Origin: Paraneptunicella aestuarii
GTDB lineage: Bacteria; Pseudomonadota; Gammaproteobacteria; Enterobacterales; Alteromonadaceae
NCBI RefSeq assembly: GCF_019900845.1
Contig: NZ_CP074570.1
Location: 1,612,001-1,676,000, forward strand
Direction of reading: 5' to 3'
Length of the DNA: 64,000 nucleotides
The notes below the pieces were generated by a model. The model searched no databases. It was not told the origin of the DNA and saw nothing but the letters and a program-made list of their open reading frames with translations. Numbering within the stretch: the first letter of the stretch is position 1; the number at the start of each line of letters is the position of its first letter. The position numbers and the translations under genes were made by a program. This document shows, piece by piece, positions 1-64,000 of the stretch.

Positions 1-780
1 GCGCGCTGGTAATAAGGTGTGCAGCCAATAGGCAATTTTTGAAACTCGTCCCAAACGCAAATTTGATTGCTTTTTAATCAATGCGGAAATAATTTGTTGA
101 GCGGCATATTCAGGTGAAAGTTGCTCTCCATTGGTACTTTTTTTCATTGCCCCCGGTGATGAAACCCCATTATTTACCTGTGCCATTAATTCAGGCCGTG
201 ACTTCACAAACGATGGCGAGACGATGGTGACATGGATACCGTCATCAATGACTTCCGAAGCTAGCGATTGAAAGAAACCTTCCATTGCGTGCTTGCTGGC
301 ACTATAAGCCGAACGACCGTATAAGGGAGCGAAGCCTGCGACACTGGATATAGCCACAATTTGTCCTTTACGGGCTTTCAGCGACGGCAAGCATAAACGA
401 GTAATGTCTACGCTCGCGGTGAAGTTCACCGCCATAATGGTGTTAAACAGGCTTTCAGTAGTATCTTCAAATTTACTCATATGAGTGATACCGGCATTGT
501 TGATCAGGATATCAACGCCACCAAAGTGGGAGGTGACTTGCTCTACCGCTTTTTGCAATGCTTCCTGATTGGTCAGGTCAACGGAAACTGGTAGCAGGTT
601 GTCGCTTGCGAGCAACCCCTCTACATATAGATCCAGCGCCGCTATTTTGGCTCCCAGCTCTAATAGCTGTTTACCTAATGCTTTACCTAATCCGCCCGCA
701 CCGCCGGTAATAACCACGACTTTGTTCTTGAATGAGGAGCTATGTGACGAGATAGTAGAAGAACTATTTTGATTGACCAT
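1..780 (-). CDS. Short-chain dehydrogenase/reductase (3' end cut by window edge)
   Basis: Classical SDR oxidoreductase, NAD(P)-dependent, substrate unknown. 260 codons are visible and the frame is still open at position 1, so the C-terminus lies outside the window. Seen: the glycine-rich cofactor motif TGGAGGLG (about residues 22-29), the NNAG motif, and the catalytic YSASK (Tyr-x-x-x-Lys) preceded by the catalytic Ser in AISSVAG. The first 18 residues are a Ser-rich extension before the Rossmann beta-strand. The ATG overlaps the end of the MFS gene by 17 bases, so it is the last visible gene of a translationally coupled five-gene operon. The family is certain from the motifs; the role is not. 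The neighbouring BASS symporter, epimerase and MFS transporter suggest metabolism or export of a small hydrophobic compound, which is inference. Confidence 0.85.
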   Translation of the reverse strand, partial: MVNQNSSSTISSHSSSFKNKVVVITGGAGGLGKALGKQLLELGAKIAALDLYVEGLLASDNLLPVSVDLTNQEALQKAVEQVTSHFGGVDILINNAGITHMSKFEDTTESLFNTIMAVNFTASVDITRLCLPSLKARKGQIVAISSVAGFAPLYGRSAYSASKHAMEGFFQSLASEVIDDGIHVTIVSPSFVKSRPELMAQVNNGVSSPGAMKKSTNGEQLSPEYAAQQIISALIKKQSNLRLGRVSKIAYWLHTLLPAR

Positions 781-2020
781 GTTCAAAGTTTTCCAAGCGG
801 CGAATGTTACTCATGGCGACTAAACAGGTGAGGGCGCTAAGTACAATAATCCCGGCGATAATTTGCAATGCAATAAAAGGGGTAAAAGCCTGTGCCAGTA
901 TTCCAGCACCAATACCACTGGCGGCAGGAATACATTGGCTGATAATGCTATAAAAGCTCATGATGCGACCGCGATGTTCATCAACCGAATAAGCTTGTAA
1001 ACCGGCTACGATAAAACTGATAGCAATGCCGCCGCTAATAGAAGCCAATATTAAAACCAGCACAGACAGGCTTAAATTGTCTTCCTGACTCAAATAACCC
1101 AAGCCTGCGCCTGCCACAGTAATGGCAAGCAGCATATTTAATCCAATGCGCCCTTTGTTTTTCAGCCACATGGCAGACAAGCCACCAACAATCAGGGAAA
1201 AAGCGATCAGGCTGAGATAATTGCCTTGCGCGGTTTCGTTTAATCCCAGCATCTGCTTGGCAATGGTGGGCAAAATCACTTGCATGGGCCCCATCAATAA
1301 ATAGGTAATAGTGGCAAGCAATAGAAAGGGTTTGATGAAATCCGAGCGATGTACAAAAGTCAGGCTGCTTTTTATTTCCTGAACGGCTTTTTCCGCTGGT
1401 TTGCCGTCGAAGTTAAATCTAAGCGGTAACAACAATGAGCTGGAAACGACAAACAATACAGCCGCAACAACAAACACGGTCTGCCAGTCGAAATGAACTT
1501 GTATTTGTTTCAGTATCATGGGGGCGAGGCCGAAGCCTGTCATGACCATCAAATTCAGAGCGATAGTAGCGCCTGTAAGTTTATTGGGTTTGACATAAAA
1601 GGGCAGAGTAGCAAAACGCGCAGGAGCCACAAATGACCAACCCACACCCGAGAAAAAGGCGGCAATAAGCAACAGTGGCTGTTTGGTTTCTTCTGTACTG
1701 TTGAGCGCGATGGATAGCAGAACCAGGCTCACCAGATAACTGTTCTGTGCCGTTAAGATCACTCGTCGTGGAGAATAGCGGTCACAGTAAACGCCAGCAA
1801 ACCAGCCCAAAATCAGCGGTGGGCCAAAGCATAAACCATAGCCAATCCCTGCCAGCGCATGTGAGTTAAACCATTCCAGCGCCAGAAAGATGATGCTGTA
1901 GTTGATGATGTGGCCACCAATAAACGCCAGCAAGCAAGACGCCAGATAAGCCATCAGAGGCAAATTGGATGGCTCGTCTGAGAATTTGTCAGAAGAGCCT
2001 GGTTGCCTTGCTGTGGTCAT
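764..2020 (-). CDS. MFS transporter
   Basis: A 418-residue major facilitator superfamily permease with about 12 predicted membrane segments in two halves and a charged central loop near residues 200-215. Typical MFS loop motifs are visible, including the GWFAGVYCDRYSPRRV stretch after TM2 (a D-R-x-x-R-R type loop A motif). The short soluble N-terminus (about 20 residues) is rich in Ser and Pro. The gene starts one base after the stop of the heme/propeller gene and runs 17 bases into the next SDR gene, so translation is probably coupled. MFS proteins of this size often export small drugs or siderophores. The substrate cannot be read from the sequence; the operon context suggests the product or substrate of the flanking oxidoreductases. 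Confidence 0.85.
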   Translation of the reverse strand: MTTARQPGSSDKFSDEPSNLPLMAYLASCLLAFIGGHIINYSIIFLALEWFNSHALAGIGYGLCFGPPLILGWFAGVYCDRYSPRRVILTAQNSYLVSLVLLSIALNSTEETKQPLLLIAAFFSGVGWSFVAPARFATLPFYVKPNKLTGATIALNLMVMTGFGLAPMILKQIQVHFDWQTVFVVAAVLFVVSSSLLLPLRFNFDGKPAEKAVQEIKSSLTFVHRSDFIKPFLLLATITYLLMGPMQVILPTIAKQMLGLNETAQGNYLSLIAFSLIVGGLSAMWLKNKGRIGLNMLLAITVAGAGLGYLSQEDNLSLSVLVLILASISGGIAISFIVAGLQAYSVDEHRGRIMSFYSIISQCIPAASGIGAGILAQAFTPFIALQIIAGIIVLSALTCLVAMSNIRRLENFEHGQSK

Positions 2021-2021
2021 G

Positions 2022-3866
2022 TCATTCGTTTCCTGAAGAAGTCGAAGCGTCAGTTGTCTGCTGCTTCTTTTCTTCTAATCTATAATCCGGACGTAAGCGG
2101 ATCAGCGTGGGTTGTCCATCTTCAATATGCCAGCTTGGGAAGCTGGAATTAGAAGTGAATACATCACCGTTAGGCGCAATTTCCACATCGCGAGTGAAAG
2201 TGACGCGCTTGGGCATGGGGTAGTGCGACCATTCATCCAAATCAATGTCGTAACTGTAAAGGGCATCGGATGTGTTGCCATTGATCCAGACAATGTCTCG
2301 CTCGCGGTCAACATTCAGAGAATAAGGCGTTTCGCTACCGAGCGGTTGTACCGGCAATGGGAAGTTAGTGAAGGTTTCTTTAATCGGGTCGAATTTCACA
2401 ATCATGGATTCCGGGAAGGCTGCAATCCACAAGTTGCCTTTAGAGTCGCTACGCAAACGGCGAGGCCCCACAAAAGGCGTGTCATACATTTTGATTTCCA
2501 GCGTTTTACCATCAATCTTGCCAATGCTGTCGGCGTGTAGACGAGCAAACCAGACGTCACCATTAGGCGTGATATCAATGCCATAAGGTAGTGGCATACC
2601 CGTAGATTGTTTGTCGATAGGGAACCAGTTAGCCAGAGGCAAGCCCCAATCCATCAATTTCAAAATGATACCCATACCGTTAACGGTCAGGCTTTCTCTT
2701 GCGCCACGGTTGGGTAAGTCGAACATGGTGAATTTGCTGGTTTTGCGGTCAAACAGTGCGATTTGATTGGAAAGTGCCATCGTAAACCAAACACGGTCTT
2801 GTTGATCGATTCGCACCGTATGAGGGTAGTAACCATTTTCCATTTGGTGATTAATAAATTCCTTGCTGACGGGATCGAATTCCACCAAACGTTGTTGATA
2901 AGAAGTGGTAATGAAGATGTGACCGTCTTTGGGCGATTCCGCAAAAGAATGAATACCGGAAAAGGCTTCATGCTTGGGGAATGAGCTTAAGCGTTTGCCC
3001 ATTAAACCGCCGTGCTTGTCGAAGTTCTCGCGCTTCATGCGGTAAACCACATACTCGCCCGTATTGGGATTTACTTCGTACAGGCGGTCTTGCAGGTTGT
3101 CGCCTACATAAACCATGCCGTTTGAATGGTAGAGTAAATCGTGCATTTGCGAGAAGGCATCGCCAATCGGCCATTCGGTGATGTCGGTGTCTGGCAAATA
3201 GGGCGACCACGGCGTGCCTTCCGGGATCAAGCCTGGGTTTTGATATAGGCGGCTGTATTCTTCAAACAGCAACTTGGGTAAACGTTCCTGCGCATCGTCG
3301 TGTAAGCGGGAGCCATAGCCGACCATACGGTAGATGATTTCGTCCCAGCTTTCCTGTTCTCTTGGGCGACGGAAAAAGTGTGAACCTTGCTGATGGCAGA
3401 AGCCGCATTGCATGATGTAATGCTTTTTCAATGACGCGTCATTGTCCAGATTCAACTCGGCTAACCAGGTATTAGCCGGGCGAGACTCAGCTCTGCGCAA
3501 TGGATCATCAATGAGTTTCATGACCGCTGTTTTGGCTTCGTCGGAATTCATACTAAAGGTGGTATCTTCCATGTCGGGTGCGCGCAAGCGAATACGCACC
3601 TTTTGCCCAGGGTAAGTGTCGAAATGCACTTTGCCTTCCGGGTTGGTGAATTTGGTGTAAGAAGCATCTGCCTGGTTCAGCACTTTATCGGGCGGATAGC
3701 CTGAATCTGAAAGATCCAGCGTGTGGCCTACAACAGGCGTTTGCATCACCATGACATTTGGAAGAGGTGCTCCCTTTACATCCGTAACAGTAATCGTTGT
3801 GGCCATTGCATTTTGCTGCAAGCCAAATCCCAATCCTAATACCAGCAGTTGGGTTAATCGCTTCAT
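2022..3866 (-). CDS. Secreted heme-c / Vgb-like beta-propeller protein
   Basis: A 614-residue exported protein. Residues 1-22 form a Sec signal peptide (MKR followed by a Leu/Gly-rich core and an Ala-rich cleavage region). Residues 24-105 resemble a carboxypeptidase-regulatory/Ig-like beta domain. A single CGFCH (Cys154, Cys157, His158) is a CxxCH heme-c binding motif. From about residue 235 to 600 there are propeller-like repeats with streptogramin-lyase (Vgb)-type blades such as DITPNGDVWFA, RIDQQDRVWFT and SDSKGNLWIA. Vgb family enzymes linearise a cyclic peptide lactone; whether this protein is a lyase or only shares the fold is unknown. The start ATG overlaps the preceding stop (ATGA). 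The combination suggests a periplasmic redox or lyase enzyme acting on a compound handled by this operon (inference). Confidence 0.75.
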   Translation of the reverse strand: MKRLTQLLVLGLGFGLQQNAMATTITVTDVKGAPLPNVMVMQTPVVGHTLDLSDSGYPPDKVLNQADASYTKFTNPEGKVHFDTYPGQKVRIRLRAPDMEDTTFSMNSDEAKTAVMKLIDDPLRRAESRPANTWLAELNLDNDASLKKHYIMQCGFCHQQGSHFFRRPREQESWDEIIYRMVGYGSRLHDDAQERLPKLLFEEYSRLYQNPGLIPEGTPWSPYLPDTDITEWPIGDAFSQMHDLLYHSNGMVYVGDNLQDRLYEVNPNTGEYVVYRMKRENFDKHGGLMGKRLSSFPKHEAFSGIHSFAESPKDGHIFITTSYQQRLVEFDPVSKEFINHQMENGYYPHTVRIDQQDRVWFTMALSNQIALFDRKTSKFTMFDLPNRGARESLTVNGMGIILKLMDWGLPLANWFPIDKQSTGMPLPYGIDITPNGDVWFARLHADSIGKIDGKTLEIKMYDTPFVGPRRLRSDSKGNLWIAAFPESMIVKFDPIKETFTNFPLPVQPLGSETPYSLNVDRERDIVWINGNTSDALYSYDIDLDEWSHYPMPKRVTFTRDVEIAPNGDVFTSNSSFPSWHIEDGQPTLIRLRPDYRLEEKKQQTTDASTSSGNE

Positions 3867-4813
3867 GCTTGTTCCTCTTGTTGCTGCGCCAGAAATGCAT
3901 CCAGAGCTTGAGATGAGCTGTAAATGGGTTGATGTGAGAAGGTGTTCTTCAATTTGCTGTTATCTAACACCGGACGATATTTGATGAATTTTGTTTGCTC
4001 AGGCCCGTATTGCGTCAACCCTAGTGGCTTGGCGATAGCAAGCACCGCTTTGATCAGCAATTCCGGCAATGGCAAATACAGTTTTTGTAAGCGTTGGGCG
4101 ATTTGCTTCATGGTCATAATGCCATCGCCCGCAATGTTGAATTGCCCGGTAATATCACTTTGCAGACCTTCAATAATGTAGTCCACCACATCTTCCGACC
4201 AGATAAAGTTAAATGGTCCGGGATAACCCATCAGGCCGGTAATCATCTTCTGTTTGAACAGATCCACAACCGGGCCTTCAAAGTTCGGGCCTAATATCGC
4301 GCCGGGGCGGAATACGATTTGTTGTAGTTCAGGATAACGCTCACGATAGTCTGCCATGATGCGTTCAATTTCAGCCTTATGGGATGAATAAAAGTAGTCT
4401 TCATTACCTCTGGGCGGACGCGCTTCGGTAATAATGTCCTTGTTCTCGGGATGATAACCGTAGGCCGCACCGCTGGTGGTAATAATGAATTTTTTCACAC
4501 CACTGGTAATGCAGGATTTCAATAAGCGCTTGGTGGCTACTACGTCAATGTCATAAGCCATTTCTCGGGTTAAGCGAGCCGAAATTTGTAGTACAGAAGC
4601 TAAATGAACTACGGCATCAGGTTTGATCGTTTCTACCCAATCGGTGAAGCCCGGAGCGCGTAGGTCAAAGCTTTCATAATGAAGATTATTCGAAGCTTTA
4701 AACGGATTGTTTTTGATATCCGTTGCATACAAGCTCAATGACGGAACTTGTACTAACTTTTCTACCAATCTGCGCCCCAAACTCCCGGCAGCACCCGTAA
4801 TAAGAATCTTCAC
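3863..4813 (-). CDS. NAD-dependent epimerase/dehydratase family protein
   Basis: A 316-residue extended-type SDR. The GTG at 4813 is chosen because it gives an N-terminus reading MKILITGAAGSLGRRL, the expected beta-strand plus GxxGxxG nucleotide motif, and because it overlaps the upstream stop as GTGA. A longer frame from 4855 would add a non-homologous tail lying inside the neighbouring gene. The catalytic YSSHK pattern (Tyr-x-x-x-Lys) is present near residue 150, with an upstream TTSGAAYG. The family acts on nucleotide sugars or on hydroxysteroid-like substrates. The neighbouring BASS transporter (bile-acid/steroid or organic-anion symport family) makes a non-sugar substrate possible, but this is inference. 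Confidence 0.8.
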   Translation of the reverse strand: MKILITGAAGSLGRRLVEKLVQVPSLSLYATDIKNNPFKASNNLHYESFDLRAPGFTDWVETIKPDAVVHLASVLQISARLTREMAYDIDVVATKRLLKSCITSGVKKFIITTSGAAYGYHPENKDIITEARPPRGNEDYFYSSHKAEIERIMADYRERYPELQQIVFRPGAILGPNFEGPVVDLFKQKMITGLMGYPGPFNFIWSEDVVDYIIEGLQSDITGQFNIAGDGIMTMKQIAQRLQKLYLPLPELLIKAVLAIAKPLGLTQYGPEQTKFIKYRPVLDNSKLKNTFSHQPIYSSSQALDAFLAQQQEEQA

Positions 4814-5730
4814 GATCTTGTCTCCTGAACAGTAGGGGACAACTCCACACCCCAACGACTAAGTAGGAAAGAAACCAACAGCCCCGACACAATATGCCAG
4901 GTGCCCCAAAATGCGCTAATGAGCGCCATACCTGCTTCGCCATTGAATTGGGTAAAGACAATGGCAATGGCTAAGGACGAATTCTGCATACCCACTTCAA
5001 TGGTGGTGGCCTTGATATCGCGAGTGCTTAAGCCTGCGTATTTGCCCGCTCCAAACCCAAGCAAAAAGGCAATGGCGTTATGGGCTAAAACCACGGTAAA
5101 TATCAGGCCAAAATGCGCCATAAAGGCATCCTGATTGCGATAAATAGCAATGGTAATGAAAGCGGCAAGTGCTAACAGGCTGGTGATTTTCAAAACTTTA
5201 TGTAGCAATTTCGCGAATTCAGGCCAGCGATGTTGAATAAACAAGCCAATCAACAAGGGCACAGCCAATACGATGAGCAGGTTGATAAACAGCGCTTGCC
5301 CGCTGACGTCAATCGAGGTGATCAGCGCGGCGGTTTCAGGGTTTACCTGCGACCAAAATACAAAATTAATGGGCAACATAAAGGTAGCCAGCGCACTGGC
5401 AGCGGCTGTCATGGAAATGGAAAGTGCGGTATTGCCTTTGGATAAATGGGTGACAAAGTTGGAAATGGCACCGCCGGGGCAAGAGGCCACCAAAATCATA
5501 CCCAGTTCAATGCCGGCTTGCAGATCGAGCATCAAGGTTAGCCCGGTGGTTACGGCGGGAAGTGCAATAAACTGAGCCGACAAGCCTGCAATGATGGCTT
5601 TGGGCATTTTCAGAATGGCTTTAAAATCGCGCCAGTGAATATCCAGCGCAACACCCAGTATCATGCTTGCCAGCACAATATTTAGCACCCATTGGGAATT
5701 GGCGTTGTAGTAAACTGCTCCTACTTCCAT
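4810..5730 (-). CDS. Bile acid:sodium symporter (BASS) family transporter
   Basis: A 306-residue inner-membrane protein with about 9-10 hydrophobic segments. It shows BASS/SBF features: a Gly/Pro-rich stretch SCPGGAISNFVTHLSKGN (near residue 85) and ATTIEVGMQNSSLAIAI (near residue 238), which match the two conserved crossover regions carrying the Na+ and substrate sites. It is the first gene of the five-gene minus-strand operon, and its stop overlaps the GTG start of the epimerase. Bacterial BASS proteins carry bile acids, pantoate, pyruvate or other organic anions; the substrate here is unknown. The start ATG at 5730 is followed by MEVGAVYYNANSQWV, a plausible cytoplasmic N-terminus. Confidence 0.85.
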   Translation of the reverse strand: MEVGAVYYNANSQWVLNIVLASMILGVALDIHWRDFKAILKMPKAIIAGLSAQFIALPAVTTGLTLMLDLQAGIELGMILVASCPGGAISNFVTHLSKGNTALSISMTAAASALATFMLPINFVFWSQVNPETAALITSIDVSGQALFINLLIVLAVPLLIGLFIQHRWPEFAKLLHKVLKITSLLALAAFITIAIYRNQDAFMAHFGLIFTVVLAHNAIAFLLGFGAGKYAGLSTRDIKATTIEVGMQNSSLAIAIVFTQFNGEAGMALISAFWGTWHIVSGLLVSFLLSRWGVELSPTVQETRS

Positions 5731-5959
5731 CCTATCTCTTCAACCCTGCCTTAAAAGACATTGACTCATGTGAATAGAATGTAAATTAACAGGTATGAAA
5801 AAAAATGACACTGGATGCCATCTTTTTGGCGTTTTGGGTTAGGAAAGGGGAATTTGCTATTGAACTATTGGATGTTAATCCCAATTTATGGCTGAAATTA
5901 ATACTATTAGGGTTCGTAGTTTGAGCTTTGAAAACTCTGTAAATTAAAGGAGCCTTTGG

Positions 5960-7747
5960 GTGAAATTATCGTTCTCTGGGACATTTGTTCAATTAAAAGA
6001 CAAGCTATCTGAATTGGGAGGTAGTTGGGATGAACCTATGCCTAACAAAAAGGTTTTCCGTTTAGCTGGAGGAATACTAAACTGGTTTGAGTCAACAGGA
6101 ACAATTCAGTTTCAAGGAAAGGCGCCGGGAAAGGGGCTCCTTGAACAGCGAGTCCCTAGTTTACTTTATCCTGACCAATTCGAAGAGCAAACTATAAAGG
6201 AACAAGGTACTAAAGAATTGGAGGCTGAGGTAAGTGGCGTATCCCCTAAGTCTCAAAGTGCAAATAGAACTATTGAACGTGAATATCTTGAATCTAATAT
6301 TAAAGATAGCGAATTGATAATTGGAATAGTAAGTGCGGTGGGAACAGAGAATAGGTTGGTGACTGAACCACTGCAAGATGGGCTGGAAGGGTTTGGATAT
6401 TCAGTGGTAGAAATTCGCGTGTCTAGTATTTTGCCTGTATTTGACAAATCAGGTATTTCTAAAGAGTACAAGAGAATTCGCCACTATATGGAACATGGGG
6501 ACTTGTTGCGAGAGCAATGTGGAAACAATGCGATATTGGCTGCGGGGGTTGCCTCCAAGATACAAGAAGAAAGAAAGGGGCAGAGTTCGAGGAAAACGGC
6601 ATATATTATCAATTCATTAAAACATCCGAGTGAAGTCGAATTACTACGCAAAATATATGGGGATGGTTTTTATTTGTTTGGTATACACGCAGATATAAAT
6701 CGTAGACGTAATTATTTAAAACAGAAAAACTGTACTGAAGTAGAAGCTAACGAGCTCATTCAAATTGACGAAGATGAAAAAATTTCTCATGGACAAAAAA
6801 CAAGAGATACCTACCATTTGTCAGATTTTTTCCTCAACTTAGGCCGTAATCAAGATCAGGTTAAGAATGCAATTAAGCGGTTTTTAGAACTTATTTTTTC
6901 ACACCCATATAAAAATCCTACATTTGATGAGTTTGCTATGTTTATGGCGTTCAACAGTTCTGTTCGTTCCGGAGATCTTTCTCGTCAAGTAGGAGCTGTT
7001 GTTTGTAAAGATGAACAAATAATTGCAACTGGAGCAAACGATGTACCTCAATTCGGTGGCGGTTTATATTGGGCTCGGTCAGATCCTAATACCGGTGAAG
7101 TAAAAGATGCGCCAGATGGCAAGGATTATATGAGGGAGGAAGATTCAAATAAGAGGACGCAATCGGAAATTATAGAAGAAATTTCAAAGTTAGTGGTCGA
7201 TGACAACTTAATAGAACCACAAAAACATGAGCAACTGATTCAAGTTCTTAGGAAAAGTAAGATTGCAGATCTTACCGAGTTTGGGCGTATCGTTCATGCA
7301 GAAATGGAGGCTCTATTATCTTGTAGTCGAGCAGGTGTTTCTACGAAAGATACAACTCTTTATTGCACTACATTCCCATGCCACAACTGCGCAAAGCATA
7401 TTATTGGAAGTGGGGTAAAACGAGTTGTATATGTTGAACCTTATCCGAAAAGTAAAGCATTAGAGTTTCATTCGGAATCTATTCAATTAAAGTCAAATTT
7501 GGATGGGGAATCAAGCCATAATCTCGTAGATTTTGAGCCTTTTATTGGGGTTGGTCCTCGCAGATTTTTAGATTTGTTTTCTATGAATCTAGGTTCTGGT
7601 TCAAAATTACGAAGAAAAGAGAAGGAAGGAGTGGCTGTTGAATGGATAAAAGAAAATGCTGTATTGAGAACTCCTTTAATTTCCAAATCATATATCGAGA
7701 TAGAGAGTGCGGCATCTGAAATATGGAATGAAACTAGCTTGTCCTAA
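5960..7747 (+). CDS. Anti-phage dCTP deaminase (AvcD/DCD type) with extra N-terminal domain
   Basis: A 595-residue protein. Known family role: on phage infection these enzymes deaminate dCTP/dCMP and deplete the deoxycytidine pool. Residues about 117-270 are the P-loop-like domain, opening with IIGIVSAVGTEN; the AVGT form, not GxxxxGKS, is typical of this family as I know it. Residues about 320-550 are the deaminase domain with zinc ligands HAE (446-448) and PCHNC (473-477), and Glu448 as the likely proton shuttle. Residues 1-55 form an additional small domain ending in GGILNWFESTGTIQFQG, which I cannot name. The start is GTG at 5960, supported by AAAGGAG eight bases upstream. The gene is visibly more AT-rich than its neighbours, a sign of horizontal transfer. 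In AvcID systems an upstream noncoding RNA (AvcI) restrains the enzyme; the 229-base upstream gap could house one (inference). Confidence 0.85.
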   Translation: MKLSFSGTFVQLKDKLSELGGSWDEPMPNKKVFRLAGGILNWFESTGTIQFQGKAPGKGLLEQRVPSLLYPDQFEEQTIKEQGTKELEAEVSGVSPKSQSANRTIEREYLESNIKDSELIIGIVSAVGTENRLVTEPLQDGLEGFGYSVVEIRVSSILPVFDKSGISKEYKRIRHYMEHGDLLREQCGNNAILAAGVASKIQEERKGQSSRKTAYIINSLKHPSEVELLRKIYGDGFYLFGIHADINRRRNYLKQKNCTEVEANELIQIDEDEKISHGQKTRDTYHLSDFFLNLGRNQDQVKNAIKRFLELIFSHPYKNPTFDEFAMFMAFNSSVRSGDLSRQVGAVVCKDEQIIATGANDVPQFGGGLYWARSDPNTGEVKDAPDGKDYMREEDSNKRTQSEIIEEISKLVVDDNLIEPQKHEQLIQVLRKSKIADLTEFGRIVHAEMEALLSCSRAGVSTKDTTLYCTTFPCHNCAKHIIGSGVKRVVYVEPYPKSKALEFHSESIQLKSNLDGESSHNLVDFEPFIGVGPRRFLDLFSMNLGSGSKLRRKEKEGVAVEWIKENAVLRTPLISKSYIEIESAASEIWNETSLS

Positions 7748-7917
7748 AGACGAGTCATTTAATGGGGAGAAGGAATGGTAGGAATACAATAGTCATCAAA
7801 GTTGGAATTGATATACTTCAATGACTGTTGCTAATGGATGGAAATATATTGAGATTCATGAGGAATATACATGATAATTTTGCTTGCCGTTTTCCCATTG
7901 CATCCAAATATTAGCCC

Positions 7918-8970
7918 TCACCCCTTCAAACAACTATCCCGAAACTGTTTTGGGGTTTGGTCTGTCCAGCGTTTAAAGGCGCGTTGGAAGGCGCTTTGTT
8001 CTGAGAAGCCGAGCATTTGGGCGATGTAGACAATCTTGGTATTGGTGTTGCGTAAGTAGCTGAGTGCCAGGTCTTTGCGGATGGAGTCGATAAGTCCGGT
8101 GAAGGTGAGTTGGTGTTCGCTGAGTTTGCGTTGCAGGGTTCTAACGCTGATTTGTAAGTTCTGCGCTGCGTCTTCTATTTCCGGGACGCCAAGGGGAAGT
8201 TGGGTGGTGATGAACTTGGTGACGATTTCTACTGGAAGTCGTTCTGCCAAGTTGTTGACCATCTTGCCTGCGTGCTGGCAGAGCAGGTTATGAATTTCGG
8301 GTTCGTGCTTGGTAAAGGGGGTGCTGGCGAGGGATTTGTCTACTTTGATACCGTGATAATCCCATTCAAATTGTACATCACAACCGAAATAATCCTTGAA
8401 TTGCTGTAGGTCGGATTGGCAGCGGTGGCTGAAATATATGGCTTGCGGTCTGATTTTGTTGTTGGTCAGGTGTTTTGCCAGTGCCACCCAGCCTGTAATT
8501 ATTTCTTCAACGGTGTTGTGGCTGCAATGATAGGCGGGCATCCATTTCAACAGAATATAATCTTCTTGCACTTCTTGTAGCGGCGCGCCCAGGTTGCCTA
8601 CCAGAGTTTGATATTTGCGTTGATTTTCCAGTGCGGATTTTACGGATTGTGCAGTATAGGCAATGTAGCCTAGTACGCCCCAGCGATCCGGTTCGATGAC
8701 TTTACCAAAATCAAAACCGATAGTTTTACATTGCAGTTTGTTTTCTGCCAACTGATATAGCGATTCGTAAATGGTGGTGCTAACGAGTTCGCCTGATTGA
8801 TTCAGTTGTTTTTCCGACAGTCCGGTTTTGGCCAATAGAATGTCACGGTCGATGCCTTTAACAGATAAGTAGTTGATGAGGGATCTAACTGTGTCGAGGG
8901 CGATTTTGGGCATGACGGAGTTCTTATAATTTATATCTGCGCGGGTTAAAAATTGCGGATAAATCAACAT
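7918..8970 (-). CDS. AraC family transcriptional regulator
   Basis: A 350-residue regulator. The C-terminal 85 residues carry the double helix-turn-helix of the AraC/XylS family: the first HTH is around EDAAQNLQISVRTLQRKL and the second around VYIAQMLGFSEQSAFQRAFKRW, followed by the signature T-P-x-x-F/Y-R (TPKQFR). The N-terminal part (about residues 20-220) resembles the arabinose-binding-like domain found in OruR/ArgR-type regulators. ATG 8970 has a plausible AGG nine bases upstream; an alternative start is ATG 8913 (MPKIALDTV). The gene begins 12 bases after the PhlG-like gene on the same strand, so the two are probably co-transcribed and the regulator may respond to that enzyme's substrate (inference). 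Confidence 0.9.
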   Translation of the reverse strand: MLIYPQFLTRADINYKNSVMPKIALDTVRSLINYLSVKGIDRDILLAKTGLSEKQLNQSGELVSTTIYESLYQLAENKLQCKTIGFDFGKVIEPDRWGVLGYIAYTAQSVKSALENQRKYQTLVGNLGAPLQEVQEDYILLKWMPAYHCSHNTVEEIITGWVALAKHLTNNKIRPQAIYFSHRCQSDLQQFKDYFGCDVQFEWDYHGIKVDKSLASTPFTKHEPEIHNLLCQHAGKMVNNLAERLPVEIVTKFITTQLPLGVPEIEDAAQNLQISVRTLQRKLSEHQLTFTGLIDSIRKDLALSYLRNTNTKIVYIAQMLGFSEQSAFQRAFKRWTDQTPKQFRDSCLKG

Positions 8971-8982
8971 AAAATCGGCCTG

Positions 8983-9762
8983 CTAGAGCTGAATTTTATA
9001 ATGGTTATCAACTGCTTGAGATTGATATAACACAGGCAAAAAAAACTGTAAACTGCTCACTTCCTCAACCTGATGTCGTAACCATTGTTCCAGCATGGCG
9101 GGCGGGAATAGCTTGCTACGGATATAAAAATTAATAAGTGAACCGACAACAGGCCAGTCTGAACCTATGATGCTGTGTACTTTATAACGTGTTCCACCTG
9201 CCTCGGCGATAAATTCATGGTGAATTTGCCCAACATGCATTCCAGCAATTTCGGGCTTTATTAACATGCCGTTAGCTGAAAATTCGATAACGCGCCCAGC
9301 CCCTTTGCTATTGAATGAGCCAAACCATTCTTCTCTTGCCACCAATGCACCTACATGCATTCCTGTTTGACCATTTGTGGCTGGTTCCATGAGTTTGATA
9401 CGCCCATGTTCTGTTGGATGAAATAAGTGGTACAGCGGGTAGGTTGTGCCATTTAAATCAACGGTGGAGATAGGAAGTTGTTGATAAAACCAGGCCAGCA
9501 TATTTGGTTGAATACCGGATAAAAACAGGTGTTCGATTTCAATATGAAGGCGTCCGTCGTCTAATACTTCATAATGGAATTGGGCATTTCTATAGTCGGG
9601 TAAGTGCCAGGGAAGTGTTCTGGGGGAATCTCTTTCGAGATGAGGCATGGGTTTTAGCCACAAGAAAGCCATTATCAAAAGGAGTGAGATAATGCTTGCG
9701 AATACAATTTTTACTGCCAGTTTCATCATGTATTTTGGGCTGCGATTTAGCATATACAGCAT
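8983..9762 (-). CDS. DAPG hydrolase (PhlG)-like protein with N-terminal membrane anchor
   Basis: A 259-residue protein. Residues about 14-33 form one hydrophobic segment, a membrane anchor or uncleaved signal. The rest resembles the PhlG fold that cleaves the C-C bond of acylphloroglucinols such as 2,4-diacetylphloroglucinol: RLHIEIEHLFLSGIQPNMLAWF (about residues 70-92), then YPLYHLFHPTEHG and HHEF, which supply the His/Glu zinc-binding pattern expected of the family. Membership is judged from this pattern alone. The reaction on a phloroglucinol or another diketone is inference. Several ATGs (9762, 9753, 9729, 9726) could start the protein and none has a clear ribosome-binding site. A strong hairpin lies 14 bases upstream. 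It is followed on the same strand by the AraC regulator. Confidence 0.6.
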   Translation of the reverse strand: MLYMLNRSPKYMMKLAVKIVFASIISLLLIMAFLWLKPMPHLERDSPRTLPWHLPDYRNAQFHYEVLDDGRLHIEIEHLFLSGIQPNMLAWFYQQLPISTVDLNGTTYPLYHLFHPTEHGRIKLMEPATNGQTGMHVGALVAREEWFGSFNSKGAGRVIEFSANGMLIKPEIAGMHVGQIHHEFIAEAGGTRYKVHSIIGSDWPVVGSLINFYIRSKLFPPAMLEQWLRHQVEEVSSLQFFLPVLYQSQAVDNHYKIQL

Positions 9763-10095
9763 ATTTTTTGAAATAAAAAGCCAGTCACGAGTGACTGGCT
9801 TTTGCTTCGGTTTTTCACTTATTTTCTACGGCTCAGGGTTACATCTTTGGCTTAATGCCCAAGGTGTAATCGATTAACGGTAATATAAATTAATTAAAAA
9901 ATAGTGACTTCGGACGCCAAGCTCGTTGGCATATAAAGTTAATAAAATGTAAACGCCTTGTTTTGATGATGGATTTCGGTGTTATTTGGTGGCTAATTCG
10001 GTGCGGTTTGATGCTTATCCCGCTGTCATTAAATGTTCTTTTCCGGTAAAATCCGCGCCTGAAAAAATAGTGACTAAACAGTTTATTAAGGTTTT
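9763..10095. other. Divergent intergenic region upstream of prfB
   Basis: This 333-base gap separates the PhlG-like gene (minus) from prfB (plus). It contains the hairpin at 9776-9803 and then AT-rich DNA expected to hold the prfB promoter. A short minus-strand open stretch ending in LGIKPKM with a stop at 9839-9841 sits directly before the hairpin and might be the tail of a deleted gene. No RNA gene is recognisable. Confidence 0.4.
9776..9803. terminator. Perfect 13-bp hairpin, probable bidirectional terminator
   Basis: A perfect inverted repeat, AAAAGCCAGTCAC / GTGACTGGCTTTT with a two-base centre, flanked by A-rich and T-rich ends, which is the form of an intrinsic terminator on both strands. 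It lies just upstream of the PhlG-like gene, where no complete gene would need it. It could insulate that gene from minus-strand transcripts arising near prfB, or mark the end of a gene lost from this place. Confidence 0.75.
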
Positions 10096-11194
10096 ATGTT
10101 CGAAATAAATCCCATTCACAATAGTTTGGCGGATATCCGGGAGCGTACAGAGCTTCTTAGGGGGTATCTTTGACTATGATGTTAAGGTGGAAAGGCTAGA
10201 AGAAGTCAGCCGTGAGTTAGAGTCTCCCGATGTGTGGAATGAGCCTGAGCGAGCACAAGCGCTAGGCAAAGAAAAAGTCGCACTGGAAAATGTGGTTGAG
10301 ACCATTCAAGAGTTAACTCAGGGAACGGAAGACGTTGAAGGTCTAGTCGAATTGGCCGTTGAAGCCGAGGATGAAGACACCTTTAATGAAGCGCAGGCTG
10401 AATTGCAGACGTTAATTGCCAAGCTGGAAGAGCTGGAGTTTCGTCGCATGTTCTCTAAACCTCTCGATATTAATGACTGTTATCTGGATATTCAGGCGGG
10501 TTCTGGCGGTACAGAAGCGCAAGACTGGGCCAATATGCTGTTGCGTATGTTTCTGCGCTGGGGCGAAGAACATCAGTTTAAAACCGAACTGATTGAAGTC
10601 TCCGAAGGCGAAGTCGCCGGTATTAAATCAGCGACTATTCGTTTTGGTGGCGAATATGCTTATGGCTGGTTGCGTACTGAAACCGGCGTTCATCGCTTGG
10701 TGCGTAAGTCACCGTTTGATTCCGGTAATCGTCGTCATACCTCATTTGCATCGGCCTTCGTTTATCCTGAAGTGGATGACGATATTGAAATCGAAATTAA
10801 TCCGGCTGATTTACGTATCGATACCTATCGCGCGTCGGGTGCTGGTGGTCAGCACGTAAACCGAACCGATTCAGCCGTTCGTATTACTCACTTACCAACC
10901 AACACTGTGGTGCAGTGCCAAAACGAACGTTCACAGCATAAAAACAAAGATCAAGCGATGAAGCAGCTTAAAGCGAAGCTTTATGAGTTGGAGCTGCAAA
11001 AACAGCTTGATGAAAAACAAGCGATGGAAGACAGCAAGTCTGATATTGGTTGGGGAAGTCAGATCCGGTCTTATGTATTGGATGACTCTCGAATCAAGGA
11101 TTTGCGCACAGGAGTTGAAACTCGAAATACACAAGCCGTACTCGACGGTGATTTGGACAAATTTATTCAGGCCAGTTTGAAGTCTGGACTTTAA
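10096..11194 (+). CDS. prfB: Peptide chain release factor 2, with programmed +1 frameshift
   Basis: RF2 recognises UGA and UAA stop codons and triggers peptide release. Zero-frame translation from ATG 10096 reads 25 codons ([20 protein letters not shown]...) and reaches an in-frame UGA at codon 26 (10171-10173). Shifting +1 on CUU-UGA-C continues into the long frame ([11 protein letters not shown]...), giving 365 residues, the usual RF2 length. Downstream are the catalytic GGQ motif (in [15 protein letters not shown]) and the tripeptide anticodon-like SPF (in [14 protein letters not shown]), which distinguishes RF2 from RF1 (PxT). lysS follows after 13 bases, the usual prfB-lysS pair. Confidence 0.98.
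10161..10173 (+). promoter_or_regulatory. RF2 programmed frameshift site
   Basis: The sequence AGGGGG-TAT-CTT-TGA-C is the canonical prfB recoding element: an internal Shine-Dalgarno-like AGGGGG three bases before the slippery CUU, with the poor-context stop UGAC. When RF2 is scarce the ribosome slips +1 and completes RF2, giving autoregulation. Confidence 0.97.
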
Positions 11195-11207
11195 CGCAGG
11201 AATAACC

Positions 11208-12752
11208 ATGACCCAGCAACTAGATGAAAATAAGTTAATCGCTGAACGCCGTGCAAAACTGGATGAAATCCGCAAAGAATGCAAGGCGAACGCTCATCCA
11301 AATGGTTTTCGTAGAGAAGATTACACTGCTGATTTACAAGCCGAATTTGGCGAGCTGGATAAGGAGCAGTTAGAAGCGAAGGCTAAACGGGTAAGTGTAG
11401 CTGGGCGTATTATGGCTAAACGTGGGCCATTTTTAGTATTGCAGGATATGAAAGGGCGCATTCAGGCCTATGCCTCTAAAGACGTGCAGCAAGATCTGAA
11501 AGCCCGTTACGGTAACCTGGATCTGGGTGACATCATTGGTGTTTCCGGTGAGTTGCATAAATCAGGCAAAGGCGATTTGTATGTGAATATGGAGCAGTAT
11601 GAGCTGCTGACCAAATCACTGCGTCCTTTACCTGAGAAATTCCACGGTTTGGCGGATCAGGAAACTAAATATCGCCAACGTTATGTGGACTTGATTATTA
11701 ATCAGGAAACCCGTGATACCTTCCTGATGCGTAGCAAAATCGTAGAAGGCATTCGTCATTATTTGTCGAAGAAAGACTTCATTGAAGTTGAAACGCCCAT
11801 GTTGCAAGTGATCCCGGGTGGTGCAACCGCCAAGCCGTTCATTACTCACCACAATGCCATGGATATCGATATGTATTTACGTATCGCGCCAGAATTATAT
11901 TTGAAGCGTTTGGTTGTGGGCGGTTTTGAGCGTGTGTTCGAGATTAACCGTAACTTCCGTAACGAAGGTTTGTCGACTCGTCATAACCCTGAGTTCACCA
12001 TGATCGAGTGGTATCAGGCTTATGCAGATTACAACGATTTGATGGATTTGACCGAAGATATGCTGCGCACATTGGCGCAAGACGTATTGGGTACAACCAC
12101 TATTGTTAATACTGTGAAAAACGCTGACGGCGAAGTTCAGGAAACCATCGAGTATGACTTTAGTCAGCCGTTTACGCGTATGACAATGTCTGAGGCGATT
12201 ATGAAGCATTATCCACAAGCCGATGCGCAAGTGGTGAATGATCCTGAAAATAATCTGGAAGGTTTGCGCGCACTTGCCAAGACTCTTCATATTAAAGAGC
12301 CAGCGGTGGAAGGCATCTGGGGGCCTGGCAAATACTTGTGTGAAATCTTTGAAGCGGTAGCGGAAGAGAATTTGATCCAGCCGACCTTCATTACAGCTTA
12401 TCCGTGGGAAGTATCGCCATTGGCTCGACGTAATGATGAAAATCCTTTTATCACGGATCGTTTTGAGTTCTTCGTGGGTGGACGTGAGTTAGCTAATGGC
12501 TTCTCAGAGCTGAATGATGCAGAAGATCAGGCTGCTCGTTTCCGTAAGCAAGTGGAAGAGAAAGAAGCCGGTGACGACGAAGCTATGCATTTTGACGAAG
12601 ATTATATTCGTGCGCTGGAATACGGTATGCCTCCAACGGCAGGTGAGGGTATTGGTATCGATCGTCTGGTGATGTTATTTAGTGATTCCCCAACCATTAA
12701 AGACGTTATCCTGTTTCCACATATGAAGCCTGAAGGTCAACCTCAGGGCTAA
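11208..12752 (+). CDS. lysS: Lysyl-tRNA synthetase (class II)
   Basis: A 514-residue cytoplasmic enzyme that charges tRNA-Lys. Residues about 60-150 are the OB-fold anticodon-binding domain ([22 protein letters not shown]). The class II catalytic core then shows motif 1 ([21 protein letters not shown]), motif 2 ([20 protein letters not shown]) and motif 3 ([12 protein letters not shown]). Length and domain order are standard. ATG 11208 follows AGGAATAACC, a usable ribosome-binding site. It lies 13 bases after prfB and is probably co-transcribed with it. Confidence 0.98.
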
Positions 12753-12770
12753 ATAGCAGTGTTTAATTGT

Positions 12771-12879
12771 CAGTCACCCATAGAGATTTATCGCAAACTC
12801 GCCGTGGATACTTCCATGTAGGCTCCACAGCCGCTTCCCTGCGGCTGAGGGTTTGCTCCTAATTCTCTACAGGTGACTG
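12771..12879. repeat. Palindromic intergenic repeat element
   Basis: A 109-base element downstream of lysS with imperfect terminal inverted repeats (CAGTCACCCATAGAGA at 12771-12786 against TCTCTACAGGTGACTG at 12864-12879, 14 of 16 pairing) and an internal perfect hairpin CAGCCGC-TTCCCT-GCGGCTG at 12828-12847. The internal hairpin recurs in inverse orientation at 37304-37323. This is the form of a short dispersed palindromic (REP or MITE-like) element. Whether it is mobile or acts in mRNA 3' end stability cannot be told from one window. Confidence 0.55.
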
Positions 12880-12944
12880 GTAGTTTGAAACAGGTATGTA
12901 GTAGACGTCTCTCGTATTTGCATAAATAGAATAAATGCAAAATA

Positions 12945-12993
12945 AACGGCGCTATGTTAGTGACATTACTAACAACAAAAGCGCCGTTTTTTT
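12945..12993 (+). terminator. Rho-independent terminator downstream of lysS
   Basis: Stem ACGGCGCT (12945-12952) pairs with AGCGCCGT (12980-12987) and is followed by a run of seven T (12987-12993). The loop contains a second short inverted repeat, GTTAGTGACATTACTAAC. This is the likely terminator of the prfB-lysS transcript and isolates the following peptide cluster from read-through. Confidence 0.8.
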
Positions 12994-13108
12994 ATGTCTG
13001 AATGAAAGTGTCGTGCTTGATAGGACCGACCAACAGGTTACATAGATGCCTACACGTCGCATATCATCCATAGCTGCATGGCCTCTCTTCCTGCCCATCT
13101 ATTCCCAT

Positions 13109-13231
13109 CTACGCACATTTATGCATATCTAAAGCTTGTATTGCCTCTTCCTCCAGGTGCAGTTTACGTACTGATACTTTGTTTACAGAGTTGAGAAAGT
13201 GTCCCTGAGAGCATTCAAATCTGAGGCTCAA
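13109..13231 (-). CDS. Possible 40-residue small protein (TTG start)
   Basis: A short open frame begins with TTG at 13231, preceded by GGAG with a six-base spacer, and encodes 40 residues with a regular charged composition (for example RKLHLEEEAIQALDMHKC near the end). I do not recognise it. It is the only frame with a plausible ribosome-binding site in the 1.2-kb gap between lysS and the first precursor gene. It could be a chance frame, a gene remnant or a real small protein. Confidence 0.2.
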   Translation of the reverse strand: MSLRFECSQGHFLNSVNKVSVRKLHLEEEAIQALDMHKCA

Positions 13232-13833
13232 TCTTTACTCCTATAGCTCGGCTTACTTATATCTTTTCTCCCTAAATAGGGTTTGTATATGTTTTTTTGA
13301 GTATAAAGATGTTTCGATTTTTCGGATGAAATATGAGCGTTTTTTCGGTTTTTATAGAGGCGTGTAAACTTCCTCAAAGTGTCAATATTGTCAATTTTTA
13401 GTCATTTGTGAAACGCTTTGTAGAAACGACAAGTGGTATATTTTGCAAGATCTTAAACGTCATAGTTTTTAAAGTGGTTCGAGCGGAAAGGCGAATAAAA
13501 TAATTTCTCACCTCTTAGCCTGCTTCTTTACCGATTTAGGTTTGTTTTGCTATCAGGTTAGACCAGTTGTTCTAATGATTATTTTGTTTTGGTTGTTTTT
13601 TATCTATTTGATATTTAATGATTAATTTAAATTTTTCGGGGGCTGCATCTAAGTTTGGATAAGTTTTATTAATGATAAGGTTCCAGGTTTTAGGAAACAT
13701 TTTCGCTTATTTCTCAAAAGTATGCTTTTCTTCAGTTTTATTACAAATTTTAGAATGGTTTTTGAATCATTATTTACGTTTTTGTAGGATGGGTTTTTTA
13801 AGTAAGAAAATTATTTGACTTGAAATGTGAAGG

Positions 13834-13847
13834 TTGACATACTCGAA
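13834..13847 (+). promoter_or_regulatory. TTGACATACTCGAA motif upstream of precursor 1
   Basis: A 14-base sequence shared, with one change (TTGGCATACTCGAA), with 14618-14631 upstream of the second precursor. It contains TTGACA, a perfect sigma-70 -35 hexamer, but no convincing -10 box follows at 16-18 bases in either copy. It is therefore either an atypical promoter or a regulator site conserved through the duplication. Confidence 0.4.
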
Positions 13848-13994
13848 TCAGCAAGCTTGGGATGGATATTCTTTTTAAGTTCTTTCTAAGTTTGCACCCT
13901 AGCGAATTACGCTTGTACTGGGGCGTCTTAATAAGTAATTGTATTTTTAGTTATTTATTTAAGGCTAAATAAATTAAAAAATAGGAACAATGTT

Positions 13995-14213
13995 ATGTTA
14001 CTAGAAAACATTAATTTTGATGATTTGAACGTTGAAGAAATGAACCTTGAAGGTTTGGAAGTTGCTAACGTGACTAATGCAATGGCTCTTCCTGAAACTG
14101 GCGCTTCTAGCGGTAGTTCTTCTAGCGGTTCTTGCTCTACTTGTGGCTCTTCATCTTGCTGCGGAAGCTGCGGCGGTGGCGATGTTTCAGTAGAAACCAG
14201 CGTTGCTAAATAA
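13995..14213 (+). CDS. Thiopeptide-like (thiazolylpeptide) precursor peptide 1
   Basis: A 72-residue RiPP precursor. Residues 1-36 form an acidic leader (repeated L-N/E-x-E motifs, for example NVEEMNLEGLEV) ending in MALPETGAS, a leader end I associate with the thiazolylpeptide bacteriocin precursor family. The Ser/Cys/Gly-rich core region 37-61 includes SCSTCGSSSCCGSC (46-59), with five Cys. A 13-residue charged tail follows (G60-K72, with D63, E67, K72) and holds no Cys. The AGGA at 13983-13986 is well placed for ATG 13995. The Ser46-Cys47 and Ser54-Cys55-Cys56 pattern parallels thiocillin-type cores, in which two dehydrated Ser form the central pyridine. The modification genes start 850 bases downstream on the same strand. 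Confidence 0.85.
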   Translation: MLLENINFDDLNVEEMNLEGLEVANVTNAMALPETGASSGSSSSGSCSTCGSSSCCGSCGGGDVSVETSVAK

Positions 14214-14617
14214 GGTTAATTAAGCCTTAATCAAGTGCACACCTTGCTAGTTGTCGGGTGTGCCTTTACTCACTTGTTTTCGACATACATAGGTACAGAA
14301 TTTTTAGATTAGAGCTAATGTTTTTTAAACATTCAAACATCTTTTAGTTCCGTTTTTTACTTAAAGGTGTTTCCGTTTCTTCTAGGTTGGAGTAGTAGGC
14401 AGTTTTACGGAGTAGTAATTAAATAACGTTTTTATTTTTGTGTTTTATTTATTTTGTTTTAAAACGTTATGGAAGAAATTGGAAGCACTTCATGTCTTCG
14501 GTTCCGTTTTTCCTTTCCATTTTTATGCCTGCTACTTAATGGTGTTTTTTTATAAGTGTATTTTGTTTATTTAAATTTTCTATATTGTAAATATTCAAAT
14601 TGACAAAAGTGTTTGTC

Positions 14618-14631
14618 TTGGCATACTCGAA
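14618..14631 (+). promoter_or_regulatory. TTGGCATACTCGAA motif upstream of precursor 2
   Basis: The second copy of the 14-base motif found at 13834-13847, here 97 bases before the precursor 2 ATG. A possible -10 box TAAAAT lies at 14639-14644, but only 15 bases after TTGGCA. Conservation between two otherwise diverged upstream regions argues for function. Confidence 0.4.
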
Positions 14632-14633
14632 AA

Positions 14634-14652
14634 GGAGATAAAATTTATCTCC
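14634..14652. promoter_or_regulatory. Perfect 9-1-9 inverted repeat, operator-like
   Basis: GGAGATAAA-A-TTTATCTCC is a perfect inverted repeat three bases after the conserved TTGGCATACTCGAA motif. Its single-base centre makes it a poor RNA hairpin and a good dimeric-repressor site. It overlaps the candidate -10 box TAAAAT, so binding would block transcription of precursor 2. Precursor 1 has no matching repeat at the corresponding place. Confidence 0.45.
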
Positions 14653-14714
14653 ATGTAATATAAGCCTCAGTATTTTCTGTTGGCGAAAATGAATTAAAAA
14701 ATAGGAACGAAGTT

Positions 14715-14933
14715 ATGTTACTAGAAAATATTAATTTTGATGATTTGAATGTTGAAGAAATGAACGTAGAAGGTTTGGAAGTTGCTAGCGTTGCTAATGC
14801 AATGGCTCTGCCTGAAACTGGCGCTTCCAGTGGTACTTCTTCTTGTGGCTCTTGCTCTACATGCGGTTCATCTTCTTGCTGCGGAAGCTGCGGCGGTAAT
14901 GACGTAGAAGTATCTACAGAAGTTAGTAAGTAA
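14715..14933 (+). CDS. Thiopeptide-like (thiazolylpeptide) precursor peptide 2
   Basis: A 72-residue paralogue of precursor 1. The leader differs at three positions (18, 25, 27). The core linker has S41T and S44C, which adds a sixth Cys, while residues 45-61 (GSCSTCGSSSCCGSCGG) are identical. The tail 62-72 is diverged (N62, E65, S67, T68, E69, S71) but keeps its length, acidity and final Lys. Thus the core is conserved while the rest drifts, as expected if the mature product comes from residues 45-61. The same leader 5' sequence and AGGAAC ribosome-binding site precede ATG 14715. A long structured inverted repeat separates it from the transporter genes. Confidence 0.85.
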   Translation: MLLENINFDDLNVEEMNVEGLEVASVANAMALPETGASSGTSSCGSCSTCGSSSCCGSCGGNDVEVSTEVSK

Positions 14934-14958
14934 TTTCTGATTAGTTACTTTTAAGCAG

Positions 14959-15028
14959 GCGCACTTTTAGATACGAAATATTAGAATGATGCGAATCAAT
15001 ACGAATATTTCCAAACCTGAAAGTGCGC
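14959..15028 (+). terminator. Nested inverted repeat between precursor 2 and the exporter genes
   Basis: GCGCACTTT (14959-14967) pairs with AAAGTGCGC (15020-15028). Inside it GAAATATT (14975-14982) pairs with AATATTTC (15004-15011), and a small TGAT/ATCA pair closes the centre, giving a 70-base extended hairpin. There is no T-run, so it is probably a partial terminator or RNA-stabilising/processing structure that sets high precursor and lower downstream enzyme expression, as is common in RiPP operons (inference). Confidence 0.55.
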
Positions 15029-15059
15029 ATTAAGAATTAAGTAAACGGCAGTTAAAGTA

Positions 15060-15797
15060 ATGCAGAAACAGAGTGAAGAAGTGATCAAAGTTACCTCTAT
15101 AAGTAAGACTTATGGTGCAAAATATGCCCTAAATAATGTATCGGTTTCTGTATCCAAAGGGGAAACTGTGGCACTAATTGGCCCCAATGGAGCAGGTAAA
15201 ACCACATTTATAGAAACCATTTTGAATTTAAAACAACCTGATTCTGGTGAAGTAAGTGTTTTTGGAATTGATATTTTAACGAATAAGAAAAAACATTTAC
15301 CAAGAGTGGGTGCTCATTTACAAGAAGTGAGGTTGTTTCCTAAGGTCACGCCTAAAGATTTTCTCGAATTCTTCACAAAACTGTATGACAAAACCGCTGA
15401 TGTTGACGACATCATCGCTTCTCTCGAATTGACTGATTTTGTAGACAAAAAAATCGGTGAATTATCGGGTGGTATGCGTCAACGCGTTTCTTTGGCATTG
15501 GCAATGGTCAATGATCCTGAACTGATTTTACTTGATGAACCGACAGTGGGATTAGATCCCATTGCCAGACAGGATTTTTGGCGCTTAATTGAAAAATTGC
15601 AGGGACAAGGCAAAACCATTCTTTTTACTACTCACTATATGGAAGAGGCCACCACGCTAGCCGATCGTGTCGTGATGATTCATCAGGGGCAGGTGGTATT
15701 CGATGGTACGCCATCGGAAGTTATTGGTAAGGCCGCAGAAATTAACGGCAATCTTGACCAAGCCTATTCTCATTACGTTCAAGCAGCAAATGGATAA
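15060..15797 (+). CDS. ABC transporter ATP-binding protein (drug-export, ABC-2 type)
   Basis: A 245-residue ATPase. Walker A GPNGAGKT (41-48), signature LSGGMRQR and Walker B ELILLDEPTVGLD are intact, followed by the H-loop TTHYMEE. This arrangement is typical of CcmA/NodI-type ATPases that pair with ABC-2 permeases. The partner permease starts five bases downstream. Being first after the precursor genes, the pair probably exports the modified peptide across the inner membrane or gives self-resistance (inference). The ribosome-binding site is weak. Confidence 0.92.
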   Translation: MQKQSEEVIKVTSISKTYGAKYALNNVSVSVSKGETVALIGPNGAGKTTFIETILNLKQPDSGEVSVFGIDILTNKKKHLPRVGAHLQEVRLFPKVTPKDFLEFFTKLYDKTADVDDIIASLELTDFVDKKIGELSGGMRQRVSLALAMVNDPELILLDEPTVGLDPIARQDFWRLIEKLQGQGKTILFTTHYMEEATTLADRVVMIHQGQVVFDGTPSEVIGKAAEINGNLDQAYSHYVQAANG

Positions 15798-15802
15798 TTA
15801 GA

Positions 15803-16558
15803 ATGATTTCAAAGAAGTTTCGCGCATACCTTGTTCTGGATTCCAAAGTTTACTTTCAGGAACCCATGGTTCTCTTTTTCGCACTGATTTTTCCTGCTGC
15901 TATGTACTTGGCGTTTGGAATGTTGTTCGGTGAAACCACTTATGGTTCTGGTGGTAACAGCTATTACGATGAATACACCGCGTCGTTTTTAGGCATTATT
16001 TTATTAAATACGGCACTCTTTAATATTTCCCCTTCTCTTGTTGTATATAAAGAACTGGGATTTTTCCGCCGTTTAATGATCACACCTTTGAGCATTAACT
16101 CCATTGTTTTCTCTACTTTGGTTAAGGCTTTCATTATTTTTGCTCTGGGTATGACAGAAGTCTTCATCCTGGGTTGGTTGATGTTTGACCGTATCCTTCC
16201 TGAATATGTTTTCCAACTGATGTTAGGGTTAGGTGTTTCCGCATTTAGTTTATTCTCTTTCGGATTTATGTTGGGCAGTTTGTTTAATCGCTCTAACTCC
16301 GCTTTTTCTGCCAGTGTATTGATCTTCCAGCCCATGCTGTTTTTGTCTGGCGCTTCAATTCCGTTAGATACCTTCAATGACTGGTTCATGATGATCGCGA
16401 ATGTGGTTCCCATGTATCACGTGGTTGAATTACTGCGCCTTTCCTGGAGCGGCAACCTCTTTACCGAGGCTGCAATTGTACCGGTAGTTGTGTCTATCAT
16501 TCTGGGTTCAATCTGTATTTTTGTTTCAAACAAAACCTTTGAAAAATCAGCTGTTTAG
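15803..16558 (+). CDS. ABC-2 type transporter permease
   Basis: A 251-residue membrane protein with about six hydrophobic segments and the ABC-2 permease pattern: an amphipathic N-terminus, a periplasmic loop at about residues 40-60, and the late conserved stretch LSGASIPLDTFNDWFMMIANVVPMYHVVELLR before the last helix. It pairs with the preceding ATPase. Its place between precursors and modification enzymes points to export of, or immunity to, the peptide product. Confidence 0.9.
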   Translation: MISKKFRAYLVLDSKVYFQEPMVLFFALIFPAAMYLAFGMLFGETTYGSGGNSYYDEYTASFLGIILLNTALFNISPSLVVYKELGFFRRLMITPLSINSIVFSTLVKAFIIFALGMTEVFILGWLMFDRILPEYVFQLMLGLGVSAFSLFSFGFMLGSLFNRSNSAFSASVLIFQPMLFLSGASIPLDTFNDWFMMIANVVPMYHVVELLRLSWSGNLFTEAAIVPVVVSIILGSICIFVSNKTFEKSAV

Positions 16559-16614
16559 CGTCCCTTTGGGATGTGAGCTTTCAGTAAAAATTATCAATAA
16601 GGGTTAGTTGCGTT

Positions 16615-19359
16615 ATGGCTGTAAGGACATCAAAAAACCGTCCTGATAACACATCTTTGAAAGACGGGTTTGTACTGCACCCCAATTACCTGATTCGGGT
16701 ATGTGGTGAGCCTGCTAATTTAATTAATGGCACCACAACCGGGGCAACCAGCGAACATCTGGAGCGTATCTTCCAATTATCTGAATGGTTGCAAAACCAT
16801 AAGGAAGATTACTGCAAGTATGTGGAAGAGCGTGTTCAAGGCTTGGATGATCGTCAGCTCTCCAACAAACTTCTGAAATTAAAGCGTAATATTTTTAATA
16901 TTCGCGCCATTAATCCTGAGTTGCTGGAAGAAGTTAAAACGGTTTTTGATGCTGACAGTTTTCAAAAGGTGTCCGAAATAACCGAGCGCATTAATCAGTT
17001 ATTTGATTATCGAGCGCAGTTGGAAGAGGTCTACAAAGAAGAAAACGAAACAGTCTCTTTGCACTTAAAAGAGATTTGGGACAACGCGGCGAATTTGCAA
17101 CATGCGCTAAGCTATTCCAACACCAAGCTGTTTTCTGATTTTGCTTCTTTATATCGCGACCCGAATAAAAAAGTGAAGCCTAAAAAACGTCGACAGCTTG
17201 AAGCCGGTTTGCTTCGCTATGCTTCTCGCAGCTCATTAAAGACTAGTCCTTTATCCACCTTTACTCCTGTGTTTGTGGGTAAGTGGCGTCAGGCTCAAGA
17301 TCCCGATAATGTCACAATGAGCGGTGAACTTGAAAACCGCATGGAAGTTAAGGCGGGTTTGTTCCAAGCCATGCTGGACAGCTTGTTAAGCAATTATGAG
17401 AAGGTCAAAACGACGTTCCCGCTTAAAGTTAATCCGAGTTTGTCTATTCAAGGTGATCAGATCTTTTTAACCAAGTTGTCTGCGGGCGCGAGCGTAAACG
17501 GACGCGTGTGGGGAACGGGTGAAACCGAGATTAAATTCAAGATTAATCAGGTTATCCAATGCATTTTGGTTGCATTTCAAAAACTGGGTAAAGCCAGTGC
17601 CACTGTGCCTGAAATCATTGCAGCTGTTCTGCAACTCGCGCCAAAACTGGAACAAGGCTTTGTTGATAAAGCCATAGGACAACTGTTTGATATGCAGTTG
17701 TTTGTTACCGATAGCAAGTTCTTCGGACAGGTTGAGCTGTTGGCGTGGTGTAAACAGGTTTTACAAACCGCAAATGATGAAGCTTCGCAACAGGCGTTGC
17801 AGCGACTGGACAATCTGGAAGCGTTATTAAAGCAATTCCCTTTCAATTCTCCCGAAGAAAGGTTAGCGACTGGTCGAGCAATTAATGACGAGATTGCCGC
17901 TATTGCAGAGTGCTTAGAGGCAACGCCAAGTGAAGAATTAGCTCATCCGGCATTCTTTGAAAATAGCTATCTGGTAGATGATTCTGTCTGCATAGATGAA
18001 AACATACTTGCGCCTTTTAGCGATGATTTTCACATGCTGTCGGACTTGTCTCCCTTTTTCGATATTCACCAATTGGCGCAAACTAATTTTGCAGATTTCT
18101 TTTTAGATCGCTTTGGGGCTGAAGGTGAATGTGATGATGTTATCGCTTTCATTAAAGATTTCTCTGATCGCTATGGCGTAGGACAACCTGATTTTGTTCC
18201 TGACCCTGAAAAGCTGTCTCCCTCATCAGATATTACTCGGGGCTTTAAACAGGCCATCGTTGATTTTGTCAGTGAGCTTCTGGATACCGTATTTGCCGAC
18301 GATGAACAGGGCAAGCGTGTTGAATATGTACAACTGAACTCAGAATCATTACAGGCACATATTGAGAAACTACCGCAAGCGATTCGTAATCGTGTGGTTT
18401 CCCATAGCTATTTAGGGCAAATCGCCAGTAAAAATGATGACAAACTGTTTGTGATTAATCAGGTCTTCAGTGGACATTCTGGCTTATTGTCTCGCTTCCT
18501 TGAAGTGCTTGAAGAAGACGATCTCAAAGACATTCGTGATTATTTAAATGATGTTTCCCGTGATGGTACTTATGCCGAAATTCCCGGGTTGTTTGGTTTT
18601 AACGCCAATAAGCATCCTAAGCTGGCTGAACGTGAATTATTACTGGAACCTTTCCCGTCAAATCGTGAAGAAACCGAGAAGCTATCGTTAAAACAGTTGA
18701 AACTGGTTTACGACGCAGAGACTCACAAAGTCTTCTTTAAACAGCCCGACGGCAAGCTGGTTGATTGCTTATACCACGGATTTTTAATGCCGCTACTGTT
18801 GCCGAATATGCACCGTATTCTGACTTTGTTGAATATGAACGGTGTGTTGATTTACGTGTTGCCTATCCTGCGTAGTGGTCGCTTTAGCACGCGTGAAAAG
18901 ATCGGTTTAATTCCTCGCGTTTCTGTTGGCAATACCGTGTTGATCCGCAAGTCTTACATGGTGCCTCGTGAGCTGTTGCCTTCTGTAGAATTAAGCGAGC
19001 TGGAGTTTTTTGAAGCCATTCAGTTGTTCATTAAGGAACATAAGCTGCCGAGTGCGGGATTTATTCGAGTATCTCCCTTTGATACCAACCCGGGCTCTAC
19101 AGACAGTAAACTGGATTGGGCGAATCTTGATTTCAAGAATATGAAGCCTTTCTACGTGGATTTCCGTAATCCTCGTTTGGTGCAGCTATTGTATCTGGCG
19201 TTGAGCCGTAATGATTATCCTATCGTGATCAGCGAAACCTTGCCGGATGTTGACGACCAGCATTTACAGGTTGATGGAAAGTACCACGTTGCTGAGTTCC
19301 AATTTGAAATGACCAGAAAACCTGTTGTGTCAGGTGCAGAGTCAGAAGCACCGGAATAG
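16615..19359 (+). CDS. LanB-type dehydratase, glutamylation domain (TbtB/TclK-like)
   Basis: A 914-residue protein of the lantibiotic dehydratase N-terminal family. In thiopeptide pathways the split LanB transfers glutamate from glutamyl-tRNA onto Ser/Thr of the precursor, and a separate SpaB_C-like protein eliminates it to leave Dha/Dhb. The motif SRSSLKTSPLSTFTPVFVG (about residues 200-220) corresponds to the conserved LanB region, with the Lys-Thr-Ser-Pro form seen in thiopeptide enzymes. The C-terminal half includes IPRVSVGNTVLIRKSYMVP, also typical. Its length without a C-terminal elimination domain fits the split form. ATG 16615 follows AAGGGTTAG. Six biosynthetic genes continue with minimal gaps. 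Confidence 0.9.
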   Translation: MAVRTSKNRPDNTSLKDGFVLHPNYLIRVCGEPANLINGTTTGATSEHLERIFQLSEWLQNHKEDYCKYVEERVQGLDDRQLSNKLLKLKRNIFNIRAINPELLEEVKTVFDADSFQKVSEITERINQLFDYRAQLEEVYKEENETVSLHLKEIWDNAANLQHALSYSNTKLFSDFASLYRDPNKKVKPKKRRQLEAGLLRYASRSSLKTSPLSTFTPVFVGKWRQAQDPDNVTMSGELENRMEVKAGLFQAMLDSLLSNYEKVKTTFPLKVNPSLSIQGDQIFLTKLSAGASVNGRVWGTGETEIKFKINQVIQCILVAFQKLGKASATVPEIIAAVLQLAPKLEQGFVDKAIGQLFDMQLFVTDSKFFGQVELLAWCKQVLQTANDEASQQALQRLDNLEALLKQFPFNSPEERLATGRAINDEIAAIAECLEATPSEELAHPAFFENSYLVDDSVCIDENILAPFSDDFHMLSDLSPFFDIHQLAQTNFADFFLDRFGAEGECDDVIAFIKDFSDRYGVGQPDFVPDPEKLSPSSDITRGFKQAIVDFVSELLDTVFADDEQGKRVEYVQLNSESLQAHIEKLPQAIRNRVVSHSYLGQIASKNDDKLFVINQVFSGHSGLLSRFLEVLEEDDLKDIRDYLNDVSRDGTYAEIPGLFGFNANKHPKLAERELLLEPFPSNREETEKLSLKQLKLVYDAETHKVFFKQPDGKLVDCLYHGFLMPLLLPNMHRILTLLNMNGVLIYVLPILRSGRFSTREKIGLIPRVSVGNTVLIRKSYMVPRELLPSVELSELEFFEAIQLFIKEHKLPSAGFIRVSPFDTNPGSTDSKLDWANLDFKNMKPFYVDFRNPRLVQLLYLALSRNDYPIVISETLPDVDDQHLQVDGKYHVAEFQFEMTRKPVVSGAESEAPE

Positions 19360-19369
19360 GGAGTCAGTT

Positions 19370-20527
19370 ATGTGGAATGTGATCCGAATTGCCTATTTCG
19401 ATAACGACAAATCAGCATTGTTGCAAAACCCGGTAAAAGACGTGGTGGAGCATATTCAGCAGTTGGATTTACGTGTCTTTATGACCAGCCATTGGAAGTT
19501 TGGCCCTCATGTAGATCTTGTGGTGGATTGCGATGTTGAACAGTTTAATAACGACATTTTCCCCTATGCCAAACAACATATTGAAAGCTGGTTAGCTGAC
19601 AATCCTGCAACGGCAGAGCTTAATGCACAAGAATACGAGCGTTTATCGTATCAGTTAGCAATGAGTGAATTAGAGCCACCCCCTTACTTGCCATTATTAG
19701 AAAATAATCAGGTAACCGTGGGCTTATATCAGCGTAGTCAAGCCATCAATATTGCAGGTTTTCACGATACCAAAGAACAGTTTCTGGTCGATAGCACGGG
19801 CTTATTGTTTCATTTGATGGGACTGAAAAAAGCCAATAGTGACGTGTTTTTTGTCTGCCTGATTTTCATGATGGCATCGGTGGCAGCCAAGTTTAAGCCT
19901 GATGGTATCAAGCGAGGTTACATCTCTTATCGCTCTCATGCTGAATATTTCTTTGAAAATTTTGACAAGCAGGACGCCTTACGAGGCAAGTTTGATCTGT
20001 TGGACAAGAAATATGCGCCATTGATTGATAGCAATTTGCCGTTTGTGGTGGACGATAAATTTACTGAAATGAGCTTGCCACCTTCGGTGCAATCCATGTT
20101 GCAGTATTGGAATCATATTGTGGTGACAACCTTTGACAATAATCGTCAGGTGGTCGATCAGAATTACGAACAAATTATTCGTGAAGATAGTGAAGTATCC
20201 AGCACAGAACAGAATTTTGCTGATTTGGCAGAGTCTGTTTCCAGTCAAGTGCCGGAAGACGTTAATAAACCCAGCCGGGATTACAATACGGGCAAAGTGG
20301 TTAACACGGCGTTGCAGCATGAGGAAGGGCGTCAGTTATTCCGCTCTCATGACTTCATCACTTATCGCACAACAGTGAATTACTTTTATCTGTTGTTGCC
20401 AGTGTTAGATATCACACCCGTACAAAAATTTTCCTTGTGCCACATTATCGCCAACTCGGTTGAGCGCGTGTATGGCATATCCTGGAAAGATGTGATCCCT
20501 TCAGCGGTAGGAGGGGAAAATGAGTAA
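19370..20527 (+). CDS. Divergent SpaB_C-like protein, candidate thiopeptide macrocyclase or elimination enzyme
   Basis: A 385-residue protein. ATG 19370, with AGGGAG seven bases upstream, is preferred to an in-frame ATG at 19325 that lies inside the previous gene. The N-terminus (WNVIRIAYFDNDKSALL... then HWKFGPHVDLVVD) echoes the R-Y-x-x-x-G-P-H-x-R/D-x-x region of the thiopeptide-type SpaB_C domain, but is more degenerate than in the 25975-26964 gene. A cluster with two SpaB_C-like proteins is the rule for thiopeptides: one (TbtC/TclL) eliminates glutamate and the other (TbtD/TclM) performs the formal [4+2] cycloaddition forming the pyridine. The more divergent and longer protein is the better macrocyclase candidate (inference). 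It overlaps the next gene by eight bases. Confidence 0.65.
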   Translation: MWNVIRIAYFDNDKSALLQNPVKDVVEHIQQLDLRVFMTSHWKFGPHVDLVVDCDVEQFNNDIFPYAKQHIESWLADNPATAELNAQEYERLSYQLAMSELEPPPYLPLLENNQVTVGLYQRSQAINIAGFHDTKEQFLVDSTGLLFHLMGLKKANSDVFFVCLIFMMASVAAKFKPDGIKRGYISYRSHAEYFFENFDKQDALRGKFDLLDKKYAPLIDSNLPFVVDDKFTEMSLPPSVQSMLQYWNHIVVTTFDNNRQVVDQNYEQIIREDSEVSSTEQNFADLAESVSSQVPEDVNKPSRDYNTGKVVNTALQHEEGRQLFRSHDFITYRTTVNYFYLLLPVLDITPVQKFSLCHIIANSVERVYGISWKDVIPSAVGGENE

Positions 20528-22382
20528 CGCAGCCGAACAAGATTTATTCGCACGTAATTTGCGTCTGAAAGGTCATATCTATTTTAATAAAGTCGCTGAC
20601 GGCGTTTATTTCCAAGGGCAATCTGGTGGCTTTATCTTAAAAGGTGACGGCATTTATCCATTGGTTGCCAAGATCATCAGCTTTATTGATGCCGGTTTTA
20701 GCTTGCTGGATATTCAGAGCAAATTGCCTGAAAAGCTACGTCCATTCTTCACCAATCTGATCACGCAATTGGCGCAGCATCAAATGTTGATGCCTCGTGA
20801 CGCTGAGCAGCTAGTGCCTGAATCATGGATGGCATTTACTCATTTCCGTGATCTGTTCCGTTATTTAAGCGAATCCTCTGCTGATTTCATCAACCTGTTT
20901 CCACAATGGCAAGAGCAAAAGATTGCCTTGGTGGGCGATGGTTATGTGTTGAAATCTGCGCTGGAAGGGGTAGCGACTTCGGGTATTCAAACGCTAACTG
21001 TAGTGATGACCAAAGAAACCATTTCCCGTCAGGAAATCAAAGATGCGCTGGACTATTACTCTGCAAAGCTTCCAGGTTTTAGCGCCGAGCTGATTTTAGC
21101 TTCCGAAGGCGCGACGACGGATGTGAGCGGTTTCGATCAAATTCTGTATTGTTCGACTCAATTGCAGGCAGGTCATAGCTATTATCATCATGCTGAACAG
21201 GCGTGTCTGGTTGCAGGCTTGTTATACGGGCAAGCTGTGGTGTCACCCTTGTCCAGTGTTTCTGGCACCGGATTCAATGACATGGCAGAGCAGTTAACCA
21301 GAGTCAGTGCCGACAGTGACTTAAGCTTCCCGCAAGCGGGGCTTTCCATGTTGGGTAGCATTGCCGCTTTGAATGTCATCAAAGGCTTTTTCGATATTGA
21401 TGTTTCAGGTTTGAGCAACTACGTTTATCGAGTTTCCAGCCATTTGGAAATGTCTCGGCATCCCTTATTGCCAGTGGAAGTGAGCAGCGGCATTTCAGCG
21501 GATGAAGTCAGACAGTTTCAGGCTGAGTATGAAATGCCGGATGATCGCGAACTGGAACAATACGAACAGGTGAGGTTAGCTTTAACTGCCTATTTTGATC
21601 CTTTGTTGGGTTGCCTTGATGAATCTGTCGGTAAGGAAGTAAAACAGGTGCCTCTGTTCCATTCCAAGCTAAGACTGAGCTTCCCAAGCTCCATGGATTG
21701 CGCTGCGAAAGAGGTGATGAGCTGTGGCCTAAATGCGGCAACTGCGGGATTACGTGCGATTGCTCAGGCATTATCGTTACGCACCGCGACTCAGTTGGGT
21801 GTTCCTGTTTCCCGCATTACTACAGATTTTGACCAGCAAAGCTGGGAGAAAAACGCTTATGCGCGATTGGTGTCGGAGCAGCCTGAATTTGTGCAAAAAG
21901 CGCTGTCTGCGCGTATTAATCTGATGCAGTTGGACGATGAAGAAATGCAATTGCTGTTGCACTTTCTTCAATCTGTTGGTTATCGCCATGATGCCCTGAT
22001 TTTGTACTGGGATGAAGCTTGTTACTGCTTTGTTGCCAGCATTCAATTGTTAAATTCAGACACTGCCTATTCAACAGTTGCTGCAACGGCAGAACAAGCC
22101 ATTCGCGACTGTTTGTGTGGTGTTTATCTACAGGCTCAGTTTGATGAGGCAAACGTTATTGAATCGGCGATTGATTTGGCGTTGCCAGAAGTGCAGTTTA
22201 CTGATCAAACTGGCGAAGTATTACGAGAGTTATTACATCATTCTGCTGCCAAATTGCCAAAACTGGAACGCGTGCAAGGTGACGTGATGTTAGCGACTCA
22301 CGGCATTTATTCAGGCTATGCCTTATTAGCAGAAGAAAGCAGTGTTGAAGAGAGCTGTGTTGATAAAATAGGTGGTGTGTAA
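20520..22382 (+). CDS. TOMM/thiopeptide ThiF-like partner with N-terminal RRE (TbtF-like)
   Basis: A 620-residue protein matching in length and plan the 'putative thiazole-containing bacteriocin maturation protein' (ocin-ThiF-like) family. Residues about 15-95 look like a RiPP recognition element, a winged-helix leader-binding domain (VADGVYFQGQSGGFILKGDGIYPLV...). Residues about 134-155 (KIALVGDGYVLKSALEGVATSG) form the Rossmann-like start of the E1/ThiF-like fold, with degenerate adenylate-binding glycines and no catalytic Cys expected. Role in the family: it binds the precursor leader and delivers it to the YcaO enzyme encoded next. Its stop and the next ATG share the TAATG junction, implying stoichiometric synthesis of the partners. 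Confidence 0.82.
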   Translation: MSNAAEQDLFARNLRLKGHIYFNKVADGVYFQGQSGGFILKGDGIYPLVAKIISFIDAGFSLLDIQSKLPEKLRPFFTNLITQLAQHQMLMPRDAEQLVPESWMAFTHFRDLFRYLSESSADFINLFPQWQEQKIALVGDGYVLKSALEGVATSGIQTLTVVMTKETISRQEIKDALDYYSAKLPGFSAELILASEGATTDVSGFDQILYCSTQLQAGHSYYHHAEQACLVAGLLYGQAVVSPLSSVSGTGFNDMAEQLTRVSADSDLSFPQAGLSMLGSIAALNVIKGFFDIDVSGLSNYVYRVSSHLEMSRHPLLPVEVSSGISADEVRQFQAEYEMPDDRELEQYEQVRLALTAYFDPLLGCLDESVGKEVKQVPLFHSKLRLSFPSSMDCAAKEVMSCGLNAATAGLRAIAQALSLRTATQLGVPVSRITTDFDQQSWEKNAYARLVSEQPEFVQKALSARINLMQLDDEEMQLLLHFLQSVGYRHDALILYWDEACYCFVASIQLLNSDTAYSTVAATAEQAIRDCLCGVYLQAQFDEANVIESAIDLALPEVQFTDQTGEVLRELLHHSAAKLPKLERVQGDVMLATHGIYSGYALLAEESSVEESCVDKIGGV

Positions 22383-24409
22383 TGGTAGTTGACGCACATC
22401 CAGCACTTAACACATTGAATATGCTTAATATTCATATCCTTCATGATGACAATTTACTGCATCCGGTATTGCTTGAAGGTTTAGCGGATGCAAAGCAGAT
22501 CACTTGCATGGATTCGTATGAAATCCCTGAAAATGATCTTGCTGAGAATGTTGAACAATTATGGATTGCTGTAGCCAGTTTGCGTGAGCATGTCTGGTTC
22601 GATAAGGTTCAACGTGCAGCAAGAGCGCAACAGGTTCCGGTTTTGATCATTGGCCTGGAGCCCGGTTACATCTGGCTTGGGCCTTATGTGAAACAAGATG
22701 AATCAGGCTGTTTTACCTGTATGCGCCGTTGGGCACATAACAACAATCAGCAGCCGCATCATTGGGCTACGTTGAGTGATTCTGCACAAACGCGCCGTGA
22801 CTGTTTGCCTTCTTCTTTAGCGCCGACAACAGCGAATCTGTTTACGCATTTATTGAGACATTATTTACAGGCAACGCTAGATAATAAATCCGCAAATGAA
22901 GGTAACAGCTTATATCGCCAAACTGTGCGTTTGGATCTGGTGAATGTGCGCAGTTCCGAACATGGTTTTATTTCTGTTGTTGATTGTCCAATTTGCGCCG
23001 ATTTACCGGAAAATTCACCTGAAACGGCTGCATTTACACTGAAATCACTGGATAAAGCAGAAGGTTCAGATTCTCGTGTAGATAACCCTCATTTAAATCT
23101 GGAAAGCTTGAAAAAAGCTTTTTTGGATCGCCACGTTGGTTTGGTTCGTCACGTATTTTATAGCTTATCGTCGAACCTGATGCCTATGTTTTCTGCTGAG
23201 TTGCCTATCATGTACACCCATGAAACCGAGAGCGGTTATGGGCGTAGCGAAACTCGCCAAAATGCCGAAATGGTGGCAATTCTGGAAACCCTGGAACGCC
23301 ATGCCGGGCATTCTCCCAAGCGCCATAAAACCACAGTGCGCGGTAGTTATCGTGAGTTGGCGGAACATGCCCTGGATCCTCGCGCCATGATTTTGCATGA
23401 ACCTGAGCAATTGCAAGAAAACGAGTTTGTCTTGCATCCCTATACCGATGATCTTGAATACAACTGGGTGTGGTGTCAGTCGTTATTCCACAACAAGCAA
23501 ATTTTGGTGCCTGAGCAGTCTATTTTCTATTACTTGCTCAACACGCCTGATGTGAAAGTAAACCGCTTTATTTATGAAACCTCTAACGGTTGTGCTCTGG
23601 GCGGAGCCTTGGAAGAAGCGATTTTCTATGGCTTGTTGGAATTGGTTGAGCGTGACGCCTACCTGACCACCTGGTATGGACAGTTTACGCCCAGAGAAAT
23701 TGATTTACGCAGTATTGACGATGACCGTATTCAGGCGTTGATTCATCGTGTTGATGCCAGAGGATTGTCGCTGCATGCCTTCGATATGCGAGTGGGCATT
23801 GATGTGCCTGTTGTCTGGTGCATGATTGTTGATGATGCTGACGATGCACCGGTTAAATCTTACTGTGCCGCCGGCGCGCATTTACTACCTGAAAACGCGA
23901 TTTATAGTGGCTTGATTGAAGTTACGACGTCGATGGGTGTGTATCAGGAGTCCATGCCGCCATTAAAAGAAAAGGCGTTGGAAATGCTCAACGACGATTC
24001 CAAAGTGGTGGAAATGCACGACCACGTATTGCTGTACAGCTTGCCTGAAACCTATGAGCGTTTGAGTTTCCTGTTTTCCGATGAGCCAAAGGGCACATTG
24101 GAAGAGATTTACGGCAGTGATTATCGCAGCAAGATCAATCGCAATATCACCGATGATCTCAACGATTTGATGGACAAGGTGCGAGATTATGCCGACGACG
24201 TGATCGTGGCAGATTTAACCTTCAAAGAGCTGGAACCGCACCAACTGCATTGCGTTAAGGTGATTGCTCCGGGGCTTATGCCTGTGACCTTTGGCCATCA
24301 GTATCGTCGTATCTCATTGGAACGAGTGAACAAGTTTGCGCGCGCTTCAGGTAAACCACCTTTTGCCAGCGTTGCCGAGTTAAACCCATTCCCACATAAC
24401 TTCCCTTAA
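22382..24409 (+). CDS. YcaO-type azoline-forming cyclodehydratase (TbtG-like)
   Basis: A 675-residue TOMM cyclodehydratase that uses ATP to close Cys (and sometimes Ser/Thr) onto the preceding carbonyl, giving azolines. Residues 1-210 are a fused E1-C-protein-like domain with two zinc-type pairs, CFTC (110-113) and CPIC (about 202-205). The YcaO domain follows, with the ATP/Mg motifs ETLERHAG (about 302) and EEAIFYGLLELVERDA (about 412-427). The C-terminus ends ELNPFPHNFP, the Pro-rich tail that is functionally important in TOMM YcaO enzymes. The domains are complete and no frameshift is seen. It is co-translated with the ThiF-like partner. Confidence 0.93.
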   Translation: MVVDAHPALNTLNMLNIHILHDDNLLHPVLLEGLADAKQITCMDSYEIPENDLAENVEQLWIAVASLREHVWFDKVQRAARAQQVPVLIIGLEPGYIWLGPYVKQDESGCFTCMRRWAHNNNQQPHHWATLSDSAQTRRDCLPSSLAPTTANLFTHLLRHYLQATLDNKSANEGNSLYRQTVRLDLVNVRSSEHGFISVVDCPICADLPENSPETAAFTLKSLDKAEGSDSRVDNPHLNLESLKKAFLDRHVGLVRHVFYSLSSNLMPMFSAELPIMYTHETESGYGRSETRQNAEMVAILETLERHAGHSPKRHKTTVRGSYRELAEHALDPRAMILHEPEQLQENEFVLHPYTDDLEYNWVWCQSLFHNKQILVPEQSIFYYLLNTPDVKVNRFIYETSNGCALGGALEEAIFYGLLELVERDAYLTTWYGQFTPREIDLRSIDDDRIQALIHRVDARGLSLHAFDMRVGIDVPVVWCMIVDDADDAPVKSYCAAGAHLLPENAIYSGLIEVTTSMGVYQESMPPLKEKALEMLNDDSKVVEMHDHVLLYSLPETYERLSFLFSDEPKGTLEEIYGSDYRSKINRNITDDLNDLMDKVRDYADDVIVADLTFKELEPHQLHCVKVIAPGLMPVTFGHQYRRISLERVNKFARASGKPPFASVAELNPFPHNFP

Positions 24410-24442
24410 TCAGTATCAGGTAATCAGGGGAGCCAATATTAA

Positions 24443-25978
24443 ATGGGCGCTAAGGTGAATGAGATGCAAACGGCTAAATTGACAACACTGACATTAAAAG
24501 ACGCTTGGGGGCTGGCGACAGATCGCCGCTTCGACAACCTGAATATGCCTATATTGCAGGACAGCCGTCATTACGGCGCGAAAGCGGATAAGTCGTCAAA
24601 AATGGCTAAGTTGGTGTTTTTGAATACCAATGTGCCTCGTCAGGCTCAGTCATTTGCTGATTTCCTGGCTGGAAAGCCGTGTTCGTTATCTGAATTGTCT
24701 TTTGCTGACAAAATGAGTTTGGTGCTGCGTTATTTGGCTTCTCCGGTTCGATATGAACCGTTAAATCGTCCAGATGTGCATTATCCGGTAAGCTCTTTTG
24801 GTGGTTTGTTTTCCTGTGGCATTAAGTTGATTGTTAGACATGAAAAAGAAAACCAGAGTCAGTCGAACAACGTAGACGTTTATCACTATCACGCTAACTA
24901 CCACGCGCTGGAGCAGGTGGCTTCTAATGTGAATTACGGTACTGAATTGGCGGCGGGCGAATGTCATATCGCTATTGTTGGCCATTATTGGGCGGTTGCT
25001 CGCAAGTATGGTGAATATTCCCCTTATGGCGTGGTGCTGGATGCGGGAATCGTACTTACGCAGTTGCAGTATTTATTAGCATTGGCTGGCGTTGCAGCCA
25101 CCACAGAAAAGACTGATTTACAGATGTTACAGTCATTGTTGGTTGAATCCGATAGCGTTCAGCAAACTTTGGCGGCCTTGAGTCTTTCCATTGACGATGA
25201 ACATAACGCGTTAGCCTTTTTGCAACAGACACAAACGCATCGAGTGTCTATCTGGTCTGAGCCGGAAGGTATTCATGAACGTTTCCACAACTTGCAAAGC
25301 TTGTTAGATATTTTCGCCACGCCTTATGAGGTTTGTGAAGCTGCTCATTCTAAACAGACACTGTCGGAACAAGCTCTAGCTGAATTACCACAGGACGATG
25401 TGCTGGATGTCTTGGTTCGCCGTTCGGCAGCTAACGATGCCACTGGATTTTCTCAAATTAATAAAGTGCTGGATGCGGGCTTCCTGACTCGATTTTTGTC
25501 TGTGTTGACTGGATTGAAAAGCCGCCGAGAAACTATGCCCGCAGAATCCGCTTTGCAGGTGAAAGTGGCCTGGATAAATCCATATGGCCCGGCAATTGGT
25601 ATGTACGATGGCGCAGGTGAACTGCAATACCAGCCTAATCAGACCGAAGCCTTTTTAGATATCTTGCGCGACTGTCTTTATAGCGATAACCAGAAATATA
25701 ATCTGGCTTCGATGGCCTTTGAGCTGTTTGTTACGGTTGATACCGCACAACTGGAGCGGGATTACGGTGACGCTGCCATACGGTTGGCGCATATGGCGGC
25801 CGGAGCCTTGGGGCATGATATCTGCCTGGCTGCGTCTTTGTTTGACGCTTTCGCTCGTCCGGTACGTATGTTCCGCGACACCAAATTACAGCAGCGACTT
25901 GGACTGGAAGGACAGCTAGTGGTTCAGGTTCTGGTTGGTTTTAACCGCCATCACAACTTTGCATTGAAACTATTATGA
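24443..25978 (+). CDS. SagB-type azoline dehydrogenase (FMN)
   Basis: A 511-residue nitroreductase-like protein expected to oxidise thiazolines to thiazoles with FMN. SagB-type landmarks: VSSFGGLFSCGIKLIV (about residues 112-127, cf. PSAGGLxPxELYLV), DVYHYHANYHALE, and HYWAVARKYGEYSPYGVVLDAGIVLTQL (about 180-210, cf. R-x-x-x-KYG-x-R-x-Y-R-x-x-LLEAG). It is longer than minimal SagB proteins, with an extra C-terminal segment (about residues 370-505) typical of thiopeptide-cluster dehydrogenases. ATG 24443 has AGGGGAG 12 bases upstream; ATG 24464 is an alternative. The stop overlaps the next gene's ATG. Confidence 0.85.
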   Translation: MGAKVNEMQTAKLTTLTLKDAWGLATDRRFDNLNMPILQDSRHYGAKADKSSKMAKLVFLNTNVPRQAQSFADFLAGKPCSLSELSFADKMSLVLRYLASPVRYEPLNRPDVHYPVSSFGGLFSCGIKLIVRHEKENQSQSNNVDVYHYHANYHALEQVASNVNYGTELAAGECHIAIVGHYWAVARKYGEYSPYGVVLDAGIVLTQLQYLLALAGVAATTEKTDLQMLQSLLVESDSVQQTLAALSLSIDDEHNALAFLQQTQTHRVSIWSEPEGIHERFHNLQSLLDIFATPYEVCEAAHSKQTLSEQALAELPQDDVLDVLVRRSAANDATGFSQINKVLDAGFLTRFLSVLTGLKSRRETMPAESALQVKVAWINPYGPAIGMYDGAGELQYQPNQTEAFLDILRDCLYSDNQKYNLASMAFELFVTVDTAQLERDYGDAAIRLAHMAAGALGHDICLAASLFDAFARPVRMFRDTKLQQRLGLEGQLVVQVLVGFNRHHNFALKLL

Positions 25979-26964
25979 GTATGAATTACACACGAAACTG
26001 GACAGCATTTCACATTTTCCTGCACGACGTTGAGCAGCAGGAGCGCTTTATTCGTGAGTGGTTGTCGGTGAAGGTGAAAGACATTAAAGCCTCTGGCAGC
26101 GCTGATGCCTGGTTCTTCTTGCGCTACTGGGATGGCGGCCCTCATGTTCGTGTTCGCTTTTTGAATCTGAAAAATGCAGAGGCTTTGCAGCAGGAAATCC
26201 AAAGCGCAGCGCAGCAATATATCAGTGTCACGCCTCTGACGGCAGAGCAGTATTACGGTAATCACAGTTTTGATGGTGAGCCTGTGGATTTTGCTTCATT
26301 GCAATGGCATGACGACGGTTCGGTCGAGATGTTTGATTATGAGCCTGAATTCGCTCGTTATGGCGGTGAACTTGCCATTACGGTGAACGAGGATCTGTTT
26401 TATATTTCCAGTGAAATTGCTCAGGCCATTATCGCAGCGACACAAGGCAAGATTGAACAGCGCTTGCAGCTTTCCATGAAAATCATTGCTTGTAGTATTT
26501 TTGCCATTAACCCAGAGCCAATGGCCTTGCAGCAATTCGCAACTTATTATGCTGAGTTTTGGCGCGGGCATGCTGGCGGTATTAATCCTGGAAGCCCAGA
26601 TGTACAACTACAAGCAACATTAGAAACCTTTCGTCAGGAAACCATTAACAATAGCTCTGCTGGCGGCTCTTCTGGTGGCTCTTTTGGAGTGATAGGCACT
26701 TGGGTTAATTTTCTTAAGAAAAGTGTTCCACAATGGCAAAAGATATACGAGGATGGAGGTCTGATTTCTCCTGTTGATGGAAGTAAGGTGTCTTCAACAG
26801 AACAATTTCATATGGCGATAATGAGCATGGTGGGTTCCCAGATCCACATGCTGAACAATAGGTTGGGGGTAACCCCGGCTTACGAGTTTGTGCTGGCTTC
26901 GCGTATTCGTGATGCTCTGGCGACAAACGCTTCTGCAACAAGTTCTCCAACAGAGATAGGTTAG
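25975..26964 (+). CDS. Thiopeptide-type SpaB_C domain protein, probable glutamate-elimination enzyme
   Basis: A 329-residue protein with the canonical SpaB_C signature close to the N-terminus: WTAFHIFLHDVEQQERFIREWL, then AWFFLRYWDGGPHVRVRFLNL (about residues 43-63), where Arg and His of RYxxxGPHxRxRF belong to the elimination active site in lantibiotic and thiopeptide enzymes. Known role: removal of glutamate from glutamylated Ser/Thr, leaving dehydroamino acids. It carries a Ser/Gly-rich linker (SSAGGSSGGSFG, near residue 225). Overlap with the dehydrogenase stop (ATGAG) suggests coupled translation. An alternative role as the macrocyclase, with the 19370-20527 protein doing elimination, cannot be excluded. 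Confidence 0.78.
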   Translation: MSMNYTRNWTAFHIFLHDVEQQERFIREWLSVKVKDIKASGSADAWFFLRYWDGGPHVRVRFLNLKNAEALQQEIQSAAQQYISVTPLTAEQYYGNHSFDGEPVDFASLQWHDDGSVEMFDYEPEFARYGGELAITVNEDLFYISSEIAQAIIAATQGKIEQRLQLSMKIIACSIFAINPEPMALQQFATYYAEFWRGHAGGINPGSPDVQLQATLETFRQETINNSSAGGSSGGSFGVIGTWVNFLKKSVPQWQKIYEDGGLISPVDGSKVSSTEQFHMAIMSMVGSQIHMLNNRLGVTPAYEFVLASRIRDALATNASATSSPTEIG

Positions 26965-26969
26965 CGCTT

Positions 26970-28130
26970 ATGTTGGGTGATTTGATGCTATCCTGGGCCA
27001 ATATCAAGCGTAACAAGCTGAGAACCTTGTTACTGCTCTTCACTATTTGTTCCGGTTTCCTTATTTTCGGTGTGCTAGGCACGCTTAATTTTTCCATGTC
27101 TGGCGGTAGCGATACCTTTGCTCAAAGCCGTTTGATGGTCATGAGTCAAGGCGGCTTGGTGAATCCGTTACCGCTTTCCTATCAACAACGCATTGCCAAG
27201 ATTGATGGTGTTGAATCGGTGGGGCACGCCACCTGGTATGGCTTGCATTATCAGGACACAGATCAGGATATTATGTCTTTTGCCGTGGATGCGGAAAACT
27301 GGATCCCACAACACCCTGAAATGGTGATGGAGCAAGGGGCGGTGGATAACTTCCTGCGTACCAAGAATGGCTTGTTGGTGAATTATCACATTGCCAAGCG
27401 TTTTGGCTGGCGAGTCGGCGATGTCGTCCCGCTGAAAAGTATTTTATTCCAGCCCAGTTCTGGTGAAGGTTTCTGGTCTTTCAAGGTGAGTGGTTTGTTT
27501 ACGACAACGGATGAGTCTGGCGGTCGTAAGTATGTCATCGCTCATTATGATTTTTTGAATGACAGTCGGGTGATTTGGCAGAACACGGTGGGCACTTTCA
27601 TTGTTGTGCCAGAAGAAGGCGTGGAGCCAAATCAGTTGGCGACTCGTATTGATGATCACTTTTTGCGTTCATCTAATAATACTTTTTCTGCGACGGACAA
27701 AGCCTTCCACGATGATTTCTTTAAGCAGTTTGGTGATGTGTTTTTCATTATCAAAAGTGTCGTGTTGATTTCGTTTTTATCTATCGTATTGGTTGTTGCC
27801 AGTACCATTGCACTCACTGTGCGCCAACGCACACGAGACATTGGGGTGTTGAAAGTGATTGGTTTTTCCAATGCACGTATTTTCGGCATCATTTATGGCG
27901 AAACCTATATTTTGGTGGCCATTGGTGCTTTGGTTGGCTTGGCGCTGAGCTTTGGCGTGAACAAAGCCATGATTTATTACTGGCCGATTATTCCCGATAT
28001 TAATTTGCCTTCCTTCGTTGTGCTGCAAGCTATTGGAATTGCGCTGATGCTAGGTGCGATTGCCGGGCTTATTCCCAGTATTCTGGCGTTGAAAATGAAA
28101 CCAGCGGAGGCATTTAAAGTCCATGAGTAA
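26970..28130 (+). CDS. MacB/LolC-like ABC permease (FtsX family), first of pair
   Basis: A 386-residue permease: one N-terminal membrane helix (about residues 18-38), a large periplasmic domain (about 40-265), then three C-terminal helices with the FtsX-domain stretch TVRQRTRDIGVLKVIGFSNARIF between the first two. This 1+3 topology is that of MacB/LolC/LolE permeases, which act on substrates in the periplasm rather than pumping through the inner membrane. It begins five bases after the SpaB_C gene and overlaps the second permease by eight bases, so it belongs to the same operon. Confidence 0.88.
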   Translation: MLGDLMLSWANIKRNKLRTLLLLFTICSGFLIFGVLGTLNFSMSGGSDTFAQSRLMVMSQGGLVNPLPLSYQQRIAKIDGVESVGHATWYGLHYQDTDQDIMSFAVDAENWIPQHPEMVMEQGAVDNFLRTKNGLLVNYHIAKRFGWRVGDVVPLKSILFQPSSGEGFWSFKVSGLFTTTDESGGRKYVIAHYDFLNDSRVIWQNTVGTFIVVPEEGVEPNQLATRIDDHFLRSSNNTFSATDKAFHDDFFKQFGDVFFIIKSVVLISFLSIVLVVASTIALTVRQRTRDIGVLKVIGFSNARIFGIIYGETYILVAIGALVGLALSFGVNKAMIYYWPIIPDINLPSFVVLQAIGIALMLGAIAGLIPSILALKMKPAEAFKVHE

Positions 28131-29289
28131 GCTTGGTTTATATTTGCATTTCTTTGCTATTTCTACGCGTTTCATGTTGAAACAGAAGTGGATGTCGTTG
28201 ACCTCAACTCTGTCGATTACCTTGGTGGTGATTGTGCTGATTGGTTTTTTGTCGATGGCGAAAGGCTTTGAAAAAGCACTGACGAACTCGGGTTCAGAGA
28301 ACATTGGCATTGCTTTAAGCTCTAATGCTCAAACTGAGATCACCAGTGATGTGAGCCAGGAGCAGGTAGAAATCCTGCGTGGTTTGGTGACTCAGGCGTA
28401 TGGTTCCAAGCAAGTGATTTCGCCTGAATTGGTGATCATTGTTTCTGGTAATTTGCGTGGCTCGGATAAGAAAATCAATATCAACCTGCGAGGGTTATAC
28501 GAGAATGCTGTGTCGCTACATGAAGGCTTTGAGTTGGTTGCCGGTCGCATGTTTAGACCCGGTACGGCTGAGTTGATTGTGGGTGAAAATCTGTCGCGCC
28601 GAGTATCTGGTTTGGATATTGGTAATGAAGTTCGATTGGGTGGCGTGGATTGGCGCATCGTCGGTACGTTCAAATTACAGGGTAATTTGTTTGAATCGGA
28701 AGTGTGGGGCAGTGTGCAAACGGTACAGAGTGACTTTGAGCGTCAGAACCAGTTTCAGTCTGTAAGAATGCCGATTGTTGACGAAGATTCCTTGATTAAC
28801 CTGATGCTGTTGATTGGAGACGAGCGTCGTCTGGATCTGATCCTGCAAACAGAAAAAGAATATTTTGTGCAACAGTCCAGCAGCACGGTTGGGTTGATTA
28901 AATATATAGGTTGGCCGCTGGCGATTATCCTTTCGATTGGTGCGTTTTGTGGCACGTTCAATACGTTGAAAATGGCGGTGGATGCCAGACAGCATGAATT
29001 GAAAATCCTGAGTTTATTGGGCTTTCAGCGCAGCATCGCGTTTTTTATGTTGATGTATGAAGCGTTTATTTTCTCCTTGATTGGAGGTGTGTTGGGCATC
29101 GTTATTTCCTGGTCGCTGTTTGACGGCCTGTTGGCTTCTACTTTTGGTAGCAGCTTTAATACGGTGTCGTTTGCTTTGCATGTGGATAGCCTTACGTCGT
29201 TGCAAGCATTTGGACTGGCTGTAGCGGTAGGATTGTTCTCGGGATTAATTCCTGCGTACTCGGGCATGAAAGTGCGAGCCGGGAAGTAG
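28123..29289 (+). CDS. MacB/LolE-like ABC permease (FtsX family), second of pair
   Basis: A 388-residue paralogue of the preceding permease with the same 1+3 helix plan: an N-terminal helix after MLKQKWMSLTSTLS, a periplasmic domain, then an FtsX region containing DARQHELKILSLLGFQRSIAFFMLMYEA. The pair presumably forms a heterodimer driven by the ATPase at 30439-31119. The ATG lies within the last codons of the first permease. Substrate inferred from position: the mature peptide. Confidence 0.88.
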   Translation: MSKLGLYLHFFAISTRFMLKQKWMSLTSTLSITLVVIVLIGFLSMAKGFEKALTNSGSENIGIALSSNAQTEITSDVSQEQVEILRGLVTQAYGSKQVISPELVIIVSGNLRGSDKKININLRGLYENAVSLHEGFELVAGRMFRPGTAELIVGENLSRRVSGLDIGNEVRLGGVDWRIVGTFKLQGNLFESEVWGSVQTVQSDFERQNQFQSVRMPIVDEDSLINLMLLIGDERRLDLILQTEKEYFVQQSSSTVGLIKYIGWPLAIILSIGAFCGTFNTLKMAVDARQHELKILSLLGFQRSIAFFMLMYEAFIFSLIGGVLGIVISWSLFDGLLASTFGSSFNTVSFALHVDSLTSLQAFGLAVAVGLFSGLIPAYSGMKVRAGK

Positions 29290-29310
29290 TAGTAAAAAAG
29301 ATAGACGACC

Positions 29311-30435
29311 ATGACTGACAAAATACAAGCATTAAACGAACTTCGAATTGACCGCTCTGGGCAGAAAGTCCGTCGTGCCAATAGAAATAAAAAAGCGCTG
29401 GCAATAGCTCTTGTTGTTGCGTTGGGTGCTGGCTATATGGGGTGGCAGGAGTGGTCGGCGGATGATCAATCTTCGCACACAGCACGTTCTGTTAGTCGCG
29501 TAGATACTTCTTCTAACCAAGGAGGACGTGCAGAATCTAATGTTGTTGTTTCCAATACGTCTCTTTCCACAACCAGTTCATCGGATAACGACGTTAACAA
29601 AAAGCCTTCGATAACTGGCAGTATTCTTGAAGTGTCGGGGCATATTACGGCACAACGTATTGCCACGGTTTCAGCCAAAACCATTGGCTTGATCAACGAA
29701 GTATACGTGGAAGAGGGCGTTAAGGTTGAGGAAGGTCAGGCTCTTGCTAAATTAGACACTCGCATTGCTGAGCTGGATTTGCAATTGGCTGAAAGTCGTC
29801 GTGCTTTGTATAAAGCCGAAGTAGAGAAACGCGAAGCTGAGATTCTGGATGCCAAGCGCAAGTTAAAAAGACAACAGGACTTGATGAGCGAGAATTTCTC
29901 GAATCAGTCAGACATCGATACTTTAACCATTAATATCAAAGTATTAGAAGCGAATCTGGAAACCGCAAAAACCAATGTATTGCTGAATGAACTTGAGATT
30001 GAGCAGCTGCAAAAACGCTTGTCGGATCATACTATTCGAGCACCTTTCTCGGGCGTTGTCACAACCAAAAATGCACAGCCGGGGGAGATCATCTCGCCAA
30101 GTTCCGCGGGGGGCGGTTATACCCGTACTGGTATTTGCACCATTGTTGATATGGCATCGCTGGAAATTGAAGTGGATGTGAATGAGTCGTTCTTGAACAT
30201 GATCAGTGAAGGGCAACGAGTACAGGCTGAATTATATGCTTATGAAGATTGGCATTTTGAAGGACGAGTCAAGAAGATAGTGCCAACTGTTGACCGCTCC
30301 AAGGCCACGGTGCGAGTGCGCATCGAAATCCTGGAAAAATCCGAGCGCATCTTACCCAATATGGCGGTGAGAGTCAGTTTTATGGAAGACCAGGCACAAG
30401 CTATAGCCGGGCATGCATTGACAGGAATGAAGTAA
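29311..30435 (+). CDS. Membrane-fusion (periplasmic adaptor) protein, MacA/HlyD family
   Basis: A 374-residue adaptor. It has one membrane helix near residues 28-46, then a Ser/Thr/Asn-rich linker (about 50-100), a split lipoyl-like domain (VSAKTIGLINEVYVEEGVKVEEGQALAKLD ... TIRAPFSGVVTTKNAQPGEII), an alpha-helical hairpin (about 150-215, heptad-rich) and a beta-barrel domain. Such proteins join an inner-membrane pump to a TolC-type outer-membrane channel. No TolC homologue is encoded in the window, so a housekeeping TolC is probably used. Its presence argues that the peptide is exported across both membranes. Confidence 0.88.
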   Translation: MTDKIQALNELRIDRSGQKVRRANRNKKALAIALVVALGAGYMGWQEWSADDQSSHTARSVSRVDTSSNQGGRAESNVVVSNTSLSTTSSSDNDVNKKPSITGSILEVSGHITAQRIATVSAKTIGLINEVYVEEGVKVEEGQALAKLDTRIAELDLQLAESRRALYKAEVEKREAEILDAKRKLKRQQDLMSENFSNQSDIDTLTINIKVLEANLETAKTNVLLNELEIEQLQKRLSDHTIRAPFSGVVTTKNAQPGEIISPSSAGGGYTRTGICTIVDMASLEIEVDVNESFLNMISEGQRVQAELYAYEDWHFEGRVKKIVPTVDRSKATVRVRIEILEKSERILPNMAVRVSFMEDQAQAIAGHALTGMK

Positions 30436-30438
30436 ACC

Positions 30439-31119
30439 ATGATAAAACTACAAAACGTTAAAAAAGCTTATCATCGCAAAAACGCTGATGTCCGGGTGTT
30501 TGATGATTTGAACTTTTCTATCAATGAAGGTGATTTTTACGCGGTAATGGGGCCTTCCGGCACAGGTAAAAGCACCTTTTTGAATTTGGTCGGTGGTGTA
30601 GACAGGGTTGATTCAGGTGAATACTGGTTCAATGGCGAACGTATCGACGGATACACTGAAGGACAACTTTCAGAGTGGCGTTCACATCATGTTGCTTTTA
30701 TTTTTCAGTCATTTAACTTGCTGAAAATATTAAATGCCGCAGAAAATGTTGAACTGCCTTTGCTTCTGACAGATTTGCCCAGTGCAGATCGTAAACGTCG
30801 AGTGATGAAAGCCTTGGAACTTGTAGGATTACAGGATCGTGCTGAGCACTTACCCGATGAATTGTCTGGAGGCCAGCAACAAAGGGTAGCCATTGCACGC
30901 GCGATTGTTTCTGACACGCCTTTGATTTTGTGTGACGAACCAACGGGTAACATTGATGCGGAAGCCACCGAAGAGATTTTGGAAATATTACAGCTATTGA
31001 ATAAAGAGTTTAAGAAAACCATTGTGATGGTGACACACGATTTACATGCTGCCGAGTATGCCAACCAATTGTTTTCTCTTGAAAAGGGTAACTTTGAAGA
31101 AAAGTTCGCTCAGAGCTGA
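30439..31119 (+). CDS. MacB/LolD-like ABC ATPase
   Basis: A 226-residue ATPase: Walker A GPSGTGKS (about residues 38-45), Q-loop FIFQSFNLL, signature LSGGQQQRVAIARA, Walker B LILCDEPTGNID and H-loop VTHD. The LolD/MacB/FtsE subfamily is indicated by the SGGQQQR and EPTGNLD-like motifs. It follows the adaptor by three bases and completes an export system with the two FtsX permeases. It ends the part of the cluster with a clear assigned role. Confidence 0.92.
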   Translation: MIKLQNVKKAYHRKNADVRVFDDLNFSINEGDFYAVMGPSGTGKSTFLNLVGGVDRVDSGEYWFNGERIDGYTEGQLSEWRSHHVAFIFQSFNLLKILNAAENVELPLLLTDLPSADRKRRVMKALELVGLQDRAEHLPDELSGGQQQRVAIARAIVSDTPLILCDEPTGNIDAEATEEILEILQLLNKEFKKTIVMVTHDLHAAEYANQLFSLEKGNFEEKFAQS

Positions 31120-31171
31120 TGAGAGTAAACAGGCTTGGGTAAGCAAATCGACAATAATGGAGAGTGAAAGT

Positions 31172-31615
31172 ATGCGAATTCAAAAATTGAAAACTTTGTT
31201 GGCGATGAGTTTCATGACGGTGCTGATGTCTCCCAGTGCATTGGCGGCAAATTACAACCTGACCGTAGTGGCAACCGGGATCAGCTCAGAAGCGGGTTCG
31301 GTTAGAGCGGTGTTGTGTACGAAAGAAGAAGCGTTTCCCAACACCTGTGCAATTCGAGAAGCGGTGCCTGCGAAAAAAGGCGTTGTGAAAATCGAGTTTA
31401 AAGATGTACCAGAAGGCGAGTATGCTTTTGCTGCGTTCCATGATGAAAATGATGATGGGCGTATTGATTCCAAGGGCAGAATGCCGTCGGAAGGTTTGCT
31501 CTTCAGTAATAACGCCATGGGGCGAATGGGGCCGCCTTCCTTTAAGCAAAGTGCTTTTGAATTGTTGGATAACAAGCGATTGATGGTGCAAATCCGTTAT
31601 TTGCAGAAGAAGTAA
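31172..31615 (+). CDS. Exported DUF2141 family protein
   Basis: A 147-residue protein with a signal peptide (MRIQKLKTLLAMSFMTVLMSPSALA, cleavage after ALA). The mature part has the DUF2141 pattern: EGEYAFAAFHDENDDGRIDS with a calcium-type D-x-N-x-D-G loop, then GLLFSNNAMGRMGPPSF. ATG 31172 is chosen over 31157 because the GGAG inside the latter serves as its ribosome-binding site. Function of the family is unknown. It is periplasmic or surface-located. It lies 52 bases after the exporter ATPase on the same strand, so it may be part of the cluster (immunity or accessory) or simply a neighbour. Confidence 0.8.
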   Translation: MRIQKLKTLLAMSFMTVLMSPSALAANYNLTVVATGISSEAGSVRAVLCTKEEAFPNTCAIREAVPAKKGVVKIEFKDVPEGEYAFAAFHDENDDGRIDSKGRMPSEGLLFSNNAMGRMGPPSFKQSAFELLDNKRLMVQIRYLQKK

Positions 31616-31639
31616 TTCTTTAATATGAGTAGCCTATAG

Positions 31640-32197
31640 ATGAGTAGTGAACAACATTTGGAGCAGTTAAGACAGGATTTTGAGCGCACGACGAATCGCG
31701 CGGTGTCTTTACCTATTTCTGGCGCTATCGTTTGGACTGTGGTGGGTATTGCCAGCCTGTTTTTAAATCAGTATTACGCTACTCTCTTTTTGTTGTTTGC
31801 TACCGGTGCGATATTTCCTATGGCGTTAGGTATTGCCAAGCTACGTAAAGAAAATATCACTTCATCAGTCAATCCATTGTCCAAGCTGATGGCGTTGGGT
31901 GTGTTAATGGTCAATCTGCTTTGGGCTGTGCATGTTCCTTTAATGATGAAAGCGCCGCAATTCGTGCCGTTGAGCGTTGGTATCGGATTAGGGTTACACT
32001 GGATTGTCTATTCCTGGATAGTGCAACATCCCGTGGGTATTATCCACGCCATAATGCGAACAGTATTATGTGTTTTGGTATGGCTATTCGTACCTGTGAA
32101 TACATTAACCTTCATTGCGATCGCTGTTGTTGTCTCTTATGCAGTCAGTATTTATTTTATGTTGTCTCGTGACATCACTGGCTTGGATGATCATTAA
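31640..32197 (+). CDS. Multi-spanning inner membrane protein, unknown function
   Basis: A 185-residue protein with a soluble N-terminal 22 residues and five to six hydrophobic helices (about 24-42, 45-62, 80-97, 105-125, 132-148, 152-170). I do not recognise the family with certainty. It begins 24 bases after the DUF2141 gene on the same strand and is probably co-transcribed. Small membrane proteins at the end of bacteriocin clusters are often immunity proteins, but nothing in the sequence itself proves this. Confidence 0.7.
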   Translation: MSSEQHLEQLRQDFERTTNRAVSLPISGAIVWTVVGIASLFLNQYYATLFLLFATGAIFPMALGIAKLRKENITSSVNPLSKLMALGVLMVNLLWAVHVPLMMKAPQFVPLSVGIGLGLHWIVYSWIVQHPVGIIHAIMRTVLCVLVWLFVPVNTLTFIAIAVVVSYAVSIYFMLSRDITGLDDH

Positions 32198-32420
32198 CTC
32201 ATTGATTTGTAGCTATTAAACCTTATTTCTGAATGGGGTTTCAAAGCCCTGTTTGCTTCTCTTCATAATCCTTTTCTCTACAGAATGTTAGTTTCTCTGT
32301 TATTTTCTTAATCCGTTAACTTCCATTACAGAGTATAAAAATATATTCCTATTGAGCTTGTGTATGTCTCAATGGTGTCTATTATTACCTTCGTGTATTT
32401 TGCAATATCATTATTTAGCC

Positions 32421-32588
32421 ATGTATGTAGAAAAAAGAGAACTGTTGGAACTGATCAGCGAATTGCCTGAGCAATGTGAGCTGGAAGAGTTGCAGTATAA
32501 AATTCATATTCTGGAAAAACTAAAGCACGCAGAACAAATCGCCCTGAGAAATGGTGGCGTTTTATTTGAGGAAGCAGAAGGTTTTTAA
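32421..32588 (+). CDS. Small acidic helical protein, antitoxin-like
   Basis: A 55-residue protein from ATG 32421 (MYVEKRELLELISELPEQ...). A longer in-frame start at 32352 would add a Cys/Leu-rich tail unlike the rest. The pattern (helix, E-L-P-x-x-x-x-L-E-E-L, long helix, then a G-G-x-x-F-E-E-A-E end) is like short antitoxins that accompany RelE/ParE toxins, but no toxin gene is adjacent. Assignment rests on general resemblance only. Confidence 0.4.
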   Translation: MYVEKRELLELISELPEQCELEELQYKIHILEKLKHAEQIALRNGGVLFEEAEGF

Positions 32589-33037
32589 ATAGACTTGTGT
32601 CGCTTTCACTAGCATGAAAATAATCCAGTAGCACGGAGTATTATTGCCCTGTTTGTTTGGCAGAGAAACAGCAGGGCAATATGCTCTTTCTTTTTCTCTG
32701 TACTTTTCCTTTTAATGTTTTCTTATGCGCAGCTCGGATTAAGCAGCGAGCAGGTGTGTCGTTATGTTCGATGGAAGGATGGGCTAGGTAAAGGTAGTGA
32801 TGCACGGGGGGAATCAGTGAGTGAAGACTATCACATTAGGTTCGTTAAGTTACTAATGTTGCAAAGTAATTGGAATATTTAGCTGAAGTTTTTCACGTTT
32901 TTAGCCGAGGCTGAAGAGTAAAGGGACTCGAAGTACGTGTTATAGTCCTCAAGCATCTAGTAATTATAAAGACAGACGAGTTGTATGAGAGGTAAAGTAG
33001 CCATCCCCAATGTTTTGAGGATGGCTGAAAGATTGGA
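32589..33037. other. Intergenic region with two hairpins
   Basis: Contains ATTGCCCTG (32643-32651) pairing with CAGGGCAAT (32672-32680), followed by a pyrimidine-rich tract, a plausible terminator for the plus-strand cluster. Near the other end AGCCATCC (32999-33006) pairs with GGATGGCT (33019-33026), just beyond the stop of the minus-strand amidohydrolase gene, probably its 3' hairpin. A 55-codon plus-strand frame at 32715-32882 has no ribosome-binding site and is doubtful. Confidence 0.5.
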
Positions 33038-36000
33038 CTAGTGAACCCAGTGGTATAGTTCAGCTTTGTTTTGCATTTCTACCGCTGTTTCTTTTGGCAT
33101 GAATTGGACATTGTCGTCTTCGAAGAAGAACTTGTGACGTTTATGCTTGCTACCTACTTCATTCATGGTTGCAGATTCGTATACGCGGCCATTTAGCACG
33201 GTGTAAGTGACGAATTCGCTTTTACTAATATCGTTTAATACATCGCCATCAATAACAACCAAATCCGCTAATTTGCCGCTTTCGATGCTACCCATGTCTT
33301 TACCCATTCCCAAATGCGTTGCACCATCAATAGTGGCGCCGCGCAGTGCTTCCCAAGGCGTGAATCCGCCTTGAACCATGCTCCATAGTTCCCAATGAGC
33401 AGCTAAGCCTTCACGTTGACCGTGGGCACCAATATGAACACTAACTCCATTGTCTCGTAGCTTTTTCGCATAAGTGGCTACGCGAGGGTGATTGTATTGC
33501 TCGTCAGGTGCTGTTGTACGGCGAATCGCACGCTCATCTAACAGGAACGAAGGTGTGTAACGCAACAAGCGTTCGTTTTTCCATACTTCTGTTCTGTCAT
33601 ACCAGTATTCTTCACCCATCATGCCGCCGTATGACACGATAAATGTTGGGGTGTAACCGAATTTGGTTGAGGACCAGAGTGTTGTCAGGTCGTTATAACC
33701 ATATGCAATTGGAATGGAGTGCTCCAGGCCAGTGTGACCATCTACCAGCATGCTCAGGTTTTGATGGAACTTACCGCCGCCTTCTGGCACGACCATCATG
33801 TTGAGTTCTCGAGCCGCTGCCAGAATTTGCTGACGTTGAGCACGAGCAGGTTGATTGTAGCTCTTAACTGAAATGGCGCCTTGGTCTTTTAAACGCTGAA
33901 CATGGAATAGAGCATCTTCGTATGAATTTACCACCGATTTATGGCTGATAAGCTCGCCACCGTAAAGGATTTTCCCGGTAGAGAATATGCGTGGTGCAAC
34001 GACGTTCCCTGCTTTTTGTTGCTCAGCAGCAGCGAAGATTTCCGTACTGTTGTTCGATGGGTCGTGAATGGTGGTTACACCAAATGAGACATTGGAGTAC
34101 ATCATCCAATTTTGCTGTGGAATGATTTCCTTGCGACCTTGAGCGCCATGAGCGTGAGCATCAACCAATCCCGGAACGACAGTTTTATCGGTTACGTCGA
34201 TAATTTCAGTGCCTTTAGGGATATCAACATTCTTTCCAACAACAACGATGCGATTGTCTTTAATCAGTACCGTACCGCCTTCGATGACTTCTTGTTCCAC
34301 ATTGGCATTTCTCATGGTAACAATGTTGCCACCAACTAACGCTTTGTAACCCGTTGGTTTGTCTGATTTTTGTTTGAAGCTCAGATTTAAGCCTTCAGCT
34401 TCTGGCTCTGGTAATGCTTCTGGCGCCCCTGCAACGAAGTCAAATGCGTCTTTTAGATCACGTTCAAAGAAACGAGGGCCGTGGAACCAGCTGATTGTTT
34501 GGCTGTCAGGGCTCCAATTCAGATATTGACCAGCGCGGCTTGATAATTGTTTAACCGGCATGGCTTTGTTGCTGCCGTTGAGTGTTTGGCGCTTACCTAC
34601 TTCAACAAAGGGGGTAACATACACTTTGTATTGTTCAATGAAAGCAACCCACTTTTTGTCATGAGACAAACGATATTCCTGTACCTTGTCGGCTCCGTAT
34701 AAATGTTCGCGACGATCTTCACCGTTAAGGTCAACACTTGCTAATTGGAGTTCAGGGTAAGGTGCTGAAACGCTGTCGGTGAAATAAACGCGATCATTGT
34801 CTCCGGCAAAATGAGGGGCTGAACCTGATTTGCTTACACGCTTGGTGTCTTGGGTTTTGATATCCAGAACATAAATGCCTGGGTCTACTGACCATTTGGG
34901 AGGAAGTAGATAGCCACCAGTGAATTTCTCATAAGTGATTTTCTTACCGTCGGTAGAAAAGCTGGGACTAACATAATGCCCCGGCTCTTTGGTCAGGGTT
35001 TTACCTGTGCCGCCTTTGGCTGACACCATTTTGATGCTACCCAGTTCCTGATCATTCCAGGTGCTGTAAACAATGTATTTTCCATCGTTGGAGTAACGTG
35101 GGTAGAATTCATCGTGATCATCTTGTTTGGTTAAGCGCTTGACGTTTCCTGATTTCAGATCTTTTACGTAAAGTTTGCCTAAGGCTTGAAACAGAATTTG
35201 TTGTCCATTGGGCGACTTCTGTGACCAGCGCAGCATTTTTACGTCAAATTCGTCCGGTGCAACATCCACATCAAAATGAAGGGCATCCGCATATTGCAGC
35301 TTGGCTTCGATGTTGACTGGAATGTCGTTAATTGAGTTGTCTTTAATATTTAACTTGTGAAATTTACCGGCTGTCCAGTAAACCAGAGACTTGGAGTCTG
35401 GCGTCCAGTCAAAGTAAGGGAAGTAACCTTCGGAGCCAAAGCCTTCCTGGTTGTCGTGCTCCATGTTCAGAGTCAACATGGTTTCTTCACCATTGTGGAC
35501 GTTTTTCAGGAACAACGCGGTTTTTTCTTTTACTCTGCGGAGGAAGGCAACATAACGACCGTCGGGGGATGGTGTGGGTACAACTGCACCACCTGTGCCT
35601 GAGATATAACGCTCAACTTCGCCTTCCAAGGTATCGTAACGATTGATAGCAAACGTTGATTTCAATGGGTCACGATTGTAGGAGAAGATGTGGCCGCTAG
35701 TGATATCGCGAGTGTAATAGATGTATCTACCGTCTGGAGAGAAACTTGGATCAGCTTGGTTTTTCTGATCTTGCTTGCCATTGGAGCGTTCTTGAATGGC
35801 AACGCCTTCACCGCCTGAAACGTGATACATCCAGATTTCACCAGCAGGAATACTACGACGAGACATAATGCCTTTTGTTGCTACCAGATACTGACCATCG
35901 GGGCTCCATTTAGGGGAGTGGATCAGGTTTTTCTTTTCTGTGCTGATTTGCTTGAGATTATTCCCTTCCAGATCCATCGTCCAGATGTTGGAAATGCCAC

Positions 36001-36397
36001 CACGGTCTGAAATAAAGGCGATGGTTTTACCATCCGGGCTTACGGTTGGTTGAATGTTCCAGGCGAAATCTTGGGTTAAGGCTTTTGCCTTGCCGCCATC
36101 GATATTCATCATGTAGATGTCACCCAGCATATCAAACACAATGTGCTTGCCATCTGGGGTTACATCCAGGCTGGACCAGGTTGTTTCGTTCGTGTCTATT
36201 TTGACACTGTGCAAAGGAAATGGAGGATTAAGAACATCCCATTCTTTTTTCTCTGCTTCTTCGGTGGTTTTGGTTAGAGATGCTTCGTTTTCATTCTCTG
36301 AGCTTTTCTCAACAGCCAATGTTGTGAAGCTCAAGCCAAGTAAACAGAGACACAGTAGTCTTTTGGTATTTGGCAGGAGTGGGAACTGATTTTTCAT
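33038..36397 (-). CDS. Exported TolB-type propeller / amidohydrolase fusion protein
   Basis: A 1119-residue protein with a signal peptide (first 28 residues). Residues about 60-640 contain many PD40/TolB propeller blades (SPDGKTIAFISDRGG, SPDGRYIYYTRD, SNDGKYIVYSTWN, STDGKKITYEKF). Residues about 690-1085 form an amidohydrolase domain with the metal HxH in VDAHAHGAQG, a likely metal-bridging Lys region (ISVKSYNQ), later His in LEHSI and IGAHGQREG, and a C-terminal LADLVVIDGD strand. Proteins with this architecture occur in Alteromonadales and related marine bacteria and are thought to be periplasmic hydrolases of the imidazolonepropionase/dipeptidase type; the substrate is unknown. Single-gene transcription unit. 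Confidence 0.88.
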   Translation of the reverse strand: MKNQFPLLPNTKRLLCLCLLGLSFTTLAVEKSSENENEASLTKTTEEAEKKEWDVLNPPFPLHSVKIDTNETTWSSLDVTPDGKHIVFDMLGDIYMMNIDGGKAKALTQDFAWNIQPTVSPDGKTIAFISDRGGISNIWTMDLEGNNLKQISTEKKNLIHSPKWSPDGQYLVATKGIMSRRSIPAGEIWMYHVSGGEGVAIQERSNGKQDQKNQADPSFSPDGRYIYYTRDITSGHIFSYNRDPLKSTFAINRYDTLEGEVERYISGTGGAVVPTPSPDGRYVAFLRRVKEKTALFLKNVHNGEETMLTLNMEHDNQEGFGSEGYFPYFDWTPDSKSLVYWTAGKFHKLNIKDNSINDIPVNIEAKLQYADALHFDVDVAPDEFDVKMLRWSQKSPNGQQILFQALGKLYVKDLKSGNVKRLTKQDDHDEFYPRYSNDGKYIVYSTWNDQELGSIKMVSAKGGTGKTLTKEPGHYVSPSFSTDGKKITYEKFTGGYLLPPKWSVDPGIYVLDIKTQDTKRVSKSGSAPHFAGDNDRVYFTDSVSAPYPELQLASVDLNGEDRREHLYGADKVQEYRLSHDKKWVAFIEQYKVYVTPFVEVGKRQTLNGSNKAMPVKQLSSRAGQYLNWSPDSQTISWFHGPRFFERDLKDAFDFVAGAPEALPEPEAEGLNLSFKQKSDKPTGYKALVGGNIVTMRNANVEQEVIEGGTVLIKDNRIVVVGKNVDIPKGTEIIDVTDKTVVPGLVDAHAHGAQGRKEIIPQQNWMMYSNVSFGVTTIHDPSNNSTEIFAAAEQQKAGNVVAPRIFSTGKILYGGELISHKSVVNSYEDALFHVQRLKDQGAISVKSYNQPARAQRQQILAAARELNMMVVPEGGGKFHQNLSMLVDGHTGLEHSIPIAYGYNDLTTLWSSTKFGYTPTFIVSYGGMMGEEYWYDRTEVWKNERLLRYTPSFLLDERAIRRTTAPDEQYNHPRVATYAKKLRDNGVSVHIGAHGQREGLAAHWELWSMVQGGFTPWEALRGATIDGATHLGMGKDMGSIESGKLADLVVIDGDVLNDISKSEFVTYTVLNGRVYESATMNEVGSKHKRHKFFFEDDNVQFMPKETAVEMQNKAELYHWVH

Positions 36398-36701
36398 TCG
36401 GACTCTCTACGTAGTTATAATTCTGATTTCTGTCGCTGACAGAAGGGCTTTTTGTCTGTCAAAGGCAATCTTTTAAAGATGGTTCGGCATAGTAGCCTAA
36501 ATCCTTTACTTCGGAGGGGGATTATATTGCAATTTTGTGAATGTGAAGGGCAAAGATTGCTTTACGTTTATACAAAAGTGTATGGATTTGTGTCGATAAT
36601 CGACAAAATGTGTATAAAAATAATCGAATTGATGTGGATAATGGTAAGAAATAGAAAGTTGCAAGAGAGCGCCTGAATATGACGCTCCCGGAAAATAGTT
36701 A
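36398..36701. other. Intergenic region with operator-like inverted repeat
   Basis: A 304-base gap between the amidohydrolase gene (minus, start at 36397) and the end of the FKBP gene (minus). It should hold the amidohydrolase promoter. It includes a perfect inverted repeat TGTCGAT-A-ATCGACA at 36591-36605, about 200 bases upstream of the amidohydrolase start. No gene is supported. Confidence 0.4.
36591..36605. promoter_or_regulatory. Perfect 7-1-7 inverted repeat, operator-like
   Basis: TGTCGATAATCGACA is a perfect inverted repeat with a single-base centre, in an AT-rich stretch upstream of the amidohydrolase gene. The form suits a dimeric helix-turn-helix regulator; the regulator is unknown. 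Confidence 0.35.
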
Positions 36702-37187
36702 TTAGTGGTTATGACCACAGCCACCTGGACTATGAGCGTGACCGTGTTGCACTTCCTCTGCAGTTGCAGGGCGAACTGAAACTACTTCAACATCGAATGA
36801 CAAATCGTGGCCAGCAAGTGGGTGGTTGCCATCAACAACAACGTGATCTTCACTTACATCAATAATAATCACCGACTGGTCGCCGTGATCGGTAGAGGCT
36901 CTGAATTGCATACCAACTTGAGGTTCCATACCTTCGAACATATTTTTCGGTACAGCTTGAACCAGTTGGTCGTGACGTTCGCCGTAAGCGTCTGCTGCGG
37001 GAACGGTGGTTTGCATTTTCTCGCCAGCTTCACGGCCTAATAACGCATTTTCCAAGCCAATAATCAACTGACCGTGACCAAACAGGAATTGAAGAGGTTC
37101 ATCGCCGGCGGTGCTATCAATATCGACACCATCGGGAGTGGAGACTGTGTAGTGAATTGCTACTACAGTATCTTGAGCAATTTTCAT
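36702..37187 (-). CDS. slyD: FKBP-type peptidyl-prolyl cis-trans isomerase, SlyD-like
   Basis: A 161-residue cytoplasmic prolyl isomerase/chaperone. The FKBP domain (VVAIHYTVSTPDGVDIDST, FLFGHGQLIIGLENALLGREAGEK) is interrupted by the insert-in-flap domain (about residues 68-125), and the short C-terminal tail HGHAHSPGGCGHNH is a metal-binding His/Cys segment as in SlyD, here much shorter than in E. coli. ATG 37187 (MKIAQDTVV) fits the family; ATG 37199 would add four residues. In other bacteria SlyD also helps nickel insertion into hydrogenase; no hydrogenase genes are visible here. Confidence 0.88.
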   Translation of the reverse strand: MKIAQDTVVAIHYTVSTPDGVDIDSTAGDEPLQFLFGHGQLIIGLENALLGREAGEKMQTTVPAADAYGERHDQLVQAVPKNMFEGMEPQVGMQFRASTDHGDQSVIIIDVSEDHVVVDGNHPLAGHDLSFDVEVVSVRPATAEEVQHGHAHSPGGCGHNH

Positions 37188-37303
37188 AGGATTAACCATT
37201 TATCTAGAATGAGCGCTAATTGTAACTCATTGAGTTTGAGATTTTTGCACTATTTTTGATGTGCTTTTTATCTTATATCAGTGAAAAGGAACAAGTTCTC
37301 TAT

Positions 37304-37323
37304 CAGCCGCAGGGAAGCGGCTG
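37304..37323. repeat. Second copy of the CAGCCGC/GCGGCTG palindrome
   Basis: CAGCCGC-AGGGAA-GCGGCTG is the exact reverse complement of the hairpin at 12828-12847. It lies downstream of ygfZ (minus strand) in a TATCA...TGATA context and may work as that gene's 3' hairpin. The flanking sequence is not shared with the first copy. Confidence 0.5.
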
Positions 37324-37368
37324 TTGATAATCCATGGATTGATTCGACGAGTCGTTTGGAATCGCGAG

Positions 37369-38343
37369 TTAGCCCTCAAGAGAATAGGGCAAAGGACATA
37401 CTTGAAAGACAATATCGGGATTGCTTTGTAAGCGTATTGATGGTGACTCTTCCAAATCATTGGGCAGAACGGCAAATGCCCAGGTTTTTCCTGCTTCTGT
37501 TGTGTTTTTCTCTGTAGCGCTGCTCTCTGTTGCACTGTATAGCACCGTGCCGATGCGACGCCAGTTTTCTCCCAATTGAAGTTCCAGAGTTTCTCCCGGA
37601 GGAATTGACGCTTCTACTGCGCTCTCCAAAATGGCTCCGGCGCGTTTGTTTTTGCCTAGATATTTGGTACGAGCCACCACTTCCTGCCCCATATAACAGC
37701 CTTTTTTGAAGCTAATGGCGTTTAATGCCTGAAGGTTCATCATTTGAGGCACGTACTCTTCGCTCAGTTCAGCGTTGAGTTTAGGAATGCCTGCCTGAAT
37801 ATCTAGCGCATTCCACAGGTTTTCTTCGGCGGATGTGGCGCTAGACAAGATGTTTTCTATTGTTAAGGACTTCGGTAGTAAAAGCGCAAAACGTGTCACA
37901 GGTTGGGAAAGTTGAGTTAACCAGATATCGCCATTGGCATGAGAAGCATACTGGCTGGGTGTATTTTCATCTGGGCTTGCTAACCCCAACTTTTCCATTG
38001 CCGAGACGGGAAACTGTTCCGTGATAACACCCCAATATTGGTATTGTTCGCTAACATCGGTGAATTCAATTTTGGAGAAAACCGAATACTTCTTCAATTC
38101 TCGAAGGCTGTTCTCGGTGCACCCTTTGTCAGTGATAAGTAAATAGTGATCGTCAGCACACAAGACTTGAAATATCGCCCAGGTTTTCCCTTTGGCACTG
38201 CAATGAGCGGCAAGGGTTGATTGCCCGCTGGATAACAGGGTTAAATCGGCTGTGACTTGCCCTTGAAGAAATTGCTGTCTGTCTTCACCTGTGACCAGAA
38301 TGATGGATTTTTCAGTAATAGGACAAAGAGTAAGGTCAGACAT
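37369..38343 (-). CDS. ygfZ: tRNA-modifying / Fe-S assembly folate-binding protein YgfZ
   Basis: A 324-residue protein of the GcvT-like folate-binding family, which assists maturation of certain Fe-S enzymes such as the MiaB tRNA methylthiotransferase. The signature K-G-C-Y-x-G-Q-E is intact (FKKGCYMGQEVVARTKYLG), including the conserved Cys. The ATG at 38343 (MSDLTLCPITEK) is chosen because the longer frame from 38391 runs into the intergenic region shared with divergent sdhE. Notably miaE, a later step of the same tRNA modification, lies at 53245-54000. Confidence 0.92.
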   Translation of the reverse strand: MSDLTLCPITEKSIILVTGEDRQQFLQGQVTADLTLLSSGQSTLAAHCSAKGKTWAIFQVLCADDHYLLITDKGCTENSLRELKKYSVFSKIEFTDVSEQYQYWGVITEQFPVSAMEKLGLASPDENTPSQYASHANGDIWLTQLSQPVTRFALLLPKSLTIENILSSATSAEENLWNALDIQAGIPKLNAELSEEYVPQMMNLQALNAISFKKGCYMGQEVVARTKYLGKNKRAGAILESAVEASIPPGETLELQLGENWRRIGTVLYSATESSATEKNTTEAGKTWAFAVLPNDLEESPSIRLQSNPDIVFQVCPLPYSLEG

Positions 38344-38469
38344 ATTCGTTCTCGTTATTAAAATCTGTTGAGTGCGTTTATATGCTGGCAATATGGGGCT
38401 ATAATCGCAACACTCAAGCAGATTTTAATAAATTTGCGTCTGGAAAAATGCAACTTAAGTGAAGATTGA

Positions 38470-38721
38470 ATGTTTGATAAGAAACGTGTTTCTCGACTGA
38501 AATGGGCTTGCCGTCGCGGGATGTTGGAGTTGGATGTGCTGTTTATGCCTTTTGTGGAAGAAGCATTCGACGAATTAAGTGACGAAGATAAAGAACTCTT
38601 CGAGCGCTTATTAACGTGCGACGATCCGGATTTGTTTGCTTGGTTTATGGGACATGCCAAGTGTGAAGACCCCGAATATGCCAGGATGGTTAATGTCATT
38701 CTCGATAGAGTCAAAGTATAG
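38470..38721 (+). CDS. sdhE: Succinate dehydrogenase flavinylation factor SdhE
   Basis: An 83-residue protein of the SdhE/CptB (YgfY) family that promotes covalent FAD attachment to SdhA and FrdA. The hallmark RGM-x-E motif is present in CRRGMLELDVLF (residues about 15-26), followed by the conserved acidic region DDPDLFAWFMGH. Full length. Divergent from ygfZ and overlapping ygfX by 29 bases, the usual gammaproteobacterial arrangement. Confidence 0.95.
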   Translation: MFDKKRVSRLKWACRRGMLELDVLFMPFVEEAFDELSDEDKELFERLLTCDDPDLFAWFMGHAKCEDPEYARMVNVILDRVKV

Positions 38722-39175
38722 AATTCAGGTAACGCCTGCCCGGTTTCGCGCTTATTCGATAGTTACCATCGGGGCGGTTTTTATTTCCTCTGTCTGGTTA
38801 TGGCAGCCTGATTGGTTGCCTATGCAACTGTATATGCAGTTGCTTTTAACTCTGCTGTTATTGATTCACACATATCAATTATTGCGTAAGCGATGGCGCA
38901 CAGGTTTTGTGTTGTCGCTCATGCCTGATGGTCGAATGCAATCTCTTTGTGAGTTAGATAACACGGGGAGTGATAAGCAGTTCGCTTTGTTGCTTAATCC
39001 GGGCATTCAGTGGCAGATCTCATCTCGCTCAAGGGCAATACCTTGGTGTTTATGGCTGCACCTGACTAACATGCAGCAACAGAAACTGTGGGTTTGTTTA
39101 TATTCTGATGAACTGAGTGATGCTGATTATCGCAGGTTGTGTTTAGCGATCCGCTATCAGCATCACAGAGGCTAA
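38693..39175 (+). CDS. ygfX: YgfX/CptA family membrane protein
   Basis: A 160-residue protein. Two closely spaced hydrophobic helices (about residues 22-40 and 46-63) form the membrane part, followed by a cytoplasmic domain with conserved Trp residues (W-Q-I-S-S-R-S-R, WLHL). ATG 38693 (MSFSIESKYRIQVTPARF) is chosen; the start at 38636 would lie deep inside sdhE. YgfX with SdhE was described in E. coli as a toxin-antitoxin-like pair inhibiting cell division; SdhE's flavinylation role makes the pair's true function debated. Conserved pairing with sdhE supports the call more than sequence similarity does. Confidence 0.8.
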   Translation: MSFSIESKYRIQVTPARFRAYSIVTIGAVFISSVWLWQPDWLPMQLYMQLLLTLLLLIHTYQLLRKRWRTGFVLSLMPDGRMQSLCELDNTGSDKQFALLLNPGIQWQISSRSRAIPWCLWLHLTNMQQQKLWVCLYSDELSDADYRRLCLAIRYQHHRG

Positions 39176-39189
39176 GTTGCCAATTCAGA

Positions 39190-40812
39190 TTAATGTGTTT
39201 TCGGATGCGTTTTCGAAACTATGGTGGGTGAAAGCACGGTTGGGCCAGATTCAGCAAGTTGATCCGGGTAATCCAGATTGTAGTGCAAGCCTCGGCTTTC
39301 CTTACGTTCCATGGCACAGCGAACGATTAATTCCGCGACTGTTAGCAAGTTACGCAATTCTAGCAGGTTATTACTGACCCTAAAGTGTGCATAGTATTCC
39401 TGTACTTCCTGTTTCAGCAATTCGATACGATGCATAGCGCGTTCGAGCCTTTTGTTAGTACGCACAATGCCTACGTAGTCCCACATAAACAGGCGTAGTT
39501 CGTGCCAGTTATGTTGGATAACCACTTCTTCATCTGAATCACTAACCCGGCTTTCATCCCAGGCTCTAATGGGCTCGTTTGACACTTCTTCATTCAAGCG
39601 AGACAAAATATCTTTTGCGGCAGCATGGGCAAATACTACGCACTCCAGCAAAGAGTTACTCGCCATACGATTAGCGCCGTGTAATCCGGTGTAAGCGACT
39701 TCACCGATGGCATAGACGTTGTCCAGATCGGTTTTCGCGTTCTTATCCGTCATGACACCGCCACAACTATAGTGGGCTGCGGGTACAACAGGAATGGGAT
39801 CGCGGGTGATATCAATGCCCAGAGAACGGCATTTCTTATAAATATTCGGAAAATGTTTGATGACAAACTCTGCTGGCTTGTGACTGATGTCCAGGAACAT
39901 ACAGTCGGCGCCCAGACGCTTCATTTCATAGTCGATAGCTCGTGCCACAATATCACGAGGCGCTAATTCCAAACGCTCATCAAACTTATGCATAAAGCGG
40001 CTGCCGTCGGCGTGGCATAAATAAGCACCTTCGCCCCGTAGCGCTTCGGTTATCAGGAAATTCTTGGCTTGGGGATGATATAAACAAGTCGGGTGAAACT
40101 GGTTAAATTCCATATTGGCAACGCGGCAACCTGCACGCCAAGCCATTGCGATACCGTCACCACTGGCAATATCCGGGTTGGATGTGTATTGATAAACCTT
40201 ACTGGCTCCGCCGGTGGCAAGTGTGACAAAGCGACTGCGGATCACTTCAACCTGTTCAATCTTTCTGTTCCATACATAACAGCCTAAACATTGTTTACTG
40301 TTATTTTGGCTGGTGATCAGGTCGATAGCGTTGAAACCTTCCATCAATGTAATGTTTGGGTGCGCTTGTACAGCCTCCGACAAGGTGTATTGCACCGCTT
40401 TACCTGTTGCATCAGCTGCGTGCAAAATGCGTCGGTGCGAGTGACCACCTTCACGAGTCAGGTGATAGCGAGTACCGCCTTGGGCATCGGTTTCTTCATC
40501 GAAATCAACACCAGTGTCAATCAACCAGTTCATACAGTCTTTAGCATTCTGCGCGGTAAACTCCACTATGTCCTGATCACAGATGCCTGCACCAGCCAGC
40601 ATGGTGTCCTGGACGTGTGACGCAATGGAATCCTCTTCGTCGAATACTGCAGCAATGCCGCCTTGGGCATACTTTGTGGAGCCTTCAGACATTTTGCTTT
40701 TACTAATGACGACGACCTGGCAGTGTTGTGCCAGTTTTAATGCCAGACTGAGGCCTGCTGCGCCGCTACCGATGACAAGCACATCACATGAATATTCAAC
40801 GGGTTGGTTCAT
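39190..40812 (-). CDS. nadB: L-aspartate oxidase
   Basis: A 540-residue flavoenzyme oxidising L-aspartate to iminoaspartate, the first step of de novo NAD synthesis. N-terminal FAD motif [18 protein letters not shown]; the succinate dehydrogenase/fumarate reductase-like motifs [19 protein letters not shown] and [13 protein letters not shown]; substrate region HYSCGGV ([13 protein letters not shown]); C-terminal helical domain. Length is standard. It is divergent from the rpoE operon as in E. coli and convergent with ygfX, with only 14 bases between stops. Confidence 0.97.
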
Positions 40813-41341
40813 AGGATTGAAGTTAATTGCCTTTATTACTGTTTAAATAAGGGTGATATGTCTAATGCTCAATGAAATTAATCATACCTGAATGATCTTG
40901 GCAGAAACGTACTTTTGCGTATGTTAGCGTGTATGCAAGAGGATCATTGTGCAAAACAAGGCGCTCATCATACCGTTAAGCGAGGGAAATTAAAAAAGGA
41001 ATCCAACCGGTTTTGATTGAAAAATGTACATTGAAGTGCGTTTTTTGTCTGAATTTAATCTTAATGCAATTTATTTTTACATTTTTCAGAACTTTTTCAT
41101 GGTGCTGTAGTCTATTAAGTTGCTTACTTGAGCCAAACACCCAAAATGTTCAGGGAAACTGCATATGGATAGCGGCCTTGATTAGGTGGTTTACATTTAA
41201 TGCTTAGCCTGTTCAAGCGAGATGAATCGCTATAAACTTGCCTGCATTGTGAAAGCCGCTTTAATTAAAGCTGGTAGCAAAGTGTGCTAAACGATTTGAT
41301 TCCCTCGGGTGACAAAAGAAGAAATAGGAGATACGGCTCGA
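40813..41341. other. nadB-rpoE divergent regulatory region
   Basis: A 529-base region with no supported gene. It carries the nadB promoter on one side and the sigma-E promoter at 41089-41114 on the other. An in-frame GTG at 41309 could extend RpoE by 11 residues but lacks homology to RpoE proteins. Confidence 0.5.
41089..41114 (+). promoter_or_regulatory. Sigma-E-type promoter of the rpoE operon
   Basis: GAACTT (41089-41094), a 16-base spacer and TCTA (41111-41114) match the sigma-E consensus GAACTT-N16-TCTRA closely. It lies about 228 bases upstream of the rpoE ATG and points to the usual autoregulation of rpoE-rseABC. Confidence 0.75.
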
Positions 41342-41920
41342 ATGAGCGAGCAAGCGACAGATCAGCAAATTGTTGAGCGGGTACAGCGTGGTGATAAGAA
41401 TGCGTTTGGTTTATTGGTAACCAAATACCAGCATAAGGTTGCTCATCTTGTATCCCGATATGTGAAAAATTCCGGTGATGTTGCTGATGTGACACAGGAA
41501 GCTTTTGTAAAAGCATATCGAGCGTTAGCGAATTTTAGAGGGGAAAGTGCGTTTTATACCTGGCTATATCGTATTGCAGTGAATACAGCCAAGAATTACC
41601 TTGCATCGCAAGGGCGCAAAGCACCAACGAATGATGTTGACGCAGAGGAAGCAGACTTTTACGATGGCAGTGACTCGTTGAGAGAAAATTCAACACCTGA
41701 ACGAGTATTGCTAACGGAAGAAATTAACCGATTGTTGTTTGAAACAGTGGAGAAGTTACCCGAAGATTTACGTATGGCGATTACCTTACGTGAAATTGAG
41801 GGAATGAGTTACGAGGATATTGCCAGTGTGATGGATTGTCCGGTAGGAACGGTGCGTTCCAGGATATTCAGAGCTCGGGAAGCAATTGATGCAGTGATTC
41901 AACCATTGTTGCAAAGATAA
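41342..41920 (+). CDS. rpoE: RNA polymerase sigma-E factor
   Basis: A 192-residue extracytoplasmic-function sigma factor controlling envelope stress genes. Nearly collinear with E. coli RpoE: MSEQATDQQIVERVQRGDKNAFGLLV, region 2 (VTQEAFVKAYRALANFRGESAFYTWLYRIAVNTAKNYL) and region 4 (LPEDLRMAITLREIEGMSYEDIASVMDCPVGTVRSRIFRARE). ATG 41342 matches the E. coli start and has GGAG 12 bases upstream. Followed by rseA, rseB and rseC. Confidence 0.97.
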   Translation: MSEQATDQQIVERVQRGDKNAFGLLVTKYQHKVAHLVSRYVKNSGDVADVTQEAFVKAYRALANFRGESAFYTWLYRIAVNTAKNYLASQGRKAPTNDVDAEEADFYDGSDSLRENSTPERVLLTEEINRLLFETVEKLPEDLRMAITLREIEGMSYEDIASVMDCPVGTVRSRIFRAREAIDAVIQPLLQR

Positions 41921-42021
41921 AGTATTACAAAGATTAAGTGCTACAAAGAGAACATGATCTTTGTCGATACACAGTAAGTGTGCTAATTGAATAATAAAAT
42001 AAGCCGTGGCATTGAGGTATT

Positions 42022-42648
42022 ATGACGCAACGTAAAATCGAGAGCCTGTCAGCGTATATTGACGGCGACCATCAGGATGGAAAGTTTCTCGAAGAGCTCC
42101 GTAGTGATCCAGAACTCATCAGTAAATGGCACCGTTACCATATAATTAAAGACGGACTGAAAAACGAATTACCGACCGAATTGCATTTGGATTTGTCTGA
42201 CAGTATTGCCAAAGCCATTGAGAAAGAACCAGTGATTATGGCGCCCAAGCCATCGTTACTGAAAAGCTTTTTCGGTAAGGGATCAAAAGGTTCTGTTACG
42301 CCTTTGGTGCAACAAACCGGGCAGTTTGCGATTGCCGCGACTGTCGCCGTTGCTGTTATTCTCGGATATCAACAGTACAATACCCCTGTCGCTGAACAGC
42401 CATTTAGCGCCACTCCCGTTATTCCTGTTTCTGGTATTCAAGGTGGTTTGTCACCTGTGAGTTTGGAGCAAACTCGCTCTTTGCCGGGGAATGATGTTAT
42501 GGAGCAAAGACGTCGCTTAAATGCTTATTTGAACGATCATAATCAACAAGTACGTCGGAAGAGTAATGTTGAACCTAACTCAAATACCCCAGATGATGCA
42601 TCGAATGAGGGTACGAACAAAGATAGCGGACATCCAGATAATAAATAG
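42022..42648 (+). CDS. rseA: Anti-sigma-E factor RseA
   Basis: A 208-residue single-pass membrane protein. The N-terminal cytoplasmic sigma-binding domain (ESLSAYIDGDHQDGKFLEELRSDPELISKWHRYHIIKDGL) is clear, followed by a membrane helix at about residues 103-117 (AIAATVAVAVILGY) and a Gln/Asn/Ser-rich periplasmic tail that in E. coli is cut by DegS before RseP acts within the membrane. Follows rpoE by about 100 bases. Confidence 0.93.
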   Translation: MTQRKIESLSAYIDGDHQDGKFLEELRSDPELISKWHRYHIIKDGLKNELPTELHLDLSDSIAKAIEKEPVIMAPKPSLLKSFFGKGSKGSVTPLVQQTGQFAIAATVAVAVILGYQQYNTPVAEQPFSATPVIPVSGIQGGLSPVSLEQTRSLPGNDVMEQRRRLNAYLNDHNQQVRRKSNVEPNSNTPDDASNEGTNKDSGHPDNK

Positions 42649-43630
42649 ATATGTTGCAAGCTTGCTACTGATAGCGAGCTTGGTTTTTACCTCTTTGGCT
42701 GATGCCCGCTCTGATGTTTCCCGAACGTCAGGCGCGGCAGTTGTATGGCTGGATAAGTTGCGTTCCAGCCTGCACAATCTGAATTACCGAATTACCTTTG
42801 TTGTCACAAAACCTAATGGCGAGTCCGAGCCTTATCTGTGGCGTCACGGTGTTCAGGATGGCATTGAGATGGAGCATCTTAGCCTGTTGAATGGCCCCGG
42901 GCGAGAGGCATTCCGTATTGGGAACAAAGTGAGTTACTTTGAGCCCAATGGGGAGCCTTACAGTATTCGTTCCAATTACATCAATGGGCCAATCCCTAAA
43001 CAGTTTTTTAAGCCACCTGAATTGTTGCAAAATGCCTACGATATAGTGCTGGTCGGCAAGAGTCGTATTTCTGGTTTGCCTGCGCAGCAAATTCGTATCG
43101 TCAGTGCCGATGGCAGTCGATACAGTTTTACTGTCTGGTTGGCGTACGACAGCGGGTTACTGCTGAAATTGGATTTGCTGGATATGGAAGGCAAGCTCAT
43201 CGAGCAAATTCAGGTGACATCCATTCATGTTTCCGATGAACCTGATGAGTATTTTACAAAAATTGAGCGAGATAAGTTGCCGGAAATTGCCAGTGTTCAC
43301 AGGCATAAGGGATTTAGCCATCAATGGAAAATAGATTGGTTGCCTAAAGGCATGGCAATTATTAAAGAGGATGTGCATCAGTTGCCGATGACCGGGGAGC
43401 TGGTGGATTATGTTCTGCTCAGTGATGGATTGGTGGATGTTTCTGTGTATATGCGTGAGCTGCAAGGGCAACTGCCGGAAAGCGGCTGGTTACGCCATGA
43501 ATCTACCACCTTGTTGTCACTTAATAACGGCACAATGGAAGTGACTATTGTGGGCAAGATCCCACCTAAAACAGCGAATGCTATCGCGAGTTCCATTAAA
43601 CCTGTTCAGTTAAAAAATAGCCGTCGATGA
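42605..43630 (+). CDS. rseB: Sigma-E regulatory periplasmic protein RseB
   Basis: A 341-residue exported protein that binds the RseA periplasmic part and protects it from DegS. A signal peptide is seen after ATG 42605 (MRVRTKIADIQIINR, then the hydrophobic YVASLLLIASLVFTSLADA). The MucB/RseB two-domain region follows (AVVWLDKLRSSLHNLNYRITFV...; C-terminal domain from about residue 215 with GFSHQWKIDWLPKGM). The reading frame is open from 42566 and overlaps the end of rseA by 44-83 bases depending on the start. No ribosome-binding site is obvious, consistent with translational coupling. Confidence 0.92.
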   Translation: MRVRTKIADIQIINRYVASLLLIASLVFTSLADARSDVSRTSGAAVVWLDKLRSSLHNLNYRITFVVTKPNGESEPYLWRHGVQDGIEMEHLSLLNGPGREAFRIGNKVSYFEPNGEPYSIRSNYINGPIPKQFFKPPELLQNAYDIVLVGKSRISGLPAQQIRIVSADGSRYSFTVWLAYDSGLLLKLDLLDMEGKLIEQIQVTSIHVSDEPDEYFTKIERDKLPEIASVHRHKGFSHQWKIDWLPKGMAIIKEDVHQLPMTGELVDYVLLSDGLVDVSVYMRELQGQLPESGWLRHESTTLLSLNNGTMEVTIVGKIPPKTANAIASSIKPVQLKNSRR

Positions 43631-44112
43631 TTGAAGAAATAGGCGTTGTTAAACACGTTGATGGGCAGCATCTTATCGTTAGTACCGAGATGAAAAATGC
43701 TTGTCAAAGCTGCGCGCAACGTAGCCATTGCGGTACGGGAGCTGTTGCCAGAGCGTTAGCGAATAAAGAAAATCAGATCTTGGTTGCAAGGAATGAGTTG
43801 GATGATGATTTTCAGGCGGGTCAGCAAGTTCGATTGGGCGTGAGCGAAGAAAAGCTACTGGCGGCATCTTCAATTATGTATTTGGTTCCTTTGCTGGCAT
43901 TAATTATCGGCGCTTTATTAGGGCAGCAGATTTTGCCGTTATTGGGATTTCACGCCGAAAGCTGGTTAGTTCTGTTTACAGTTGTCTGGATGTGGGGGAC
44001 TTATCGAATCTTACGCATATGGACTCAATCCCGATGTCAGCAGCAATTTAACCCTGTTCTGCTTGGTAAGGCTGAAATGAACGAATTAGTTCAAGAAGAC
44101 AAGCCCGTTTAA
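43627..44112 (+). CDS. rseC: SoxR-reducing / sigma-E accessory protein RseC
   Basis: A 161-residue inner-membrane protein. Cys-rich N-terminal domain (CQSCAQRSHC, residues about 22-31), two membrane helices (about 82-102 and 110-126), and a basic C-terminal region. Homologous to E. coli RseC, which joins the Rsx/Rnf complex reducing SoxR and modulates sigma-E. ATG overlaps the rseB stop as ATGA. Confidence 0.92.
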   Translation: MIEEIGVVKHVDGQHLIVSTEMKNACQSCAQRSHCGTGAVARALANKENQILVARNELDDDFQAGQQVRLGVSEEKLLAASSIMYLVPLLALIIGALLGQQILPLLGFHAESWLVLFTVVWMWGTYRILRIWTQSRCQQQFNPVLLGKAEMNELVQEDKPV

Positions 44113-44164
44113 GCGTGCGATATAGCTTCTAACTATTCAAATTCCTGTTTTCATTTCAACAATC

Positions 44165-44194
44165 AGCGTAATTCATGACAAGTTACGCTTTTTC
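44165..44194 (+). terminator. Terminator of the rpoE-rseABC operon
   Basis: AGCGTAA (44165-44171) pairs with TTACGCT (44183-44189), followed by a T-rich tract (44189-44193). It lies 53 bases after the rseC stop and before lepA. Confidence 0.7.
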
Positions 44195-44395
44195 TTCACT
44201 TTCTCACCATATCTGAGTCGCTTTGTTGTTCATAAACTAGTAAAATCGCCGCCAATTGCGTCTGGCAGGACTTGACGCCGAAAAATAAACAACCCGAAAC
44301 AGGATTGCCGTTGGCTGCTCATTCGCTCATTCATTCAAGAATAGCGGCCTTTAGTAACCTTGAATTAAAGATTTAGCCTGGAACTAACAGAGTTC

Positions 44396-46192
44396 ATGCA
44401 ACATAAAAATATACGTAATTTTTCTATTATTGCCCATATTGACCATGGAAAATCCACACTTTCAGACCGTCTGATCCAACATTGCGGAGGTCTGAGTGAA
44501 CGTGAAATGGCAGAGCAAGTGCTGGATTCAATGGATTTGGAAAGGGAGCGCGGAATTACTATCAAAGCGCAAAGTGTGACCCTGAATTACACTGCTAAAA
44601 ACGGTGAAACTTATCAGTTGAACTTCATTGATACTCCGGGACACGTTGACTTCACCTATGAAGTCTCCCGTTCATTAGCGGCGTGTGAAGGTGCATTATT
44701 GGTTGTTGATGCCGGACAAGGGGTTGAAGCACAGACCTTGGCTAACTGCTATACCGCTATCGAAATGGATATGGAAGTAGTGCCGATTCTAAACAAAATT
44801 GATTTGCCACAAGCCGATCCTGAGCGTGTTGCTCAGGAAATCGAAGATATTGTCGGTATTGATGCCATGGACGCTGTACGCTGTTCTGCCAAAACTGGCG
44901 TGGGTATCGAAGACGTATTAGAAGTCATTGTGAATCAAATTCCGCCACCAGAAGGTGAGTTGGATGCGCCACTCAAAGCGCTGATCGTCGATTCATGGTT
45001 CGACAACTATCAAGGTGTTGTGTCTTTGGTTCGTGTTAAGGAAGGCGTGCTAAGAACCGGCGACAAAATAAAAATCATGTCGAATGGCGTGGTACATCAG
45101 GTTGATCGTGTGGGTATTTTCACACCTAAAGCAACCGATACGGGCATGCTTAAAGCGGGCGAAGTTGGCTTTGTGGTGGCAGGTATCAAGGAAATACATG
45201 GTGCGCCAGTGGGTGATACCATTACCTTGTCCAAGAATGCTGCAACACAGCCTTTACCGGGATTTAAAAAGATTAAACCCCAGGTTTATGCCGGTATTTT
45301 CCCTATTAGCTCCGATGACTATGAAGACTTCCGCGACGCTCTGGCGAAACTAAGTTTGAACGACGCTTCACTCTTCTATGAGCCGGAAAGCTCAGCCGCT
45401 TTGGGATTCGGCTTCCGTATTGGTTTCCTTGGCATGTTGCACATGGAAATCATTCAGGAGCGTTTGGAACGTGAGTATGATCTGGATTTAATCACTACTG
45501 CACCAACGGTTGTTTATGAAGTGGTTAAAAGCGATGGCGAAGTTGTCATGGTTGATAACCCGTCGAAGCTGCCACCAATCAATGATATTGCTGAAATTCA
45601 TGAACCTATCGTTGAAGCCAATATATTGGTTCCACAAGACTTTCTAGGTAACGTGATTACCTTGTGTATCGAAAAACGTGGTGTTCAAACGAACATGGTT
45701 TATCACGGTAATCAGGTTGCGATCACTTATGAATTGCCAATGGCTGAAGTGGTTTTGGATTTCTTTGATCGCCTTAAATCGACGAGCCGTGGTTTTGCGT
45801 CTCTGGATTATAACTTCAAGAAATTCCAGACCGCCGACATGGTGCGTTTGGATATTCTGGTGAATGGTGAGCGCGTTGACGCGCTGGCTGTCATTACACA
45901 CAAAGAAAATGCGCAATATCGTGGACGTGATTTGGTTGATAAGTTAAGAGAGCTCATTCCGAGACAAATGTTCGATATTGCAATTCAGGCGGCAATTGGC
46001 AACCATGTTGTTGCTCGAAGCACAGTAAAACAATTGCGCAAGAACGTAACAGCCAAGTGTTATGGTGGTGACGTTAGCCGTAAGAAGAAATTGCTACAAA
46101 AACAAAAAGAGGGCAAAAAACGCATGAAGCAGGTGGGTAATGTTGAATTACCTCAGGAAGCTTTCCTCGCGGTGCTCAAGGTGAGTAAATAA
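44396..46192 (+). CDS. lepA: Elongation factor 4 (LepA)
   Basis: A 598-residue translational GTPase. G1 [10 protein letters not shown]2 around RGITIKA, G3 DTPGHVDF, G4 NKID and G5 SAKTG are all intact. The EF-G-like domains and the LepA-specific C-terminal domain ([32 protein letters not shown]) are complete. Length is standard. Its stop overlaps the lepB ATG as TAATG. Role: back-translocation or assistance of ribosome assembly, exact role debated. Confidence 0.98.
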
Positions 46193-47109
46193 TGGCAAAC
46201 TACTTTTCGTTGTTTCTGGTCATCCTGACAGTTGTATCTGGTTTGATCTGGTTGGCAGATCACTTTCTTTGGGCTCCCAAGCGTAAGGCAAAAATCGAAA
46301 TCGCCAGGACAAATACTAACGGCGTGATTGATGATGCAACACTCCATGAAATTGCGCCAATTCCTTATGTGGTAGACACGGCGCAGCAGATATTCCCGGT
46401 TATTGCCTTTGTTCTGGTTCTACGCTCCTTCTTATATGAACCATTTCAAATACCTTCCGGTTCCATGATGCCGACCTTGTTAGTCGGCGATTTTATTTTA
46501 GTGGAAAAGTTCACTTATGGTTTGAAGGATCCGGTTGTTCGCAATAAGTTTATTGAAGTGGGCAAGCCTGAACGCGGTGATATCGTCGTATTTAAATTTC
46601 CTGAAAACCCCAGCATTGATTTTATTAAGCGTGTTATTGGTTTGCCGGGTGACACCATCATGTATAAAGGTCAACAAGTGTTTTTAAAACCAGCGTGTCC
46701 AAGTGGTGAAAATTGCGAGCCAATGCGCCCGGTCGATTTAAAGTTCGTCGATAGTGGTGCGTTTGAGCAGTTAGGCACGCCACTTGAGCGATTTGTTGAA
46801 GACCTGGGTGAGGTACAACACGAGATCCTTCGTAACCCAAGAGCCATCGCACCGGTTGATTTGTATTATACTCAAGGTAACGTACCCGTTTCGACATGGG
46901 TGGTACCTGAAAACCAATATCTGGTATTGGGTGACAACAGAGATAATAGTCGTGACAGCCGCTATTGGGGCTTTGTTCCTGATGAGTTGTTGGTAGGAAA
47001 AGCCGTTGCAATCTGGATTAGTTTTGAGTTTGAACGACCTGAAAGCAGCATTCTACCAACCTGGGTGCCGACAGGTGTCAGATTTAGTCGTATAGGTGGA
47101 ATTCAGTAA
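46192..47109 (+). CDS. lepB: Signal peptidase I
   Basis: A 305-residue membrane serine protease cleaving Sec signal peptides. Two N-terminal membrane helices (about residues 4-22 and 62-80), the catalytic Ser in PSGSMMPTLLVGDFILVEKF, the catalytic Lys in DFIKRVIGLPGD, and the C-terminal box GDNRDNSRDSRYWGFVP. Co-transcribed with lepA and rnc as in E. coli. Confidence 0.97.
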   Translation: MANYFSLFLVILTVVSGLIWLADHFLWAPKRKAKIEIARTNTNGVIDDATLHEIAPIPYVVDTAQQIFPVIAFVLVLRSFLYEPFQIPSGSMMPTLLVGDFILVEKFTYGLKDPVVRNKFIEVGKPERGDIVVFKFPENPSIDFIKRVIGLPGDTIMYKGQQVFLKPACPSGENCEPMRPVDLKFVDSGAFEQLGTPLERFVEDLGEVQHEILRNPRAIAPVDLYYTQGNVPVSTWVVPENQYLVLGDNRDNSRDSRYWGFVPDELLVGKAVAIWISFEFERPESSILPTWVPTGVRFSRIGGIQ

Positions 47110-47110
47110 C

Positions 47111-47797
47111 ATGGACAAGATGCGTCCCTATATCCAGTTGTGTGATCGTATCGGTTACCATTTCAAAGATATGGATAACATGATGCTTGCGTTGACTCAT
47201 CGCAGCGCAAGCAGCAAGCACAACGAACGCTTGGAGTTTTTGGGGGACGCTGTTTTGGGCATGATCGTTGCCCGTATCCTGTATGATAATTTCCCCAATG
47301 TACCTGAAGGCAAACTCACCAGAATGCGTTCCAGTTTAGTAAAGGGGGAAACCTTGGCTAAATTGGCGAAACAATTTGATTTTGGTGATGTGTTGCAGTT
47401 AGGTGCGGGTGAGCTGAAAAGTGGCGGTTTTAGTAACTCGTCGATTCTGGCTGATGCGTTTGAAGCTCTTTTAGGTGCGATTTATCTGGAATCAGGCTTA
47501 GATACTTGCTTTGAGCTGGTAAAGAGCTGGTTCGGTGATCGTATCGGCAAGCTGGATCCCGATTTTCATCCTAAAGACAGCAAAACCCAGTTGCAGGAAT
47601 ATTTGCAAGGTAAGCATTTACCTTTGCCTGATTATGAGGTGGTCGATATTAAAGGCAAATCTCATGATCAAACTTTTTATGTTACCTGCAAGGTAAATAC
47701 CTTGTCTGAGCCCGTATCCGCGATGGGGAAAAGTAGACGTAAAGCCGAGCAGGAAGCTGCTCGTTTAACTCTGGAAAAATTAAAGAATGCCGAATAA
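47111..47797 (+). CDS. rnc: Ribonuclease III
   Basis: A 228-residue double-strand-specific endoribonuclease. The catalytic signature [13 protein letters not shown] is followed by [13 protein letters not shown]; a double-stranded RNA-binding domain closes the protein ([22 protein letters not shown] ... [16 protein letters not shown]). ATG 47111 is preferred to the in-frame GTG at 47096, which lies inside lepB. It overlaps era by 11 bases. Confidence 0.97.
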
Positions 47798-48722
47798 TCC
47801 CGATATGCCACTTGATACCACTTATTGTGGCATGGTGGCAATTGTGGGACGCCCTAATGTGGGTAAATCCACCTTGCTCAACCAAATCCTTGGGCAAAAA
47901 ATCAGTATTACTTCTCGTAAGCCTCAAACAACACGTCATCGCATCATTGGTATTGATACTGAAGAGAATCGTCAGGCCATTTATGTTGACACTCCGGGTT
48001 TGCACAAAGAAGAGAAACGTGCCATTAACCGTTTAATGAACCGCTCTGCTTCCAGCTCATTGGGCGATGTCGGGTTGGTTTTGTTTCTGGTTGAAGGAAC
48101 TCGCTGGGAAGAGGATGATCAGCTGGTTTTGAGCAAAGTCACACAATCGGGCTTGCCTTGCTGGTTGATTGTTAACAAGACCGACAAGGTGAAAGAAAAA
48201 GATGACCTGTTGCCACATTTGCAGTGGTTATCCAGTCAGGGCAACTTTGACAAAATCATTCCATTATCGGCAAAACAACGCTCTCAGGTTGAAGGTTTGC
48301 GTCAGCAGGTATTTGCGAGCTTGCCTGAATCTGAACATTACTTCCCGGAAGATTACGTTACCGACCGTTCACAACGCTTTATGGCGGCAGAAATCATCCG
48401 TGAGAAACTGATGCGTTTTACTGGCGATGAATTGCCTTATTCCGTGACCGTGGAAATAGAGCAGTTCAAACTGGCTGAAAATGGCGTATATCGCATTAAT
48501 GGCCTAATTCTGGTTGAACGCGAGACGCAGAAGCGTATGGTTATTGGAAAAGGCGGTCAACGCTTAAAGACCATTGGTAAAGAAGCGCGCAAAGACATGG
48601 AAGATTTGTTCGATAACAAGGTGTTTTTGGAGCTTTGGGTTAAGGTTAAAGCTGGCTGGGCAGACGACGAAAGAGCGCTGAGAAGCCTGGGTTATATAGA
48701 CGATCATAATTTAGACCTATAA
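47787..48722 (+). CDS. era: GTPase Era
   Basis: A 311-residue ribosome-assembly GTPase that binds the 3' end of 16S rRNA. G1 [10 protein letters not shown]3 DTPGLH, G4 NKTD, and the KH domain with the motif [21 protein letters not shown] (about residues 252-272). Full length; starts within the last codons of rnc, as is usual. Confidence 0.97.
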
Positions 48723-48808
48723 TTTAAACCCTGTTTAATAGAAAGTCCCTGAATCAAGGCATATCAAACTTGAATCGATTGAACTCATTAATCAACAGAG
48801 GCTGAAAA

Positions 48809-49456
48809 ATGACTACGCAATCTATTGCTGATATTCGTCGTGAATATGTGAGTGGTAAGTTGGATCGGGAAGATTTGAATGATGATCCCATGGAGCAGTT
48901 TCAGCTGTGGCTGAAAGATGCTGTGGATGCCAAGTTGCCAGATCCTACCGCAATGACTGTTGCGACAGTCGATGCCGAAGGCCAGCCGTCGCAACGTATT
49001 GTGTTGTTAAAAGATGTCTCGCAGGGTGGTTTCGTTTTTTATACCAATTTGCAGAGCCGTAAGGCGTTGGAATTAAAAGGGAATAATCGTATTTCTCTGC
49101 ATTTTCCGTGGCATTTCCTTGAACGTCAGGTAAAGGTCTGCGGAGAAGCAGAGCCTTTGAGTACCATGGAAATTACCAAGTATTTCTTGTCTCGTCCCAA
49201 AGAAAGCCAGCTAGCTGCGTGGGCGTCAGAGCAAAGTCGTCCTATTTCGACGCGACAAATGTTGATGACCAAGTTTGAAGAAGTAAAACAGAAATTTAAG
49301 TCAGGTGAAGTACCTATTCCCAGCTTTTGGGGCGGCTATCGAGTTATGCCCCACGAGATTGAGTTTTGGCAAGGTGGTGAGCACAGGCTGCATGACCGTT
49401 TCGTTTATAGTAAGCAGGCAGATAGCTCTTGGGAAATAGAGCGTTTAATGCCCTAA
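48809..49456 (+). CDS. pdxH: Pyridoxamine 5'-phosphate oxidase
   Basis: A 215-residue FMN enzyme making pyridoxal 5'-phosphate. Landmarks: [25 protein letters not shown] (FMN-binding strand), [26 protein letters not shown], and the C-terminal [21 protein letters not shown], ending with the family-typical R-L-x-P. Single gene after era, ATG preceded by AGAGGCTG. Confidence 0.96.
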
Positions 49457-49496
49457 CAGCCATGCTTATCTATTAATATATAGGGCGAGCGTGCGC

Positions 49497-50294
49497 ATGA
49501 TCGATAGCCATTGTCACCTTGACTTTGATTGCTTTGATAGCGACAGGGAACCGCTCTTAAAACGCTGTAAAGAGCAAGATGTCGAACGGATCTTCATTCC
49601 CGGTACGCAAGTTGCCCATTTCTATAAGCTTCTGGAAATACAACAACAGTATTCTAATCAGAGTATTTACCCTCAAATTGATATTGCCTTGGGATTACAC
49701 CCATATTTCTTGTCGGAACATTATGAACATGATCTGAAAGTGCTTGAAAAGACGATAGTCATGCACCGAGATAAGCTAGTGGCTGTGGGTGAGATCGGGC
49801 TGGATTTCTCTTTACGTGGGTCTTTAAGTGAGAAAGTCTCTAAAGATATTCAGGAAAGGGTGTTTCAGGCGCAATTAAATATTGCTAAGCGATTCCAACT
49901 GCCAGTTATCCTGCATCATCGTAAGAGTCATAATGAACTGATTCGGATACTGAAACAGTCCGGATTTGACCTTGGCGGTATCATTCATGCTTTCTCGGGT
50001 AGCTTACAGATAGCAGAGCAATATATTGAGCTTGGGTTTAAGTTAGGTGTCGGGGGGACGATCACGTATCCCAGAGCCAGAAAGACGCGTGAAACTATAA
50101 AGCATATCTCTTTGGAATATTTGGTGTTGGAAACCGATGCACCAGATATGCCCATTTATGGGCGTCAGGGAGAGCGTAACTCGCCAGAGTATTTACCTGA
50201 GATAGTAATGAGTTTGGCTGAATTGAAGGGAGAGAGTGCTGAAACGGTCATTGCTAGTTGCTCTAATTCATATAGAGAGGCGATGAGTCTCTAG
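49497..50294 (+). CDS. TatD-family metal-dependent hydrolase/deoxyribonuclease
   Basis: A 265-residue TIM-barrel hydrolase with the TatD metal ligands: IDSHCHLDF (HxH near the N-terminus), AVGEIGLDFSL (Glu), VILHHRK (His), IIHAFSGS (His) and LVLETDAPDMP (Asp). ATG 49497 gives the family-typical start MIDSHCHLD and follows AGGGCGAG; an in-frame GTG six bases earlier is possible. The family includes TatD, YcfH and YjjV; the exact orthologue is uncertain, though the context beside smp/serB does not decide it. Its stop overlaps the convergent smp gene by four bases. Confidence 0.9.
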   Translation: MIDSHCHLDFDCFDSDREPLLKRCKEQDVERIFIPGTQVAHFYKLLEIQQQYSNQSIYPQIDIALGLHPYFLSEHYEHDLKVLEKTIVMHRDKLVAVGEIGLDFSLRGSLSEKVSKDIQERVFQAQLNIAKRFQLPVILHHRKSHNELIRILKQSGFDLGGIIHAFSGSLQIAEQYIELGFKLGVGGTITYPRARKTRETIKHISLEYLVLETDAPDMPIYGRQGERNSPEYLPEIVMSLAELKGESAETVIASCSNSYREAMSL

Positions 50295-50905
50295 AGCATT
50301 CTGGGCTTTTTCATCTTTATGGATTTCATGCGCCATAAATAGAAGCTACGAGTAAGGATGATGCCAACCAATAGAGCTAACAACATCATGACTAAAGCGC
50401 GTTGCAGATAAGCATTGTTGAGCTGTTCAATGCTGCCATTTGCCAAGCTGCCATCCAGAATCAAACGTAAATAACCAAGCTTTTGTCCTTCGCTCGTGAT
50501 TTCACTGACAAAGGTGAGGGGCACCAGTTCTACATGGTTCGCATACAAACGAAGAAAGTGTTTATCTGCTGGATTACTAATAACTTCACGGCCTTCAGCA
50601 TCGAAAATAGTGGCCGCTAATACATGCTGGTCATTGACGATAGCATCAATAATCAACTGCATTTTGCTATGGTTCTTCTTCAGTAAATAATCACTCAAAA
50701 TGACTTGGTATTGGTTAACCAACCCCCGGCCAAGCTCATTCGCTTGTTTGTTACTGTAATTATTGAGCTGAGAGTAAGTGGTGTACCACACATAAATACA
50801 AACCAGTGATAGCAGGATTGCCAAAATCAGCAGAGCTATTCGCTTATAGATCGAATAGCGACTGGGGAGATCCAGTAAAATGTGAGGGGTTGAAGTAATC
50901 TTCAT
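50291..50905 (-). CDS. Smp/YtjB-AhpA family inner-membrane protein
   Basis: A 204-residue protein with two membrane helices, one near residues 22-44 and one near 165-183, bracketing a periplasmic domain (about residues 45-160), then a basic C-terminal tail (RMKSIKMKKPRML). Divergent placement next to serB is the conserved position of smp (ytjB), which supports the call. ATG 50905 gives MKITSTPHILLDLP; ATG 50953 would place a 16-base palindrome over the start codon. The function of the family is not well established. Confidence 0.8.
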   Translation of the reverse strand: MKITSTPHILLDLPSRYSIYKRIALLILAILLSLVCIYVWYTTYSQLNNYSNKQANELGRGLVNQYQVILSDYLLKKNHSKMQLIIDAIVNDQHVLAATIFDAEGREVISNPADKHFLRLYANHVELVPLTFVSEITSEGQKLGYLRLILDGSLANGSIEQLNNAYLQRALVMMLLALLVGIILTRSFYLWRMKSIKMKKPRML

Positions 50906-50946
50906 CGGGAATGTGTATAGCGTTTTTTTAACGTAAATAAGCATCA

Positions 50947-50962
50947 GTTCCAAGCTTGGAAC
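50947..50962. promoter_or_regulatory. 16-bp perfect palindrome upstream of smp
   Basis: GTTCCAAGCTTGGAAC is a perfect palindrome 41 bases upstream of the preferred smp start, in the smp-serB divergent region. Operator-like; no regulator can be named. Confidence 0.35.
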
Positions 50963-51261
50963 CGGAGGTGTTATGTGTGTATTGCATTAACATTTCCTTT
51001 ATTTTCATCAAGTTAAATTTTGATTTCATGATCTCCACTTCGGGTTCAGATTAAGGTAATTACCTGATAAAGACAATGTTTATTCAGTGCCTTCTATTGT
51101 AGGTGGTTATGTGTAGAGAGTGCAAAGTGCAATTGTGTGAATATACCTCTCTATGAGGAAAAGATAATTCTTATTAGTTAGAACAAGCTGGTGCTTTTAT
51201 TTGCGATGAATTTCGCTACAATCCAAGACCAATTTCAAGTTAACTTCAATCCGGTAGTAAA
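50954..51261. other. smp-serB divergent intergenic region
   Basis: Roughly 300 bases of AT-rich DNA with the palindrome at its left edge. It should contain promoters for both genes. No RNA gene or further repeat is seen. Confidence 0.4.
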
Positions 51262-52317
51262 TTGTACTTATCTCCTCTGACTCAAACACAACGCTATTCG
51301 TCAGCATTTTTAAGAAAACTAATGACTGATGCGGGTGGTTTCACCATTGTTGAAAATGGCTTGGTTTCGCAGCAAGCGTTGTCTGAAAACAGTGACAGTT
51401 ATGAAGCACTTTCTAATTTTAAAGCAAGCGAAGGTTGGCAATTAATTGTGATTGCCGACGCATTGAATTTAGAGAAGCTGGATAATGTTGCTCAGGCTTT
51501 GTCTGCACAAGTGATTACTGGTCTGTGGCATGTGAGCGAGAGTCGAGCCAGCCTGCCTGAGCATGCTCGACTGGTTGCAAAATGTGAGGTTGAGGTTACT
51601 GAATCCAATGGATTAAGTGCGCTAATTGAACAGGCTTCTCTGGCACATCAGGTTGAATTGGTTCTTTGCCAGAATGCACCCAAGCTGAATGAACCGGGTT
51701 TGCTGGTCATGGATATGGATAGCACGGTCATCAAGATCGAATGCATAGACGAGATAGCCATACTGGCCGGTGTGGGCAAAGAAGTCTCAGAAGTGACTGA
51801 ACTGGCAATGCAAGGGAAGCTGGATTTCGCACAAAGCTTAACTCAGCGAGTGGCTTGCCTGGAAAATGCTGACGAAAGTATTTTGCAGACAGTACGTAAT
51901 GCTTTGCCGTTAATGCCGGGTATTGAAGTGCTTGTAGGTCGATTGCAGGAGTGTGGCTGGAAGGTTGCTATCGCTTCTGGTGGATTTACCTATTTTGCAG
52001 ATTACTTAAAAGAGCGTTTGGGATTAGAGGCTGCGGTCTCCAATACGCTGGATATTCAAGACGGCAAACTTACCGGCAAAGTGAGAGGTGATATCGTTGA
52101 CGCCAAGGTTAAAGCTCAAACTGTAGAGTCTCTGGCACAACAATATGGCATTCCTATGCATCAAACGGTTGCGATGGGAGATGGTGCTAACGATTTGGTG
52201 ATGATGGCAACAGCAGGGCTAGGAGTTGCCTATAAAGCTAAACCTGTTGTGAGAGAACAAGCTCAAACCTCTATTCGATTTTCAGGATTAGACACTCTGT
52301 TAGACTATCTTCGTTAA
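51262..52317 (+). CDS. serB: Phosphoserine phosphatase
   Basis: A 351-residue HAD-family enzyme doing the last step of serine synthesis. N-terminal ACT-like domain region (to about residue 140), then HAD motif I DMDSTVIKIECIDEIA (nucleophile Asp of DxDST), motif II ASGGFTYF, and motif III/IV with VAMGDGANDLVMM. The start is TTG at 51262 (reads YLSPLTQTQRYSS), since no ATG occurs before 51321 within the conserved N-terminus; GGTAG sits a few bases upstream. Confidence 0.95.
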   Translation: MYLSPLTQTQRYSSAFLRKLMTDAGGFTIVENGLVSQQALSENSDSYEALSNFKASEGWQLIVIADALNLEKLDNVAQALSAQVITGLWHVSESRASLPEHARLVAKCEVEVTESNGLSALIEQASLAHQVELVLCQNAPKLNEPGLLVMDMDSTVIKIECIDEIAILAGVGKEVSEVTELAMQGKLDFAQSLTQRVACLENADESILQTVRNALPLMPGIEVLVGRLQECGWKVAIASGGFTYFADYLKERLGLEAAVSNTLDIQDGKLTGKVRGDIVDAKVKAQTVESLAQQYGIPMHQTVAMGDGANDLVMMATAGLGVAYKAKPVVREQAQTSIRFSGLDTLLDYLR

Positions 52318-52372
52318 GATTTTTTAAAGAGAGCTGGTTTAGAAGAATTTCGAGGAAAGTGTTTTTAAGATG

Positions 52373-52401
52373 CAGGTGCTGCACCGAAGTGACAGCACCT
52401 G
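52373..52401. terminator. Hairpin between convergent serB and Yip1 genes
   Basis: CAGGTGCTG (52373-52381) and CAGCACCTG (52393-52401) form a perfect nine-base stem with an 11-base loop between the two converging genes. No clear T-run follows on either strand, so efficiency as a terminator is uncertain. Confidence 0.5.
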
Positions 52402-52432
52402 ACAATTGGTTGATCTTTACATGTTTGTAGAA

Positions 52433-53023
52433 TCAAACCGGACTAAATGCCCAGCCCCACAAAACAATAGAACCCGTCATTAGCACTACCAGGAAGATAA
52501 GCCCAACGGTAACCACTGAACTTGCGTAGATGAATCCCTTGTCTTCAGGAATATTCATTACAATGGGTACGCCAGTATATAGCAGGTAAACGGAGTAGCT
52601 GAGCCCTACCAAACCGACGGTAATAATGAACCATAGCTCAGGATAAAATGCTGCAAACCCTACCATAAATAACGGTGTGGCGGTGTAGGATGCAATTTCT
52701 AAAGCCTGAGTATAAGTAGGTTCAGAGTCGAAGGTTTTTGACATCCAGTGGATCATATAGGCAAGGCCGAATACACCGCCTACCAGACCCATGTATATGG
52801 CTGTAGCCATCATGATGCCATCTGCAGAGGAAAGCATAACGCGATCACCCACACCAATGCTCCAGCCTAAATGCACTGCTGAGTAATAACCCATAATGGC
52901 AGGAATTAATGCGACGATCAGAATATGAGAAAGACTAAAACTAACACTTTCGTGGCGCTGTTCAATGACTTGCCACTCTTCTTTTGGATGAGCGTAAATG
53001 CCCCACAGGTGGTTGAGAATCAT
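52433..53023 (-). CDS. Yip1 domain membrane protein
   Basis: A 196-residue protein with about five membrane helices. ATG 53023 (MILNHLWGIYAHPKEEWQVIE) is chosen because AAGGG precedes it by six bases; the N-terminal amphipathic W-x-x-Y-x-x-P-x-x-E-W pattern is typical of bacterial Yip1-family proteins. Function of the bacterial family is unknown. Stands alone, convergent with serB and divergent from miaE. Confidence 0.85.
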   Translation of the reverse strand: MILNHLWGIYAHPKEEWQVIEQRHESVSFSLSHILIVALIPAIMGYYSAVHLGWSIGVGDRVMLSSADGIMMATAIYMGLVGGVFGLAYMIHWMSKTFDSEPTYTQALEIASYTATPLFMVGFAAFYPELWFIITVGLVGLSYSVYLLYTGVPIVMNIPEDKGFIYASSVVTVGLIFLVVLMTGSIVLWGWAFSPV

Positions 53024-53244
53024 AATTACCCTTACTTGGTGATTTTTAACAATACTATAACAACTTAATAACAAATGATATTCATATCTGTCAATAAATT
53101 GAGTTATCACAATTTATTTGTGGTTAATATGATTACCTTTTTAAAGGTAGCATATCCTGGTTTAAATCGCCAACCTTGGTTTACTGTGCGGGATCTCGTA
53201 AACTGCGCGCCTATAAACATTTTCATACACTGGCATTCATTTTC

Positions 53245-54000
53245 ATGTATAGAGAGCTACTCGAACCCATTAATCAATTTTTGCATTGTGTAACGCCAGA
53301 AGCATGGATTCAGGAAGCCATAAAACCTGAAAGGCTGCCTGTTATATTGATTGATCACTTGGTGTGTGAGTTAAAAGCAGCTCAGTCTGCAATGTACCTG
53401 ATCCGTAAATATGCAGTGAACAAAGACAGTGGCGATGCTCTATTAGCCTGGCTAAAACCTTTTGAAGATTTTACCTACCGCAAAGAAGGGGATTGGCGAA
53501 CGCTGGTGAAACACAACAATTTGACTAAAGCTATGCTGCCTAAATCGGGTACGCCTTATGGTCAGGATCTCATTGATAAGATGGTGTTGTTAATCAAAGA
53601 AGAATTGCATCACTTTTATCAGGTCTTGGAAATCATGGATGAATACAATATCGAATACGAAAATATTACCTCAAGCCGCTACGCCAAAGGCTTGTTGCGC
53701 CATGTTAAAACCTACGAGCCAGACACTTTAGTCGATAAGCTTATTTGTGGAGCTTATATCGAAGCACGTTCCTGTGAACGCTTTGCTGCCTTAGCGCCCC
53801 ATGTTGATAAGCGACTAGGTGACTTTTACGTTTCATTGCTGAGATCAGAAGCCCGCCATTATCAGGATTATTTGACCTTGGCGACAGAAATTGCTGGAGA
53901 AGATATTTCAGAACGCATCCGTTTCTTTGGCGAAGTAGAAGCTGAGTTGATTCGCACCCCTGACGATGATTTTAAGTTTCATAGCGGAGTGCCTGTCTAG
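53245..54000 (+). CDS. miaE: tRNA-(ms2io6A)-hydroxylase MiaE
   Basis: A 251-residue non-heme di-iron hydroxylase acting on 2-methylthio-N6-isopentenyladenosine at tRNA position 37. Ferritin-like ligands: E in LVCELKAAQ, E-x-x-H in IKEELHHFYQ, E in AYIEARSCERF, and E-x-x-H in RSEARHYQDYL. ATG 53245 (MYRELLEPINQFL) is preferred; the longer frame from 53176 has no homologous look. Full length. Confidence 0.93.
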   Translation: MYRELLEPINQFLHCVTPEAWIQEAIKPERLPVILIDHLVCELKAAQSAMYLIRKYAVNKDSGDALLAWLKPFEDFTYRKEGDWRTLVKHNNLTKAMLPKSGTPYGQDLIDKMVLLIKEELHHFYQVLEIMDEYNIEYENITSSRYAKGLLRHVKTYEPDTLVDKLICGAYIEARSCERFAALAPHVDKRLGDFYVSLLRSEARHYQDYLTLATEIAGEDISERIRFFGEVEAELIRTPDDDFKFHSGVPV

Positions 54001-54055
54001 GTTTTACCGATTTATCGTGATGTAAGTAATCGCTTCTTAGGTAGAGGGAATATAC

Positions 54056-54493
54056 ATGGACGAAAAAACGCTTTTTAAACATATTCAACAGCTTGAAGTT
54101 TCCTTACATCAACCCGATGTGCGTTCAAATCCGATAAAACTGGAAGCTTTGCTGCATCCCGAGTTTCAGGAAATTGGGCGTTCAGGAAACCGCTACAATC
54201 GTGTGGCGATAATGGCATTGCTTCTTGACGATGTTGATGAGTCTGAATCGGAAAAAGACGTCACATTGGTTAGTAAGAACTTTGCATTTGCTCTGTTATC
54301 ACCATCTTTAGTACAGGTGACCTATAAGTCAGCAGAGAAGGTGCTGAACCGAGCTCAGGACAGCCGTGAGGAAGAGTTAATCAACATAGCTTATCGCTCT
54401 TCTTTGTGGCAACGGGCAGACGCTATTGACCAAGGAAAAGCCGAGCAATGGCAAGTGCGTTTCCATCAAGGAACGCCATTGGCTGACTATTGA
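54056..54493 (+). CDS. DUF4440 / NTF2-like family protein
   Basis: A 145-residue protein with the NTF2-like cone pattern: an N-terminal helix with QLEVSLHQPDVRSNPIKLEALLHPEFQEIGRSG, then beta strands and a terminal RSSLWQRADAIDQGKAEQWQVRFHQGT, typical of DUF4440 members. Enzymatic role unknown. Its stop overlaps the hicB stop by seven bases tail-to-tail. Confidence 0.8.
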   Translation: MDEKTLFKHIQQLEVSLHQPDVRSNPIKLEALLHPEFQEIGRSGNRYNRVAIMALLLDDVDESESEKDVTLVSKNFAFALLSPSLVQVTYKSAEKVLNRAQDSREEELINIAYRSSLWQRADAIDQGKAEQWQVRFHQGTPLADY

Positions 54494-54930
54494 TGCTGTG
54501 CCATTTCATTTACCGCAGCTTTTGCTAGAAAATCAGAGCGGTCTTTGTAGTTTTGATGGCTTTGCACAAAGTCATCAACACGCTTTAACAATGGCTCATA
54601 CATGTTGATATTAATGCGTTTTTGCTTGGGCTTAAGTGATTCAACATCAATATCCAGACCAACCCACAAGTCATAATCAGGATATTCCTCTGAATAAGAT
54701 GTAAATCCAGTTTCCAGAGATGATATCAGGTGACCATCAGAAATTACTTCTTGTAGTAACTCTAAAATACAATACTTGGCTTGTTGCAACACATCTTGCT
54801 CAGTATCAGAAGCAGAGATACAGGCGTAGCCTAGTTTTTCAAATACAGGAACAACAATGCCAAAAGCTTCATCCGGGCTTGATGGTTTTTCAATTCCAAC
54901 CATGAACAACATGCTATTTATATTCCTCAT
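54487..54930 (-). CDS. hicB: HicB family antitoxin
   Basis: A 147-residue protein. The degenerate RNase H-like HicB fold (FMVGIEKPSSPDEAFGIVVPVFEKLGYACISASDTEQDVLQQA) is followed by a C-terminal DNA-binding segment (RININMYEPLLKRVDDFVQSHQNYKDRSDFLAKAAVNEM), which reads as a ribbon-helix-helix domain. Start uncertain: ATG 54948 lies inside hicA, 54930 has GGGA 10 bases upstream, 54912 has AGGA. It neutralises HicA and probably represses the operon. Confidence 0.88.
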   Translation of the reverse strand: MRNINSMLFMVGIEKPSSPDEAFGIVVPVFEKLGYACISASDTEQDVLQQAKYCILELLQEVISDGHLISSLETGFTSYSEEYPDYDLWVGLDIDVESLKPKQKRININMYEPLLKRVDDFVQSHQNYKDRSDFLAKAAVNEMAQHQ

Positions 54931-54937
54931 TTTTTTA

Positions 54938-55138
54938 TCATCCCACATTGATACCAGAAGCGCGTTTGATACTGTGAATTGTGCCTCTTGGCAGGTTTCT
55001 TTTGGGATGAGGAACCGTGAATTTTATTCCGGTAACAGGTGAATACCAGATTTGATGGTCTCCTTTTCCATGCCTTACAAATACACATCCCTGAGATTTA
55101 AGCAATCCGATAAGTTCCTTTGACGTCATTGTATCCAT
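54938..55138 (-). CDS. hicA: HicA family toxin (mRNA interferase)
   Basis: A 66-residue double-stranded RNA-binding-fold toxin that cleaves mRNA. Typical features: SKELIGLLKSQGCVFVRHGKGDHQIWYSP with the catalytic His in GDH, and the C-terminal PRGTIHSIKRASGI. ATG 55138 or 55129 may start it. It precedes and overlaps hicB, the standard order. The upstream region 55139-55200 should contain the operon promoter and operator. Confidence 0.93.
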   Translation of the reverse strand: MDTMTSKELIGLLKSQGCVFVRHGKGDHQIWYSPVTGIKFTVPHPKRNLPRGTIHSIKRASGINVG

Positions 55139-55286
55139 ACCCCTTTTGCATTAAATATACACACGCTTGTGTAAGTGTCAATGATTTGAAAGTTTTCGTT
55201 TCTAATGAATAGTTAAAATCATTGGTAAAGGGGGAAGATAGCAAAATGATCGTTTGGGAAAAGTTTCTTTAACTGTATAAAAACAA

Positions 55287-55315
55287 AACCCCATAATCAT
55301 CACAATTATGGGGTT
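55287..55315 (-). terminator. Rho-independent terminator of the coiled-coil gene
   Basis: AACCCCATAAT / ATTATGGGGTT form a perfect 11-base stem with a seven-base loop; on the minus strand it is followed by TTTGTTTTT. It lies 35 bases beyond the stop of the minus-strand gene at 55351. Confidence 0.85.
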
Positions 55316-55350
55316 CCAGATTATCTATTAGCTTGATTTACATTGCGCTT

Positions 55351-56085
55351 CTACAATGCGCAGAGCAGCCCGCCTGTCAGAAATCCTCCGGCGATTTGTA
55401 GCCAATTAGGCGCTAAATCAACTTTCGGTGGAGCTTTTAACAAGTCGATGTAGAGCTTGTTCACTTCCAGGTACATGGCAAAGGCTTTTTCGTAACCTTC
55501 GGAATAGGCTTGGGTTTTTTGTTGTTCCAGTACCAGTTTTTCGTTGGTGAGCTGGTTGATTTCCTGATTCAATCCAATGATCTTATCTTGCAGTTCAGCT
55601 TGTTGTTCACAGGCGCGTTGACTGTTTTTGGCGGTTACAGCAAGCTTTATGTAATCAATAGGAAGGACAAGCGAAGGGATTTTGAATCCACCTTCGGCGG
55701 GGGGAATTTTCACAAGTCGAATGCCTTTTACATCTTCCAATCCATAGGTTTTCTTAAAGTTGTCGGCAATGCTTTGTTCGTCTACTTCTGCGATGGTTAG
55801 CTTATTCGCTGCGATTAGCTTTTCCTTGATGTCGGCAATTTCTGATTCGTATTGGCCAATTTGCGTTTGTTGTGAAGCAATTTTCTTGTCTAACTCATCT
55901 TGCTTGGCTGTCAGCGAGGCAACCTTATCTTCCAGTTGGGCTTTTTCTGCTTGCATGTCCGCTTGTTGTTTTTCTGCTGCGGCAATTTTCTCTTTGGCAT
56001 CATTCCAGGCTTTAGAATACTGATAACCGCCAACGGCGACGATGATAATTAGAATAACAAGAGCCCAGTTCTTGATCGTTTCCAT
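55351..56085 (-). CDS. Membrane-anchored coiled-coil protein, unknown
   Basis: A 244-residue protein: a membrane helix at residues 8-24, a long coiled coil (about 30-95, rich in Lys/Glu/Gln/Ala), a compact segment (98-155) with the sequence IRLVKIPPAEGGFKIP, a second coiled coil (about 155-200), and a hydrophobic C-terminal end (about 228-244). I do not recognise the family; the layout vaguely recalls spanins or scaffolds of membrane complexes. It follows the 79-residue gene by 37 bases on the same strand and ends in its own terminator. Confidence 0.65.
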   Translation of the reverse strand: METIKNWALVILIIIVAVGGYQYSKAWNDAKEKIAAAEKQQADMQAEKAQLEDKVASLTAKQDELDKKIASQQTQIGQYESEIADIKEKLIAANKLTIAEVDEQSIADNFKKTYGLEDVKGIRLVKIPPAEGGFKIPSLVLPIDYIKLAVTAKNSQRACEQQAELQDKIIGLNQEINQLTNEKLVLEQQKTQAYSEGYEKAFAMYLEVNKLYIDLLKAPPKVDLAPNWLQIAGGFLTGGLLCAL

Positions 56086-56122
56086 GTTATTTCCCTGACG
56101 TGGTTAAAATTGAAAGACAGAT

Positions 56123-56362
56123 TTAAGCGGTAAGTGTGTGATCGTTGCGGTTGACACCGTTGTAATCACAGGCTTGATCCACATGGGACATCTCGCCATT
56201 TACCAACTCAAAATCAACTGTGTTACCACCTTCCACTGGGTTTTTCAGCTTTATACGGGTGTCGGTATTCTCTTCAAGCAAACGGATGGTAGATTGAATT
56301 CTAACAGCGGCATTCTCGTCGAGTTTGGTGGCTGTAGCGAAGTTTTCCTCGATAAGTGACAT
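56123..56362 (-). CDS. Small hydrophilic protein, unknown
   Basis: A 79-residue acidic protein (pattern LIEENFATATKLDENAAV, VEGGNTVDFELVNGEMSHV). It has no signal peptide or membrane helix. ATG 56362 is preceded by AAGGAG eight bases upstream, a strong ribosome-binding site, which supports that it is a real gene. It probably forms an operon with the coiled-coil gene downstream. Function unknown. Confidence 0.6.
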   Translation of the reverse strand: MSLIEENFATATKLDENAAVRIQSTIRLLEENTDTRIKLKNPVEGGNTVDFELVNGEMSHVDQACDYNGVNRNDHTLTA

Positions 56363-56681
56363 GTCACTCTCCTTATATTGAACAGACTAATACGACAATG
56401 ACGATCGCCTATTTACGAACGTCAATGATGCCAATATTACGGCTTTTAATTAACCTAAATGGTAAGTAATTTGGAATGTTGACAATATCGTTACCTATTG
56501 GCAAGAAGATTATTATCGGAAATATCCTAAGTTATCCGGGGGAAATTACGGATATTTGTGCCGAAATTGTGAAGAATGGGGGATGTTGGAATAGGGGGAG
56601 AAGCACAGCCACATTTCTATGGCTGTGGAGTTTATAGGCGACAAATAGCGATATCTAAAAATAAGCGCATTACTCTGATTT
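56363..56681. other. Intergenic region with 3' hairpin
   Basis: A 319-base gap. At 56604-56627 CACAGCCA pairs with TGGCTGTG (loop CATTTCTA), about 55 bases beyond the stop of the minus-strand exported-protein gene, whose terminator it probably is. The remainder is AT-rich and must carry the promoter of the small protein gene. Confidence 0.5.
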
Positions 56682-57452
56682 TTAGTGATGATGTCCACCA
56701 CCCAGTTGCTCGCCTTTATCGTTGTAGAATCCTGATGCACCATGTTCAATGAAACCAAGGTTAATCATTTTCATCAGGAAAGGATCGCTTTCGTTATCGC
56801 CCACATCGGCATAATCGGTTAGCTGATATTTATCCCAGGCTGCAAAAGCGGTATTAATGGTTTTTGCATCCAGATCTACCTTATTTAATGTCCAGGTTTT
56901 AGTGCCTGATTCCCCGCTTAGTTCCAGTGACTTGATCAGCTTAAGTTCCGGGATCCACTGTAATTTGGTGACAACTTTATTCTGGGGAGCGCTGCTGTAG
57001 TATTCCACAGTCCAGCAAGATTCTTTTTCGGTTTTGATTTTACTCAGTTGTTTGAATACGGAATTGGGCAGCAACTGATATTTATTATCCCAATTTATCT
57101 TTTCAGATTTGATTTCTTCAGAGGTGTATTCAATCCCGCGTTGATGAGCATCGAATTCTCTGTATAGCTTGATACGTTGATCTTTTTGATGCTCCCAAAG
57201 TTCAGTGATGTCTTTTTCCGGGAATTGATGACCAACCAGATTGTTTTTACGCCAAAGTACAAGCGTTTGGTGTCTGTGCTGTTCAGATTGACCTGACCGA
57301 GATAGGGTCTCAATGGTGTAATTTGCCGCGAGTTGATTTGGGGTATTGTTACAAACGTTTTGATTTGCAAAGGCTTTGCTACCTAAGAAAAGAAAGTTTA
57401 AACAAAGCAGGCTTACCAAGTTAATCAAGAGTTGAGCTGTGAGATTTTTCAT
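56682..57452 (-). CDS. Exported protein, unknown
   Basis: A 256-residue protein with a signal peptide (MKNLTAQLLINLVSLLCLNFLFLGSKAFA, cleavage before NQN). The mature part has two Cys (near the N-terminus and in KESCWTVEYY), which may form a disulfide, several acidic patches and a terminal GGGHHH metal-binding-like tail. Start ATG 57452 is chosen for the signal peptide. It resembles no family I can name. It lies downstream of the alkaline phosphatases on the same strand but after their terminator. Confidence 0.65.
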   Translation of the reverse strand: MKNLTAQLLINLVSLLCLNFLFLGSKAFANQNVCNNTPNQLAANYTIETLSRSGQSEQHRHQTLVLWRKNNLVGHQFPEKDITELWEHQKDQRIKLYREFDAHQRGIEYTSEEIKSEKINWDNKYQLLPNSVFKQLSKIKTEKESCWTVEYYSSAPQNKVVTKLQWIPELKLIKSLELSGESGTKTWTLNKVDLDAKTINTAFAAWDKYQLTDYADVGDNESDPFLMKMINLGFIEHGASGFYNDKGEQLGGGHHH

Positions 57453-57504
57453 TGCGGTTGATACTTCTATTTGAGGCTTATATAGAGCTTCTATTAAATA
57501 CAAC

Positions 57505-57534
57505 AATCCGGGATTTCAATAGAAATCCCGGATT
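57505..57534 (-). terminator. Terminator of the alkaline phosphatase operon
   Basis: AATCCGGGATTTC and GAAATCCCGGATT form a perfect 13-base stem with a four-base loop, 39 bases beyond the stop of the second phosphatase gene. The downstream minus-strand sequence is GTTGTATTT, moderately T-rich. Confidence 0.75.
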
Positions 57535-57572
57535 TTCATCGATTAATTCAACGAAAATTATCCGTTTGAATT

Positions 57573-59483
57573 TTAGTTAAGAGCAGCATTTGCCTTGTTG
57601 ACCAGATCAGCAGCGTAGTCCATAACGTGGAAGATAACGCTTTGCTCGTTGGTACCAGTCACCAGGTTTGCACCTGGGCCTTTGGCGTAAATACCCACAT
57701 CTTCACCCGCGTGAGTTTCAGAACCTAGTGGTACTAAAGCCTCTTGGTGATAACCAGAAGCGGTGGTGTCGACATTGCTCAAATCAACACGACCCGTTAC
57801 AGCACTGTAGTTGTAAGAAGCTTCTGCATCTGTTTCGTTGCCCAGATCCTTGAAACCTAAACCGTTGGTGTAACCCAAAGTAGTGTAAGGCATGTTATCG
57901 GCAGCCATGCTTGGCTCATCGGAACCGATAGGTACTACTTTACCCAGAATTGGGTTACCACGCTTAGGATAACCAGCGATAGTAAATACGTGGCTGTGGT
58001 CAGCAGTAACGATAATCAAGGTATCTTCTGCGCTGGTTTTGCTTGCAGCAGCTTGAACGGCTTTGGCAAACTCTACTGCGTCAGTTAATGCATTGTATGC
58101 GCTACCAGCGTGATGACCGTGGTCAATACGACCCGATTCAACCATCAGGAAGAAGCCGTCTTCGTCTTTTTTCAAGATGTCGATGGCTTTTGAAGTCATT
58201 TCCGTCAACGATGGCTCGCCTGCGATGTCATTAGCACGGTCAGCTTCGTATTGCATATGAGATTCGTTGAACAAACCAAATACGCGCTCGGCAGTTGCAG
58301 CGTTGATAGCATCAAAACCGGTTTGGTCGTAAACGTAGTTACCATTCGGATAAGCGGCTTTCCATTCTGCTGTCAGGTCGCGTCCGTCGGTACGATCACC
58401 TTCGGTGCTGCTGACTGCATCAGGGCTGTTGAATGCAGGATCTTTAGGTAAGAAGTGACGACGTCCGCCGCCCATGACAACTTCGATACCATCAACATCT
58501 AAACCGCTGTAACGCGCTTCAAGGTTGCTCTCGAAGTTCACCAATTGGTCAGCGATATCTTTACAACCTGCAGCAACTTGAGAAGCCGGCATGTCAGATA
58601 CGTCTTCCCAGTTACGGTCAGCCGATTTTGCGTATGTTGCTGCTGGTGTTGCGTGTGTAATACGAGCTGTTGAGATAATACCGGTGGCTTTACCTGCAAT
58701 TTCCGCCAATTCCAGCGCTGTTACCAACTCTTGACCTTGAGAAGAGGCGCAGTTTCCGCGTTCAACCGCTTCGGCAATACCAATGATACCTGCATCGGTT
58801 TTTACGCCCGACATCATAGCCGACATAGTTCCTGCTGAATCAGGGGTTTGAGCGTCAACGTTGTAGGTTTTAGAAAAGCCAGAGAATGGGAAATCGCCGA
58901 AGCTTAATACATTCTCTTCGCCCATCATGCCTTTGTCTTGGCCGTCCATAATACGGGCAGCCGTTACGGTAGAGATACCCATGCCGTCACCGACAAACAG
59001 GATGACGTTCTTGGCTTTGCCACGCATGTCCGCCAGTTGGCTTGCGTTTACTTGTGCGATTTGCAAGCTGGAAGTCGTTTCGCCTTTTGCTGCGTCTACA
59101 TTACCCACAGTAACCGCATTCCACTGCGCTTTTGCTTCTGTGATTTCTGCACGACCAGACACGAACCAAGGGTTGTTGGTGCTGCTTTGTAATTGTGCTG
59201 AGCTCAATTCTGTTGCTGCTGGAGTACACACATATTCTGTTGCACTGATTTCATCTGCATCCAACACATTGTTGCGATTGGCATCAAGTCCTGAATCAAT
59301 CTGAACGCCGCCATTAGCGCAGTGCTCACTGCCTACCGACAAGCTGGTTTGTGCTACCAGGCTGTTAATGCCTGCTGAACCTTGTGCGCCATCAGCGCCA
59401 TTTGCACCGTCATCACCGTCGCTCATACACCCGGTCAAGCTCAGGACAGACGCCGCAATTGCTGTATAAATAAATTGTTTCAT
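57573..59483 (-). CDS. Alkaline phosphatase, lipoprotein form with collagen-like linker
   Basis: A 636-residue secreted phosphatase. The start ATG 59483 gives a lipoprotein signal (LSLTGC, lipid-modified Cys near residue 19). A collagen-like Gly-x-y run (GDDGANGADGAQGSAG) follows, then a small domain with an EF-hand-like D-A-N-R-N-N-V-L-D-A-D-E-I loop and Cys residues (about 50-90), and the alkaline phosphatase fold from about residue 160: metal/Asp in FVGDGMGIS, nucleophile Ser in TPDSAGTM, HATPAATYAKSADRNWED, and metal His in DHGHHAG and TADHSH. Catalytic residues are intact. It is the second gene of a tandem pair. Confidence 0.92.
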   Translation of the reverse strand: MKQFIYTAIAASVLSLTGCMSDGDDGANGADGAQGSAGINSLVAQTSLSVGSEHCANGGVQIDSGLDANRNNVLDADEISATEYVCTPAATELSSAQLQSSTNNPWFVSGRAEITEAKAQWNAVTVGNVDAAKGETTSSLQIAQVNASQLADMRGKAKNVILFVGDGMGISTVTAARIMDGQDKGMMGEENVLSFGDFPFSGFSKTYNVDAQTPDSAGTMSAMMSGVKTDAGIIGIAEAVERGNCASSQGQELVTALELAEIAGKATGIISTARITHATPAATYAKSADRNWEDVSDMPASQVAAGCKDIADQLVNFESNLEARYSGLDVDGIEVVMGGGRRHFLPKDPAFNSPDAVSSTEGDRTDGRDLTAEWKAAYPNGNYVYDQTGFDAINAATAERVFGLFNESHMQYEADRANDIAGEPSLTEMTSKAIDILKKDEDGFFLMVESGRIDHGHHAGSAYNALTDAVEFAKAVQAAASKTSAEDTLIIVTADHSHVFTIAGYPKRGNPILGKVVPIGSDEPSMAADNMPYTTLGYTNGLGFKDLGNETDAEASYNYSAVTGRVDLSNVDTTASGYHQEALVPLGSETHAGEDVGIYAKGPGANLVTGTNEQSVIFHVMDYAADLVNKANAALN

Positions 59484-59521
59484 AATCTTATTCCGTCTCA
59501 ATATGTTCTGTTACTTCGGGC

Positions 59522-61102
59522 TTAGTCGATTAGGCCAAGGGCTTGGTCGATTAGGTGGAATACCACGCTTTGTTCAATAACGCCTTGTGCGTATTGCGAG
59601 CCTGGGCCCATTGCGTGTAGAGAAATGTCTTCACCTGCGTGAGTTTCAGAACCTAGAGGAATGGTTGCCTCCTGATGATAACCTGATGTTGTGGTGTCTA
59701 CGTTGCTGATGTCTTGACGACCTGCAACAGCTGCTTCGTTATACGATGCATCACCATCTGTCTCATTACCCAAATCGCGGAAGCCCAGGCCATTGGTGTA
59801 ACCTAACGTGGTGTACGGCATGTTGTCTTTAGCCATGCTAGGCTGGTCTGAACCAACAGGAACCACTTTGCCCAGAATGGGGTTGCCACGCTTAGGGTAT
59901 CCAGCGATAGTAAATACGTGACTGTGGTCAGCGGTAACAATAATCAGGGTTTCTTCAGGATTAGTTGCGCTAACCGCTGCTTGAACGGCATCTGCAAACT
60001 CAATGGTGTCAGTTAATGCATTGTAAGCACTACCTGCGTGATGACCGTGGTCGATACGACCCGATTCAACCATCAGGAAGAAGCCTTGTTCGTTGTTATC
60101 AAGCACGTCGATGGCTTTGCTGGTCATTTCGGCTAGAGAAGGTTCACCAGCAATATCATTGGCGCGGTCAGCTTCATATTGCATGTGTGATTCGTTGAAC
60201 AAACCAAATACACGCTCTGTTGTTGCTGCATTGATGGTGTCGAATCCTGCCTGATCATAAACGTAAACACCGTTAGGGTAGGCTGCTTGCCATTCTGCGG
60301 TTAAGTCACGACCATCAGTACGATCCCCTTCTACGCTGCTTACTGCATCAGGGCTATTGAACGTTGCGTCTTTAGGTAAGAAGTGACGACGACCACCGCC
60401 CATAACCACTTCCATACCATTTACATCAACACCAGGAAAACGAGTTTCAAGGTTCTTTTCGAAGTTAACCAATTGATCAGCGATATCTTTACATCCTGCA
60501 GTTACTGCCGCTTCTGGCATGTCAGAAACGTCTTCCCAGTTACGGTCAGCCGATTTTGCATAGGTTGATGCTGGTGTAGCGTGAGTGATACGTGCTGTTG
60601 AGATGATACCTGTCGATAGACCACGAATTTCAGCCAGTTCTAATGCTGTTACCAATTCGTTGCCTGCAACGGTAGAACAATCACCGCGAACAATGTCTTC
60701 GTCAACGCCGATAACGCCAGCGTCGGTTTTAATTCCTGTCATCATGGCAGTCATTGTGCCCGCTGAGTCAGGAGTTTGAGCATCGACGTTGTAGGTTTTT
60801 ACTTGCGCTGAAAACGGGAAGTTTTCAAAGCTCAGTAAACCTTCTTCACCAGAATTACCTTGTTGTTGGCCCTTTAAAATGCGCGCTGCGGTTAAGGTTG
60901 AAATACCCATACCATCACCAACGAACAAAATTACATTTTTAGCCTTTGTATTTGGCACTTGTTGTAATTTGCTATTGATACTTGATTGAGCACTGGTGTA
61001 CCAGGCGCTGGATGATTGTACTGCCGGTACTACCTGCGCTTGTGCTGTCACGGATACAGCAAGCGCCATCGCGCCAGTCTTGGCTATCCAGGTCTTGTTC
61101 AT
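59522..61102 (-). CDS. Alkaline phosphatase, soluble exported form
   Basis: A 526-residue phosphatase with a Sec signal peptide (MNKTWIAKTGAMALAVSVTAQAQ). The catalytic residues equal those of the paralogue (FVGDGMGIS, TPDSAGTM, DHGHHAG, TADHSH). From about residue 55 the two proteins are closely similar throughout, including long identical stretches, so they arose by tandem duplication; this copy lacks the lipobox, collagen-like run and EF-like domain. The second gene follows after 38 bases. Likely phosphate-scavenging operon. Confidence 0.93.
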   Translation of the reverse strand: MNKTWIAKTGAMALAVSVTAQAQVVPAVQSSSAWYTSAQSSINSKLQQVPNTKAKNVILFVGDGMGISTLTAARILKGQQQGNSGEEGLLSFENFPFSAQVKTYNVDAQTPDSAGTMTAMMTGIKTDAGVIGVDEDIVRGDCSTVAGNELVTALELAEIRGLSTGIISTARITHATPASTYAKSADRNWEDVSDMPEAAVTAGCKDIADQLVNFEKNLETRFPGVDVNGMEVVMGGGRRHFLPKDATFNSPDAVSSVEGDRTDGRDLTAEWQAAYPNGVYVYDQAGFDTINAATTERVFGLFNESHMQYEADRANDIAGEPSLAEMTSKAIDVLDNNEQGFFLMVESGRIDHGHHAGSAYNALTDTIEFADAVQAAVSATNPEETLIIVTADHSHVFTIAGYPKRGNPILGKVVPVGSDQPSMAKDNMPYTTLGYTNGLGFRDLGNETDGDASYNEAAVAGRQDISNVDTTTSGYHQEATIPLGSETHAGEDISLHAMGPGSQYAQGVIEQSVVFHLIDQALGLID

Positions 61103-61574
61103 AGTGGATGTTCCTATAAGTAAGTGTGTTTGTTGTTGCTTCGACTGAGTCCATCTCAGTTAAACGATGGCGAGGATAGGGGGATTGTGTGACAGAGTAT
61201 TTAAGTAATTAAGACGAAAATATTGCGTAAAAAAGACCAGTAAGACGAATGCGTGACGTTAATATTAAGGTGCGGATAAGTTATTCGGCGGGGGAATGTC
61301 GAATTGTTAAACGTATTTTTGTTTTAAATAATAAAAACAGTGAATTGCGTCGAATTTAAATATTGCATAAATATGACAATTTATATTTCTATATGACAAT
61401 AATAAGGATATTTTGTGACTTATTGCCATTGGTCATACCAGAATTACATTTTTCTACAAATATTTACCCCTGAACGGCAAAATATTTAGGGTTGGAAGCT
61501 GGACTTAATTGCAAACTGGTATACTTTTTATATTATGGCTCAAATATGAAAATGTGCTGTAAGGAGTGAAGTTT
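61103..61574. other. Regulatory region between phosphatase operon and CBS gene
   Basis: A 472-base AT-rich divergent region. ATATGACAAT occurs twice exactly 20 bases apart (61371-61380 and 61391-61400). A gene is not supported. It should contain the phosphatase promoter, probably phosphate-regulated, and the CBS-gene promoter. Confidence 0.45.
61371..61400. promoter_or_regulatory. Direct repeat ATATGACAAT with 20-base period
   Basis: Two identical 10-mers separated by 10 bases. The reverse complement reads ATTGTCATAT, containing TGTCAT as in Pho-box half sites, but the known Pho box uses an 11-base period, so the fit is imperfect. It lies about 270 bases upstream of the phosphatase start and about 175 before the CBS gene. 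Confidence 0.35.
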
Positions 61575-62015
61575 ATGGCCCTGGATCGAGTCATGAATAA
61601 AGAGTTTAAAGTGGTGGAGCCGTTGGATTCTCTACGCTATGTTGCATCGCTTTTTGAGACTCGAAATGTGTCACATGTATTGATTCAAGAAAACGGCGTT
61701 TTGCTGGGAATTATTTCTGATCGCGATGTGCTTAGAGCAATTCATCCGAATACTTTTTCGGATATTGCCTCTAATGTTGAGCTTAAGGTGTTAAATAAAA
61801 CCGCGAATCAGATAATGACAGCGAAACCCATTTGTATTGCAATTGAAAGCGCTATTATCAGTGCTGGCGAAATCATGCTGGATAACAATATCTCAGCATT
61901 GCCAGTGATGAATGACAAGGGAAGAGTCGTTGGGCTGGTTACTCTCAAGGGGATCGTGAATTATTTTGTTTCCCGTACCCGAAACAAAATGAACAATATC
62001 GAATCTTATATTTAA
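61575..62015 (+). CDS. CBS-domain pair protein
   Basis: A 146-residue protein made only of two CBS motifs (a Bateman module): VMNKEFKVVEPLDSLRYVASLFETRNVSHVLIQENGVLLGIISDRDVLRAI and IMTAKPICIAIESAIISAGEIMLDNNISALPVMNDKGRVVGLVTLKGIV. Such modules bind adenosine nucleotides and act as regulators. ATG 61575 with AAGGAG eight bases upstream is preferred to GTG 61566. The stop overlaps the convergent lpxH by four bases. Confidence 0.9.
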   Translation: MALDRVMNKEFKVVEPLDSLRYVASLFETRNVSHVLIQENGVLLGIISDRDVLRAIHPNTFSDIASNVELKVLNKTANQIMTAKPICIAIESAIISAGEIMLDNNISALPVMNDKGRVVGLVTLKGIVNYFVSRTRNKMNNIESYI

Positions 62016-62743
62016 ACTTCAAATTGCATTGTTTCCAAAGTGATCTCGGTTGGGGTCACTTTTAGCATGCTGCCCTGTGTATACCAATCACCTAGCACGA
62101 TGCGCTGTGCCGGTTCAGAGTTGATTTCCAAATCGTGAATTGCTGGCCTGTGAGTGTGGCCATGAATCAGCCTTTTCACGCCATTGTCTTGCATTACCCT
62201 GACGACTTCCTCTGGTGTAACGTCCATTATATCGAGCGAAAGAGTGGACTGGTTTTGCTGGCTGATCTTGCGTCCGCGAGCTGCTATTTTGCGTCGTACT
62301 GAAAGGGGAAGCATGAGAATTAATCTCGGCCACCACCAACTGCGCGCTTTACGGCGAAATCGTTGATAGGCTTCGTCCTTGGTACAAAGTTCATCACCAT
62401 GCATAATCAAGGTGGCTTCGCCGTATAAGTCAATCACATCTGATTCCGGTAGCAGCGTCATGCCTGCACGTTTTGTGAAAGCCTTGCGGATCAGGAAGTC
62501 CCGATTGCCATGAATAAAATAAATAGCCACGCCCCGTTCAGATAACTGCCTGAATGCCTGAGTGACTTCCTGAGTAAAGGGGTTGATGTCATCGTCGCCA
62601 ATCCAGGCTTCGAATAAATCACCTAATACATATAACGCGTCAGCATCAACAGCTTGAGTCGTTAGAAAATGCTTTAGGCAAGTTGTGATTTCCGGATGTT
62701 CCGGGCTTAAGTGTAAATCGGCAATAAAGTAGGTAACTGGCAT
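62012..62743 (-). CDS. lpxH: UDP-2,3-diacylglucosamine diphosphatase
   Basis: A 243-residue calcineurin-like phosphatase in lipid A synthesis, cleaving UDP-2,3-diacylglucosamine to lipid X. Metal motifs: IADLHLSPE, LGDLFEAWIGDD, HGNRDFL, HGDELC and HGHTHRP. Full length; follows ppiB on the minus strand, as in many gammaproteobacteria. Confidence 0.96.
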   Translation of the reverse strand: MPVTYFIADLHLSPEHPEITTCLKHFLTTQAVDADALYVLGDLFEAWIGDDDINPFTQEVTQAFRQLSERGVAIYFIHGNRDFLIRKAFTKRAGMTLLPESDVIDLYGEATLIMHGDELCTKDEAYQRFRRKARSWWWPRLILMLPLSVRRKIAARGRKISQQNQSTLSLDIMDVTPEEVVRVMQDNGVKRLIHGHTHRPAIHDLEINSEPAQRIVLGDWYTQGSMLKVTPTEITLETMQFEV

Positions 62744-62799
62744 GCGAGTGATTCAGGAAGAGAAATTAAGGAGCATCATGAGATGCTCCCAGCACACCA

Positions 62800-63294
62800 T
62801 TATTCGGTGATTTCAGCTTTTTCGATAACCACGTCTTCGACAGGAACGTCTTGGTGGAATCCATGCGAACCCGTCGCAACAGCTTTGATTTTTTCAACCA
62901 CGTCCATACCGTCAGTGACTTCACCAAATACACAATAACCCCAACCATCCATTGATTCGCTACGGAAGTTCAGGAAGTCGTTGTTGTTCACGTTAATGAA
63001 GAATTGCGCGGTTGCAGAATGTGGATCATTGGTACGCGCCATTGCAATGGTGCCCATTTTGTTTTCCAGGCCGTTGTTGGCTTCGTTTTCAATTGGGTCG
63101 TTTGTTGCTTTTTGCACCATACCCGGTTCCATACCGCCACCCTGGATCATAAATCCATTAATAACGCGGTGGAAAATAGTGTTGTCATAGAATCCATCGC
63201 GTACATAAGACAGGAAGTTTTCAACTGTTTTGGGGGCTTTCTCAGCGTTCAACGCTAATGTAATTTTACCAAAGTTGGTGTGTAGAGTGACCAT
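62800..63294 (-). CDS. ppiB: Cyclophilin-type peptidyl-prolyl isomerase B
   Basis: A 164-residue cytoplasmic cyclophilin. [44 protein letters not shown] (catalytic Arg, Phe, Gln) and [17 protein letters not shown] are characteristic. ATG 63294 gives the family start MVTLHTNFG; an in-frame upstream ATG at 63345 would add 17 unrelated residues. Divergent from cysS, the usual arrangement. Confidence 0.96.
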
Positions 63295-63623
63295 TGCTAT
63301 ACCTGTGTGTTTTTCTAAAAGTCTGCGCATTCTAGCGGAACTCATGCACTATAAAAAGTATCGATGATATTTTGCTGTTGCTTTGGGTAAAAAGCTTGAG
63401 AGTCGTCATCAATGGGTGATAATATTTTTACCCGATTTGTTAACCCTATGAGTGCTATTTAAATCAAATGCACGAGGGGAAACATTAAGCAACGTAAAAT
63501 TAAATATCAGTGAAATGGACCATTCATATTTTTACTGACGTATAATTTGCCGCTGACTTTCATCAAAATCCGAACAGGGTTCCAGTTGCGAGCATGTTCA
63601 CAACAAAATAATCAGGATCGTAG
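63295..63623. other. ppiB-cysS divergent intergenic region
   Basis: A 329-base AT-rich region expected to contain the two promoters. I see no RNA gene, repeat or recognisable operator. Confidence 0.4.
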
Positions 63624-64000
63624 ATGTTACAGATTTATAATACTCTCACTCAGGAAAAGCAGGAATTTAAACCCCTAGTCCCCGGAAAAGTGGGTATGTA
63701 TGTATGCGGGATTACTGTTTACGATCTCAGTCACATGGGGCATGCCCGTACCTATTTAAGCTTCGATTTAATGGTTCGATACCTGCGCCATAAAGGTTAC
63801 GACGTAACTTATGTGCGTAATATCACCGACGTTGACGACAAGATCATCAAGCGCGCTATTGAAAATAACGAAACGGTTGATCAATTAACCGAGCGCACTA
63901 TCTCCATGATGCATGAAGACTTCAAGGCCATTAATTTGTTGGATGCCGACATTGAACCTCGCGTCACCACTCATATGGATGAAATCATCAATGTAATTCA
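63624..64000 (+). CDS. cysS: Cysteinyl-tRNA synthetase (3' end cut by window edge)
   Basis: 125 codons of a class I synthetase. [42 protein letters not shown] includes the zinc-binding Cys (VCGITVYD) and the HIGH-like HMGHAR motif; [18 protein letters not shown] follows. ATG 63624 has AGGAT upstream. The remainder lies beyond the window. Confidence 0.96.

Follow-up and report, generated by a model that had tools for sequence, protein, structure and literature searches.

The locus described here raises the question of what a Gram-negative bacterium makes from a pair of Cys- and Ser-rich precursor peptides, and how the product is closed into a ring and sent out of the cell. Thiopeptides are an antibiotic family mainly of Gram-positive bacteria; they block translation and seldom cross the outer membrane. 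A Gram-negative producer has to synthesize and export its product and also withstand it, and hence the pump, the DUF2141 protein and the product of this locus together form a testable system for envelope crossing. In the window, i.e., the whole 64,000-nucleotide stretch of Paraneptunicella aestuarii DNA analysed, the cluster spans positions 13995-32197 of the forward strand and comprises two precursors, the modifying enzymes, an ABC-2 exporter and a four-gene MacAB/Lol-like pump:

13815..13843 (+), sigma-70-like promoter of precursor 1, TTGACT-N17-CATACT
13995..14213 (+), precursor peptide 1, 37-residue leader ending ALPETGA; core SSGSSSSGSCSTCGSSSCCGSCGGGDVSVETSVAK
14600..14627 (+), sigma-70-like promoter of precursor 2, TTGACA-N16-CATACT
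14715..14933 (+), precursor peptide 2, leader similar to that of precursor 1; core SSGTSSCGSCSTCGSSSCCGSCGGNDVEVSTEVSK
15060..15797 (+), ABC-2 exporter ATPase (PF00005, 123 bits)
15803..16558 (+), ABC-2 exporter permease (PF01061, 68.6 bits)
16615..19359 (+), split LanB glutamyl transferase, TbtB-like (PF04738, 77.5 bits)
19370..20527 (+), predicted [4+2] pyridine synthase, TbtD/PbtD-like (profile, predicted fold, active-site column)
20520..22382 (+), ThiF-like F protein with an expected N-terminal RRE (TIGR03693, 27.7 bits, far under the cut-off of 561.9)
22382..24409 (+), fused C/D YcaO azoline cyclodehydratase (PF02624, 257 bits; TIGR03604, 315, cut-off 219; TIGR03882, 69.8, cut-off 36.9)
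24443..25978 (+), SagB-like azoline dehydrogenase (PF00881, 24.2, cut-off 23.5; TIGR03605, 42 bits, under 78.4)
25975..26964 (+), split LanB glutamate-elimination protein, TbtC-like (PF14028, 139 bits; TIGR03891, 94, cut-off 48)
26970..28130 (+), MacB/Lol-like permease 1 (PF02687, 57 bits)
28123..29289 (+), MacB/Lol-like permease 2 (PF02687, 50.5 bits; PF12704, 45.5 bits)
29311..30435 (+), periplasmic membrane-fusion protein, MacA-like (TIGR01730, 131 bits, cut-off 94.9)
30439..31119 (+), pump ATPase, best NCBIfam match DarD of darobactin export (NF038007, 231 bits, under the cut-off of 375)
31172..31615 (+), secreted DUF2141 protein, two-Cys subfamily (PF09912, 92 bits, scored on 31154-31615)
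31640..32197 (+), DUF7010 membrane protein (PF22765, 132 bits), 72% identical in Alteromonas sp. a30

All genes named in the first-pass annotation were recovered on one strand and in the order it gave, and the tight packing it described, with gaps under 60 bases, is seen across 15060-32197 as overlaps or intergenic gaps of at most 56 bases. The unit, however, runs on past 31119, where that annotation had ended it, and takes in the DUF2141 gene. In domain searches the SpaB_C-like and LanB proteins stayed within these families, and the domain matches bear out the claim that a Gram-negative genome here carries a thiopeptide-type cluster with its full set of enzymes. Because six enzyme types and the precursors all lie in one operon, we regard the locus as a thiopeptide biosynthesis and export operon with a probability of about 0.92, a figure that covers the thiopeptide class and not the ring.

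The two proteins described together as SpaB_C-like do belong to that family but differ in role, the one at 25975-26964 being the split LanB elimination protein and the other, on the basis of profile, predicted fold and active-site column, a [4+2] pyridine synthase. The latter most likely starts at ATG 19370 (385 aa) rather than at the upstream TTG 19325. It scores 201.8 bits against NF045556, under the equivalog cut-off of 325, and 33.8 against PF14028, above 24.4; its profile matches TbtD in the PDB with an E-value of 2.3e-33. The twelve best fold matches of its predicted model (pLDDT 86.8) are all PbtD or TbtD (TMt 0.79-0.87), and its Tyr340 occupies the column of PbtD Tyr293, the residue mutated in solved PbtD variants, which is a tyrosine in 19 of the 19 aligned relatives. 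A goadsporin-like linear azole/dehydroalanine peptide, with the TbtD-like gene serving a function other than cycloaddition, is thus very improbable: goadsporin-type clusters are reported to carry split LanB genes too (PMC4603692), but the goadsporin and coryneazolisin clusters, as described, lack a cycloaddition enzyme, whereas the window encodes one whose predicted fold resembles TbtD/PbtD and in which the tyrosine column is conserved.

Among the remaining enzymes, the sole solved relative found for the glutamyl transferase is 6ec7, a 'Lantibiotic dehydratase domain protein' (E 4.7e-17), and no second YcaO match was found in the genome beside the YcaO protein of the cluster. The F protein gave no Pfam match, and its residues 11-89 match the solved PbtF 8t19 weakly (E 0.016); such a protein is reported in 85% of clusters of the fused-cyclodehydratase group (PMC4603692). 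A PDB search with the SagB-like dehydrogenase gave no significant match. As their TIGR03605 and TIGR03693 scores lie under the curated cut-offs, context contributes to the assignment of both the dehydrogenase and the F protein.

From the protein families we infer every reaction of the pathway as well as the roles of the pump and the DUF2141 protein. Leader binding and the conversion of Cys, and some Ser, to azolines would fall to the fused YcaO together with the F protein, and the SagB-like enzyme would oxidize the azolines to azoles. Ser would be activated by the LanB glutamyl transferase with Glu-tRNA, and the separate elimination protein would release dehydroalanine. The pyridine synthase would then join two dehydroalanines by [4+2] cycloaddition, closing the ring and expelling the 37-residue leader as an amide, so that no leader protease would be needed. 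Export would proceed through the ABC-2 and MacAB/Lol-like systems with an outer-membrane partner encoded elsewhere, and the DUF2141 protein would probably act in the periplasm in self-protection or hand-over.

The precursors are the only PF19409 (Thiopep_pre) matches in the whole genome (53.8 and 54.1 bits for precursors 1 and 2, cut-off 23.5), and both also score above the cut-offs of NF033400 (48.1 and 50.7) and TIGR03892 (28.7 and 36.6). Each probably has its own promoter: the promoter layout recurs ahead of four of four precursors, two in the window and two in Alteromonas sp. a30, which groups with the host genome within the same genus. The same pattern is absent ahead of the Idiomarina, Glaciecola and Bowmanella precursors (0/3; Lysobacter, Massilia and Tumebacillus lay outside the comparison), and the bare consensus is not above chance (5 found as against 7.0 in shuffles). 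The low G+C of the precursor stretch (0.38-0.40 as against about 0.45 in its surroundings) might point to foreign or silenced DNA and so to a decayed or silent cluster without a product. This is scarcely credible, as all reading frames of the cluster are open and the promoter layout is common to two species; further, the 31 core-region codons of precursor 1 show 11 synonymous and no amino-acid differences from the a30 counterpart, which indicates purifying selection.

Which residues close the ring was approached through the conservation of the core. The sample is the top of the list, namely the best 120 of 446 precursors passing the cut, scoring having been confined to the 8000 candidates with the most words in common; the matches listed contain 94 distinct cores. 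In these the pattern A|S1-S2...S11...[STC]16-S17-[STC]18 is nearly fixed: Ser11 and Ser17 are each present in 94/94, Ser2 in 93 and Ser1 in 92, the exceptions being Thr1 in two cores and Gly2 in one, with at least one of positions 1 and 2 always Ser. Ser, Thr or Cys occupies position 16 in 93/94, positions 12 and 18 in 94/94 each and position 10 in 85/94, the other nine having His, Asn, Arg or Ala there; the Ala belongs to a core with a one-residue insertion, on account of which its in-register counts are accidental.

In lactazole the pyridine is reported to form from Ser1 and Ser12, with Dha1 and Dha10-Oxz11-Dha12-Thz13 as the required pattern; Ala at 1, 10, 11 or 12 abolishes the pyridine and efficient maturation needs Cys13 (PMC7210931, PMC10979747). 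The window cores carry S1 and S15-S16-S17-C18, the latter corresponding to Dha10-Oxz11-Dha12-Thz13; the spacing of the 32-membered lactazole ring is not reproduced, since Ser1 and the matching Ser lie 16 rather than 11 positions apart. By analogy with lactazole, ring closure may thus join Ser1, which directly follows ALPETGA, to the Ser17 of SSSC in a ring of about 47 atoms, a proposal to which we give even odds; a Ser2-Ser17 ring of 44 atoms is a close alternative. Natural thiopeptide rings are reported at 26-35 atoms, and a ring of 44-47 atoms, if true, would widen that range, which engineered precursors are reported to have already exceeded in vitro with 62 and 68 atoms (PMC7210931, PMC9247985).

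Some weight is left to a 29- or 17-membered ring, because in the listed cores Ser11 equals Ser17 in invariance and surpasses Ser1, and because C10-S11-C12 in some actinobacterial cores resembles a classical site. The same pathway could close a Ser1-Ser11 ring of 29 atoms, a size reported from nature (PMC7345755), with everything from residue 12 on forming an azole-rich tail, and the frequent Ser, Thr or Cys at 10 and their constancy at 12 would suit it. This is nevertheless unlikely, given that the nine cores with another residue at position 10 would have no azole before the ring Ser, whereas position 16 is azole-competent in 93/94, and that SSSC, the motif resembling that of lactazole, is found at 15-18 and not at 11. 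Less probable again is a small Ser11-Ser17 ring of 17 atoms, with residues 1-10 lost along with the leader: it would unite the only two Ser found in every listed core and equal the reported 17-membered ring of natural pyritide A2 (PMC9247985), but would discard the first ten residues of the core, which are conserved and rich in Cys and Ser, and the 37-residue leader ending in ALPETGA is itself near the 38 residues reported for lactazole (PMC10979747).

Beyond the enzymes, the DUF2141 protein is part of the cluster: it occurs in all seven proteobacterial clusters found, and an LCx5FPxxC motif is present in 7/7 cluster versions as against 0/6 non-cluster homologues. It is a candidate immunity or product-handling protein. 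The membership of DUF7010 is uncertain; its gene is common to the window and the congener a30, and no match was found in the downstream flanks of Idiomarina, Glaciecola and Bowmanella. The two permeases and the fusion protein are present in the six proteobacterial loci that reach that far (the window and five others, the seventh ending earlier), with none matched within the 21-kb stretch of the Firmicute Tumebacillus, a distribution that fits the need to cross a second membrane.

The cluster does not stand alone: relatives were found in other genera, and 'thiazolylpeptide-type bacteriocin' is already the database name of homologous precursors in Idiomarina, Bowmanella, Aquimonas, Chitinimonas, Pseudorhodoferax, Sandaracinobacteroides and Teredinibacter. 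TfuA-containing proteobacterial thiopeptide-type clusters were published in 2021 (PMC8120280). Alteromonas sp. a30 and Idiomarina have related clusters and, like the window genome, gave no TfuA (PF07812) match; a second lineage, with TfuA and fused B-D, is present in Glaciecola, Bowmanella, Lysobacter and Massilia. These six other proteobacterial loci keep the gene set and order as far as their contigs reach, except that in four of them B and D are fused and DUF2141 is placed differently; the six enzyme genes are also found in Tumebacillus avium. The cluster is rare (5/295 family genomes and 1/369 in a class sample, both counts including the window genome). The suggested new compound class does not follow from the cluster by itself, and searches of the open-licence PMC literature brought up no compound isolated from such a cluster. 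Taken jointly, and tentatively, these observations may describe a Gram-negative thiopeptide branch with a natural ring of 44-47 atoms, a dedicated pump across both membranes and a purpose-built periplasmic DUF2141 protein for self-protection or delivery, in two lineages, one with thioamides and one without, on a core plan that spans Proteobacteria, Firmicutes and Actinobacteria.

Among known systems, the thiomuracin (tbt) and GE2270 (pbt) clusters have the same six enzyme types as the window, and their rings have the classical 29 atoms. The window pyridine synthase aligns with TbtD and PbtD, with the PbtD Tyr293 column kept, and the glutamyl transferase matches 6ec7, but the synthase is only 17-20% identical to TbtD/PbtD in fold alignments, and precursor group and host differ. 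Lactazole (laz) of Streptomyces lactacystinaeus, as reported, shares a similar leader length (38 as against 37 residues), Ser1 at the leader end and an S-S-S-C feeding the pyridine (PMC7210931, PMC10979747). It is described with a 32-membered Ser1-Ser12 ring, low Cys/Ser/Thr content, an unmodified Trp2 and five enzymes, LazB-F, whereas for the window 47 atoms are predicted, the core is rich in Cys and Ser, two precursors are encoded, and the dehydrogenase and the elimination protein have genes of their own, alongside those for an F protein and an envelope pump. The TfuA-bearing proteobacterial clusters (PMC8120280) are likewise reported from Gram-negative hosts with thiazolylpeptide-type precursors, but the window, with split B and D and no TfuA match, represents a lineage apart from the fused B-D, TfuA-bearing one. 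The pyritides of Micromonospora rosaria share ring closure by a pyridine and loss of the leader, both predicted for the window; their cluster, as described, has no azole-forming genes and yields 14- and 17-atom rings (PMC9247985), while the window has YcaO, F and SagB-like genes. Finally, the pump resembles darobactin-type and MacAB-type exporters in its ATPase, permeases and fusion protein, the ATPase matching DarD best, but scores under the equivalog cut-offs of DarD, LolD and MacB-type proteins alike, and its cargo would be a different class of peptide.

The first-pass annotation had listed the open reading frames at 13995-31119 of the window as a thiopeptide-type cluster; the list is borne out, with Pfam and NCBIfam models assigning the products to thiopeptide families. 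The genes from 15060 to 32197 overlap or are separated by spacers of at most 56 bases, and the genome, a single 4.91 Mb contig, has one YcaO match and two Thiopep_pre matches, both of the latter inside the cluster. The product of 19370-20527, scanned with 15 additional N-terminal residues, scores 201.8 bits against NF045556, the model for pyridine synthases, which has a cut-off of 325. A search of the PDB with a profile built from 19 relatives recovers TbtD (E 2.3e-33) and PbtD, and a fold search with its AlphaFold2 model (pLDDT 86.8) returns PbtD and TbtD chains as the best twelve matches, followed by TsrL and then by LanB-type dehydratases. Further, Tyr340 of the window synthase aligns with the column of PbtD Tyr293, which we take to be the catalytic tyrosine, and the column is tyrosine in 19/19 sequences. 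This is the residue altered in the solved PbtD variants (Y293F according to the structure title).

Among the remaining enzymes, the glutamyl transferase matches the solved structure 6ec7, the YcaO protein matches TruD, LynD and further solved YcaO proteins, and the elimination protein exceeds the cut-off of TIGR03891 and weakly matches a lantibiotic dehydratase of known structure (E 1.5e-4). Matches are weak for the F and SagB-like proteins, whose identity is assigned partly by position. The precursor profile had a single, chance-level match in the PDB (E 0.78).

A contig scan with the pyridine synthase profile yielded seven related loci:

Alteromonas sp. a30
Idiomarina xiamenensis
Glaciecola sp. 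MH2013
Bowmanella dokdonensis
Lysobacter sp. cf310
Massilia arenosa
Tumebacillus avium, a Firmicute

All seven carry precursors of a common core plan together with enzyme genes, as far as the contigs extend. In whole-genome searches that count the window's own genome, the synthase is present in 5/295 genomes of the family (4/52 genera) and in 1/369 genomes sampled from the class. The SagB-like gene of Idiomarina xiamenensis lies in two open reading frames of 77 and 410 aa (L003:14994-16489), a possible break or sequencing error. The Tumebacillus avium locus carries three tandem precursor genes with identical 49-aa products (L008:6551-7091), an additional nitroreductase and a second ThiF-like gene.

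These loci differ in the organization of the glutamyl transferase (B) and pyridine synthase (D). The two are separate genes in the window, a30 and Idiomarina, where the DUF2141 gene follows the pump; in Glaciecola, Bowmanella, Lysobacter and Massilia they form a single B-D protein of 1276-1285 aa, and DUF2141 precedes the precursor.

B-D fusion genes in the four proteobacteria, and stretches downstream of two of the clusters
L004:7280-11137, B-D fusion
L005:7283-11134, B-D fusion
L006:7286-11140, B-D fusion
L007:7298-11128, B-D fusion
L021:4200-8369, ThiS-rhodanese-ThiF fusion and TfuA, Glaciecola
L022:1380-5546, ThiS-rhodanese-ThiF fusion and TfuA, Bowmanella

Well-supported branches of a 24-row synthase tree separate the six split-labelled rows, three of them labelled from protein length alone, from the four fused-labelled rows. 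TfuA was matched in 4/4 genomes with the fused arrangement and in 0/3 with the split one, and was unmatched in Tumebacillus. In Glaciecola the genes after the pump ATPase are, in order, a ThiS-rhodanese-ThiF fusion, a second YcaO and TfuA; in Bowmanella the scan covered the ThiS-rhodanese-ThiF fusion and TfuA and confirmed both. In these two genomes the pair resembles a stand-alone source of sulfur for making thioamides. In Lysobacter the pump ATPase is succeeded by a second YcaO and by TfuA. The Massilia TfuA, together with a YcaO, is on a 13,092-base contig, the cluster being on another of 24,412 bases that stops after its YcaO, which makes the link there a putative one. These genes suggest probable thioamide formation in the fused lineage.

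Within the genus of the window species, for which two genomes (its own and that of a30) were compared, lysS is 92% identical, the two precursors 86 and 93%, the transporters 61-87%, the pyridine synthase 63% and the other enzymes between 47% (F) and 71% (YcaO); the two synthases fall in different subgroups of the tree. The cluster adjoins lysS in the window species and secD and secF (named by position) in a30. Its site thus differs between the two species, since no cluster gene lies within the 18 kb that surround lysS in a30. In the window genome, the 14 kb around secF matched secF and 0/8 of the other a30 flank proteins. Apart from the duplicated precursor unit, no flanking repeats of note were found at the cluster. 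The cluster was probably acquired separately, or has moved, in the two species. On the opposite strand, adjoining the cluster, 33038-36397 encodes a protein of 1119 aa that combines TolB-like propeller and amidohydrolase domains and scores 73 bits, under the cut-off, against a lasso-peptide isopeptidase model. Further away, 57573-61102 holds two tandem alkaline phosphatase genes, one with an additional DUF7151 domain.

The window precursor copies sit in a 247-base repeat, 84% identical. Over the 31-residue LPETGA-plus-core stretch, window precursor 1 is identical to a30 precursor b, with 11 synonymous codon differences, while window precursor 2 differs from a30 precursor a by one residue, likewise with 11 synonymous differences. 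Judged by their residues, the precursors pair across the species, as if both products had been kept apart. Against this, only 9 synonymous codons separate the window's own copies (20 in a30), so gene conversion or a recent duplication could also have occurred in the window lineage. A TTGAC-N16/17-CATACT layout lies upstream of 4/4 window and a30 precursors and of 0/3 at the other loci tested. Promoter and terminator scans on their own did no better than shuffles, and it is only the agreement of this layout across species that lends the promoter calls weight.

ABC-2 genes are present in 8/8 loci, the window included, and two permeases with a fusion protein in the six proteobacterial loci whose length covers that part; permeases and fusion protein were unmatched in the Tumebacillus stretch. 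DUF2141 is found in 7/7 proteobacterial clusters. Among 20 genomes, comprising the window's own, that of the congener and others from the family and order, 8 have one match apiece, which for the window species and a30 is the cluster copy. An LCx5FPxxC motif is present in 7/7 cluster copies and 0/6 others, and the stretches surrounding these six non-cluster genes lack thiopeptide enzymes. The start of the protein, by eye, is signal-peptide-like in the window and lipobox-like in a30; its model is beta-rich (pLDDT 80), with no PDB match at E <=0.001 in a fold search. Of three papers found to mention DUF2141, none concerns RiPPs, judged by title. We consider it a candidate for periplasmic self-protection or hand-over. 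Resistance via an altered L11 was set aside, the single L11 match being ordinary-looking, with PPVGPALGQ.

The core pattern was examined in 143 precursors, 135 from database searches (among the matches listed) and eight from the window and loci, giving 94 distinct cores over the first 20 core residues. Counting from the residue after ALPETGA, Ser11 and Ser17 are each present in 94/94, Ser1 in 92/94, Ser2 in 93/94 (one or the other in 94/94), Cys13 in 93/94, and Ser, Thr or Cys at positions 10, 16 and 18 in 85/94, 93/94 and 94/94, one core having a one-residue insertion that makes its in-register counts accidental. In the portions available of PMC7210931 and PMC10979747, the lactazole pyridine forms from Ser1 and Ser12, alanine at 1, 10, 11 or 12 abolishes product, and the required pattern is Dha1 with Dha10-Oxz11-Dha12-Thz13. 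The S-S-S-C stretch of lactazole corresponds to positions 15-18 in window-type cores. Under the rule 3n-1, which yields the known 32 for lactazole, Ser1-Ser17 closure would give 47 atoms and Ser2-Ser17 closure 44; closure between Ser1 and Ser11, or between Ser11 and Ser17, is a less probable alternative. Taking every Cys as thiazole and Ser16 as oxazole and varying the Dha count, the calculated neutral masses for full-length cores are 2739.8-2883.9 (precursor 1) and 2900.9-3008.9 (precursor 2); tail trimming after residue 22 or 25 would give 1553.3-1868.4 and 1599.3-1935.4. By analogy with lactazole, closure onto Ser17 from Ser1 or Ser2 predicts an over-sized ring, the natural rings reported in the parts available of PMC7210931 and PMC7345755 having 26, 29, 32 or 35 atoms. 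Size is no chemical bar, as rings engineered to 62 and 68 atoms are tolerated by lactazole and pyritide enzymes (PMC7210931, PMC9247985).

Litoralimycin, checked for its host genus, was set aside as a characterised relative: the available part of its paper describes a 35-membered, berninamycin-like compound and has neither 'gene cluster' nor 'precursor'. The available parts of PMC6306032 and PMC4289311 yielded no relative. This kind of cluster is already known: databases name precursors of the group, and PMC8120280 describes TfuA-bearing relatives from proteobacteria. The variant features here are a split, TfuA-free Gram-negative lineage, a two-membrane pump, a two-Cys DUF2141 protein and a predicted over-sized ring.
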